Positions 1 through 50,144 of a DNA stretch of 50,144 nucleotides are shown in pieces. The first letter of the stretch is position 1. Each line of letters opens with the position of its first letter. The translations under genes and the position numbers were made by a program. The DNA comes from Sedimenticola sp. (lineage in GTDB: Bacteria > Pseudomonadota > Gammaproteobacteria > Chromatiales > Chromatiaceae): contig JAPHTA010000055.1 in assembly GCA_026196475.1 (NCBI GenBank), positions 1 through 50,144 of the forward strand, written 5' to 3'. The notes under the pieces were generated by a model. It was not told the origin of the DNA, did no database searches, and worked only from the letters and a program-made list of their open reading frames with translations.

Positions 1-3
1 AAA

Positions 4-79
4 TGGCGTCCCCTAGGGGGTTCGAACCCCTGTTACCGCCGTGAAAGGGCGGTGTCCTAGGCCTCTAGACGAAGGGGAC
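4..79 (-). tRNA. tRNA-Glu (anticodon TTC)
   Basis: Reverse complement GTCCCCTTCGTCTAGAGGCCTAGGACACCGCCCTTTCACGGCGGTAACAGGGGTTCGAACCCCCTAGGGGACGCCA folds as a cloverleaf with encoded CCA; anticodon loop CTTTCAC. Confidence 0.96.
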
Positions 80-101
80 AAATCTCTTCGCGTATTAAAG
101 T

Positions 102-132
102 AAAAAAAGGCGGACCGCGTTACGGTCCGTCC
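102..132 (-). terminator. Rho-independent-terminator-like hairpin between tRNA-Ala and tRNA-Glu
   Basis: Minus strand GGACGGACCG-TAACG-CGGTCCGCC followed by TTTTTTT. Confidence 0.6.
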
Positions 133-139
133 GATTGTT

Positions 140-215
140 TGGTGGAGCCAGGCGGGATCGAACCGCCGACCTCGACACTGCCAGTGTAGCGCTCTCCCAG
201 CTGAGCTATGGCCCC
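140..215 (-). tRNA. tRNA-Ala (anticodon GGC)
   Basis: Reverse complement GGGGCCATAGCTCAGCTGGGAGAGCGCTACACTGGCAGTGTCGAGGTCGGCGGTTCGATCCCGCCTGGCTCCACCA; anticodon loop CTGGCAG. Confidence 0.95.
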
Positions 216-228
216 AAACGAGGCGCGA

Positions 229-257
229 ATATTAAGGTATCCTTTACCGTTTGTCCA
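229..257 (-). promoter_or_regulatory. Candidate sigma70 promoter for tRNA-Ala (-35 TGGACA, 17 bp spacer, -10 TAATAT, GC-rich discriminator)
   Basis: Minus strand TGGACA-N17-TAATAT-TCGCGCCTCG just upstream of tRNA-Ala; spans the stop codon of the upstream CDS. Confidence 0.55.
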
Positions 258-1359
258 GCATCGGCGAGGGCAATTTTGCACCCACTCCTTTTAAGAGACG
301 GCGCAGTATCAGTTGACTGCTTTTTACCTCATCGTTACTCAGCACTAGATCCGGCTGTAGTCCACTGCCCTGACAGTGACTTTCATCCGGCAGAACAATT
401 TCAAGATTCGTATAGTGTAGCAACGACCCGTTTGACAAAGTCCGGATGGCTTGGGAAACGCATTTTCCACGACTATTCACGCCCACCAATTGAGCACGGC
501 CATGCGCCTGGAGGATGCCAGCAAAAATTTCGCCGGCACTGGCCGTGTTTCCACTGATCAAAAGGGTCAGCGGGTTACTGAATTTTCTCCCCGGTGGCGA
601 AAAATAGCGCTGTTCCAACCCTTTACGGGAGTAGGTAGATGTGAGTGACTTACCTGGGTGGAGAAACATCGCCGCACTGTCCATCGCCTCAAATAGATCC
701 CCTCCCTGGCAGTCGCGAAGATCCAGTATCAAAGCCCTGGATGTATCCTCCGCCAGAAGTAACGTCTGAAGAAAGGCACGGGTTTCTCTCGAAGCGAAAT
801 GTCTTAAACGAAGTTGGCGCTGGCCAGAGACATACACCTCTTCTACTGAATTTTGACTATAGTATTCCGGAAGTAATGAAACATGCTCAGTCGACTGGCA
901 GCCGTCAGTACAAAGATCAATTTCCAGAGAAACCCCATCCACTCCGGTCAAAACCGCAGTAACCTCTGCCGATGACATCCCGGCAACCCTGTTGCCGTTT
1001 ATGGCATGCAATTTTACCCGATCCTCGAACCCAGCCCTGAATAGTGGTCCACCTGAATAGGGCATCAGCCACAGGCCCTCTGCGTCCCTGTAGAGTTCTG
1101 CGCCTATTCCAAATTTCAGAACACCGACCGGTGCCTCATCAACACTCTGCAGCCTTGCCCACGGATCAATATGTTTCAATCCCTGCTCCAGGTTCCCAGC
1201 GGACAGCTTGTCCATTAGGACTTCATCCGGCTTTACCAACGCCCTTTGTCGCAGTACCGTACGTATCTCGTCAACAACCTGTGGGGGCACTGCCACTGGT
1301 GATGCCCAGTAGAGTGTGCAGACGACGGCCAATAACCATCGACGCATGCCTGATCTCAC
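244..1359 (-). CDS. S41-family (C-terminal processing) peptidase with PDZ-like region
   Basis: Signal peptide; S41-like GNTASAGEIFAG (Ser) and SRGKCVSQ (Lys) motifs; LILDLRDCQGG. Confidence 0.8.
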   Translation of the reverse strand: MRSGMRRWLLAVVCTLYWASPVAVPPQVVDEIRTVLRQRALVKPDEVLMDKLSAGNLEQGLKHIDPWARLQSVDEAPVGVLKFGIGAELYRDAEGLWLMPYSGGPLFRAGFEDRVKLHAINGNRVAGMSSAEVTAVLTGVDGVSLEIDLCTDGCQSTEHVSLLPEYYSQNSVEEVYVSGQRQLRLRHFASRETRAFLQTLLLAEDTSRALILDLRDCQGGDLFEAMDSAAMFLHPGKSLTSTYSRKGLEQRYFSPPGRKFSNPLTLLISGNTASAGEIFAGILQAHGRAQLVGVNSRGKCVSQAIRTLSNGSLLHYTNLEIVLPDESHCQGSGLQPDLVLSNDEVKSSQLILRRLLKGVGAKLPSPMLDKR

Positions 1360-1925
1360 TGCGAAAGCATAAGCGTCAGTTCGAGTAATGTCTCATACTC
1401 CTTCTGCAGTGCTTGACGCTGGGCTTCCAATTGCTGTCGGCGATCCGCAGTAAGGCCACCTGTGCCAGCACCTTCCAGGGTATCAGCACTTCCAATACCA
1501 TCCCTCTCAAGAGCATCCAGTGCTGAAGCATGGCTTGCCAGTTGATTTTTCAGCCTGGATATCCTTTGATCCAGTTCAGTTACGCGTTGGCGCGACACCT
1601 TCTCTTCCTTGTTCAAGGCGACCAGCTTGAACTCCAGTGCGTCCACATCAGAACTAAGCACTGCAAGTTTACCCTTCTCCTCTTGCAGAACTTGCTGTCT
1701 TTGTTGTTTCTGTCTAGCAAGTTGTTTGGACTCATTGTTTAGTTCATTCTGCATTTCCCGCATTTTCTCCAGGTTTGCCTCACGCTCCTGGGTACGGCGT
1801 TCATAGGCTCCACTGGTAAGTCCATGGACCCCGCCTAGAAACCCCCCTTCCCTGGGGTCATCCGTGGTGACACAGCCGGCAACCAGCCAGGCTGAACCAA
1901 ACACAATCAACAGCTGTAATTTCAT
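1356..1925 (-). CDS. Coiled-coil lipoprotein
   Basis: Lipobox LVAGC at N-terminus; long heptad-like Gln/Glu/Lys-rich region; 4-bp overlap with neighbouring CDS. Confidence 0.75.
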   Translation of the reverse strand: MKLQLLIVFGSAWLVAGCVTTDDPREGGFLGGVHGLTSGAYERRTQEREANLEKMREMQNELNNESKQLARQKQQRQQVLQEEKGKLAVLSSDVDALEFKLVALNKEEKVSRQRVTELDQRISRLKNQLASHASALDALERDGIGSADTLEGAGTGGLTADRRQQLEAQRQALQKEYETLLELTLMLSQ

Positions 1926-2611
1926 ACCGACAACCTCTCGTTTATCTGCGCCATTTGCTCACTATCCTTGCGCAGCCGTTCTATCTGGGCTTTGAGATCG
2001 CTGTTTTCCTTAACCAATTGGGTAATGTACGGGTCATCGGGCTTGCGTGACTTGCTCTCCTGGGCCAGAACTTCGGTATTGATCTCGTATTCTTTCTGCA
2101 GGGTTGACTCGAATTCCTGGTTTTTCGCAATCCGCTCATCCATTTCCTTCTTCTTTGCCAGTAGCTGATTCCTGGTTGCCTGGCCTGACTGATACATGGC
2201 ACGGAGAGAATCAGTCTCTTTGTCCAGGGCTACAATCTCCGCCTGGAGCCGCTCATTGTATGCCTTGGCAGTCTTGTTGAACTCGGCCGTTCGCGCAATC
2301 TCCGCATCCAGAAACTCTTCATTGGTGGCATATGCCTGTTTCCGCTTGGCTACCTCGTTCCCCACCAGGTATCCGACACCCGCACCCAAGGCTGCTCCGA
2401 GCGCCAGGTCCTCCTTGTCACCCCCGGCTGCAAGTCCCAGAAGTCCACCGAGAACTGCACCAAACACCGCTCCCTCAGTCTTGGTCCGGTCCGTATCCGA
2501 CTGATTGTTTCCTCCGCTAGCACTATCACTCTTCGGTGAATTGGTAACACAGCCAGTCACCAGAATACCCGACAGCACGAGTGGCACTATCTTGTTTAAC
2601 AAGACCTTCAT
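1922..2611 (-). CDS. Glycine-zipper plus coiled-coil lipoprotein (TagQ-position protein)
   Basis: Lipobox LVTGC; glycine zipper GAVFGAVLGGLLGLAAGG...GAALGAGVGYLVG; C-terminal coiled coil. Confidence 0.75.
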   Translation of the reverse strand: MKVLLNKIVPLVLSGILVTGCVTNSPKSDSASGGNNQSDTDRTKTEGAVFGAVLGGLLGLAAGGDKEDLALGAALGAGVGYLVGNEVAKRKQAYATNEEFLDAEIARTAEFNKTAKAYNERLQAEIVALDKETDSLRAMYQSGQATRNQLLAKKKEMDERIAKNQEFESTLQKEYEINTEVLAQESKSRKPDDPYITQLVKENSDLKAQIERLRKDSEQMAQINERLSV

Positions 2612-2621
2612 ACTTCACCTC

Positions 2622-4295
2622 TTACTCTATAAATGTGTTGAAAATGGTATTGAATTCCCGTGACCAGACCTCGTTTTCCAATGAGCGGGTCTCGTTATAT
2701 TCTCTAATATGCTTGTGTAGCAGCTCCAGGACCTTGTCTTCCCTTGTACTTAACGTCTTCTCTCGCATCATCCTGAAGGCATGCTCCCTGAACTCCTCTT
2801 CGTAGTCCCCGATCAATGCCACCTTCTCCAGGTAGGCCTTGAACTGTTCATTGGCTGCTGTACTGTTGTCCTGCAGAGACTTCTCAACCGCGTCCACCTG
2901 CGCCTGGTAGCGAGTAGACATCTCCAGAAGCTTTCTTGCCGTGACCATCGCCGTCTGCAACTTGGCGCGCTTGCTGACTAAAACACTGTAATTGGTCCCA
3001 TTTCTCGAGGCATCCTGGAGCAAACTGCGAGCGCTCTCGCGTTGCGCATCATCCAGTTGCCCCCTCGCCTTTTCAACATAGTTCTGTATTGCCTCGACTT
3101 GCGGCCGCGCATCGGGGTGACGATCGAGAAGTTGTTGAAGAACACTATCCACGGTCGCCAGTTGACTCGTCGCCTGGCTCACCAGGTTATCCAGACTTCT
3201 TCCAACGGGAGTTTCAGCACGCAATGCTTTGCGGTACTCGGCATACTCCTTTTCCAACGCGGTACGGGCGATGGAATTGACCACTACATTGGACCCCAGG
3301 GCCAACCGGGTTCCAATATTGAATGTTCTTCGCAGGATCATGCGCTTTTTTTCTTCGTTCCAGGCATAAGCGTCGAACTCTGTCCGGAAACTGGAGCGGA
3401 TGTCAGTGGTTGAGCTGGAGACGCTGGCCCCACGGATCGGTACACCTCCAGGTTTTCCCTGCCAGATCTCTGGCCGGAATATACCGGCTGTCATCTCATG
3501 TACATTGCCATGAAGATCATGCAAACCCAACGGATTGGGTTTTCTCATGCCCACTGGCCGCAACCTGTTCTTGGCATTTTTCAGATGCCAGGAATATTCA
3601 TTCAGTTGGCGTGATGCGAACGGTAATCTGTCATTGAATGTGCCGTCATTCAACGCCTCCATTCCACCTCTCGCGGCATACTCCCACTCGTCCTCTGTTG
3701 CCAGTCGAATAAAACCGGGTACACCATCGATCTTTGGCAACACCTTATGACGTTCCGGGTACTCAGGATCAAAAAGCCAGCGATTATAGGCTCGAAGAAA
3801 ATCTTCAACTGCCTGGTAACTTATCCAGGAAAGGGGCATGGCATTCGCCTGGTCGAGGGCACGACCTTTCAGCGTGGGATACTTCTTATCCTTCGGATCA
3901 CCACTGGCGGATATCAGGGCATCAACCCCCATCACGGCAACGTACTGCCCCTTGGTAAGCTCGTACTTTGCCAACCAGATTTTCCAGCGTTTACTCCCGC
4001 CTTCCTGAAAAGAGCCAGCCACCATGGTTCGCTGTACCCCTTCAAAGGCACCACCGGTGGCATCCCCCAGTTGAACCACCCGCTCACGGGAGCCCCAGAA
4101 CCCCTCACCTGGTACTTCAACCGGTCGCAAGACCAGTTCGGCACCTCCCGGCATTGGCAGTACAAGGTCGTTCTCATCCGGTTTCGGATTGTAAACACTC
4201 TTAGCGGGTATGGCTGCAGCTACCTGGATTGTCACCACCAGCGCTATCACGCAAACAAGGAAACTACTCTTCACGTATCGCCTCCGCCGGTTCAA
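2622..4295 (-). CDS. SUMF1/formylglycine-generating-enzyme-fold protein (TagR-like) with C-terminal coiled coil
   Basis: Signal peptide; FGE-family motifs YELTKGQYVAVMG, RLATEDEWEYAARGG, GLHDLHGNVHEMTAG, IRGAS; no Cys in mature protein. Confidence 0.85.
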   Translation of the reverse strand: MNRRRRYVKSSFLVCVIALVVTIQVAAAIPAKSVYNPKPDENDLVLPMPGGAELVLRPVEVPGEGFWGSRERVVQLGDATGGAFEGVQRTMVAGSFQEGGSKRWKIWLAKYELTKGQYVAVMGVDALISASGDPKDKKYPTLKGRALDQANAMPLSWISYQAVEDFLRAYNRWLFDPEYPERHKVLPKIDGVPGFIRLATEDEWEYAARGGMEALNDGTFNDRLPFASRQLNEYSWHLKNAKNRLRPVGMRKPNPLGLHDLHGNVHEMTAGIFRPEIWQGKPGGVPIRGASVSSSTTDIRSSFRTEFDAYAWNEEKKRMILRRTFNIGTRLALGSNVVVNSIARTALEKEYAEYRKALRAETPVGRSLDNLVSQATSQLATVDSVLQQLLDRHPDARPQVEAIQNYVEKARGQLDDAQRESARSLLQDASRNGTNYSVLVSKRAKLQTAMVTARKLLEMSTRYQAQVDAVEKSLQDNSTAANEQFKAYLEKVALIGDYEEEFREHAFRMMREKTLSTREDKVLELLHKHIREYNETRSLENEVWSREFNTIFNTFIE

Positions 4296-6099
4296 TTCGT
4301 GTTGCCTTCCATGCCGCTATCAATGAACTCGCTATAGCCAGTCCGAGGGAAGCAAGCAACGCCAACCAGGGATAACTTGCCGGTAAACGGCAGATCGCCT
4401 GTCCGTCAGAGAGTTCACCATCAAAGGTGTGATTGATCACCCCAGCCAGCAGGGTATAACCAAGCCAGCCCAGCATCACGCCAAGGATTGCGATCAGTAC
4501 CCCCTGAAAAACTGGAAATAGAAACACATCGGTGCGGGCAAGGCCGATCAGGCGGAGAATTCCAAGATCCTTGCGCTCACGTTCCACCGCGGCGTATAGA
4601 CTGGCGACGAGAACCGCGCCTGCCCCCACCACGCCCAGAATCGCGATCAACCAGAAGAGCTGTGTGAGGCCGCGGTCCAGGACCTGGATACGCTCTATGG
4701 CGTCGACTTCCGCTACCACCTCAAGCCCGTCGGAGCGAAAGCGCTCAACCAGCAAGGGAATATCATCGATGCTGCGACCGTAGAGCCTGAAACCACGGAA
4801 ACCTGCACGCTCAAGAAGCAAGCCGCTACTATCCGGATTGTAGCCGACCACCCTATCCCGGGCGGTGCGTAGCATACCAATCAGCTCCGCGGGTAAGAGG
4901 GCTATTCCCGGCTGGTAAACGCCCGAAACCCGAAGGGGAAAGTTCAGCGGCCTAATGCCTTCGAAATCGGCCCTGACAACCGATTTTTCAACCACATCAG
5001 CAGCGGGCCAGAGCAGTTGAAAAAGTCGGCTCGGCGACAGGGCGGTAGTGGATAGTTCACCCCAGGGAGGTACCGGCCAGCCCAGTCTCTCTGCCCAAAC
5101 AGAAGAGATGGAAAGACCCCGGGCACGAACTTTCTCCTCCCCTAGTGTGAGCGTAATCCCCTCGGCGTAAGGCAGCAGAAGCGCGTCTCTTCCCCGCAGT
5201 TTTCTTTTCAATGCGACAACAGATGACATGGTCACACTTCCGGAGGGTATTGAGAGGTCATAGGCAAACCACCCCTGGGTGAGGTTGAGACCGGTAACCG
5301 CGGTAAAATCCTGACTCTCCATCGAGACAGCCTTGAGCAGACCGGTATTGACCACCAGGCCGGTGCGAGTCACCGGGTCAAGGGGTATCTGGCTGACCAC
5401 CACCACACCATCAAAACTCATATAGGGGTAGGCCGACTCACCCCGCCAACCACGGGCCGCCACCTCCCGCCCCTCTTTATAGGATTCAACATCGACAACG
5501 AAATCCAGCGGTGCGTAAATTCGAGGGAGCGTGCCGGCCCGGGTGTCCAGCACAGCGACCACCTGCAACAACTGGTCAACATTCTCCATGCGGCCACCAC
5601 GGCTGCGAGTAACGCGTGCGGTCACCTGGTCACCGCTTGAGACCCCAAGCCGTCTTGCCGCCTCGCTGCTCAGGACACACTCTCCCTCCAGCGGAATCAC
5701 GCCGCTGTTTTCCAGCAGCAGCGGATCACCGCCCGCTGTCGGAACCAGGTCCACCAGTTCACCGCTGGCAGTTCCGCTGCGCAAGTGAATCATCGATGAA
5801 GCCGGAAGAATGGTGGGTATCAAAAAGGCTACACCTTGCTCATTGTGCAACCGGTCCAACCACTGCTGATCAAAGGTGCGTGTGATAGCAGGTCGAATTT
5901 CCCGATAGACCGGGTCCTGAACCAGCCGGTCGCGCAGGGTCTCGACTGTCCCCTCTTTCAATCCCAGCAAAATAAGCAATGGTGCAAGCACTGCAGCCAG
6001 GGCGGAGACAAGACACAGGGTCAATACCCACTCATGCCTGAGGTGTGCGGCGGCAAGAAACAATACCCGAAGACGCTGGCTACGAACCTCGCTCATCAA
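4264..6099 (-). CDS. FtsX/MacB-like ABC transporter permease (TagS-like)
   Basis: N-terminal TM, large periplasmic region, C-terminal TM cluster with ERERKDLGILRLIGL and KATRIEPAEAIREE, typical of FtsX permeases. Confidence 0.88.
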   Translation of the reverse strand: MMSEVRSQRLRVLFLAAAHLRHEWVLTLCLVSALAAVLAPLLILLGLKEGTVETLRDRLVQDPVYREIRPAITRTFDQQWLDRLHNEQGVAFLIPTILPASSMIHLRSGTASGELVDLVPTAGGDPLLLENSGVIPLEGECVLSSEAARRLGVSSGDQVTARVTRSRGGRMENVDQLLQVVAVLDTRAGTLPRIYAPLDFVVDVESYKEGREVAARGWRGESAYPYMSFDGVVVVSQIPLDPVTRTGLVVNTGLLKAVSMESQDFTAVTGLNLTQGWFAYDLSIPSGSVTMSSVVALKRKLRGRDALLLPYAEGITLTLGEEKVRARGLSISSVWAERLGWPVPPWGELSTTALSPSRLFQLLWPAADVVEKSVVRADFEGIRPLNFPLRVSGVYQPGIALLPAELIGMLRTARDRVVGYNPDSSGLLLERAGFRGFRLYGRSIDDIPLLVERFRSDGLEVVAEVDAIERIQVLDRGLTQLFWLIAILGVVGAGAVLVASLYAAVERERKDLGILRLIGLARTDVFLFPVFQGVLIAILGVMLGWLGYTLLAGVINHTFDGELSDGQAICRLPASYPWLALLASLGLAIASSLIAAWKATRIEPAEAIREE

Positions 6100-6899
6100 G
6101 GTATCTCCCTGCTACAGACCGAGTGGATTTCATTCTCCGCGTACTGGGTGACATGAAAACCGTAAGTGGTATCTGCGACGGGTTGTACCAGGTCCAGATC
6201 GTGGGTCACCATGATGATTGACAGCCCTTCATCCCGGGCCAGGGATCTAAAATCCTCCACGATCAGTTTGGCGCGTCGTTTGTCCACCGCGGCGGTCGGC
6301 TCATCGGCAAGTACCAGGCGGGGTGAATGCGAGAGAGCCCGCAGTATCGCCACCCGTTGTCGTTGCCCCCCGGAGAGTGATTCCGGCAGACGGTGCAGGC
6401 AGTTCGAGACCCCCATGCGCTGCGCCATATCAACCACCCGCTGTAGACCATCGGGCAAGCGGTTCAGGTTCATTGGCAACAACAGGTTTTTCCTCACGTT
6501 AAGGTAGGGCAGCAGTCCACCGGTCTGCAAGACGTAGCCAAGATACTGGCGGCGGATATCCGCCAGGGACACCTCATCATTCTCCATCCAGAGTTTCGCC
6601 ACATCACGTTGCTCACTGGCCGAGAAAACGAGGTGGTAGCAGGCCACACTGTCTGGCCGGGAGATCAGCGCGAGGAGATCAAGTAGGGTACTCTTGCCAC
6701 AGCCGCTCTCCCCCACTACCGCAACAAATTCACCCGGCTCTACAACCAGATCCGGAATCAGGAGCTGGAACCGGCTACCCGCATGCTCTTTGGTCTTGAC
6801 CACCTGTTTCAGCGTCAGCAGCGGCAACCCAACCGTCCTGCCGGATTGGGTTGGGATATGCTGCTGGCTATCGCTGCCACATGTGGTCTGGGTGTTCAA
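6096..6899 (-). CDS. ABC transporter ATP-binding protein (LolD/MacB type; TagT-like)
   Basis: Walker A GESGCGKST, signature LSGGQRQR, Walker B LVLADEPT, H-loop VTHD; 4-bp overlap with permease. Confidence 0.95.
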   Translation of the reverse strand: MNTQTTCGSDSQQHIPTQSGRTVGLPLLTLKQVVKTKEHAGSRFQLLIPDLVVEPGEFVAVVGESGCGKSTLLDLLALISRPDSVACYHLVFSASEQRDVAKLWMENDEVSLADIRRQYLGYVLQTGGLLPYLNVRKNLLLPMNLNRLPDGLQRVVDMAQRMGVSNCLHRLPESLSGGQRQRVAILRALSHSPRLVLADEPTAAVDKRRAKLIVEDFRSLARDEGLSIIMVTHDLDLVQPVADTTYGFHVTQYAENEIHSVCSREIP

Positions 6900-9034
6900 G
6901 GCAGATAGTCTATATGCAGAGGATGGACAAGCTCGCTGGCCGGGTCAGCTTCATTCAGTCGATGCCACGCATCAACTTGCTCGTTTATCGCCAGATACTG
7001 AGCCAACTTGGCCTTCAGGCTCCACTCAAGCTGAACCCTCTGCTCCGCCGTCATACTGGCAAACATCTCGTTACTCAGGGAGAGAATATCGCTGTGGTAG
7101 GGGAGACTGTTGATAAAGGCTGGGAGCAGGCCGGTCTCAGCAAGACTCTGTTCACGGCCCAGATCCTCCGGTCGTTTCAGCGTCTGCCCGGAAACACTCT
7201 GCAGCGCTTCAAAGAACTGGCCCTGGCTCATTTTGGCCTTATCAAAGGCATCAAGTACCCGGCTTAGTGCCTGAACCAGGCTGCTCAACTGTTCTCTTGT
7301 TACCAGCACCCGAACTTCCAGGGCAGCATCCGCTGGATTCAGCATATCCCGGTCCATAACCCATGCGACGATATCTTTTGGAGGGCGGGCGCCCTTGCCA
7401 AGATACTCGATCAGTGCGGCTTCCCAGACCTTGTCCGTCGCCATCCTGCCCTGAGTGGCAACATCCACATCCGCATCATACTCCGGCATCGGAGGTGGCG
7501 GCGGCAGGCTTCGCAGGGCAAGGGACTGTTCAAACCGGCTTGCCACACCCCCCACCACGCTATCGACGGCAGCCTGAAAATCCCCCTCTTTGAACGCGTT
7601 GACCTGGACCAGCGCTTGCTCACTGTCACTACCCCGAACCTGTGCCAGGTGTCCAAACTGGGTGATGGCCAGATCATGGTCCTCTGCCGCTCGTTCATCC
7701 TGGAGATGGATCGAGATCAGGTGAATACCGGAATCATCCAACTCCCGACGCAGGTCGGTTTCATCCTTGCCGGTAGTATTCTGGGGATGCCCCCTTGGAT
7801 GGGCGCTGGCATCACCAACCAGCACGATGAAGCGCAGCGCACCTGGCCGCCATTTTGAACGCATACCGAGATCAACACCGGCAAACACCTCTTCTGCATA
7901 GTCATGACTGCCAGCGGGAGTGGCCCTGGCTTCATTGGACAGGATATCGATCAGTGTCCCGGCGTCGACCAACTCCGGGGTAAAATTTCGGCTTGTATAC
8001 TCCACTGCTGGAGCCGCTGCGATAGAATCCCGGTATCCGACAAGGCCAAATTTCACCTTGTCCTTGAGTCGATCCCCGGTAGCCTGAACCATGCGGCGTA
8101 CTGCATTACGGGTCTGGTCAATATAGGGTTGCATGCTACGTGTGGTATCCATTACAAACACCACATCGATCGACAGGTTGGTGAGCCCAGCACCCTTGTC
8201 AACCTCACGCCCGGTGCTGGCCTGTTCCATGTAGCCGCTCTCCTTTAGCGTATCAGCCCCACGCTGCCCGGGCACCGCCGCTGCAATCTGTAACAGCCGC
8301 ACCTCGTCACCATATATATTCAACTGCTCCCAATCGAGAATCGGCAGAATATAGAACTGTCGATTGATGTCGATGTAGCGTCTGGGCTCCATGCTAACCA
8401 CGGACTCCGGTACCTTAGCCTCTTCCACCGCCTGGTAGATCTCCCCGGCCCTGGTCAGCATATCGTCGGCATTGACGATGTTGCGCAACGAGGAGGCATT
8501 CTTGAACATCAAAACCGGTTGCCGACCCTCAGCGACCCCACCCGGATGTGTATAGGCAACGACCAGCGCCTGCCGCCACTCGAGGGCATCCCGCGCCTGC
8601 ACCCAGCCGAGGATCTGCTGTTTGTTGCTTCCCACCTGGTACCACCCCTTGGGTTCAGACGGGTCGCTTAGATCAATATCCTCCCTAGCGAATACGTAGA
8701 GTGGCCTGAACGCTTCAATATTGGCATAGGCTACCGCGTCTGCATCGGGCTGCCGGCTAAGGTATATATTGGTAAAAGGCCTTGGTAGCACCTGCATCGG
8801 CAACCCCGTGGCGGTTTCAATACAGGGTGAAGTACCACTGCACTCAACAGGAGAAGCACTGATGCTCCCCTCAAGGTCATCCGCGGAGGATACACCCCCT
8901 CCCTCCAGTGCATCGACTTCCGTCGATACCGAACCCTCCAGAGCATCCGCTCCGGTATCGGCCATGGCCGTGCTACTGAATAAAAAAGCAAGCAGCACAA
9001 CGGTGATGAACCGTTTCTGTAATTTACATCTCAT
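6896..9034 (-). CDS. Secreted von Willebrand factor A (vWA) domain protein with SH3-like N-terminal region
   Basis: ORF called 6896..9070, likely start Met at 9034 (MRCKLQKRFITVVLLAF signal peptide); vWA core DVVFVMDTTRSMQPYIDQTRNAVRRM, FGLVGYRDS, FIVLVGDAS. Confidence 0.88.
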   Translation of the reverse strand: MRCKLQKRFITVVLLAFLFSSTAMADTGADALEGSVSTEVDALEGGGVSSADDLEGSISASPVECSGTSPCIETATGLPMQVLPRPFTNIYLSRQPDADAVAYANIEAFRPLYVFAREDIDLSDPSEPKGWYQVGSNKQQILGWVQARDALEWRQALVVAYTHPGGVAEGRQPVLMFKNASSLRNIVNADDMLTRAGEIYQAVEEAKVPESVVSMEPRRYIDINRQFYILPILDWEQLNIYGDEVRLLQIAAAVPGQRGADTLKESGYMEQASTGREVDKGAGLTNLSIDVVFVMDTTRSMQPYIDQTRNAVRRMVQATGDRLKDKVKFGLVGYRDSIAAAPAVEYTSRNFTPELVDAGTLIDILSNEARATPAGSHDYAEEVFAGVDLGMRSKWRPGALRFIVLVGDASAHPRGHPQNTTGKDETDLRRELDDSGIHLISIHLQDERAAEDHDLAITQFGHLAQVRGSDSEQALVQVNAFKEGDFQAAVDSVVGGVASRFEQSLALRSLPPPPPMPEYDADVDVATQGRMATDKVWEAALIEYLGKGARPPKDIVAWVMDRDMLNPADAALEVRVLVTREQLSSLVQALSRVLDAFDKAKMSQGQFFEALQSVSGQTLKRPEDLGREQSLAETGLLPAFINSLPYHSDILSLSNEMFASMTAEQRVQLEWSLKAKLAQYLAINEQVDAWHRLNEADPASELVHPLHIDYLP

Positions 9035-9116
9035 CACGTCTTTACCTCTTGGTTCAGGGAAGGGCGCCAACCGTCATCAAAACCCAATCGACACATTACC
9101 AACATCCACATTCCAT

Positions 9117-12100
9117 TTATCTGCCTTTATCCTGCAGCCTGCCATTCAGCGCATCTTCGATCAGTGCAATATGCGCTTCCAGGCGGTAGTCCGGATAGAG
9201 CCTGAGACTCTGGCGATATTTCTCGATCGCCCGAGTAAGCTCTCCCTGACCCTGCAACCTGGCGCCCACCATCCGCAATCTTTTCGCCTCTTCATAGCGC
9301 GCCCGCATATTGGGATCCATTGCTGCGGTATTAGCCGCAGTTTCCTTGGCAGATTCCGGTGCAGCCCGGCGTTGTTTGCGTTCGGTCAGCTGCAGGATGC
9401 CATTGCGTGTCTGAAACAGGTCAATTGCGAGATCGCTGTCAGCTCGTGGCCACAACAGCCCCTCCTGCTCAGCTCCTGCCACTACCCGCTTTTCATCTGC
9501 CTTGGGTTGAGCCGAACAGACAATGTCTTGGGTCAACAGATTTACCACGCCCGACTTGTCTGCCACTATCGCCTCAATGGTCTGGTTCCCAAAGCGTATT
9601 GGCAGGTCGACATGTGCCTCTGTACCGATCCGTACCGCTTTATGCCAGGGACCACCCGCGGCACGTACAGCCACCATGGCTAGGTTCTCCGGAATAGCTA
9701 TCACCACATGGGCATGTCGCTCTGCAATGGTTTCAGACGCCCTGGGCGAAACAATTCGCGCCTCTGGCGCTGGTGCTTTGACCTCCAGCTCGATGGTTTC
9801 AGTGGCGCTGTTACCAGCGGCATCGACCACCTTCAGTTGCAGCCGGTGTTTACCCGGCTGCAACAGCAACTCGGCGGTAATTTTCTCAGACGTCGACTGC
9901 AGTTCTTGCCACAGACCGCCATCGATCGACAGTGACGGTTCGACGATCCCCGCCTCCGGGTTGACCGTCGCTTGAAGCGTGATCATTGGTGTTGCAGATG
10001 TTCCGTTCGCCTTAGGTTTGTTCAAGGTGATTTTTATCGGTTTCTTGTCACTTTTGATAGGCAGGAAAAAAATCGCTTCGTTATTCACGTTATCGATGTC
10101 ATCGAGCCGGTTATCCGGGTCGACCACGAGCATGAATCTGCTCGAACCCGCTGTCGCCTTCCAGGCAAATTTTGCGGTTGCCGCGCCATGAAGGGTGATC
10201 CGATCAACTACCACCCGTGCGAGTTCTTCACGCCTGCCGCGAGGATTCTTTCGAAACAGCACCACATCCACCTCGGGTACCGCTACTGACCCAAGGTTGC
10301 GTACTGGAATCTCCACCTTGATCTCGTCACCCACCTTGGCCTCATCCGGAGCATCCAGCCTGAGTTCGGCAGACGAGATACTCAGGTCTGGTGAAGTTAT
10401 CGCCACGCCACCCAGTTGTGCCACCGAACGGCGGGCATCCGCCTCGGTTTTTGCCACCGTCCAGACCGGTGTGGCTGTGAGCCGGAATTTGAAACGGAAG
10501 TCGCTGTTTACGACGTAGTGCCCGCCCCGCAGGTGCTTGGAGTTTATTCCCACCTTATTGCTGCCGGGTAGGCCACTCTTGTCAAAGCGCAGCGCAGCCG
10601 GTGGAATACGGAAACTGTAATTACCCTCGGGTATGGTATCCCGCAGGCTGCCGATCACAATGCCGTTGAGCACGATATCCGTATCATGGGGATGGTAGCT
10701 TGTCCGGTTCCACGGCAGGCTGAAGCCCATCTCCAGCCATGCCTCCACCAGGTTCGTTTTGTGCCACTCCTCGTTCTCCAGGATGGCGGAGTATTCAAAG
10801 ATACCGTCATCGGCGATATCGGCATGGATGAAGTCGACTTCGCCATCCGCATCGGTATCGTCTCCAACCCACCGAACATCACCCAAGTTCATCGACCAGC
10901 GATCTGCACGGCCGTCACGGTCGAGATCCTCCGGGTTGTTATAACGACTCCAATCGACCTCTGACGGATCCAGTTGCTCGGCTTTAACCGCATTGGCGAT
11001 CAGTTCCGGCTCCTTCTCATGCAGCAGGTCATCGGTAGGATCTATCCCCGGGAAGAGCCAGATACGACGTACGCTCTCACCCTCCGCAAGTTTCATCTCG
11101 TAGGGATAGTTGAATGATTTATCCAAACCGCGAGCCAGGATCTTACTCTGAACACCTTGGAAGCCCTCATAGAATCTCGGGGTAACGGTGAACTCCAAGC
11201 TACCCCCACTTGTTAACAGGCCATGTTGGATCGTCGGTGAGATCCGTACCGCCTGGTTTTTTTCGCTGCTCACCTGAAGGTCGGTAATGGTATCTCCCTT
11301 GTTGCGCAGGCGCAGTTTCCGTCCATGGCCCAGAGGCAGTGGTCCCAGGTCTTCCCACACAAGTTCAACATGTGGCAGCCTCACATGCACTGCCACCTCG
11401 GCCTCGTCACTAAGGCCACTGTCGGAAACGATGCGGATGGGCACCGTATGGTCGGCAGTGTCCACGTCCTGAGCACTGATGCCGAGCAGGAAATCGCGCG
11501 TCTCCCCTGGTCCGAGGTTGATAGGCTTGTCCTCTGAACCTTCACCGACGAAACTGACCAATAGGTCAGAGTCCTTGGGCTTGCCACACTCCAGGCGGAC
11601 GCTTAACGGTTCGTCACTGTTATTGCGCACGCTGATACCGACCCGCTGATCGTAATCCCGGCGGATATTGGCACCATAACGGCTACGGCCAAAGGCGAGA
11701 CCCTTGACGCGGGTCAGGGTCTGTATCGGCCCATCCTCCAGGCCACCCATCGGTTGAATCTCGTAAGGCACTGTAGCTTCCAGCCCTTTTAGTTCAACCA
11801 CCCGAAGACGGCCACTCTCACCGCGAACCACCTGCCAATCCTTGCTCCCCTTTTTCCGGTAGCGCAGCAGTGATTCACCATGTTGCGGTGCCTGCCAGCT
11901 GACTCGGACAACCTCTCCGGAGAGCACCGCACCATCAGGCGGTGAGAGGTCAAAGTATTCCGAAAGGTTGAACTGCCGACTTACCTTTGCCTCGACGCCA
12001 TTGGCATCGTAGGCCACCACTTCCACTGTGTGTTTCCCGGCAGATAGGGTCTGCCAGTTTACTTCGGCATCGTAGGGGGTCGAGTAGACCGTTGCCAGGG

Positions 12101-15100
12101 CCTGCCCATCCAGGCGGTAGCGTACGCCAGCCACCGGCCGACCGCTGTAGCTGATCGCCTGGGCCAACAGCTTGACGGGCCGGTCAATGGTCTGCCCCTC
12201 CAGGGGTGTGTTCAGGAACAGTGCTATCCCCTCGCGGGTGCGGTTTCCCGTGGCCTGTACCCAGAATCTCTGCCTGGCTATCTGCCCGTCAGCGCCAATG
12301 CACTTTGACTCAACCACATAACGCCCCTCACGGGGGAAGCGTCCCTTTTTTTCCTGGTCACTGTCGAGAGACAGGTCGGTACGCCCGTCACCGTCGAGAT
12401 CCAGTTCACAACGCTGTGCAGGGTCGGCATGCTTGAGTGCTACTCTCTTGAACGATACCCGCTCTGGAAACGAGCCATCGGGTGTGGATTCGATATGATC
12501 TGCCTGCAATGTACGGCCCCGGGTGTCGATCATGATGAAGCCCGGCTGCTTGGAGGTCGCATTGTTTCCCCACTCGTTCAGCTCGATGCGAAGGCGGACT
12601 GGCTGATCAAACTTAAGCGGGAGACTCCATTTTACCGGGTCGTAGTGGCCGGATTCGTGGATCTTTTCTCCGCTATGGTCATCAAACACGCGTACCTGTA
12701 TCTGCACTTGGCTGGCGACATTCAGCCTGATCTCTCCGGCTTCCTCCAGTTCGAAGACAAAGCGATCCCGGTCACCTCGTTGGTCGATAGAGAACGACTG
12801 CGCCACACCATCGTGCAATTCTCTAGGTTCATCCTCAACGAGAGGCTCGGTCTCCCCAGGTTCAGCACGCTGCAATGAAACTTTAAGTTCATAGGGTTCA
12901 GTAGAAGCGGTGTTATTACCCCACTCACTAACCAGAATGTAGTAGATGCCTCTGTTGACTTCAGGACTTACCCCGGCGGTTTTGTTCTCGTATGCGCCGC
13001 GCTCAGCGATCATCTTGTGCCGGCTATCGAATACTCGCAGGTGAGTCTGCTGTGCGGAAACAGCACTTACCTGCAGCACTCCCGGAAAATCAATGTCGAC
13101 CGCGTAGTAGTCTTGGTCCCCTAATGGCAGATAGCTGCCGTGAACGGTATCACCGGGTAACAGCGGCGCAGCCTCCTCAAAGGTCTCGTTCCGTTGCTGG
13201 TAATCGATCTCATCCGCTCGCTCAAACCAGACCCGCATCGAGTAAGGAAGTGGCGAATAGCTATTGTTCCCCCACTCCTCTATCGAGACGAAAACGGTCT
13301 GGGGTCCATCCGCATGCCAGTTGAGCTCCCCCGGACTGTTTTCATATGCCCCGACCTGTTGCAGCAACTTACCCTCGGCATCGAATACCTTGAGATGACG
13401 CTGCATCGGCCCTTTGCTCTGCATACGCAACACCCCGGCACCAGGAATATTGACGCTGAAGAGATCCCGGTCTCCAATCGGAAGAATAGTACTGGCGAAC
13501 CAAGTGTGGGATTGAAGTGAGCGTGCTGCGCGCATCTCCCCCGGCTCCTGCACCGGATCGACCACTCCGTCATCAGGCAACATCTCCACCGCCAGACGAT
13601 AAGGTTCCAGGGACGCATCATTGCTCCCCCACTCTTGTATTTCAATAACATAGGTACCCGGGGCAGCCGCATACTCGAGGGAGAGAGGTTTATTGGCATA
13701 GCCGCCCTGCTCCGCAAGCAATTTTCCCAGGTTGGAATAGATCTTCACGTGACGCTGTAAACTCTTATGCAGGTCACTGAGTCGGAGAATTCCGGCCTGC
13801 TTCACTTCGAGCTTATAGAAGTCGTGATCGCCTACCGGCCAGATCAGGCCGGATACTTGCTGGTTGAGGTGGATAACTCTTGCCGATTCAAGATCCTGGT
13901 TGGGTTCATTGGGATCAACCGCTGGTTTTGCGATAAGATTTAGTATCATACTCTGTTCGGGGTCAGCGCCATTGTTACCCCATTCAGTAACGGCAACGGA
14001 GTAGCTGCCTCTGTTCAGATCTCGTTCAAAACGGTTTGTCTTGCCGGCGCCACCTCCCTGTTCTTTCAGGAGTTTGCCGTCATTGTCCCGAAGCTGGATC
14101 AGGGTTTCTAGACTGCCTCCATCGATCGACAGGAGTAATCTCGACGGTTCCGTCAGTCTGAACTTGAAAAAATCTTGATCACCCCGCTCGGCGATCCTTA
14201 ATCGGATGGGTGCGCCTATACGAACCGTCTGCGCGTGCTCAAAATCGTTATTGGGCTCAACCTCCTCCTGCTCGACCAGCGGGGTGAGGGAGATGCCCAG
14301 CTCGGAAGAACCCTCAGAGAGCATCAGTGGTACTACAGCCGGAACATAACCTTCAGCCTCAACATGGGCAGTGACCTGCCTTCTTGCAATTAGCACCCCA
14401 CCCTGCTCATCCTGGCGATTGACCACACCGAGTTTCAGCGTCTGGAACGAGACCCGACCTGTACGATCACTCTTCATCCCTGCAATAGCGCCACTGGGCC
14501 AGGTTTCTGCAAGTTGCACACTGGCATCGGGAATCGGCTGGCCGGTCACCCCATCGGTCACTCTGATCACCTGGCTTATAGTCTTTGCCTCTGCCTTTAA
14601 CTTCAGGACCAGCGGTTCCTGTTTTTCACCAATGCACTTAATCCAGCTGATTCGATCGCAACTTTTGTCTTTACAGAGCTTCCCGGAAGAGATGATCCGG
14701 GTGGGTGGTTGATCTTTTTCTATGCCGAATGTATCCGATTCGAAATAGCCTTGCTGCTGACAAAACAGATCAGCTGTCGGCTTGTTGCAGTTTTTCCCCC
14801 ATTCACGGCAGATATCCAGTGCCACGCCATCCACCTTCGGAGCATCAAATTGCGCCTGTTTGGACCTGTCAACGGGAAGAACATCGACCTCCTGGTTGAT
14901 CGAAGTAAATCCTGGTGCCGTGGCACTTAATCTATACTGACCAACGGGAAGGTCGACAAACTGGAAGCGGCCATCCCAGGTGGTTATCGAATGGGCCCGA
15001 CCGGAAAGAGATGATTTCACCTTAACCGGATCGAGCTCTACCATTACTCCGGTTATTGGCTGGTCCAGTGCGTCGATCACTACCTGGCCTCCCCACTGAA

Positions 15101-15440
15101 CAACCGCCGCTGGGGTCAAAGTCAGTTCGATTGCCTCCCGGGCACCGTTCGCGAGGCTGATCTCCTGTGACAGACTCTGGTAATCCGCCTGCTCCACGCT
15201 CAGTTTGTATTCTCCCCCGGGCAGACCTTCGAAGATTGCCATACCCCGAACATCGGTGGCGGCGTGGCGGTCACCAATATGTATCCGGACATTGGCAAGG
15301 GGCTTGCGGGTTCCGTCAATGTTCTGCTCGAAGACCTTCACCCCCAGCGGACCGGGTGTCTCGGCATGGGCAACGGAAGCGTTGATCATGATCAGCAACA
15401 ACAGGCAATAGAGTAATCGTGCTGTGCCTGACTTCATCAT
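9117..15440 (-). CDS. Giant (2107 aa) exported multidomain protein: carboxypeptidase-regulatory-like domains, five PPC-like repeats, Ig/CARDB-like domains, C-terminal TPR-like module
   Basis: Signal peptide; GxYxLxV-type CarboxypepD_reg-like repeats; five repeats ending in EWG[NS]N; Dx[DN]xDG motifs; C-terminus GELTRAIEKYRQSLRLYPDYRLEAH. Confidence 0.85.
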   Translation of the reverse strand: MMKSGTARLLYCLLLLIMINASVAHAETPGPLGVKVFEQNIDGTRKPLANVRIHIGDRHAATDVRGMAIFEGLPGGEYKLSVEQADYQSLSQEISLANGAREAIELTLTPAAVVQWGGQVVIDALDQPITGVMVELDPVKVKSSLSGRAHSITTWDGRFQFVDLPVGQYRLSATAPGFTSINQEVDVLPVDRSKQAQFDAPKVDGVALDICREWGKNCNKPTADLFCQQQGYFESDTFGIEKDQPPTRIISSGKLCKDKSCDRISWIKCIGEKQEPLVLKLKAEAKTISQVIRVTDGVTGQPIPDASVQLAETWPSGAIAGMKSDRTGRVSFQTLKLGVVNRQDEQGGVLIARRQVTAHVEAEGYVPAVVPLMLSEGSSELGISLTPLVEQEEVEPNNDFEHAQTVRIGAPIRLRIAERGDQDFFKFRLTEPSRLLLSIDGGSLETLIQLRDNDGKLLKEQGGGAGKTNRFERDLNRGSYSVAVTEWGNNGADPEQSMILNLIAKPAVDPNEPNQDLESARVIHLNQQVSGLIWPVGDHDFYKLEVKQAGILRLSDLHKSLQRHVKIYSNLGKLLAEQGGYANKPLSLEYAAAPGTYVIEIQEWGSNDASLEPYRLAVEMLPDDGVVDPVQEPGEMRAARSLQSHTWFASTILPIGDRDLFSVNIPGAGVLRMQSKGPMQRHLKVFDAEGKLLQQVGAYENSPGELNWHADGPQTVFVSIEEWGNNSYSPLPYSMRVWFERADEIDYQQRNETFEEAAPLLPGDTVHGSYLPLGDQDYYAVDIDFPGVLQVSAVSAQQTHLRVFDSRHKMIAERGAYENKTAGVSPEVNRGIYYILVSEWGNNTASTEPYELKVSLQRAEPGETEPLVEDEPRELHDGVAQSFSIDQRGDRDRFVFELEEAGEIRLNVASQVQIQVRVFDDHSGEKIHESGHYDPVKWSLPLKFDQPVRLRIELNEWGNNATSKQPGFIMIDTRGRTLQADHIESTPDGSFPERVSFKRVALKHADPAQRCELDLDGDGRTDLSLDSDQEKKGRFPREGRYVVESKCIGADGQIARQRFWVQATGNRTREGIALFLNTPLEGQTIDRPVKLLAQAISYSGRPVAGVRYRLDGQALATVYSTPYDAEVNWQTLSAGKHTVEVVAYDANGVEAKVSRQFNLSEYFDLSPPDGAVLSGEVVRVSWQAPQHGESLLRYRKKGSKDWQVVRGESGRLRVVELKGLEATVPYEIQPMGGLEDGPIQTLTRVKGLAFGRSRYGANIRRDYDQRVGISVRNNSDEPLSVRLECGKPKDSDLLVSFVGEGSEDKPINLGPGETRDFLLGISAQDVDTADHTVPIRIVSDSGLSDEAEVAVHVRLPHVELVWEDLGPLPLGHGRKLRLRNKGDTITDLQVSSEKNQAVRISPTIQHGLLTSGGSLEFTVTPRFYEGFQGVQSKILARGLDKSFNYPYEMKLAEGESVRRIWLFPGIDPTDDLLHEKEPELIANAVKAEQLDPSEVDWSRYNNPEDLDRDGRADRWSMNLGDVRWVGDDTDADGEVDFIHADIADDGIFEYSAILENEEWHKTNLVEAWLEMGFSLPWNRTSYHPHDTDIVLNGIVIGSLRDTIPEGNYSFRIPPAALRFDKSGLPGSNKVGINSKHLRGGHYVVNSDFRFKFRLTATPVWTVAKTEADARRSVAQLGGVAITSPDLSISSAELRLDAPDEAKVGDEIKVEIPVRNLGSVAVPEVDVVLFRKNPRGRREELARVVVDRITLHGAATAKFAWKATAGSSRFMLVVDPDNRLDDIDNVNNEAIFFLPIKSDKKPIKITLNKPKANGTSATPMITLQATVNPEAGIVEPSLSIDGGLWQELQSTSEKITAELLLQPGKHRLQLKVVDAAGNSATETIELEVKAPAPEARIVSPRASETIAERHAHVVIAIPENLAMVAVRAAGGPWHKAVRIGTEAHVDLPIRFGNQTIEAIVADKSGVVNLLTQDIVCSAQPKADEKRVVAGAEQEGLLWPRADSDLAIDLFQTRNGILQLTERKQRRAAPESAKETAANTAAMDPNMRARYEEAKRLRMVGARLQGQGELTRAIEKYRQSLRLYPDYRLEAHIALIEDALNGRLQDKGR
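12540..14280 (-). repeat. Five tandem PPC-like protein repeats (about 350-360 bp period) inside the 2107-aa CDS
   Basis: EWGNN, EWGSN, EWGNN, EWGNN, EWGNN encoded near 13975, 13625, 13265, 12910 and 12560. Confidence 0.85.
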
Positions 15441-18427
15441 TTACGCTCCACGATAGAGGGAAGCACTACCGGTGCCTCGATCTGAGGCCTGTTTGTGCAG
15501 TACCAGTCCTTCTGCTTGTGATGGGCCGTAATGTAGGTATTGTTCTTGCCTTTCTTCAGGTTAAGGTCTTGAATCAATGAATCGACAAGACTGATTTTTT
15601 TGCCATCTTTGGTCAGCTGGGGATGCTTGGCAAAGAGTTCGGCATTTTTCTGCAGGCGGTCACGTATATCCGAGAACTTGACGCCAGGGGGCAGACGCAG
15701 ACGACCTGAGCGCAGGTCACGGCAGATCCGGACAATACTGTCCCCGGCCTGGAATTGCTGATCGAGGGCTGCGGGGTCGTAGCCGGTAATTGCTTCAGTC
15801 GCATCAAATTCGACCGATGTGCCACCACCTGCACCCAAGCCCAACGTGGCTGCAACTTTGGCTCCAAGCCGGATTTTGGTCCATGAGAGTTCAGCATCCA
15901 CTTTGGCCTCAGCCCCGGCACCGGCTGAAACCTCCCCCTGCGCCTTGCCAGTGAGTTTGATGCCCCACAACGATAGTGAGGCTTCTGCTGCTGCCTCTGC
16001 TTTTCCACCGATAAATACCTTGGCCTCTGCCGATCCAGCGATACGGTCAGAACCGAGATGTGCTTCAGCGGTGCCTTTGCCCTCCGCGCCAACCTTCGCA
16101 GTAGTTGATATCTTCCCTCCGACGGTGGCCTTACCGATTTTCTTTTCAGCACTACCGGTAGCCGTTGCCTTTATTGCATTCACTTCGGCATTGACGTCAA
16201 CCTTGGCATGCAAACCGCGCTTGTTTGCAGTTACTTCCCAGTTACCCGTAGAGCCATATTGACCAAGCTGGACCTTCGCATCACCGCCATATTCAACACC
16301 TGAGTCCGTTCTTCCGGCGGTACTGGTTGCCGCTGTCTTCTTTGCCTCATCGACGGGATCAAATAACTTACCGCCAGCAATTTTGACATTAACCTTGGTA
16401 GGGTCCCCCACCCGTTCACCATCCTTTGGCTCATTGGGGTCACCACCAGGCTTGAGGTCACTTTCATAAACGCCTTGGGTCGTGCGCGATTTTGACCAGG
16501 GCTTGTCGGTGGTTGTCGTGGTCACATTGGTGGTCGTTTTACGCCCATCGTCATCCGTGCTCGTTGTACTGGAAGACTGACTAGTTGTAGTAGTCTTTAT
16601 ACCAGTTCTATTGTCGGTGGTAGTGGAACGTCCGGTTTGGGTTGTACGCTTATGTCCGTCCTGTTCTTCCTCGATTGTGTGACTATTTCTCTTAGTTGTC
16701 GTAGTTCCACCGCCACCGGGTAGCCAGCTGTTTTTTGACTGGTGTGTCGTGGACTGCTCATTGGTGCTGGTCCTTTTGCCACTCTTGTCAGTTCGCGAAT
16801 TGGTGGTTTTTGTTGAATCACTTCTTCGGGTTACCTGACCACTGGCATCACGATCGACCTCGGATGTCTTCGCGGTCGATGAACTGGTTTTTTTCCCTTC
16901 GTATCCAGTCGAATTCTGACGGGTGCTACGAGTTGTACCGTCGGCGCCTTTTTCAATTATCTTTCTGTTCTGCTGGGTGGTTTTCCCACCGCCTGGAGTA
17001 CGCTTGTTTTCAGTGCGGCTGGTTCGCGTGGTTTCACTGCCATCGGCATCACGTGTTTTTGAAGTGATAGTTTTTGTATTCCTATTTCCTTCACGCTCGT
17101 CCGTCACCTTCCATTTACTGTTTTTTGCCTCTCCCCTGCGCTCCCTTGCAACTGCGTTCCGCTGTTGCTCCTGTTGCCTTTCTGCTGCCCGATTGGCCCG
17201 GTTTTTAGCCTGGCTGCCGATTGCCATTTCGTCTGGTTCCGGCTGCTTTGGCAAACCGGCCCTTTTTCGTGCATCTGTATTTGCGGAACGAGCCTTTTCG
17301 TTGGCCTCGTCAAGGGTCTTGTTACGTCCACGAATATTCTTTGCAGTATCCTCGGCATTCGGGTCGGCACGGCCTTTAGCATTTTTCTCCGCAGTTTTCG
17401 CAAGCGCCTCACGCACCTCTCTGATTTTTTGAGATTTTTTGGCCGCTACCGGCTTGGTATTCTGCACCTCCTGATCGGCTTGCTGTATCCATTTTTTCTC
17501 ATCCGCCTTCTGCTGTTCAGGGGTTGCACCCAGGGGGGTGATACCGGTCTCAAACTTATCTCCATAGTTTCTCAGCTTACGGGCTTGGTTGATTACCTCC
17601 GAATCATGACCTACCTCGTCGGCCGTTTTGCTGACACTCTTACCCATGGTTTTAAGGGCCATGTCACGCTTCAGCTGAGCCTCCGGAGAACGGTTGTTGA
17701 TGTCGGTATTTTCGAAATCTTCAGCCCCGTGGATAAACTTTTTCTCATTATCCAGGACATACCCCTCGGGGTCCCTTATGGACTCGGCACCCTTTACATC
17801 GGTCGCCTGCTTGCCGCCCGGGGTAGAGAAAGCATCATGGTACTTTTGCCGTTCGGCCAACTGCTTGTCAGAAGGGGGTTGCCAGAGCGTGGTGTCTTTT
17901 GACTTGTTGATGTATATACCCAAATCTTCATCATAATCGACGTCATCGCCCCGAGCCCGCCACTCATCAGCAATCTGCGCGGCAATATCACGGTCACTAG
18001 CAGTAATATCAACATCTGCCCTGACATCTTTAGGTGAACTGCCCGTGGTCTTGATTTGGGATCCATAGCGTCGCTGTAGATCTTCTAGATCCTGTCCCCG
18101 GCTATCGAGACCATTGAACTGAGATTGGATTTCGGACTTGTCCCTGGTGTAGTCGCTGAGCGCTTTCTGGTAATCAGGATGACTGGTATCTACAGTACCA
18201 TCAGCCTTGATTAGATCAGGGTTGTTGCGGACCCTCGAGTGGTAGTTGCTCTCCAGGACTTTCAGTGCGTTCTGCTGACGAACCCGAAGCTCGTCGATAC
18301 TGTCTGCCGGGAAAACATCTAGTGGCAGTCCAGTCAATAACAGAAGTACGATGACCAATAACCATCGATGGATGTCAGCGCACCCGTTATGCACTTGCCG
18401 GAAAGAGTGATCAGTAAATACCGTCAC
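15437..18427 (-). CDS. 996-aa exported low-complexity protein: charged N-terminus, Thr/Ser/Arg-rich repeat region, Ala/Gly-alternating region, folded C-terminus
   Basis: Long ORF overlapping both neighbours; N-terminal hydrophobic segment; TTRTSRTENKRTPGGGKTT...TTTTTTDKPW; AKVGAEGKGTAEAHLGSDRIAGSAEAKVFIGGKAEAAAEAS. Confidence 0.8.
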   Translation of the reverse strand: MTVFTDHSFRQVHNGCADIHRWLLVIVLLLLTGLPLDVFPADSIDELRVRQQNALKVLESNYHSRVRNNPDLIKADGTVDTSHPDYQKALSDYTRDKSEIQSQFNGLDSRGQDLEDLQRRYGSQIKTTGSSPKDVRADVDITASDRDIAAQIADEWRARGDDVDYDEDLGIYINKSKDTTLWQPPSDKQLAERQKYHDAFSTPGGKQATDVKGAESIRDPEGYVLDNEKKFIHGAEDFENTDINNRSPEAQLKRDMALKTMGKSVSKTADEVGHDSEVINQARKLRNYGDKFETGITPLGATPEQQKADEKKWIQQADQEVQNTKPVAAKKSQKIREVREALAKTAEKNAKGRADPNAEDTAKNIRGRNKTLDEANEKARSANTDARKRAGLPKQPEPDEMAIGSQAKNRANRAAERQQEQQRNAVARERRGEAKNSKWKVTDEREGNRNTKTITSKTRDADGSETTRTSRTENKRTPGGGKTTQQNRKIIEKGADGTTRSTRQNSTGYEGKKTSSSTAKTSEVDRDASGQVTRRSDSTKTTNSRTDKSGKRTSTNEQSTTHQSKNSWLPGGGGTTTTKRNSHTIEEEQDGHKRTTQTGRSTTTDNRTGIKTTTTSQSSSTTSTDDDGRKTTTNVTTTTTDKPWSKSRTTQGVYESDLKPGGDPNEPKDGERVGDPTKVNVKIAGGKLFDPVDEAKKTAATSTAGRTDSGVEYGGDAKVQLGQYGSTGNWEVTANKRGLHAKVDVNAEVNAIKATATGSAEKKIGKATVGGKISTTAKVGAEGKGTAEAHLGSDRIAGSAEAKVFIGGKAEAAAEASLSLWGIKLTGKAQGEVSAGAGAEAKVDAELSWTKIRLGAKVAATLGLGAGGGTSVEFDATEAITGYDPAALDQQFQAGDSIVRICRDLRSGRLRLPPGVKFSDIRDRLQKNAELFAKHPQLTKDGKKISLVDSLIQDLNLKKGKNNTYITAHHKQKDWYCTNRPQIEAPVVLPSIVERK

Positions 18428-19313
18428 TACCGATCTCCTTCATCAGAGTGGCAGCTTTTTCCTTGATGCCAGCATCGACTTTGGAATCATTCAGAATGGC
18501 TCGAAGTTCCCTCTGCGCTGCTTTGGTTTGACCTAGCTTGATCTGGGTTTCGGCAAGATAGAGGGGAAGCACCTGGGAGTCACTGCCTGCATTCCGCGCT
18601 TCCAAATAGCGCTTCGATGCCTCCTCTATGCGGCCAAGGTCATCTAGAACAGTAGCAAGTAGAAACAGGAATTCAGGATTGCCGGGATCCGCCTTTACGG
18701 CTTCTTCCAGTAACCGGATCGCCTCATCCCCTCTCCGCATTCCAAGCAGCAGTACGGCAAGACGGTAACGTGATGCCGCATGATTGGGGTCCGCCTTGAT
18801 AGCCCGCCGCAGATGCTCTTCGGCAGGTCCAGTCTGACCAGACGCCATCAAGATCTGGCCCATGTTGTACCAGGAATCAGCCCGTTTCGGATCAATATTT
18901 ACCGCTGCCTTGAAATTGACCATGGCTTCATTGATCTGCCCTTGCTTCAATGCCAGTACACCGAGATTGTTATAGGTCTCAGCAAACAGCGGATCTGCAT
19001 CCAGGGCGCAATTGTAGTTCTTTTTTGCCTGCTCAAACTGACCCTGTGCCAGAGCGATATTCCCCAGAAGATTGCAAGCATCCTTATCATCGGGATTCTC
19101 CTTCAGAATGGCTTCAAGATGCGTTTGCGCCTGCTCGATACTGCCTTCCCTCAGCGCCTTTTCAGCCAGTCTGAATCGCTCGTCCACGATTTCCTCTCCG
19201 CTGTGTAAGTTGAATGATATAGCCAGAGTAGCGATCAGCAGCAGAGCAGCCAGCCATCGCCTTGTGCGGCAAATCTGCCGCAGTTTGCTGCCTGTTAGTT
19301 TGGTTTGCATCAA
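18411..19313 (-). CDS. TPR-repeat protein with N-terminal signal/anchor
   Basis: Tandem TPRs: ACNLLGNIALAQGQFEQAKKNYNCAL, TYNNLGVLALKQGQINEAMVNFKAAV, SWYNMGQILMASGQTGPAEEHLRRAI. Confidence 0.88.
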   Translation of the reverse strand: MMQTKLTGSKLRQICRTRRWLAALLLIATLAISFNLHSGEEIVDERFRLAEKALREGSIEQAQTHLEAILKENPDDKDACNLLGNIALAQGQFEQAKKNYNCALDADPLFAETYNNLGVLALKQGQINEAMVNFKAAVNIDPKRADSWYNMGQILMASGQTGPAEEHLRRAIKADPNHAASRYRLAVLLLGMRRGDEAIRLLEEAVKADPGNPEFLFLLATVLDDLGRIEEASKRYLEARNAGSDSQVLPLYLAETQIKLGQTKAAQRELRAILNDSKVDAGIKEKAATLMKEIGSDGIY

Positions 19314-19334
19314 CCCATCTCCCGTTAAATCGGC

Positions 19335-20630
19335 TTACTCATGCCAGTCGACACCAACAAGCTCAATCAAACGCGCACTGGCCTGCTGTCCTTGGAGCGT
19401 CTGGTGCCCCTGGTCGGTCCGCATCACCTGCCTGTACTGTGCAATGGCAGATGAGCGGTCACCGATTCTCTCCAGGGCATCGGCATACTCCAACAGCTCC
19501 TGAATCTGCGGCATCTCGACAAAGGCCATCTTGCTGAATTGCTCCCGGTAAAGCCGGGCCACCTCATCCCACTTCTGCGCCTGTATCAGCCCAATCATCT
19601 GGATTCGGTTTCGAGCCACTCGCAGCCATAGATCGCTCATATCATAGTCAGCTGCCTGTTCACCACCGGCTGTTTTTTCCACCTGCCGGTAGATCGAAAG
19701 TGCCCGATCGCGTTCTCCTGCACCCTCCAGCGCACGGGCATAATCGAGCATAATCACCAGGTAGTGACTATTCTCGAGACTCAGGTCTGCAATAGTGCTG
19801 TCGCGAAGTTCAACGGCCCCTTGCCACTGCCCGGTATCCTCATAGAGCCGAAGCAGGCGCTGACGCATCTTCTCTGCCAATTCGGTATCTACGTAGCGTG
19901 ACAGGTAGTCTTCCAGAAGGCGTCTCAATTTGAAGTATTCTGGTGGATCCATGCCGATCCGGTAGAGGTTGGATAACCTGAAGTAGGACTCTTCCGCCTG
20001 CTCAGTATCGGGGCATTCATCTATCAACTGCAGGTAGAGCGCCTCAATCTGCTCATAGTCATAGCGATCGGCCTGGCGAATCTGTTCAAATAACTGCTCC
20101 GCCCGCACCTGCTGCTGTTCCAGCGTCAGAGTGGGATCCGCCTCTGTTGCCGAATCAACTGCCGGCGGTTGTACATTCTCCGGTACCACCGCACCCTGTT
20201 GCCCCACAATGCGGACAATACCGACATTTCCTTTTGTCGGGTTGCGCGACCAGGTACCGGGTTCTGAATCAAGTACGGTGTAAGTACCCGCCTCAAGTGG
20301 TTGGTTCGGCGTGACTTCCCAGTAGGCGTTGACCAGCCCTTTTTCATTTGTCTTACCTTTTGCAACCCAGGGCCCGAACAACTTCTTGTCTTTTCCCTGT
20401 AGCGCAATTGAGCCTGGTTTTGCTCCCTTCCCCTGGTTCCAGTGAAAGGTCTGTATACGGGTGATAGTGCGGCGATCATAGAGGGTAAATCGAGTCGGTT
20501 TCAACGGAACACTATCCACCGGAGTAGCCATGGTAGTGTCATAGATCACGTCGGATTGTGCCGTAGCGAGGCCGGGGGCCATGATCGAGAGCAGGACGGT
20601 CACGAGGACGTGATATCGAAGGCTGGCCAT
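19335..20630 (-). CDS. Exported protein with N-terminal beta domain and C-terminal TPR/Sel1-like helical region
   Basis: ORF called to 20714; likely start MASLRYHVLVTVLLSIMAPGLATA at 20630 with GGAG-type RBS; FHWNQGKGAKPGSIAL...GTYTVLDSEPGTWSRN; TPR-like ALYLQLIDECPDTEQAEESYFRLSNLYRIG. Confidence 0.82.
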   Translation of the reverse strand: MASLRYHVLVTVLLSIMAPGLATAQSDVIYDTTMATPVDSVPLKPTRFTLYDRRTITRIQTFHWNQGKGAKPGSIALQGKDKKLFGPWVAKGKTNEKGLVNAYWEVTPNQPLEAGTYTVLDSEPGTWSRNPTKGNVGIVRIVGQQGAVVPENVQPPAVDSATEADPTLTLEQQQVRAEQLFEQIRQADRYDYEQIEALYLQLIDECPDTEQAEESYFRLSNLYRIGMDPPEYFKLRRLLEDYLSRYVDTELAEKMRQRLLRLYEDTGQWQGAVELRDSTIADLSLENSHYLVIMLDYARALEGAGERDRALSIYRQVEKTAGGEQAADYDMSDLWLRVARNRIQMIGLIQAQKWDEVARLYREQFSKMAFVEMPQIQELLEYADALERIGDRSSAIAQYRQVMRTDQGHQTLQGQQASARLIELVGVDWHE

Positions 20631-20655
20631 GTTTATTTCTTCTCCAACTGACTTA

Positions 20656-22671
20656 CTACTTGCCACCGGCCAACACCTTTTCGAGAAGCTGGACATGTGC
20701 CTCCAGCCGGTCATCGGGGTAGAACGTCAGACTGTGACGGTACTTCTCAACCGCTTCTCTCAGTTTTCCCTGCTCCTGTAGTGCCGCGCCCTCGCTACGC
20801 AAGGTACTGGCTTTCTGGTACCGCTGTCGCGCATCGATAACTGCTGCATTTTCAGGTTCTGCATCAACATCGGGTGGAATACGGGTATCCGCCCTATAAG
20901 CCCCTGGCAACGTCACCTCGTTTTCAACCTGTCCCGGGTTGTGAACAGGCTCCTCCCTGGCAGGCCTCTCCGGGGTGTCTGGCAGGTCAACAGCGAGCGT
21001 GGGTTTAATGGCTGTCGCAGCCTGGTCACTCTCAAGTGGCGCACTCTCCCCCGCGACCTCTGTCCGTTGATTCTGACCTTCGGCTTCGCTGCCTACCGCT
21101 TTTCCACCAATGGCGCTTGCAACCTCTGGTGCAAGTCCTTTCTTCCCGGCTGTACCGGTACTAACTCCTGTTGATACCGCTGGTTGATCGACCTTCTCCG
21201 GCAGGCTGGCAGCAACCGGGGCCTTTGTTCGCACTACCGGTGTCTCGCTCTCCCATTCCGGTCCAAAGGCGATCGTCTCCATTACTCGCCTGTGGAGAGC
21301 GGTATCCGGCTCGGCGAGAGCAGCTGGCTTGGTAGCAAACTGCAGGTAAAAAAACGAGGGAGTGTTCTGTTGACTGGTCGCCCCAAAACGCATTCGGGTA
21401 TCGAGGATATAGTAGTCGTAGAGCGTCTCGACCTTGTCAGAGCCGGTATGCCGCTTGCGATAGTGGGTTGCAGGATAACCATCGATGGTCAACTGTTCAA
21501 GGACCTCGGACGGGTGCTCGTAACCCTTTATCGGATGCACGTTCGTGGTATTGTGAATAATGCTGGCCCTGATATCAGCGCCTGTGGTAAGTGATCTGTC
21601 ATACCAGCTGAGCTGGTACCTGGTATCCTGATTTTTCCGCCAGCTTCGCGGTACCTCTATTTGCATCCCCTGGCTCCACTCGTAGGCTATCAGCTCATCG
21701 CAAGGCCCTGCCTGTTCCGGCAACGTCAACCGAACACTGTTTAGCAACTGCTCCAGCGCCTCTTTATGCTCCGACAGTTGTTCATCAGTCCCTGTTATGG
21801 CATATCCAAAGCGATCACCCTTGGCCAGACAGATATCTGAGAGATACAGAACAGTAGTTGCAGGAATTGTCTTTTTGCGCATCGGTGTTGCGTAGGTGGT
21901 GCCGATACCTGTAGCGCTAATCCTCCAGGCGGGAATACCGAACATCTCTGATTTCTCTAACACCGGTTCTTTCATCTTGCTAAGCATCCCGTTGCTACCA
22001 GTGAGATGGTAGCCATGGGCGAAGCGAATCAGTCGGGCTCCGTACAGCGAGAGTAGTGGTGGCTCCCAGGAAACATTGTCTGAATGGTCGGTCATCTCCC
22101 AGTTGTTACGTACCTCCAGGCTGAACAGCCCATCAAAGAGATCGTGTCGACTGTATCCCTGCAAAGTGGAAACCAATTCAGGCGTGGCGCTTATGCTTGA
22201 CATGACCTTTTCAATAACCGGTGTCCATTGATCAACGGGCATCCCGACAACCGAAGCGCTCAGTGAGATCTTGTCACCATCCGGCAACAGTCCCTCGACG
22301 ATTATCACCCTGAGAAACGCATCCAGTTCCTCGATTTGACCCGATATCTGATGCTGATTGGCTGAGAGTTCACCCACCTTGACATCACCCAGCGACGTCA
22401 CCGTCATGCCATCCTTTTCTGCCCGTTTCAGCGTTTTTTCAGGATGTCGCTCGCGGGTCAAATTGACCCCTATCGCCTGACGCTCCTCCTTGTTCTTGAT
22501 ACCCCACTGGCCTTCGAATTCGCGCTCCCTGAGTGCCGCCCAATCGGCTGGAATGGAGAATACCAAGCCGCCATGGGTAACTTGCTTCCAGTCCGCGGGA
22601 ATCTCTGCCAGCCCGACCAGGGGAAACAGCAAAATTAAAGCAAGCAAAAGCCAGGGAGTATTTTTATTCAT
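20656..22671 (-). CDS. Exported protein with three PsbP/DcrB-like modules and a C-terminal TPR-like module; first gene of the operon
   Basis: Signal peptide; three similar modules starting GLVFSIPADW, GLFSLEVRNNW and GMQIEVPRSW; C-terminus LREAVEKYRHSLTFYPDDRLEAHVQLLEKVL. Confidence 0.8.
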   Translation of the reverse strand: MNKNTPWLLLALILLFPLVGLAEIPADWKQVTHGGLVFSIPADWAALREREFEGQWGIKNKEERQAIGVNLTRERHPEKTLKRAEKDGMTVTSLGDVKVGELSANQHQISGQIEELDAFLRVIIVEGLLPDGDKISLSASVVGMPVDQWTPVIEKVMSSISATPELVSTLQGYSRHDLFDGLFSLEVRNNWEMTDHSDNVSWEPPLLSLYGARLIRFAHGYHLTGSNGMLSKMKEPVLEKSEMFGIPAWRISATGIGTTYATPMRKKTIPATTVLYLSDICLAKGDRFGYAITGTDEQLSEHKEALEQLLNSVRLTLPEQAGPCDELIAYEWSQGMQIEVPRSWRKNQDTRYQLSWYDRSLTTGADIRASIIHNTTNVHPIKGYEHPSEVLEQLTIDGYPATHYRKRHTGSDKVETLYDYYILDTRMRFGATSQQNTPSFFYLQFATKPAALAEPDTALHRRVMETIAFGPEWESETPVVRTKAPVAASLPEKVDQPAVSTGVSTGTAGKKGLAPEVASAIGGKAVGSEAEGQNQRTEVAGESAPLESDQAATAIKPTLAVDLPDTPERPAREEPVHNPGQVENEVTLPGAYRADTRIPPDVDAEPENAAVIDARQRYQKASTLRSEGAALQEQGKLREAVEKYRHSLTFYPDDRLEAHVQLLEKVLAGGK

Positions 22672-23124
22672 TTAAATCTGCCATCAGACAAGAGGGGAAT
22701 GAATCGTTGAAGCGAAGAAGAGATTGCGGATGCAATGATACAAGGACAATGAGAATTAACTCCCCCCTGCAAAATTGAATGTTCAACTGTTACCGCCCTA
22801 CCCATACTGCGATGGAACCTTTTTGTTTGTTATTAGGCTTTTTGTTAAAAGGGTCTCACTTTCGCCGGATGGTGCCATGATGCATATCAATTGACACTGA
22901 CAAACACAACAGCGAAGGATTTTCACGCTCTGCACGGCACCCTACCAAAGGGCATCACGAAAGGTAAAAGTCTATCCCAATCACCCCCCTGAGCCCGGGT
23001 TTCCGCCAGCTGCTTCAACTGCATCCCTGATGTTGAAGCAAACGCCGTATAATAGTGAGGTTATACGCTGGAATCCAGCAGCCCATCAAAATAACTGCCC
23101 TGGTATCCCTGTATCGGATTGAGA

Positions 23125-23145
23125 CTGCGATCTGCGATCTGCGAT
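23125..23145. repeat. 3 x 7-bp tandem repeat CTGCGAT in the intergenic region
   Basis: ctgcgatctgcgatctgcgat read directly. Confidence 0.9.
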
Positions 23146-23424
23146 CCACCGGTCCGCTTTGCCGGGGGGTCGATTGTATTCGGCAGGCCCGGCATCCCGT
23201 GAAGTTATGCGGGATCCCGTGCTTCTTTCATCGGTCTGACACCCGTCCAGGGCATTCGGGTAGTTAGTTAGTAGTTGGATAAAAGACGAAGAATACCGCC
23301 CGGTAGGCTATCAGGCAGTCCCGGAATCCGACCACTTTGGGATTACCAATCAAGCTACCTGCTCCGGTAAAACCGGATGGGCTGAATTTGCCCTGGAGCG
23401 GGACGGCAGGCTATCACCCTCAGA

Positions 23425-23904
23425 CTAGGCGCCGTCACCCATCTGGCTCTGCAGGTAGTTCTCCAGCCCAATGCGCTGAATCATCCCCAGCTGTTTCTCC
23501 AGCCAGTAGGCGTGATCCTCCTCGGTATCGTCCAGCATCACCTCCAGGATCTCCCGGGTCTGGTAGTCCCTCTCCTCCTCGCAGACCGCTATCGCCTTTT
23601 TCAGAGCCTTCACCACCTTGTACTCCACATCCAGGTCATTCTGCAGCATCTCCGGCACGCCGGCTCCGATTTTTAGTCCATCCTGGACCGAGAGATCGGG
23701 CGTACCCTCCAGGAACAGAATGCGCCGGATCAGGGCATCCGCATGCCGGGTCTCGTCCTCCATCTCGTGGTTTATCCGCTCATACAACTTCTGCAGCCCC
23801 CAGTCGTCGTACATCCGGGAGTGGGTGAAATACTGGTCTCGGGCCGCCAATTCACCTGCAAGCAATTTCTGCAATTGTTTTATAACCTTCTGATTACCCT
23901 TCAT
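23425..23904 (-). CDS. bfr: Bacterioferritin, ferroxidase-type subunit
   Basis: Full-length Bfr-like sequence; ferroxidase ligands E18, E51, H54, E94, E127, H130 appear present; Thr at heme-ligand position 52. Confidence 0.92.
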
Positions 23905-23914
23905 TTTAACCTCC

Positions 23915-24382
23915 TCAAGAGATCATCGATTGCTGGTAGTTTTCCACACCACTGTTCTCGATCAGCCACAGCTGGCTCTCCAGCCAGTCGATATGCGCCT
24001 CCTCCGCCTCCAGGATCTCCTCCAGCAGGTCCCGGGACACGAAGTCCCGTTCTGTTTCGCACAGCACGATGGCCGTCAGAAGATCGTTGCGGATGTCCGT
24101 GGCCAGCCTGAGATCCCCTTTCAGCATCTCCTCCACGTCTTCACCCAGCAACAGCTTGCCCAGGTCCTGCAGGTTGGGCAGCCCGTCCAGAAACAGAATC
24201 CGCCCGAGCAGCCGGTCTGTCTGCTTCATCGCCTTGATCGACCACTGGTAATCATGTCCGTTCAACGCTTCCAGCCCCCAGTTTCCGAACATCCGGGCAT
24301 GCAGGAAATACTGGTTTATGGCGGTCAACTGGCCTCTCAGGACACTGTTCAGTTCGGCGATGACCGGTTTTTCTCCTCTCAT
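23915..24382 (-). CDS. bfr: Bacterioferritin, heme-type subunit with degenerate ferroxidase centre
   Basis: ORF called to 24442; likely start [17 protein letters not shown] at 24382; Met52 present, E18Q/E51A/H54Q/E94A by alignment to remembered E. coli Bfr. Confidence 0.9.
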
Positions 24383-24498
24383 TACACTCTCCTCCTGGTT
24401 CGAAGCCCCTCTGCTAAAAATAGCGCAAGATCCCCTCTTCACCGCGGCCCTGGGCCGTGGGAAAAATTTTGCTGGACACCCTCGGGCACATTAACTAT

Positions 24499-24519
24499 AT
24501 TATTAATCATTCTCATTTG
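24499..24519. promoter_or_regulatory. Fur-box-like sequence between bfr and bfd
   Basis: attattaatcattctcattt resembles the GATAATGATAATCATTATC consensus; located in the divergent bfr/bfd intergenic region. Confidence 0.5.
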
Positions 24520-24541
24520 CACTTGTCTTTATGGAGGATCC

Positions 24542-24730
24542 ATGTACGTCTGTATCTGCCACGGCGTAACCGATAAGCAGATCCGAACTGCTGCCGAAAG
24601 TGGAATCGATTCCCTGGAAGGACTCTCCGAGCATCTCAGCGTGGCGACCTGTTGCGGGCGCTGCGCCGATTGCGCACGACAGCTTTTGCGGGAGAGCGGC
24701 GTACCCGAATCCCCTGCCGTTGCGGCCTGA
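24542..24730 (+). CDS. bfd: Bacterioferritin-associated ferredoxin
   Basis: 62 aa MYVCICHGVTDKQIRTAAESG...VATCCGRCADCARQLL; [2Fe-2S] Cys pattern CxC...CxxC; next to bfr genes. Confidence 0.93.
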   Translation: MYVCICHGVTDKQIRTAAESGIDSLEGLSEHLSVATCCGRCADCARQLLRESGVPESPAVAA

Positions 24731-25036
24731 CAAGTGATGAGAATTCGTCTTCGTACAGGATTCAGGCGGCGGTTACCGGAGAGCGCTGGAGAACGCCCGG
24801 CAGCTGCCCTGCCGGCTGCAGTCCGGGACCACCGGCAGCGCTGGCAGCTGATCAGGGAACTGGCACAGGCAATCTGTCATCGTGACCGGGATTGAATGGG
24901 CACGACAGCTGCACCCGCCCGACACATCCGTGACCCCGGAAATTCTCGCCCGTCTATACTTCCCCCCTGATCGGCAGTATCCCACTGCCCGGAAAGCACC
25001 AGTCACGTAATCCGGGTTCTGACCAGGAGAATCGGT

Positions 25037-25270
25037 ATGCGACCAGGAGCAGACGGACCGGAAATCGAGGCCTGGCAGCTGGAGAAGGCGATACGCTCGC
25101 CCTGCGTGCGAATCTGTACTCTGGATGACAAAGATATTTGCATCGGATGCGGGCGCTCGCTGGAGGAGATCAAGCGCTGGAACGGTTATAGTGCGATGGA
25201 ACAGCACCTGCGGCTGATAAACTGCGCCCGGCGCCGGAAAGGGCGTCTTCGAAACCGGTACCGGATCTGA
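25037..25270 (+). CDS. DUF1289 family protein
   Basis: SPCVRICTLDDKDICIGCGRSLEEIKRWNGYS is typical of DUF1289. Confidence 0.9.
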   Translation: MRPGADGPEIEAWQLEKAIRSPCVRICTLDDKDICIGCGRSLEEIKRWNGYSAMEQHLRLINCARRRKGRLRNRYRI

Positions 25271-25278
25271 GGCCGCTG

Positions 25279-26160
25279 TTACTCGCTGGAATCCAGAACC
25301 CCGTCGATATAGCGGTCCCGCGCCTCCTTGGCCCGGGTGAAAATCTCCATCAGCTGATCCGCGTCACCCCGTTCAATGGTATCGGCCAGCGCCTGCATCT
25401 CGTTCAGGTAGTGCGACATCATCTTGCCCAGGGCCCGGCGGTTGGCCACGCAGACATCCCGCCACATCACCGGATTGCTGGAGGCAATGCGGGTGAAGTC
25501 CCGGAACCCCCCCGCCGCATAACGGAATATCTCGTCGTTCTCCTTCATCTGGGCCAGGGTATCCACCAGCCCGAAGGCCAGCATGTGGGGCAGATGGGAG
25601 GTGGCGGCCAGTACCTCGTCGTGGTGCTCGACACTCATCAGGGTGATCTCGCCACCACACGCCTCCCACATCGCCCTTACCCGCTGCAGGGCAGCGTCAG
25701 AGGTCTCTTCGGTAGGGGTCAGGATGATACGCCGGTTCCGGTAGAGCTCCGCAAACGAAGCCTCGACGCCGCTGTTCTCGGTACCGGCGATAGGATGCCC
25801 GGCAACCAGGCTGGGCAGCACCTCGCCGAACACCGCTCGACAGTCATCGATTACACTGAACTTGGCACTGCCGCCGTCGGTGATCACGGCATCTTCGGCC
25901 AGGTGCCCCTTTATCGCCGCAAAGGTCTCCCGCATGGCGCCCAGTGGCACGGCCAGGAAGACCATGTCAGCATCTTTCACCGCCTCCGCCACATCGTGGG
26001 TGTAGCGGTCGATCACACCCAGTTCCCGGGCCCTCTCCAGGTTGGCACGGCCGCGGCCGCAACCGACAATTTCGCCCACTTCCCCGGCTGCCCGCAGAGC
26101 ACGGGCCAGCGAGCCGCCGATCAAACCGACGCCGATAACGGCCAGTCGGCGAATGGTCAT
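25279..26160 (-). CDS. tyrA: Prephenate dehydrogenase / arogenate dehydrogenase
   Basis: IGVGLIGGSLARALR Rossmann motif; GHPIAGTENSGVEAS; next to hisC and pheA. Confidence 0.93.
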   Translation of the reverse strand: MTIRRLAVIGVGLIGGSLARALRAAGEVGEIVGCGRGRANLERARELGVIDRYTHDVAEAVKDADMVFLAVPLGAMRETFAAIKGHLAEDAVITDGGSAKFSVIDDCRAVFGEVLPSLVAGHPIAGTENSGVEASFAELYRNRRIILTPTEETSDAALQRVRAMWEACGGEITLMSVEHHDEVLAATSHLPHMLAFGLVDTLAQMKENDEIFRYAAGGFRDFTRIASSNPVMWRDVCVANRRALGKMMSHYLNEMQALADTIERGDADQLMEIFTRAKEARDRYIDGVLDSSE

Positions 26161-27278
26161 ACGGCGAGTGCCTCTTTCAGTGCCGACAGCACCCGCTTGT
26201 TGTCCGCCTCGGCACCCACCGTAATGCGCAGGTGGTTGGGCAGGCCGTAGTTGCCCACCGGCCGGGTGATGCAGCCGGCCCGCAACAGCGCCTGGTCCAC
26301 CTCAGCGGCGGGGCGCCCGACATCGACGGTGACGAAGTTGCCCACCGAGGGGATGTACTCCAGCCCCATGGATTCGAAGGCCGAAGTCAGTTGCTGCATG
26401 CCCTTCCGGTTCATCTCCACCGATTGCCGAATAAAGGCCTGATCCTCCAGGGCCGCCCGTGCCGCGGCCAGCGCCATGCTGTTGACATTGAATGGCTGGC
26501 GCACCCGGTTCAGCAGATCGGTGATATCGGCATGGGCCAGTCCGTAACCGACCCGCAGCGAGGCCAATCCGTAACTCTTGGAGAAGGTCCGGGTCACGAT
26601 CAGGTTGGGATACCTGTCCAGCCACTGACTGGCATCGGGGTAGTCCGGCTCGTCCACGTACTCGATGTAGGCCTCGTCCACCACCACGATCACGTTGGCA
26701 GGCAGCGCCGCGATGAAACCCTCCAGCTCCTCGCCGTTAAGCCAGGTGCCGGTGGGGTTGTTGGGATTGGCGATCCAGACCACCCGGGTTTTGTCACCCA
26801 CCCTGTTGGCCATCTCCTCCAGGTCGTGGCCATACTCCCTGGCCGGGGCGATATTGAGGGTGGCGCCAACAGCCTGGCTGCTGATCGGATAGACCGCGAA
26901 GGCGTACTGGGAGAAAAGCGATTCATAGCCGGGGGCCAGGAACACCCGTGCAATCATGTCCAGCACGTCGTTGGAGCCATTGCCCAGGGTGATGCGGTTG
27001 GGATCGATGGCATGCTTCTCGGCCAGCGCGGCGCGCAACTCGACACCACCACCGTCCGGATAAAGGGCCACGCCCCCCAGTTCATCCAGTATTGCCGCCT
27101 TGGCTTTTTCGCTGCAGCCCAGGGGGTTTTCGTTGGAGGCCAGCTTGACCGAGTCCCGAATGCCCAGCTCCCGCTCCAGTTCAGAGATCGGTTTGCCCGG
27201 CACATAGGGCTTGAGGTTGGTCACCCCGGGTACCGCCAGTTCAATAAATTGGTTCGCTCTGTCACTCATATGGATCAC
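26157..27278 (-). CDS. hisC: Histidinol-phosphate aminotransferase
   Basis: KLASNENPLGCSEKA, NPNNPTGTWL, VDEAYIEY, TRTFSKSYGLASLRVGYG. Confidence 0.95.
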   Translation of the reverse strand: MIHMSDRANQFIELAVPGVTNLKPYVPGKPISELERELGIRDSVKLASNENPLGCSEKAKAAILDELGGVALYPDGGGVELRAALAEKHAIDPNRITLGNGSNDVLDMIARVFLAPGYESLFSQYAFAVYPISSQAVGATLNIAPAREYGHDLEEMANRVGDKTRVVWIANPNNPTGTWLNGEELEGFIAALPANVIVVVDEAYIEYVDEPDYPDASQWLDRYPNLIVTRTFSKSYGLASLRVGYGLAHADITDLLNRVRQPFNVNSMALAAARAALEDQAFIRQSVEMNRKGMQQLTSAFESMGLEYIPSVGNFVTVDVGRPAAEVDQALLRAGCITRPVGNYGLPNHLRITVGAEADNKRVLSALKEALAV

Positions 27279-27328
27279 CTTGTATGTTGCAGCACCGCAC
27301 AGCGATTCTGTTCCGAGTACGGCATGGG

Positions 27329-28414
27329 TCAGAGTACGGCATTGGGATAGGAACCCAGTACCTTGAGCAGCCTGGATTCCGCTTCCAGCGCGGTCAGCGC
27401 TTTCTGCACCTCCGGGTCATTCCGGTGGCCATTAATATCGATAAAGAAGAGATAGTCCCAGTTGCCCTGGCGCGACGGGCGCGACTCGATACGGGACATG
27501 CTGATGCCGTGCTCGGCCAGGGGTTTCAACAGGGCGTTGAGTCCGCCGGCCACGTTGCGGGTGGCGCACATCAGTGTGGTCTTGTCCTCGCCGCTGGAAG
27601 CCGCCTCCTGGCGTCCCACCACCAGGAAACGGGTGGTGTTGTCGGGTTCGTCCTCGATATTGCGTGCCAGCCCCTTCAGCTGGTAGAGCTCGGCGGCCAT
27701 CTCACCGGCAATCGCCGCGCTGCCCTCCTCCTGGCTGGCCAGGCGGGCCGCCTCGGCATTGCTGCCCACTGTCACCTGCTCCGCATGGGGCAGGTTGCGA
27801 TCCAGCCACAGCCGGCACTGGGCCAGGGACTGCTGGTGCGAGTAGACCCGGTTGATCCGGGACAGCTCCGACTCCAGGCTCAGCAGGTGGTGATGAATGC
27901 GCATCATTACCTCGCCGCAGATGGAGAGCGACGAGGCGATGAACATGTCCAGGGTATGGTTGATCACGCCCTCGGTGGAGTTCTCCACCGGCACCACTCC
28001 GTAGTGGGCGTTCTCTGACTCCACCTCGCGAAAAATATCCGGGATCGAGTGCATCGGCACCGTCTCCACAGAGTGGCCGAAGTGTTTCAGCGCCGCGGCC
28101 TGGGTGAAGGTCCCGGCCGGCCCGAGGAAGGCCACCCGCATCGGCAGTTCCAGGGCCAGGCAGGCGGACATGATCTCGCGAAACAGCCGCGCCATATCCT
28201 CGCTGCCCATGGGACCGGTGTTGCGTCCCTTGATGGTCCTGAGGATCGCCGCCTCCCGCTCCGGGCGGTAGAAAAAGGCGTCCTTGTCCTCGCTCAGCTT
28301 GATCTGGGCCACCTGCTGGGCGGCGGCGGCACGCTGGTTGATCAGCTCCTGGATCTGGGTATCCAGTACATCGATACGGGTTCTGATCTGTTCGAGACTC
28401 TCCTGCTTACTCAT
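27329..28414 (-). CDS. pheA: Bifunctional chorismate mutase / prephenate dehydratase
   Basis: Likely start MSKQESLEQIRTRIDVLDTQI at 28414; AFLGPAGTFTQAA, VPVENSTEGVINHTLD; C-terminal ACT domain with SRIESRPSR. Confidence 0.95.
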   Translation of the reverse strand: MSKQESLEQIRTRIDVLDTQIQELINQRAAAAQQVAQIKLSEDKDAFFYRPEREAAILRTIKGRNTGPMGSEDMARLFREIMSACLALELPMRVAFLGPAGTFTQAAALKHFGHSVETVPMHSIPDIFREVESENAHYGVVPVENSTEGVINHTLDMFIASSLSICGEVMMRIHHHLLSLESELSRINRVYSHQQSLAQCRLWLDRNLPHAEQVTVGSNAEAARLASQEEGSAAIAGEMAAELYQLKGLARNIEDEPDNTTRFLVVGRQEAASSGEDKTTLMCATRNVAGGLNALLKPLAEHGISMSRIESRPSRQGNWDYLFFIDINGHRNDPEVQKALTALEAESRLLKVLGSYPNAVL

Positions 28415-28534
28415 AGTCGTGGCCAGGTAGAAAACAAAAGGTGGAATATACCAGGCAGCGGCACGCCGGACTGCCATCCGAAAGCAGGCATTCTACCTGA
28501 TGGGGCTGACAGCGCACAGTCATGCCAGCCGGCA

Positions 28535-28571
28535 AATAAAAAACAGCCCGCTCTGCCGGAGTCGGGCTGTC
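28535..28571 (-). terminator. Rho-independent terminator downstream of serA
   Basis: Minus strand ACAGCCCG-N12-CGGGCTGT followed by TTTTTTATTTG. Confidence 0.75.
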
Positions 28572-28593
28572 GTCCAGGCAATGTAACGGCCGA

Positions 28594-29772
28594 TTATCCG
28601 TCGGCACAGCCCAGGCAGCGGACCGACAACACACCCTCGATGCCGGCGATCCGTTGCAGGGTCTCTTCATCCGGTGACTTGTCCACATCAATCAGGGTCA
28701 CCGCCACGTCATCCCGGGAGCGGTTCAGCATATCGATGATGTTCAGGTTGCCCTCCGCCAGGTCGGTGGAGACCTGACCCACCATGTTCGGTACATTGGA
28801 GTTGACCACGGCGATCCGGTAGCCGCCGTTACGCGGGAGATTGATCTCGGGGAAATTGACCGAGTTGCTGATGTTGCCATCCTCCAGGTAGCTGCGCACC
28901 TGGTCCGCCACCATCACGGCACAGTTTTCCTCCGCCTCCAGGGTCGAGGCGCCCAGGTGCGGCAGGGTAATGCAACGGGGGTGGTCCTTCAGCTGGTTGC
29001 TCGGAAAATCGCAGATGTAGGCGTACAGCTTACCGTTGTCCAGCGCCTCCACGGCGGCGGCATCATCGATGATCCCGGAGCGTGCGAAGTTGAGCAGGAC
29101 ACTGTTCTTCTTCATGTTCCTGAGCCGCTCGGCATTGATCATGTGACGGGTTGACTCGATCAGCGGTACGTGGAAAGTGATGAAATCACACTGCGACACC
29201 AGGTCATCCACGCTCAGGGCCTGGCGGATATCCGAGGAGAGCTGCCAGGCGCTGCGCACGGTAATCGTGGGATCGTAGCCGATCACCTTCATGCCCAGGG
29301 CGTGCGCGGCATTCGCCACCCGGACCCCGATCGCCCCAAGGCCGACCACGCCCAGGGTACGCCCCGGCAATTCAAAACCGACAAAATTCTTCTTGCCCGC
29401 CTCCACCGCCTTGTTGATCTCCCCGTCCTCTCCGCTCAGGCCGCGGGCAAAAGTCCACGCCTGGCCGATGTTACGGGCGGCCATCAACATGCCGGCCAGG
29501 ACCAGCTCCTTTACCGCGTTGGAGTTGGCTCCGGGGGCGTTGAATACCACCACGCCCTTCTCGGTCATCTTCTGTACCGGGATGTTGTTGACCCCGGCAC
29601 CGGCCCGGCCGATCGCCTTCACGGTGGGAGGGATCTCCATGTCGTGCATCTTGTAGGAGCGCAGCAGGATGGCGTCCGGGTGGGTGATTTCCGAGGCGAT
29701 CTCGTAACTGTCGCGGGGTAACCGGTCCAGGCCAGCCACCGAGATATTGTTCAGGGTCAGGATCTTGTGCAT
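28594..29772 (-). CDS. serA: D-3-phosphoglycerate dehydrogenase
   Basis: ORF called to 29910; likely start MHKILTLNNISVAGLDRLP at 29772; RAGAGVNNIPV, GVVGLGAIGVRVANAA, LPHLGASTLEAEENCA; C-terminal ACT domain. Confidence 0.93.
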   Translation of the reverse strand: MHKILTLNNISVAGLDRLPRDSYEIASEITHPDAILLRSYKMHDMEIPPTVKAIGRAGAGVNNIPVQKMTEKGVVVFNAPGANSNAVKELVLAGMLMAARNIGQAWTFARGLSGEDGEINKAVEAGKKNFVGFELPGRTLGVVGLGAIGVRVANAAHALGMKVIGYDPTITVRSAWQLSSDIRQALSVDDLVSQCDFITFHVPLIESTRHMINAERLRNMKKNSVLLNFARSGIIDDAAAVEALDNGKLYAYICDFPSNQLKDHPRCITLPHLGASTLEAEENCAVMVADQVRSYLEDGNISNSVNFPEINLPRNGGYRIAVVNSNVPNMVGQVSTDLAEGNLNIIDMLNRSRDDVAVTLIDVDKSPDEETLQRIAGIEGVLSVRCLGCADG

Positions 29773-29820
29773 AGAAGCTCTCTCTTTCGTTATATTTATT
29801 GCAGAAAATCGGGGGGACGT

Positions 29821-29872
29821 GCGTCTAATTCGGAGACGCCACCGCTGCCGGATTGACCCGGCAGCGGTGGCG
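29821..29872 (-). promoter_or_regulatory. Strong intergenic hairpin (15-bp perfect stem) overlapping a second hairpin upstream of serA
   Basis: cgccaccgctgccgg-attgac-ccggcagcggtggcg at 29837-29872; gcgtct-aattcgg-agacgc at 29821-29839. Confidence 0.7.
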
Positions 29873-30027
29873 TTGAACAGGGGAAGGCATGAAGAGCGGC
29901 CATAAAACAATAAGTCAGTTTAAACATGGATCATTACTAATTGTTTAACATGATTTTTTTACTATGCACTACCAGATTGCATAGCCCTGCCACCCATCTT
30001 CTCAATGTCACCTGGAACCTTGCCCGA

Positions 30028-31107
30028 TCAGCCGTTGCGCTGTTCGAAATCGGCCATGAAATCGATCAGCGCCTGCACGCCCGCCTCCGGCATGGCATTG
30101 TAGATACTGGCCCGCATGCCACCCACCGAGCGATGCCCCTTCAGGGTTACCAGCCCTGCCTCCTTGGCCTCGGAGAGAAACTGGCCATCCAGTTCCGCAT
30201 CGGGCAGGGTGAACGGCACGTTCATCCAGGAGCGACAGGCCGGGTCGACCGGGTTGTTGTAGAAATCGGAGCCATCGATGGCCGCGTACAGGGCCGCCGA
30301 CTTGCGCTGGTTGATCTCCGCCATGGCAGCCAGCCCACCCTTGCGTTTCAGCCATTGGAACACCAGTCCTGCCAGGTACCAGCCGTAGGTCGGCGGGGTG
30401 TTATACATCGATTCGCCGTCGGCCTGGACCTTGTAATCGAACATGGCCGGGGTTCCGCTGGCCGCGCCCCCGATCAGGTCATCGCGCACGATAACCACGG
30501 TGAGACCTGCCGGCCCGATGTTTTTCTGCGCCCCGGCGTAGATCACGCCGAATTTCGAGACATCCACCGGCCGTGAAAGGATGGTGGATGAAAAGTCGCC
30601 CACCAGCGGCACGTCACCGTTCTCCGGCAGATAGGGAAACTCGACGCCCTGGATTGTCTCGTTGGGTGTGTAGTGCAGGTAGGCTGCATCCGGGTTCAGC
30701 TGCAGGCTCTCCGCCGCCGGCACCGTGAACTCGCCGGACGGTGTTTCACCGGCCACGTTGACCTCGCAGTACTTTTTCGCCTCGGCGATCGCCTTCTTCG
30801 ACCAGGAGCCGGTATTCAGGTAGTCGGCAGACGCCTTGCCCCGCAACAGGTTCATCGGCACCATCGAGAACTGGCTGGAGGCGCCGCCCTGCAGGAACAG
30901 AACCTTGTAGTTGTCCGGTATCGCCATCAGCTCACGCAGGTCGGCTTCGGCCTGGGCGGCAATCGACATGAACTCCTTGCCCCGGTGACTCATCTCCATC
31001 ACCGACATGCCGCTGCCCTGCCAGTCCAGCATCTCGTCCCGGGCCTGCTTCAGTACCTCTTCAGGCAGGGCCGCCGGCCCGGCGCTGAAATTGTAGACTC
31101 TCGCCAT
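30028..31107 (-). CDS. serC: Phosphoserine aminotransferase
   Basis: MARVYNFSAGPAALPEEVLKQA; GAQKNIGPAGLTVVIVR; HRSVGGMRASIYNA. Confidence 0.96.
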   Translation of the reverse strand: MARVYNFSAGPAALPEEVLKQARDEMLDWQGSGMSVMEMSHRGKEFMSIAAQAEADLRELMAIPDNYKVLFLQGGASSQFSMVPMNLLRGKASADYLNTGSWSKKAIAEAKKYCEVNVAGETPSGEFTVPAAESLQLNPDAAYLHYTPNETIQGVEFPYLPENGDVPLVGDFSSTILSRPVDVSKFGVIYAGAQKNIGPAGLTVVIVRDDLIGGAASGTPAMFDYKVQADGESMYNTPPTYGWYLAGLVFQWLKRKGGLAAMAEINQRKSAALYAAIDGSDFYNNPVDPACRSWMNVPFTLPDAELDGQFLSEAKEAGLVTLKGHRSVGGMRASIYNAMPEAGVQALIDFMADFEQRNG

Positions 31108-31151
31108 GATTATCTCTCCAGCTCTCGATTTTTATGAAACAGAGGAGTCGA

Positions 31152-33725
31152 CTACTCCTCTTCAGATTCCGTTTCGACCTCTCCGGCCACGTCGTCAGCC
31201 AGCGACTCAATGCGCTCGATTCCCACCAGCTTCTCCTTCTTGGAGAGGCGGATCATGGTGACGCCCTGTGTATCACGCCCCATCACCGATATATCACTCA
31301 CCGGCGTGCGGACCAGGGTGCCCCCGTTGGTGATCAGCATCACCTCGTCACTCTCGTCCACCAGCACGGCACCCACCTGCGGACCGTTGCGAGCCGACGC
31401 CTTGATCGAGATCACGCCCATGCCGCCTCGTCCCCGCAGCGGGAACTGATCGACCGGTGTGCGCTTGCCGTAGCCGTTCCCGGTCACCGTCAGGATGGTG
31501 CGCTCCGGCTCGGCAATCATCAGCGAGATCACCCGCTGACCCTCACCCAGCCTGACGCCCCTCACCCCACAGGCAGTGCGTCCCATCGGCCGCACCTGGG
31601 ACTCGTTGAAGCGAATCGCCTTGCTGGCCGAGGTAAACAGCATGATGTCCTGGTTGCCGTCGGTGACCGCGACTCCCACCAGGGTGTCATCCTCGCGCAG
31701 GTCGACGGCAATGATGCCGCTAGCCCGTTGGCGTGAAAAGTCGATCAGTGGAGTCTTCTTGACGGTACCGGAACTGGTGGCCATGAAGATGTACTTGTCC
31801 TCGGCATACTCCCGGATCGGCAGCACCGCGTTGATCCGCTCATCCTTCTCCAGCGGCAGCAGGTTGACGATCGGTTTGCCGCGAGCGTTACGGCCCGCCT
31901 GTGGCAGCTCGTACACCTTCATCCAGTAGACCCGCCCCCGGCTCGAGAAGCAGAGGATGGTGTCATGGGTGCTGGCCACGAACAGCTTGTCGACAAAATC
32001 CTCGTCCTTGGTGCTGGTTGCGGTCTTGCCCTTGCCACCCCGTCTCTGTGCCTGGTAGACATCCAGGGTCTGGGCCTTGGCGTAACCGGCATGAGAGAGG
32101 GTCACCACCACGTCCTCCTCGGTGATCAGGTCTTCCAGGGTCAGGTCGAGGCGGGTCTTGATGATCTCGGTACGCCGCTCGTCACCGTACTGGTCGCGCA
32201 TCGCGATCAGCTCGTCCCGGATCACCTGCATCAAGCGGTCTGGACTGGAAAGAATGTCAAGTAAATACTTAATTTTATCCAGTATCTCACTGTATTCACT
32301 AAGTATTTTATCCTGTTCAAGGCCTGTCAGTCGGTGCAGGCGAAGGTCCAGGATCGCCTGTGCCTGGGTCTCCGTCAGGAGATAGCCCTGCTCGCCCAGG
32401 CCGTAGCCCTCGGGCAGATCCTGCGGGCGCGAGGCGTCCGCGCCGGCACGACCCAGCATCGCCTCGACCGCGCCGGATTTCCAGTGCCGCGCCAACAGTT
32501 CGCGCTTGGCGTCCGCCGGGCTGGCTGCCTCGCGGATCAACTGGATCACCTCGTCGATATTGGCCAGGGCAACCGCCAGGCCCTCCAGCACGTGGGCCCG
32601 GTCGCGCGCCTTGCGCAGCTCGAACAGGGTGCGCCGGGTCACCACCTCGCGCCGGTGGCGGATGAAGTACTCCAGCATCTGCTTCAGGTTGAGTAGCTTC
32701 GGCTGACCATCCACCAGCGACACCATGTTGATGCCAAACACGCTCTGCATCTGGGTGTGCTGGTAAAGGTTGTTCAGCACCACCTCGGCCACCTCGCCGC
32801 GACGCAGCTCGATCACCATGCGCATGCCGTCCTTGTCCGACTCGTCACGCAGCTCGCTGATCCCCTCGATCCGCTTCTCCTTGACCAGCTCGGCGATCTT
32901 CTCCAGCAGGCGGGCCTTGTTCACCTGGTACGGCAGTTCGTGCACCACGATGGTCTGGCGACCGGTCTTCTCGTTGGTCTCGATCTCGGTACGGGCACGG
33001 ATGTAGATTCGTCCACGCCCGGTCTGGTAGGCCTCCTGAATACCCCGCGCTCCGTTGATCAGGGCCGCCGTGGGAAAGTCCGGTCCCGGGATGTGCCCCA
33101 TCAGTCCATCCATAGTTATGGACGGGTCGTCGATCAGGGCAATGCAGCCGTTGATCACCTCGCTCAGGTTATGTGGCGGTATATTGGTCGCCATACCCAC
33201 CGCGATACCGGTGGAGCCATTGACCAGCAGGTTGGGAATTCGCGCCGGCAGGACCGCCGGTTCGTGCTCGGACTCGTCGTAGTTGGGGGTAAAGTCGACA
33301 GTTTCCTTGTCCAGGTCGTCCAGCATGCTGTGGGCGATCCGGGCCATCCGCACTTCGGTGTAACGCATGGCAGCCGGCGCGTCGCCGTCCACCGAACCGA
33401 AGTTGCCCTGTCCATCCACCAGCATGTAGCGCATGGAGAAGGGCTGTGCCATGCGCACGATGGTGTCGTAGACCGCAGTATCACCGTGCGGGTGATACTT
33501 ACCGATCACGTCACCGACGACGCGGGCAGACTTCTTGTACGGCTTGTTCCAGTCGTTCCCCAGCACGCTCATGGCGTAGAGAACCCGGCGATGCACCGGC
33601 TTCAGTCCATCACGCACGTCGGGAAGGGCGCGCCCCACGATCACGCTCATGGCGTAGTCGAGATAGGACGCCTGCATCTCGTCTTCGAGATTGACCGGGA
33701 GGACTTCTTTTGCAAATTCGGTCAT
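31152..33725 (-). CDS. gyrA: DNA gyrase subunit A
   Basis: [49 protein letters not shown] with catalytic Tyr region [10 protein letters not shown]; GyrA C-terminal repeats incl. QRRGGKGK. Confidence 0.98.
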
Positions 33726-33864
33726 AGGCGATTGATTAATCCTGTGATTTCACAAGAGAGCACCCGTCCGCTTCGGGACAGGCCAGGCAGGCACCCGCAC
33801 AGACCCAGTCTGCGGCTTTTCCAAGCCGATTATGTTAACACAGTCGGGAAGGTACTGTCTGATT

Positions 33865-33898
33865 AAAAAGCCGCTGAAAACGGCGTTGAACGGCTCTC
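33865..33898 (-). terminator. Terminator-like hairpin downstream of mtnA
   Basis: Minus strand AGCCGTT...AGCGGCT followed by TTTTTAATC. Confidence 0.55.
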
Positions 33899-33901
33899 AG
33901 C

Positions 33902-34963
33902 CTAATCCGCCATCAATTCTGCGATCTTTTTTCTATCTGGCGATAGCACAACGCCCCTTTCGGTGACGATGGCATCCACCAGCGCCGCCGGGGTCACATC
34001 GAACACCGGATTCCAGGCATCCACGCCAAACGCACCCACCCGGGTACCAGCACAGCTGAGTACCTCCTCCGGGTTTCGGCACTCGATGGGGATCTCTTCT
34101 CCGGATGGGGCGCTCATATCTATGGTAGAAGTAGGGGCCGCCACCATCACCCTGACCCCGTGATACCTGGCCGCCACCGCCAGGTGGTAGGTACCGATCT
34201 TGTTCGCCACATCACCGTTAGCCGCAATCCGGTCGGAACCCACGATTACCCAGCCGATATCGCCCCTGGCCATGCGACTGGCCGCCGCACCGTCGGTGAG
34301 CAGGGTAACCGGGATCTCGTCCCGGGCCAGTTCCCAGGCGGTAAGCCGGGAGCCCTGCAACCAGGGTCGGGTCTCATCGGCAAACACTCGTTCAATCCGG
34401 CCCTTGGCATGGGCGCTCCGGATCACACCCAGGGCGGTGCCGTAGCCTCCGGTCGCCAGCGCCCCGGCATTACAGTGGGTGATAACGCTTTTTCCCGCCT
34501 CGATCAGCTCAGCACCCAGGTCACCCAGGGTACGGTTTGCCGCCACATCCTCCCGGTGTATCGCCTGCGCCTCGCGTAACAGGGCCGGCTCCGGATCCTG
34601 ATCCCCGATTTCAGGAAACAGTCGCTGCATCCGCTGCAGGGCCCAGAACAGGTTGACCGCCGTCGGACGCGATTCGGCCAGAATCTGCAGCTCCGGCCCG
34701 ATTGCCGACCGCCACGCCCCGCCGGCGCCCTGAAACGCGGCACGGGCGGCCAGTACCACTCCAAAGGCCGCGGTGATACCAATCGCCGGAGCCCCACGAA
34801 CAACCATGTCCTGAATCGCCCGGGCTGTCTCGTCGGCACGTTGCAGTTCGATATAGCACTCTTCGGCAGGTAGCCGGCGCTGGTCCAGCAGGTAGAGTCG
34901 GCTGTTTTCCCAGACGATGGCATGGTCGGCATCGGCGCGGATAGTCAGAGGTTGTACTTCCAT
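33902..34963 (-). CDS. mtnA: S-methyl-5-thioribose-1-phosphate isomerase
   Basis: [55 protein letters not shown]. Confidence 0.95.
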
Positions 34964-35019
34964 CCTGTTTTCACCCGTGGCAAATTCGGTCTATTCTACC
35001 CGATCCCTCTCATCAGCAC

Positions 35020-36357
35020 ATGAAACGAGCAGACAATCCGTTGAACATCGATACCCTGATCTACCCACGCTGGATCATTCCGGTAGTGCCCGAGCAGCAG
35101 GTACTGGAACAACATGCCCTGGCCATCCAGGGCGGAACCATTCTGGAGATCCTGCCCGCAGAAGAGGCGCGGACCCGGTTTCACCCGAAGACCACCCATG
35201 AACTGCCCCGCCACGCCCTGATCCCCGGCCTGATCAATGCCCACACCCACGCCAGCATGAGCCTGATGAGAGGGCTGGCCGATGACCTGCCGCTGATGAG
35301 CTGGCTGCAGGACCATATCTGGCCGGCGGAGGGGCGCTGGATCAGCGAGGAGTTCATCGCCGACGGCACCCGCCTGGCGATCGCCGAGATGCTGCGTGGG
35401 GGCACCACCTGTTTTAACGACATGTACTTCTTCCCCGACGTCACCGGGATGACGGCAGCCGCGGCGGGCATGCGCGCCGTGGTTGGCCTGATCGCGATTG
35501 ACTTCCCCTCGGCATGGGCCGCCGGCCCGGACGAGTACATCAGCCGCGGCCTGGAGGTACATGATCAGTTCCGCAATCACGGACTGGTCAGTACCGCTTT
35601 CGCTCCGCACGCCCCCTATACCGTCTCCGATGAACCGTTCGAACGGATACGGGTACTGGCCGACGAGCTGGAGATACCGATCCACATGCACGTTCACGAG
35701 ACCCGGGACGAGATCAACCATGGCATTGAGCGCTACGGCAAGCGGCCGCTGCAGCGCCTCTACGAGCTGGGGCTGCTCTCCCCTGCCCTCACCGCGGTAC
35801 ACATGACCCAGATCGAGCCCGGGGAGATAGACCGGTTCGCCGAGAGTGGCGCCAGTGTGGTGCACTGCCCCGAGTCCAACCTGAAGCTGGCCTCCGGCTT
35901 CTGCCCGGTGCAACAGCTTCACACCGCCGGGGTAAATATCGCCATCGGTACCGACGGCGCCGCCAGCAACAACGATCTGGACATGTTCAGCGAGATGCGA
36001 ACCGCCGCCCTGCTGGCCAAGGGTGTGTCCGGGGATGCCAGTGCGGTACCCGCCCATAGCGCCCTGCGCATGGCCACCCTGAATGGGGCCCGGGCGCTCG
36101 GCATCGCCGACACCACCGGCTCGCTGGAACCTGGAAAGGCGGCCGACCTGGTCGCCGTTGACCTGGGCAGTCTTGAAACGCAGCCTCTATACCACCCCAT
36201 CTCCCAGCTGGTTTACGCCACCGGGCGCGACAAGGTGACCGATGTCTGGGTGGCGGGACGGTCACTGCTGCACGAGCGCCGCCTGACCACCCTGGATCCC
36301 CGCGAGATAACGCTGCGGGCGGACGAGTGGCGGCAGCGGATTGGCCAAGCGGGATGA
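35020..36357 (+). CDS. mtaD: TRZ/ATZ family amidohydrolase (5-methylthioadenosine/S-adenosylhomocysteine deaminase-like)
   Basis: ALIPGLINAHTHASMSLMRGLADDLPLMSWL; HVHET; GTDGAASNNDLDMF; divergent from mtnA. Confidence 0.88.
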   Translation: MKRADNPLNIDTLIYPRWIIPVVPEQQVLEQHALAIQGGTILEILPAEEARTRFHPKTTHELPRHALIPGLINAHTHASMSLMRGLADDLPLMSWLQDHIWPAEGRWISEEFIADGTRLAIAEMLRGGTTCFNDMYFFPDVTGMTAAAAGMRAVVGLIAIDFPSAWAAGPDEYISRGLEVHDQFRNHGLVSTAFAPHAPYTVSDEPFERIRVLADELEIPIHMHVHETRDEINHGIERYGKRPLQRLYELGLLSPALTAVHMTQIEPGEIDRFAESGASVVHCPESNLKLASGFCPVQQLHTAGVNIAIGTDGAASNNDLDMFSEMRTAALLAKGVSGDASAVPAHSALRMATLNGARALGIADTTGSLEPGKAADLVAVDLGSLETQPLYHPISQLVYATGRDKVTDVWVAGRSLLHERRLTTLDPREITLRADEWRQRIGQAG

Positions 36358-36434
36358 TTCCTGTCACCGACGCTCGCGACCCCCCCGCCGGTGAGATACT
36401 ATTATCAGCATTCCGGCACCCCAAGGAGTTTCTT

Positions 36435-36911
36435 ATGCGCAACCTTATTGTCCTGTTGATCTGCCTGCTTACAGCGGGCCCACTCCTGGCCTCCGGCTCC
36501 ATCACCCCGCCAGAGGCGCCCATCATCGTCTACCAGGCCGAGGATGACTACGAAGCGGTGAAGTCCAACCTGGAGATTGCCATTACCGGACGCGGCATGG
36601 TGATCAGCAGCATGCTGCACATCAGTGACATGTTCCAGCGAACCGCGCAGGATACCGGCCTGCCAAACACCCTCTACGACCAGGCCGAGGCATTCGAATT
36701 CTGCAGCATCAGGCTCTCCCACCAGATGTCAGCCGCCCATCCGGCCAACCTCTCCATCTGCCCTCTCGTGATCGGGATCTACACACTGCAGGAGGAGCCG
36801 GGCATGGTGTACGTCAGCTACCGCCGCCCCAGCATGCTGGGTGACGCCGGCGCTGCCGAACAGGCGCTGCTCGACCTCTACAAGGGGATCGTAACGGAAT
36901 CCATCGAGTAA
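36435..36911 (+). CDS. DUF302-domain exported protein
   Basis: Start [21 protein letters not shown] at 36435 with [40 protein letters not shown]. Confidence 0.8.
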
Positions 36912-36993
36912 CCGGGTTATACTCCCGTCCCCGCGCCTGCGCTGGCGCAGGGGATGTACACTTCAACAGCTACCGCACAGGCCCGGAAAATAC

Positions 36994-37716
36994 ATGACTG
37001 ACAGCAGCATCAACGTCGATCACGCCGAAATCAGCAAGTTCGAGGAGCTGGCGGCACGCTGGTGGGACCCGCACAGCGAATTCAAACCACTGCACGAGAT
37101 CAACCCCCTGCGACTGGACTACATCGACCGGCTGTCCGGACTCAACGGAAAACGGGTTCTGGACGTGGGCTGCGGCGGCGGAATTCTCTCCGAGGGCATG
37201 GCCCGGGCCGGCGCCGAGGTAACCGGCATCGACATGGGCGAGGCGCCACTGGAGGTGGCCCGGCTGCACCTGCTGGAGTCGGGATTGAAGGTACATTACG
37301 AGCGGGTGCCGGTGGAGCAGCTTGCGCAGCGGCAACCGGAGTCGTTTGACGTGGTCACCTGCATGGAGATGCTGGAACATGTGCCGGATCCCGCCTCCGT
37401 GGTAGAGGCCTGCGCCCGGTTGGCGAAGCCAGGCGGAAAGCTCTTCTTCTCCACCCTCAACCGGAACCCCAAGTCCTACCTGTTTGCCATTGTCGGCGCC
37501 GAGTACCTGTTGCGACTGCTGCCGAAGGGAACTCACGACTTCTCCAGGTTCATCAGGCCCTCCGAACTGGATAGCTGGATCCGGCGGGCCGGACTCCATA
37601 GCAACGACATGATCGGACTCACCTACAATCCCCTGAACGGACGCTACCGGCTGGTACCGGGGGACGTGGATGTCAACTACATGGTCAGCTGCGGCAAAGC
37701 CGATGACAGCGAGTAG
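36994..37716 (+). CDS. ubiG: Ubiquinone biosynthesis O-methyltransferase
   Basis: [49 protein letters not shown]. Confidence 0.97.
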
Positions 37717-38407
37717 CCAGGCCCGTTTCCACGGGCAACCGGTCCGCCTGGTGCTGTTCGATCTCGACGGAACACTTGCCGATACCGCACCCGATCTGGC
37801 CTATGCCCTGAACCAGACCCTGCTCCGCCACGGCCGCCCCTCCCTGCCGTTCGAACGGATTCGCCCCCACGTCTCCCATGGCGGGGCCGCCCTGGTTCGC
37901 TTCGGTTTCGGCATCACGCCGGATCACCCCGATTTCGAGCGGTACCGTCAAGACCTGCTCGCCACCTACCAGGCCAACCTGACCCGGGAGACCACCCTCT
38001 TTCCCGGCATGGATCCGGTTCTGGAGGAGCTGCAACAGGCGTCCATAGCGTGGGGGATTGTCACCAACAAGCCCTCTTGGCTGACCGATCCACTGGTCTC
38101 AGCTATGGGGCTGTCGCGGCGGGCTGCCTGCGTGGTCAGTGGCGACACCACCGCCCACAGCAAGCCCCATCCGGAACCGATACTGTATGCCTGTCGGATG
38201 GCCCAAACCGAACCCGCGGCCTGTCTTTACGTGGGCGATGCGGAGCGGGATATCGTTGCCGGGCGGCATGCGGGCACCCACACCCTTGCCGCACTCTTCG
38301 GCTACCTTGGCGACGAGGACCGACCCCGGGAGTGGGGGGCCGACGACACGGTCTCCCGGCCCGGCGAAATACTCGACAAGCTGGGCCTCACCCTCCCCGT
38401 CGAGTAG
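37703..38407 (+). CDS. gph: Phosphoglycolate phosphatase, HAD-IA family
   Basis: [40 protein letters not shown]; immediately after ubiG. Confidence 0.9.
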
Positions 38408-38488
38408 CGGCGAAAGGCCCAAACAGGACTCGAATCGGCCGCTACCGCCGGTTAGAATAGTGGTAAAATCAACCCTCAGGACCCAGAC

Positions 38489-39229
38489 ATGCGCGACTAC
38501 CACCCCCCCAAGGATCTGCTCGCCGGACGCACCATCCTGATCACCGGCGCCGGTGATGGTATCGGACGGGAAGTCGCCATCGCCAGCGCCACTCATGGTG
38601 CCACCGTGGTACTCCTGGGGCGCACCATTGCCAAGCTGGAGTCGGTGTATGACAGCATCGAGGCGGCCGGCGGGGTACAACCCGCCATCTACCCGATGAA
38701 CCTGGAAGGGGCAACCCCGCACGATTACGCGGAACTCGCGGAAACCCTGAACAAGGAGTTCGGCTCCCTTGAAGGCCTGCTGCACAATGCGGCACAACTG
38801 CGCCTGCTGAGTCGACTGGACGACTATGACCCCGAGAGCTGGTACCAGGTCATGCAGGTCAACCTGAACGCCCCCTTTCTCCTGACCCAGGCCTGCCTGC
38901 CAATGTTGCGCAAGGCGGAAGAGGCATCGGTGATCTTCACTGCCGACTCGATCGGACGCCAGCCCCGGGCCTACTGGGGTGCCTATGCCGTCTCCAAAGC
39001 CGGCGTCGAGGGCATGATGCAACTGCTTGCGGAGGAGACCCGCGACAGCAGCCGGATACGGGTCAACAGTTTCGACCCGGGCCCCACCCGTAGCAGGCTG
39101 AGACGGCTCGCCTACCCGGGCGAGGAGCCGGAACAGTGCAAGCCCCCCGGGGACCTGGTCCCGGACTATCTCTGGCTGCTGGGCCCGGACAGTATCGGCA
39201 CCAGCGGGCAGGCACTGAGCTACCGCTAA
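38489..39229 (+). CDS. YciK-family SDR oxidoreductase
   Basis: ILITGAGDGIGREVAIASATHGATVVLLGRT; AYWGAYAVSKAGVEGMMQLLAEE. Confidence 0.92.
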   Translation: MRDYHPPKDLLAGRTILITGAGDGIGREVAIASATHGATVVLLGRTIAKLESVYDSIEAAGGVQPAIYPMNLEGATPHDYAELAETLNKEFGSLEGLLHNAAQLRLLSRLDDYDPESWYQVMQVNLNAPFLLTQACLPMLRKAEEASVIFTADSIGRQPRAYWGAYAVSKAGVEGMMQLLAEETRDSSRIRVNSFDPGPTRSRLRRLAYPGEEPEQCKPPGDLVPDYLWLLGPDSIGTSGQALSYR

Positions 39230-39363
39230 AAGCGGCAAGCAGGGCGGTGGGTGCCACCAAAACGGCAAACAGCGGCAATATTTGCCTCACCATAAGCGCC
39301 ATTTTTTTGTCGGGTAAAAATATTCTGTTTTTATCTATCTGTTTTTATTAATATTAACGTGGT

Positions 39364-39378
39364 TGGCACGATATTGGC
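39364..39378 (+). promoter_or_regulatory. Candidate sigma54 (-24/-12) promoter upstream of the GGDEF gene
   Basis: TGGCACGATATTGGC versus consensus TGGCACG-N4-TTGC, one mismatch; 55 bp upstream of ATG. Confidence 0.5.
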
Positions 39379-39432
39379 TTTATTTCTCCCAGTTGTTTTC
39401 GTCACCCTCTAGCAAGCTGGGAAAAACAGAAT

Positions 39433-40371
39433 ATGAAAAACCAGATGCACCAAGCCTCGGGCAACCTGAAAAGAGTCACGCCGCATCCGGCCCATCCGGA
39501 ACGGAATGAGCAGACCCACCACCGGTTCGCTTCCAGGATTCTGGCGCTGAGCGGAATTCTGCAGAGCACCCTGGAGATTAACGAACTTCTGGCCCTGTTC
39601 GCCAAGGAGATCCGTGAGTTCGTCAAATACGACGGGATGACCTACCGGTTCCCCTCGCTCAAGATCGACATCAAGCTGGGTGACCAGCCGATCAATAACT
39701 GCGCCTACGAACTGGTGGTCGCCGGCGATCATCTTGGCGATCTGAATTTTTTCCGCAGCTACCCGTTCGAGACCTCCGAACTCGAAACGATCGAGAACCT
39801 GCTGGCCGGGTTGCTCTACCCGCTGCGCAACACCCTGCTCTACCAGCGTGCGGTGGAGTCGGCCACTCTCGATCCCCTGACCGGGGTGCGAAACCGGGCT
39901 GCAATGGACAGCGCCATGAAGCGGGAGATCGGCCTCTCCCAGCGTCACGGCACACCGCTCTCAGTGATCCTGATGGATATCGATCATTTCAAGCAGATCA
40001 ACGACCAGCATGGGCACCTTTACGGGGACCAGGCGCTGAAGGCGGCGGCCGAGTGCGCAGAGAGCAGCATCCGCGAGAGCGACATGATCTTCCGCTATGG
40101 TGGCGAAGAGTTCCTGGTCCTGCTCACCGGCACCGACCTGGCAGGCGCCGAGCTGCTGGCAGAGCGGATACGCGGAAACATCGAGAACCTGCCGGGGCAG
40201 ACCGAGAAACAGATTGGCATGACCGTAAGCCTGGGGGTCACCTCACTGGCTGCCGGGGACAGCATCAACGCCCTGTTCCAGCGCATGGACAACGCTCTCT
40301 ACCGGGCCAAGGACGAGGGCCGCAACCGGGTGGTGATCAGTCAGCCGGCAGACCAGGGCGTAAAGCCCTAG
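39433..40371 (+). CDS. GAF-like plus GGDEF diguanylate cyclase
   Basis: DPLTGVRNRAAMD, VILMDIDHFKQINDQHGH, FRYGGEEFLVLL with upstream RESD I-site. Confidence 0.93.
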   Translation: MKNQMHQASGNLKRVTPHPAHPERNEQTHHRFASRILALSGILQSTLEINELLALFAKEIREFVKYDGMTYRFPSLKIDIKLGDQPINNCAYELVVAGDHLGDLNFFRSYPFETSELETIENLLAGLLYPLRNTLLYQRAVESATLDPLTGVRNRAAMDSAMKREIGLSQRHGTPLSVILMDIDHFKQINDQHGHLYGDQALKAAAECAESSIRESDMIFRYGGEEFLVLLTGTDLAGAELLAERIRGNIENLPGQTEKQIGMTVSLGVTSLAAGDSINALFQRMDNALYRAKDEGRNRVVISQPADQGVKP

Positions 40372-40393
40372 CCCTCCCCCTTGACCTGAGCAC

Positions 40394-40426
40394 AGGGCCG
40401 CCGATAATCGGACGGCCCTTTTTTTC
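40394..40426 (+). terminator. Rho-independent terminator after the GGDEF gene
   Basis: GGGCCG-N..-CGGCCC followed by TTTTTTT. Confidence 0.75.
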
Positions 40427-40438
40427 TGTTATATAGAC

Positions 40439-41044
40439 ATGCCCCGACTGATCCTGTTCAACAAACCGTACGCCGTCCTCAGCCAGTTCACTGACGCGGA
40501 GGGGCGCGCAACCCTCTCCGATTATATTGAACAGCCGGGTGCCTACCCGGCGGGACGCCTGGACCGGGACAGCGAGGGCCTGCTGCTGCTCACCGATGAC
40601 GGCCGACTGCAGCACCGACTGGCCCATCCGACGAAAAAAACCTGGAAGCGCTACTGGGTCGAAGTGGAACGGATACCCGGGCCCGAGGCACTGCAGCGCC
40701 TGCGCGATGGCCTGCAGCTCAAGGACGGCCCGACCCTGCCGGCCCGGACCAGAGTTATCGCAGAGCCTGAAATCTGGCCGCGCAACCCGCCGGTGCGGTT
40801 TCGCGCCAACATACCCACCCAGTGGCTGGAGATAGAGATCCGGGAGGGGCGAAACCGCCAGGTACGACGCATGACCGCAGCGGTCGGTCATCCCACCCTG
40901 CGCCTGGTCCGGGTCGCCATCGGTGAGTGGAGTCTGGATTCACTGCAGCCGGGAGAATGGAGAGTTCTCAACATCGACAGGTCGCCAGGAAAACGTAATG
41001 AGCGCCATTCACGGCCCCGCCGCTCTCCGCAAAACCGCCCGTAA
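40439..41044 (+). CDS. rluE: 23S rRNA pseudouridine synthase E-like
   Basis: [57 protein letters not shown]. Confidence 0.93.
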
Positions 41045-41061
41045 AGAGGTAAACTTGAGCC

Positions 41062-41511
41062 ATGATCTGGACTCCCCACACCACCGTTGCGGCCATCATC
41101 GAGCAGGATGGCCGTTTCCTCATGGTCGAGGAGGAAAGCGGAAAAGGGGAGCCCGTGTTCAACCAGCCGGCCGGCCACCTGGAGGAGGCGGAGAGCCTGC
41201 TGCAGGCGGTTGTCCGGGAGACCCGGGAGGAGACAGCCTGGGGCTTTACTCCGCATGCCCTGGTGGGTGTGTATCGCTGGCAGACCGAATCCGCAGGGGC
41301 CACCTACCTGCGCTTCTGCTTTCAAGGCAGTTGCCATGATCATCGGCCCGAACTTCCGCTCGACGATGGCATCCTGCGCACCGCCTGGCTGAGCCGGGAG
41401 GAGCTGGCCGCAATGCCGGAACGCCTGCGCAGCCCCCTGGTCCTGAGCTGTATCGATGACTACCTGTCCGGCCATCGCTATCCCGTGTCACTGATTCGCG
41501 ATATCGAGTAA
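41062..41511 (+). CDS. nudJ: NUDIX hydrolase (NudJ-like)
   Basis: NUDIX box [23 protein letters not shown]. Confidence 0.92.
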
Positions 41512-41526
41512 CCGGACCCTGGCACC

Positions 41527-42096
41527 ATGAGCCCGATACGCGCCCTCCCACTGCTCGCACTCTCCCTGGTCAGCCAGGCCGTGGCGTCGAATCCTGCCGT
41601 ACGGATGCAGGTCTGCAACGACTATCACTGCGACATTCGTCGCCCCGCAAGCCTCTCTGCCGGCCAGTGGCGGGAGTTGCAACAGCTGTTTTCCAATGTC
41701 GGCGATCCGATCGAGGAGCGACGCCGGATCGGTACCGCTATCGGGCTCCTGGAGCAGTGGGTAGGCGAACAGACCGGAAGCTGGCGGGACCTGCCGCGCA
41801 ACGAGGGCGAAGGCACCGAGGCCGGTCAACTGGACTGCATTGCAGAATCGATAAACACAACCACCTATCTGCATCTCATGACACGGCACAACCTGTTAAA
41901 ATGGCACCGAGCGGATGCCCGGCAGCGACGCAGCGCCTGGATATTCAACGTTCACTGGACAGCCTCCATCCGGGAGACGACAACGGGCCAACGCTTCGCC
42001 GTCGACTCCTGGTTTTTCGCCAACGGAACCCCACCGGTCATCATGCCGCTAGAGGCCTGGTCAAGGGGACTGGAACAGACACTGAACAAGCCATGA
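41527..42096 (+). CDS. Conserved hypothetical exported protein
   Basis: Signal-peptide-like N-terminus; ends overlapping the mnmA start; 189 aa without a recognised domain. Confidence 0.7.
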
Positions 42097-43181
42097 GCAA
42101 ACGGCAAAAGATCATCGTCGGCATGTCCGGCGGCGTGGACTCCTCCGTCGCGGCGCTGCTCCTGCAGCAACAGGGTTACCAGGTGGAGGGGCTGTTCATG
42201 AAGAACTGGGAGGAGGATGATACCGAGGCTTACTGCTCGGCCAGTGTCGACCTGGAGGATGCCACCGCGGTCGCCGGGCAACTCGGCATCAGACTGCACA
42301 CCATCAACTTTTCCGGCGAGTACTGGGACAACGTGTTCGAGTATTTCCTGGCCGAGTACCGGGCCGGACGCACCCCGAATCCGGACGTCCTGTGCAACCG
42401 GGAGATCAAGTTCAAGGCGTTTCTCGACTACGCGCTCCACCTGGGGGCCGGACGGATCGCCACCGGTCACTACGCCAGCATCCACCGGCAGGACGATCAA
42501 TGGCAGATGATCCGGGCCAGGGACGAGAACAAGGACCAGACCTACTTTCTCTACATGCTGGGCCAATCCCAGCTGGCGCACAGTCTCTTCCCCCTGGGGG
42601 AACTGGAAAAGGCATCTGTGCGACGAATCGCCGAAGAGGCCGGCCTGCCCAACCACAAAAAGAAGGACAGCACCGGGATCTGCTTCATCGGGGAGCGCAA
42701 GTTCAGGGAGTTCCTGGGCCGATATCTGCCGGCCAATCCGGGTTCCATGGTCACGCCGGAGGGTGAAGAGGTCGGCCAGCATCATGGCCTGATGTACTAC
42801 ACCCTGGGACAGCGCAAGGGCCTGGGTATCGGTGGTCGTGCGGAGCACGAGGGCGAACCCTGGTTTGTGGTGGAGAAGGATCTTCCCGGCAACCGCCTGA
42901 TCGTGGCCCAGGGACATGACCACCCGTTGCTGCTGAAACAGGGTCTTGTCGCCAGCCAGCTGCACTGGGTCGCGGATCATTCTCCCGGGCTGCCGCTCGA
43001 ATGCAATGCCCGTATCCGGCACCGCCAACCATTGCAGGCATGCCGGGTCGTGACGCAACCGGAGGGCCAGGTAACAGTGCATTTCAGGAATAACCAACGG
43101 GCGGTAACCCCGGGACAGTCCATCGTCTTCTACTCGGGCCGGGTTTGTCTGGGTGGCGGTATAATCGAGCAGGCTTTTTAG
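42093..43181 (+). CDS. mnmA: tRNA-specific 2-thiouridylase
   Basis: Start [24 protein letters not shown] at 42093; [32 protein letters not shown]. Confidence 0.97.
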
Positions 43182-43799
43182 ATGAAGAGTGACAGAGATA
43201 GCTGTATCGCCCTCGCCGGCGTGTTTCAGGCCGCCCACCTGGCGGCACAGGTCGCGGAACAGGGCATGGCGGACAGTCGGGCCATGGAGGCCAGTATCCA
43301 CAGCCTGTTCAAGATTGATGCCGCGAGCGTGGAGGATGTCTTCGGCGGCCTGGACGGCATCGAGACCGGGCTGAGACTGATCCAGCGCCAGCTGGGCGAG
43401 AAGCGAGCCGACAACGTGCACGTGACCCAGTACGTGATCAGCCTGCTCCACCTGGAACGCAAACTGGGTAAAAATCCACGCATGCTGGAACAGATCCGGC
43501 AAGGTATCGAGCTGGCCACCAGCCGCTCGGAACACTTCCACCAGCTGCACTCCAACATCATCGCCCAGCTGGCCGATATCTACAGCAACACGGTCAGTCA
43601 ACTGCAACCCCGCATCATGGTGCAGGGCGAGCCCCTGCACCTGCAGAACAGCGAAAACGTCAACCGCATACGGGCCCTGCTGCTGGCCGGCATCCGCTCC
43701 GCCCTGTTGTGGCGCCAGTGCGGCGGCAGCCGTTGGCAAATACTCCTCAAGCGCAAGCAACTTGCAGCTGAAGCACGACGCCTTCTGCATATCCTGTAG
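43182..43799 (+). CDS. hflD: High frequency lysogenization protein HflD
   Basis: IALAGVFQAAHLAAQVAEQG; LLAGIRSALLWRQCGGSRWQILLKR; adjacent to mnmA as in other gammaproteobacteria. Confidence 0.93.
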   Translation: MKSDRDSCIALAGVFQAAHLAAQVAEQGMADSRAMEASIHSLFKIDAASVEDVFGGLDGIETGLRLIQRQLGEKRADNVHVTQYVISLLHLERKLGKNPRMLEQIRQGIELATSRSEHFHQLHSNIIAQLADIYSNTVSQLQPRIMVQGEPLHLQNSENVNRIRALLLAGIRSALLWRQCGGSRWQILLKRKQLAAEARRLLHIL

Positions 43800-43923
43800 C
43801 CCACACGACCAGGGTCACGCTTCCGGAAAAAACGCCGCAAGTGCGGCAAAGTGAGATCTGGCGCAGGACCCTTTTCCCCAAGTCGTGGCACACTGCACCC
43901 GAATCAGATTACGGAGTCCACCG

Positions 43924-44235
43924 ATGAAACCCGGCCAGCGCCTGCCACTGCTATTGTTGCTCTGCCTGATACTGCTGCCGACGGTTCCCGTCCTGGCCGA
44001 TGCACCGTTCGAGACTAAAGCCGGGGAACAGCGCCCACTATCCGGTACCGGCGGCACCTTCCCGGACGTCATGGCAGACGGCAAGGCAGCGGGAGAACAG
44101 ATAGGAGAGACGAGCCGTGACCTCTACCAATCAACCCGTCAAACCGGTGCCCGGGCGGTTCGAGCCATTTCGCAAGGCGGATCAACCGCCTGGAACAAGA
44201 GCCGGGACCTCACCCGGTCGCTTCTCGACTGGTAG
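43924..44235 (+). CDS. Small exported hypothetical protein
   Basis: Start MKPGQRLPLLLLLCLILLPTVPVLADA with signal peptide; no recognised domain. Confidence 0.55.
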   Translation: MKPGQRLPLLLLLCLILLPTVPVLADAPFETKAGEQRPLSGTGGTFPDVMADGKAAGEQIGETSRDLYQSTRQTGARAVRAISQGGSTAWNKSRDLTRSLLDW

Positions 44236-44490
44236 GCCGATCCTGGCCGGCAGATCTCCGGAACGTCCCGGTCTTTTTGGCGCCCCGGGCGAGTGTCACC
44301 CCTATGTGACAAGTTGTTGCTATAGGTCAATTATCTGACACCTCCTGCCCGCTAGACTCTACTCCACGGGAGCTACCAGCTAGTAGTCTGATATGCAGTT
44401 CCGGTCCCGCTCCAGCGCCACCCCGAAACGGCATTGGTATGGAAGAGATGCAAATCGTGCCCTTTTTACACATAACAAGACCCAATCCGG

Positions 44491-47442
44491 ATGCTGGACC
44501 TGAAGTCAAAACTGCTGTTCACCATTGGCACCGTTTTCCTGATCTCATTCGGGATTCTCACCTACTTTGACTACCGCAATACCCGCCAGGAGATAGCGCA
44601 GGCCCTGACCAACGAGGCCCGCCTCATCCGCAGCATGATGACCGCAACCCGGCGGGTCTATCGCCACCAGCTGATGATCAGCGGGCTGCCTCTGGATGGG
44701 ACAACGCTTGGATTTCTGCCGGCCCATGCCCTGAGCAGGGTATCCAATGAATTCAGTCGACTTGTGACCTCAGGCCTGACCTTCAACAACGTCTCCGATC
44801 GTCCGCGCAACAGTGAACTGATGGCAGACAGGGTCGAGCTGGAGGCGATGGACTATTTTCGCCACAACCCGGACGCCAGGGAGCGCCTGGTGCCCTTTGA
44901 CAGCAGAGACGGTGAGCCCTATTACCACTTTGCCGCTCCACTCTGGATCACCAGGGACTGCCTGAAATGCCATGGCAAGCCGGAGGACGCTCCTCCCGGA
45001 ATCCGGGAGATCTACAACGCCTCCTATCACTACGAACTGGGAGACCTGAAGGGGATACTGAGCATCAAGCTTCCGGCCCGGGAGCTTGAGCAACGGGCGA
45101 TCAGCCAGGTATGGGAGAGCAGTTTCAACTACCTGGTCGGCTTCATACTCACCTTTCTTGCCGTATTCCTTCTGCTCAAGCGCACGTTGCTGGGCCGGAT
45201 CGCCACCCTCACCCGGGCCAGCGAATCCCTGGCCGGGGGCAACTACGGGACACGTATCGACCTGACCGGAAGCGACGAGATCAGCCAGGTATCCGCTGCG
45301 TTCAACAGCATGGCCGAGGCAATTGCGGAGCGTACGCGTAATCTGGAAGAGAACGAGCAGCGCACCCGGTCAATTTTCCAGTCGGCGGGTGAAGGCATGC
45401 TCCTGGTCAGTGACGACGGGTTGATCCGGGATCATAACCGGGCCGCCGAAAGCATATTCGGCTTCACCGCTGAACAGCTTTCCGAACAGCCTCTGACCTG
45501 TCTGCTGCCGGAACAGTTGAGCCCGGTGGAACGTCGCAGGTTACTGCGAATCGTCTCCCACAGTGATCCCGGTGACAGAACCCGGCAACGCATCGAAATC
45601 ACCGGGAGGCGTCGCAGCGGGGAGCACTTCCCCATGGAACTGAATATCAGCCAGGTGAAGATTGGCAGCCGCACGCTCTATCTATCGATCATCGAGGATA
45701 TATCCGAGCGCAAGCAGGCGGAACAGGTTATCCAGGAGAAGCAGCAGTTTCTGCAATCGGTCATTGACGGGGTGATCGATCCCATCATGGTAATCGGGGA
45801 GGACTACCGGGTGATCATGATGAACCGTTCCGCCCGGGACAACGTACCTGCGCAGTTCAGGGCCCTGTCGACTCACTACTGTTACCAGGTATCGCACAAC
45901 CGGGATACCCCCTGCTCCGGCAACGAGCACCCCTGCCCCCTGAAGCAGGTGTTGAGTAACCGCCGGGCGGTCACTCTTCTGCACGAGCATCACACCCGGG
46001 AACTGGGGTTGCGCCGGATCGAGCTGGATGCCTCCCCTTACCGGGACAGCAGCGGCAGGCTACGGGGCATCATAGAGGTCTCAAAGGACATTACCGAGCG
46101 GCTGGAGACTGAGGAGCAACTGCGTGACAACGAGGTTCGTCTCAGCCACCTGGCGCAGCACGATGTCCTTACCGGCCTGCCCAATCGATTGCTGTTCCAT
46201 GACCGCCTGGAGCACGCCATGCACAAGGCCCGTCGTTCCGGCCACCAGGTGGCCGTGCTGTTCCTTGACCTGGACCGGTTCAAGAATATCAACGACGGCC
46301 TCGGACACGACGTGGGAGACGGCATGCTGAGAGAGGTGGCCAGTCGCCTGCTGCGGGTGATTCGCGACGAGGATACCGTGGCCCGGCTTGGGGGGGACGA
46401 GTTTGTCATCATACTGGAGGATATCCCGGACGCCTCAAGCGCCAGTTCGGTGGCGAGGAAATGCCTTGCCGCGCTGTCACAGAAGATGCTGATCAAGGGA
46501 ATCGACATCTTTCCCACCGTGAGCATTGGCATCGCCCTTTTTCCGGAAGATGAGCAGAGCGTGGATGGCCTGATGAAATGCGCGGATGCCGCCATGTACC
46601 GGGCCAAGGACGGCGGGCGCGACAGCTTCCAGTTCTATACCCGGGACATGAATGACCGAACCATATCCCTGCTGAGAATGGAGGGGAGCCTGCGTCACGC
46701 CCTGGAAAAACAGCAGCTGCTACTTCACTACCAGCCGAAATACGATCTGCGTAAGCGGGAGCTGGTGGGCATGGAGGCACTGGTGCGCTGGCAACACCCG
46801 GAAAAAGGTCTGATTCCTCCGGCCGACTTCATTCCGCTGGCGGAAGACACCGGAATGATCGTAGCCATAGGTGAGTGGGTTCTGGATGAGGCGTGCCGGC
46901 AGCTTCGCGAATGGCACGAAACGGGTTTCCGCCGGCTACAGGTGGCGGTCAATATTTCCGCCAGGCACTTCAATCCGAGTCTGCTGGAGACACTGGACCA
47001 GGTGCTGATGAAAACCGGGCTGGAGCCGGAATGCCTGGAGCTGGAGATTACAGAGAGCGTGCTGATGGAGAACGCCGAGGCGGCAGTGGTGACTCTGCAC
47101 CAGATCCGAAACCGCGGAATCGCATTGGCGATCGACGACTTCGGGACCGGATACTCGTCGCTCAGCTACCTGAAGCAGTTCCCCATCGGCAGCCTGAAGA
47201 TCGACCGCTCCTTCGTACAGGACGTGATGCAGGACTCCAACGACTCGGCCATTGTCAGTTCAGTCGTGGCCCTGGCCAGAAACATGGACCTGCAGGTCAC
47301 AGCCGAAGGGATCGAGACCGAGGAGCAGCTGCGCTTCATCCAGGACTCAGGCTGCGATTTCGGTCAGGGCTACCTGCTGGGCCGACCGGTGGACGCATCC
47401 CGGTTCGAGGCGCTGCACCTGAGGCCACGGGTACCGGCCTGA
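44491..47442 (+). CDS. DUF3365 heme-sensor / HAMP / PAS-PAS / GGDEF-EAL protein
   Basis: DCLKCHG (CxxCH) in N-terminal periplasmic domain; HAMP; PAS; RLGGDEFVIIL; EALVRWQHPEKG; AIDDFGTGYSSLSYLKQFPIGSLKIDRSFV. Confidence 0.93.
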   Translation: MLDLKSKLLFTIGTVFLISFGILTYFDYRNTRQEIAQALTNEARLIRSMMTATRRVYRHQLMISGLPLDGTTLGFLPAHALSRVSNEFSRLVTSGLTFNNVSDRPRNSELMADRVELEAMDYFRHNPDARERLVPFDSRDGEPYYHFAAPLWITRDCLKCHGKPEDAPPGIREIYNASYHYELGDLKGILSIKLPARELEQRAISQVWESSFNYLVGFILTFLAVFLLLKRTLLGRIATLTRASESLAGGNYGTRIDLTGSDEISQVSAAFNSMAEAIAERTRNLEENEQRTRSIFQSAGEGMLLVSDDGLIRDHNRAAESIFGFTAEQLSEQPLTCLLPEQLSPVERRRLLRIVSHSDPGDRTRQRIEITGRRRSGEHFPMELNISQVKIGSRTLYLSIIEDISERKQAEQVIQEKQQFLQSVIDGVIDPIMVIGEDYRVIMMNRSARDNVPAQFRALSTHYCYQVSHNRDTPCSGNEHPCPLKQVLSNRRAVTLLHEHHTRELGLRRIELDASPYRDSSGRLRGIIEVSKDITERLETEEQLRDNEVRLSHLAQHDVLTGLPNRLLFHDRLEHAMHKARRSGHQVAVLFLDLDRFKNINDGLGHDVGDGMLREVASRLLRVIRDEDTVARLGGDEFVIILEDIPDASSASSVARKCLAALSQKMLIKGIDIFPTVSIGIALFPEDEQSVDGLMKCADAAMYRAKDGGRDSFQFYTRDMNDRTISLLRMEGSLRHALEKQQLLLHYQPKYDLRKRELVGMEALVRWQHPEKGLIPPADFIPLAEDTGMIVAIGEWVLDEACRQLREWHETGFRRLQVAVNISARHFNPSLLETLDQVLMKTGLEPECLELEITESVLMENAEAAVVTLHQIRNRGIALAIDDFGTGYSSLSYLKQFPIGSLKIDRSFVQDVMQDSNDSAIVSSVVALARNMDLQVTAEGIETEEQLRFIQDSGCDFGQGYLLGRPVDASRFEALHLRPRVPA

Positions 47443-47477
47443 CAAGACAGGGAACCCGGGATTCACCGGCGCAGAAA

Positions 47478-47502
47478 AAACCCCGGTTGCCCGGGGTTTC
47501 TC
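47478..47502. terminator. Bidirectional terminator between the convergent GGDEF-EAL gene and acnB
   Basis: AAACCCCGG-TTG-CCCGGGGTTT with flanking A/T runs. Confidence 0.75.
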
Positions 47503-47537
47503 AGTACCGCCTTTTGCTGCCTTTCAGTTTCGCCCCG

Positions 47538-50126
47538 TCAGGCGACGAACTCCACCTTGTTGGCGACCGACTGGTAGGCCTCGATCTGGTCGAAGTTCAT
47601 GTAACGGAAGATCTCCCCCGACATGGCATCGATCTGGTCCGCGTAGACCATGTACTCCTCGACGCTCGGCAGCTTGCCGAGGATCGCCGCCACGGCGGCA
47701 AGTTCCGCCGATGAAAGATAGACATCGGCGCCGGTTCCCAGGCGGTTGGGGAAGTTGCGAGTGGAGGTGGATACCACGGTTGCGTTGTCCCGCACCCTGG
47801 CCTGGTTGCCCATGCAGAGTGAACAGCCCGGCATCTCCATGCGTGCCCCGGCCTTGCCGAAGGTGGCATAGTAGCCCTCCTCGTTCAACACGTAAGCATC
47901 CATCTTGGTGGGGGGCGCCATCCACAGGCGGGTCGGCAGATCGTGCTTGCCCTCCAGCAGTTTTCCGGCAGCCCGGAAGTGACCGATATTGGTCATGCAG
48001 GAGCCGATGAAGACCTCGTCGATCTTCTCGCCCGCAACCTCGGAGAGGGGTTTCACGTCGTCCGGGTCGTTGGGGCAGGCCAGGATCGGCTCTTTGACGT
48101 CGGCCAGATCGATCTCGATCACCGCGGCATACTCGGCATCCGCATCACCCTCCAGCAACTCGGGGTTCTCCAGCCACTTCTGCATGCCCTCAATCCGGCG
48201 CTGCAGGGTCCGGGGATCCTTGTAGCCACTTGCGATCATCCACTTCAGCAGGGTGATGTTGGAGTTCAGGTACTCGATGATCGGCTCCTTGCCCAGCTTG
48301 ATGCTGCAACCGGCGGCTGAACGCTCGGCGGACGCATCGGAGAGTTCGAACGCCTGCTCCACCTTCAGGTCGGGCAGTCCCTCGATCTCCAGGATGCGGC
48401 CGGAGAAGATGTTCTGCTTGCCCGCCTTGGCCACGGTCAGGAGACCCTGCTTGATGGCGTAGTAGGGAATCGCATTGACCAGGTCACGGAGGGTGATACC
48501 AGGCTGCATCCTGCCCTTGAAGCGGACCAGCACCGACTCCGGCATGTCCAGCGGCATGACGCCGGTGGCGGCGGCAAACGCCACCAGGCCGGAACCGGCC
48601 GGGAACGAGATACCGAGCGGGAACCGGGTGTGGGAGTCACCCCCGGTACCCAGGGTATCCGGCAGCAGCATGCGGTTCAGCCAGGAGTGGATGATGCCGT
48701 CACCGGGACGCAGCGCGACACCACCGCGCGAGGAGATAAAGTCCGGCAGGGTGTGGTGCGTGCTGATATCGACCGGCTTGGGATAGGCTGCGGTGTGGCA
48801 GAACGACTGCATCACCAGGTCGGCGGAGAAACCCAGGCAGGCCAGGTCCTTCAGTTCGTCCCGGGTCATCGGTCCGGTGGTGTCCTGGGAGCCAACGGTG
48901 GTCATCTTCGGCTCGCAGTAGGTGTCAGGGCGGATGCCCTCCACGCCGCAGGCCCTGCCCACCATCTTCTGCGCCAGGGAGAATCCCTTGCCGGTATCGC
49001 TGGCGGGCCTGGGAAGCTTGAACAGCGTGCTCGGTTCCTGGCCCAGCGCCTCACGGGCACGCCCGGTCAGGCCACGGCCGATGATCAGCGGGATGCGTCC
49101 GCCAGCTCGCACCTCGTCCAGCAGTACGTCTGTCTTCAGCTCGAAGCGGCACAGCTCGTCACCACTCTCGTGGCTCCTGATCACCCCTTCGTAGGGGTAA
49201 ACGTCAATCACGTCGCCCATGTTGAGACTGGAGACATCGCATTCGAACGGCAGCGCGCCGGCATCTTCCATGGTGTTGAAAAAGATCGGCGCGATCTTGC
49301 CGCCGATACAGAACCCGCCATCCCGCTTGTTGGGAATGAAGGGGATATCATCACCCATGTGCCAGAGCACGGAGTTGGTGGCCGACTTGCGGGAGGATCC
49401 GGTACCCACGACATCGCCCACGTAGGCAACCGGGAAACCCTTCTCCTTCAGCGCATTGATCTGGGATATGGGGCCCAGCTCGCCCGGCTTGTCGGGGTTG
49501 ATCCCCTCCCGCTCCATCTTCAGCATGGCATTGGCGTGCAGCGGGATGTCCGGACGGGACCAGGCATCGGGCGCCGGGGAGAGGTCATCGGTGTTGGTCT
49601 CGCCGGTCACCTTGAACACGGTCAGGGTGATCTTCTCGGCCAGTTCCGGCTTGGCCGTGAACCATTCACCATCGGCCCAGGACTGAAGTACGGCCCTGGC
49701 ATTGGCGTTACCGGCATCCGCCTTCTCCTTCACATCATTGAAGGCGTCGAACACCAGAAGGGTGTGTGAAAGTGCCTTGATCGCGGTCGGCGCCAGCAGC
49801 TCGTCATCCAGGGCATCGATCAGCGGAGCAATATTGTAGCCACCGAGCATGGTGCCAAGCAGTTCGGTCGCCTTGACCCGGTCTATCAGGGGGCAGTCGC
49901 AGCCACCCTTGGCCACATCGGCCAGGAATGCCGCCTTGACGTAGGCGGACTGATCGACACCGGCCGGTACCCGGTGAGTGAGCAGATCCAGGATATACTC
50001 CTCTTCGCCCGCAGGAGGATTCTTGAGCAGTTCAACCAGCTGTGCAGTCTGCTCCGGGTTGAGCGGGAGCGGCGGGATGCCTTCAGCGGCACGCTCTTCT
50101 ACGTGTTTGCGATAGCTTTCTAACAC
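47538..50126 (-). CDS. acnB: Aconitate hydratase B
   Basis: GTG start preceded by [65 protein letters not shown]. Confidence 0.97.
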
Positions 50127-50144
50127 CGGGTGATCCTCCTGGTT

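Follow-up and report, generated by a model that had tools for sequence, protein, structure and literature searches.

In Pseudomonas aeruginosa, the TagQRST–PpkA module responds to mechanical force and to damage of the outer membrane (PMC11881912; PMC10482370). In natural vWA–TagT–TagS–TagR–TagQ versions free of both kinase and T6SS, the sensing core stands apart from its output. The locus described here, in a 50,144-nt stretch of a Sedimenticola sp. contig (JAPHTA010000055.1; hereafter the window), raises the question of what such a core serves when its neighbours are giant secreted proteins.

Twelve consecutive, closely spaced genes lie on the minus strand between 244 and 22671 in the ORF list, P0012 being the first and P0001 the last (Table 1); all twelve open reading frames of the initial annotation are present. 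From P0012 to P0001, the junctions measure −59, +21, −17, −4, +46, −4, −4, −32, +10, −4, and −4 nt. The values −59 and −17 depend on longest-ORF starts, and P0011 homologs begin around 28 codons downstream of that start. Expression of the 12 genes as one operon is predicted, and no promoter-like site was found within 22500-23500. Export signals or membrane segments are recognisable in the sequences of 11 of the 12 products, the exception being the ATPase P0006. Pfam upholds the product labels first given for the S41 protease, glycine-zipper lipoprotein, FGE fold, FtsX permease, ABC ATPase, VWA, PPC, and TPR proteins, with P0012 the one label not confirmed (see below).

Table 1. Features of the operon and its downstream flank, in window coordinates.
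Feature	Position	Strand	Basis or remark
P0012, 671-aa secreted protein, first gene	20656..22671	-	N-terminal domains, disordered linker, C-terminal ~65-aa TPR tag
P0011, 459-aa secreted TPR protein	19335..20714	-	True start probably near 20630
P0010, 300-aa secreted TPR protein	18411..19313	-	Pfam TPR
P0009, 996-aa secreted protein	15437..18427	-	Composition, conservation, low-confidence model
P0008, 2107-aa secreted giant	9117..15440	-	CarboxypepD_reg, PPC, Big_7, CARDB, C-terminal TPR tag (Pfam)
P0007, periplasmic protein with SH3-like and vWA domains; homologous to PpkA outside the kinase	6896..9070	-	Pfam VWA 1e-6, alignment, tree
P0006, TagT-like ABC ATPase	6096..6899	-	Pfam ABC 6e-24
P0005, TagS-like FtsX-type permease with ~200-aa insert	4264..6099	-	Pfam FtsX 2e-13
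P0004, TagR-like FGE-fold periplasmic protein	2622..4295	-	Pfam FGE-sulfatase 7e-22
P0003, TagQ-like glycine-zipper lipoprotein	1922..2611	-	Pfam, profile, position
P0002, lipoprotein with a coiled coil and a single ADTLEG motif	1356..1925	-	Many compact modules have relatives in this position
P0001, S41-type protease, last gene	244..1359	-	Pfam S41 1.7e-30
tRNA-Ala(GGC)	140..215	-	Directly downstream of operon; likely insertion site
Terminator-like hairpin with T-run, between tRNA-Glu and tRNA-Ala	111..129	-	Consensus scan only
tRNA-Glu(TTC)	4-79		Beyond tRNA-Ala(GGC), downstream of operon; with tRNA-Ala(GGC), likely insertion site

Sequence comparison makes it close to certain that the core five, P0007 to P0003, are homologous to the periplasmic part of PpkA, TagT, TagS, TagR, and TagQ, respectively. 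P0007 aligns with Pseudomonas PpkA at 28% identity (E 4e-64) over PpkA residues 396-992 only, and the fused Hanks kinase of the PpkA type is missing. As a single-sequence query, P0007 retrieved nothing from the genome contigs, and its vWA profile found no relative in the PDB; core relatives in the contigs were found by an alignment-based scan. P0006 shares 44% identity with TagT and retains the Walker A, LSGGQ, and H-loop elements. P0005 matches TagS in two blocks (37% and 30%) on either side of an insert spanning residues 222-430, which is seen in the window's clade only and has one other match in 369 class genomes. P0004 is related to TagR with an hhalign probability of 99.8% (E 1.5e-30); its sole cysteine sits inside the signal peptide, and thus the catalytic FGE cysteines are lacking and a catalytic FGE/SUMF1 identity was rejected. 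P0003 matches TagQ over ~102 columns (hhalign 97%, E 9e-11), mostly through the glycine-zipper region, and the two share gene position and a lipobox.

The order P0007–P0003 is collinear with ppkA(periplasmic part)-tagT-tagS-tagR-tagQ in the Pseudomonas H1-type cluster, DotU-IcmF-TagF-PppA-PpkA-TagT-TagS-TagR-TagQ (loci L133-L137). What was initially noted as a resemblance to TagTSR(Q) and the PpkA vWA region is thus true homology with identical gene order, and sequence and profile comparisons place the permease, FGE, and vWA proteins with TagS, TagR, and PpkA rather than outside these families. Both modules comprise a glycine-zipper lipoprotein, an FGE-fold protein, a LolC-class permease, a LolD-class ATPase, and a vWA protein whose domains are alike outside the kinase. 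The window, however, has no kinase on the vWA protein, no T6SS, no PppA, and no TagF; its permease carries the 200-aa insert (TagS types are ~400 aa), and giant, TPR, and S41 genes are added.

The arrangement recurs beyond the window genome (G000). All 12 genes are found in the same order, at 49-82% identity, in carriers G002, G003, and G017, and ten in G475, a member of another family (P0001-P0009 plus one gene resembling P0011); P0010 and P0012 were not found there. This recurrence argues for an operon beyond chance, and on sequence grounds the giant proteins are co-inherited with the TagQRST-like core. A fifth carrier, G018, has other giants of ~4633 and ~3798 aa (Big_5/CarboxypepD) ahead of two vWA copies. 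In the tree, the window's vWA protein and its sampled relatives, five in all, form a monophyletic group with support of 100 on a branch 2.04 changes per column long, and this giant-protein clade combines the insert-bearing permease with giant secreted proteins as partners. It is very improbable that giants and core are separate units that merely lie side by side: most carriers have the core without any giant protein, and two of the partners were not found in G475, but the order is shared by two genera and, for the most part, by a second family, the permease insert is clade specific, and different giants occupy the same position in G018.

Is a T6SS served from a distance? TssC was not detected in G000 (91% complete), G002 (99%), G003 (100%), or G018 (98%), that is, in the window genome and three of its four closest carriers; a T6SS remnant was accordingly rejected. 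No Tss, TagF, or PP2C genes were seen around the operon and the Pkinase profile matched nothing on the contig, in keeping with the initial annotation, which had seen no Tss, kinase, or phosphatase gene. The 12-gene block is conserved in the TssC-free G002 and G003 as well as in the T6SS-bearing G017, and the same core often occurs with no T6SS linked to it. In a sample of 55 genomes, module and TssC nevertheless co-occur above expectation (7/16 versus 4/39; Fisher p 0.009). The T6SS cluster of G017 includes Fha, TagF, and PppA and has no PpkA/TagQRST next to it, so the core of this genome may act in trans for that system. For the window genome, an orphan T6SS regulator working in trans is contradicted by the lack of TssC in its 91% complete sequence, which also speaks against the case, raised at the outset, of a T6SS elsewhere in this genome borrowing the module; as a general account we give it hardly any weight.

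Phosphorylation in trans may also be considered, since carriers encode an unlinked PpkA-like kinase. Hanks kinase-TM-TPR proteins of G000, G002, G003, G017, and G475 share ~46-52% identity with the PpkA kinase domain (~48% for G000 C159), a stand-alone kinase-TM-Sel1 gene immediately precedes the vWA gene in several compact modules, and G018 bears FHA and kinase-FGE genes ~6 kb upstream of its giants. Under a split threonine-phosphorylation system, C159 would be the output and P0007 would control it from the periplasm. In G000, G002, and G003, however, the kinase gene lies apart from the operon in a conserved, housekeeping-looking neighbourhood, and the kinase may also occur where the module is missing; we regard a split system as improbable.

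Kinase-free cores have precedents. In many proteobacteria (Pseudomonas, Citrobacter, Kluyvera, Alphaproteobacteria), the srfABC operon has this core as its downstream half, and TagQRST/PpkA-like genes beside srfABC without T6SS were partly noted in 2013 (PMC3608642). As in the window, a stand-alone kinase-less SH3-vWA gene is followed by ABC, FtsX, and FGE genes, often with two lipoproteins, and any T6SS is unlinked (PMC3608642, PMC6950479). There, however, SrfB and SrfC are the upstream partners and the vWA proteins fall in a separate clade. Neither SrfB (PF07520) nor SrfC (PF10139) is among P0008-P0012, and SrfB was found neither in G000 nor in any giant-form carrier among the relatives searched; a SrfABC variant was rejected for want of SrfB. 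What is set apart here is the giant-protein clade with its insert-bearing permease. Compact modules of the same bacterial family (Chromatiaceae: Allochromatium warmingii, Chromatium okenii, Thiohalocapsa; L053-L055) keep the core order of the window but differ in having a separate Hanks kinase-TM-Sel1 gene upstream, no giants, and a 400-aa permease. No homology was found between their Sel1/TM 'X' protein and P0010 or P0011.

The operon might instead be an export or assembly machine, with P0006/P0005 as a LolCDE- or MacB-like pair that extracts giants or lipoproteins or pushes them to the outer membrane, and P0004 and P0007 as periplasmic chaperones. The solved structures nearest to the permease profile are LolC/LolF/LolE, the ATPase lies closest to the DevA/LolD/bacteriocin-export families in profile comparison, and every product besides the pair is exported. 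LolCDE, MacB, and FtsEX share the permease and ATPase superfamilies with the window, but their partners differ, and the operon contains no recognisable MacA-like adaptor or outer-membrane channel. LolCDE equivalog scores fall far under their cut-offs (P0005, 41.7 versus 362.45 bits; P0006, 124.6 versus 307.75 bits), by which a LolCDE duplicate was rejected. Most carriers, moreover, have the core without giants, and thus giants are not its general substrate. On balance, export is unlikely, if the least so of these alternatives.

P0012 had been described as a triple PsbP/DcrB-like protein; this was not confirmed, as Pfam recognises only the C-terminal TPR, the PDB match to PsbP is non-significant (E 0.35, residues 18-56), and the AlphaFold model is of low confidence (pLDDT 45). 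Its TPR tag is common to P0008, with BLAST E values of 1e-14 to 1e-30 among their homologs. P0009 comprises an N-terminal helical-looking region, a Thr/Ser-rich low-complexity stretch (430-660), and a conserved C-terminal domain (680-996) that is predicted to form ~10 amphipathic strands followed by helices; the AlphaFold model of the C-terminus is of low confidence, and no Pfam or PDB relative was found, including with a C-terminal profile against the PDB. Three ADALEG-type motifs occupy the mature N-terminus of P0007. Such motifs occur in 12 ORFs in 2.0 million residues, seven of them P0007/P0002 homologs, which suggests a common binding partner.

The reading we favour, with roughly even confidence, is a kinase-free trans-envelope sensor or transducer of the TagQRST type that is dedicated to an extracytoplasmic scaffold of giant proteins. 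The TagQ-like P0003 and P0002 lipoproteins would sit at the outer membrane, and the pseudo-FGE P0004 and SH3-vWA P0007 would bridge the periplasm. The LolC/MacB-class pair P0006/P0005 would set or reset this bridge by ATP-driven mechanotransmission. Where a PpkA-type system would dimerise its fused kinase and so permit the T6SS to assemble, the bridge would here act on P0008 and P0009, both predicted to be exported and proposed to make up the scaffold. TPR proteins P0010 and P0011, together with the TPR tags that end P0008 and P0012, might organise the scaffold, and the S41 protease P0001 might trim it or turn it over. The net function would be to sense local envelope damage or load and to assemble or repair the giant-protein structure there. 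Since the operon encodes no cytoplasmic output, the label 'sensor' draws on the behaviour of homologs only, and a response of the window's module to outer-membrane damage is putative by the same analogy.

More widely, these comparisons suggest that the TagQRST-type sensor is a general, re-pluggable device. A bolder version, which we hold only tentatively, makes TagQRST-vWA a general envelope transducer indifferent to its output, with the window's clade as another class in addition to PpkA/T6SS and SrfABC: purely extracytoplasmic, free of phosphorylation, and assembling or repairing a giant scaffold via ADALEG motifs and TPR tags. Comparison of the three partner sets (PpkA/T6SS, SrfABC, giants) could indicate which residues belong to sensing, and the locus argues against labelling each TagQRST/PpkA-vWA locus a T6SS remnant.

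Twelve genes follow one another on the minus strand at 244-22671, as the initial annotation had stated, with five 4-nt overlaps and otherwise short junctions. Judged from sequence, the ATPase P0006 is the only soluble cytoplasmic product; P0005 is the permease, and the remaining ten products carry an N-terminal signal peptide or lipobox. The first gene is 750 bp away from two ferritin-like genes, and ~28 bp beyond the last come tRNA-Ala(GGC) and tRNA-Glu(TTC); a terminator-like hairpin lies between the two tRNAs.

The vWA-family profile (A1) recovers two classes of protein in Pseudomonas genomes: 11 stand-alone (~665-690 aa) and ~30 fused (~1000 aa). The fused proteins examined lie in DotU-IcmF-TagF-PppA-PpkA-TagT-TagS-TagR-TagQ clusters and are therefore identified as PpkA. 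The window's vWA protein, P0007, lacks the kinase domain; its alignment with PpkA covers 630 residues of the non-kinase part (28%, E 4e-64). P0006 matches TagT at 44%, while P0005 matches TagS at 37% and 30%, in one block on each side of a 200-aa insert; in profile comparisons, the FGE-fold protein P0004 scores 99.8% against TagR and the lipoprotein P0003 97% against TagQ, chiefly through its glycine zipper. The order P0007-P0006-P0005-P0004-P0003 is that of PpkA (non-kinase part)-TagT-TagS-TagR-TagQ. The likeness to TagTSR(Q) and the PpkA vWA region first proposed from sequence is thus borne out, and this core is almost certainly homologous to, and collinear with, TagQRST and the non-kinase part of PpkA.

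A genome-wide scan found at least 528 relatives of the vWA protein. Among the best 80 of these, vWA, ABC, and FtsX genes occur together in nearly all and FGE and lipoprotein genes in most, in fixed order; TssC, the T6SS marker, is missing from 17 of the 50 genomes with a stand-alone core in this set. Where core and TssC share a genome, they are mostly on separate contigs or >100 kb apart, the exceptions being Inquilinus-type loci (L067 and L123), in which the core is linked to the T6SS. In one locus tested by Pfam, SrfB (PF07520) and SrfC (PF10139) are encoded directly upstream of the stand-alone vWA core, a feature of srfABC systems, and the upstream genes at the other Pseudomonas, enterobacterial, and alphaproteobacterial loci examined are homologous to this pair. 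The srfABC operon runs on, at loci such as L095, L113, and L083, into a small upstream gene of unknown family, the vWA gene, TagTSRQ-like genes, and in some cases a second vWA gene; such loci are commonly annotated as toxin or virulence factor. srfABC and these downstream genes probably form one functional unit. The compact loci of Chromatiaceae differ in encoding upstream either a separate Hanks kinase-TM-Sel1 protein (several members) or just a TM-Sel1-like protein homologous to its C-terminal part. TagQRST/PpkA genes beside srfABC without T6SS machinery have been published for oral Deltaproteobacteria (PMC3608642) and mentioned with srfABC for Xenorhabdus (PMC6950479); "TagQRST without T6SS" is therefore not new in itself.

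The giant-protein form stands apart. The vWA proteins of the window, G003, G017, G475, and G018 form a fully supported clade whose branch from all other forms has a length of 2.04 changes per column, and the permeases of this clade contain the 200-aa insert, which a search of 369 genomes of the class matched only in the window and G475. G002 has the same operon as the window and, like G003 and G017, holds all twelve genes in the same order. G475, from another family, retains P0001-P0009 and a P0011-like gene (~37-54% identity) and has an extra gene for a 1461-aa secreted NHL-repeat protein between the vWA and ATPase genes. In G018, giants of different make-up (~4633 and ~3798 aa, sizes obtained by joining two overlapping stretches) precede two vWA copies; ~6 kb upstream of these genes are a gene with an FHA domain and one for a kinase-FGE fusion. 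Among 194 genomes of the family, only 4 have a match along the length of P0012, the first product; Allochromatium warmingii belongs to this family too, as a G033 contig identical to L053 shows. Genome searches did not find TssC in the window's genome, G002, G003, or G018. G017 has a T6SS, with unrelated genes and no PpkA or TagQRST after its PppA end; this cluster (L159/L160, contig C35) includes Fha, TagF, and PppA.

Two features connect core and giants. At their mature N-terminus, P0007 homologs bear ADALEG-type motifs, two to three in number, and the lipoprotein P0002 has one; in 2.0 million residues of ORF sequence the pattern turned up in only 12 ORFs, seven of them P0007/P0002 homologs. 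The 2107-aa P0008 and P0012 share a ~65-aa C-terminal TPR tag, modelled with high confidence in P0012 and resembled by the end of the G475 P0011-like protein. Core and giants are likely to be dedicated partners.

The reading we favour, with about an even chance of being right, is that the core would be a sensor/transducer whose target is a scaffold of giant proteins within or on the envelope, because FtsX-type ABC systems are generally regarded as acting by mechanotransmission and LolC is nearest to the permease profile among solved structures. It is also favoured because P. aeruginosa TagQRST-PpkA reacts within seconds to mechanical and chemical outer-membrane damage (PMC11881912). The main rivals are that the ABC pair exports the giants and that a detached kinase is part of the system, the latter drawing on an unlinked Hanks kinase-TM-TPR protein in the window's genome, its kinase domain ~48% identical to that of PpkA.

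Positions of features in and beyond the window
Feature	Position	Remarks
Two adjacent ferritin-like genes	window 23425-24442	upstream of operon
tRNA-Ala(GGC)/tRNA-Glu(TTC) regions	window 4-215; L037 4584-4803; L038 7821-8038; L035 6533-7235	abutting operon
Hanks kinase-TM-TPR gene	window's genome (G000), contig C159, L191 8513-10033	unlinked; homologs in G002, G003, G017, G475
NHL-repeat protein gene	G475, L154 1308-5693	
FHA-domain gene and kinase-FGE fusion	G018, L155 1-3533	

Placement of the operon varies among carriers. It is flanked on both sides by tRNA-Ala/tRNA-Glu pairs in G002, as expected for a tRNA-targeted island, lies behind two such pairs in G003 and before one in the window, and in G017 sits beside aconitase B with no tRNA nearby; no integrase was seen. 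Its G+C content is 0.546 versus 0.616 for the remaining contig (24000-50144), and ~0.50-0.58 in three other carriers. Three of nine sampled genomes of the genus, the window's included, have the operon; two of the others are incomplete. The tRNA placement, lower G+C, and patchy occurrence in the genus suggest that the operon is gained and lost as an island.
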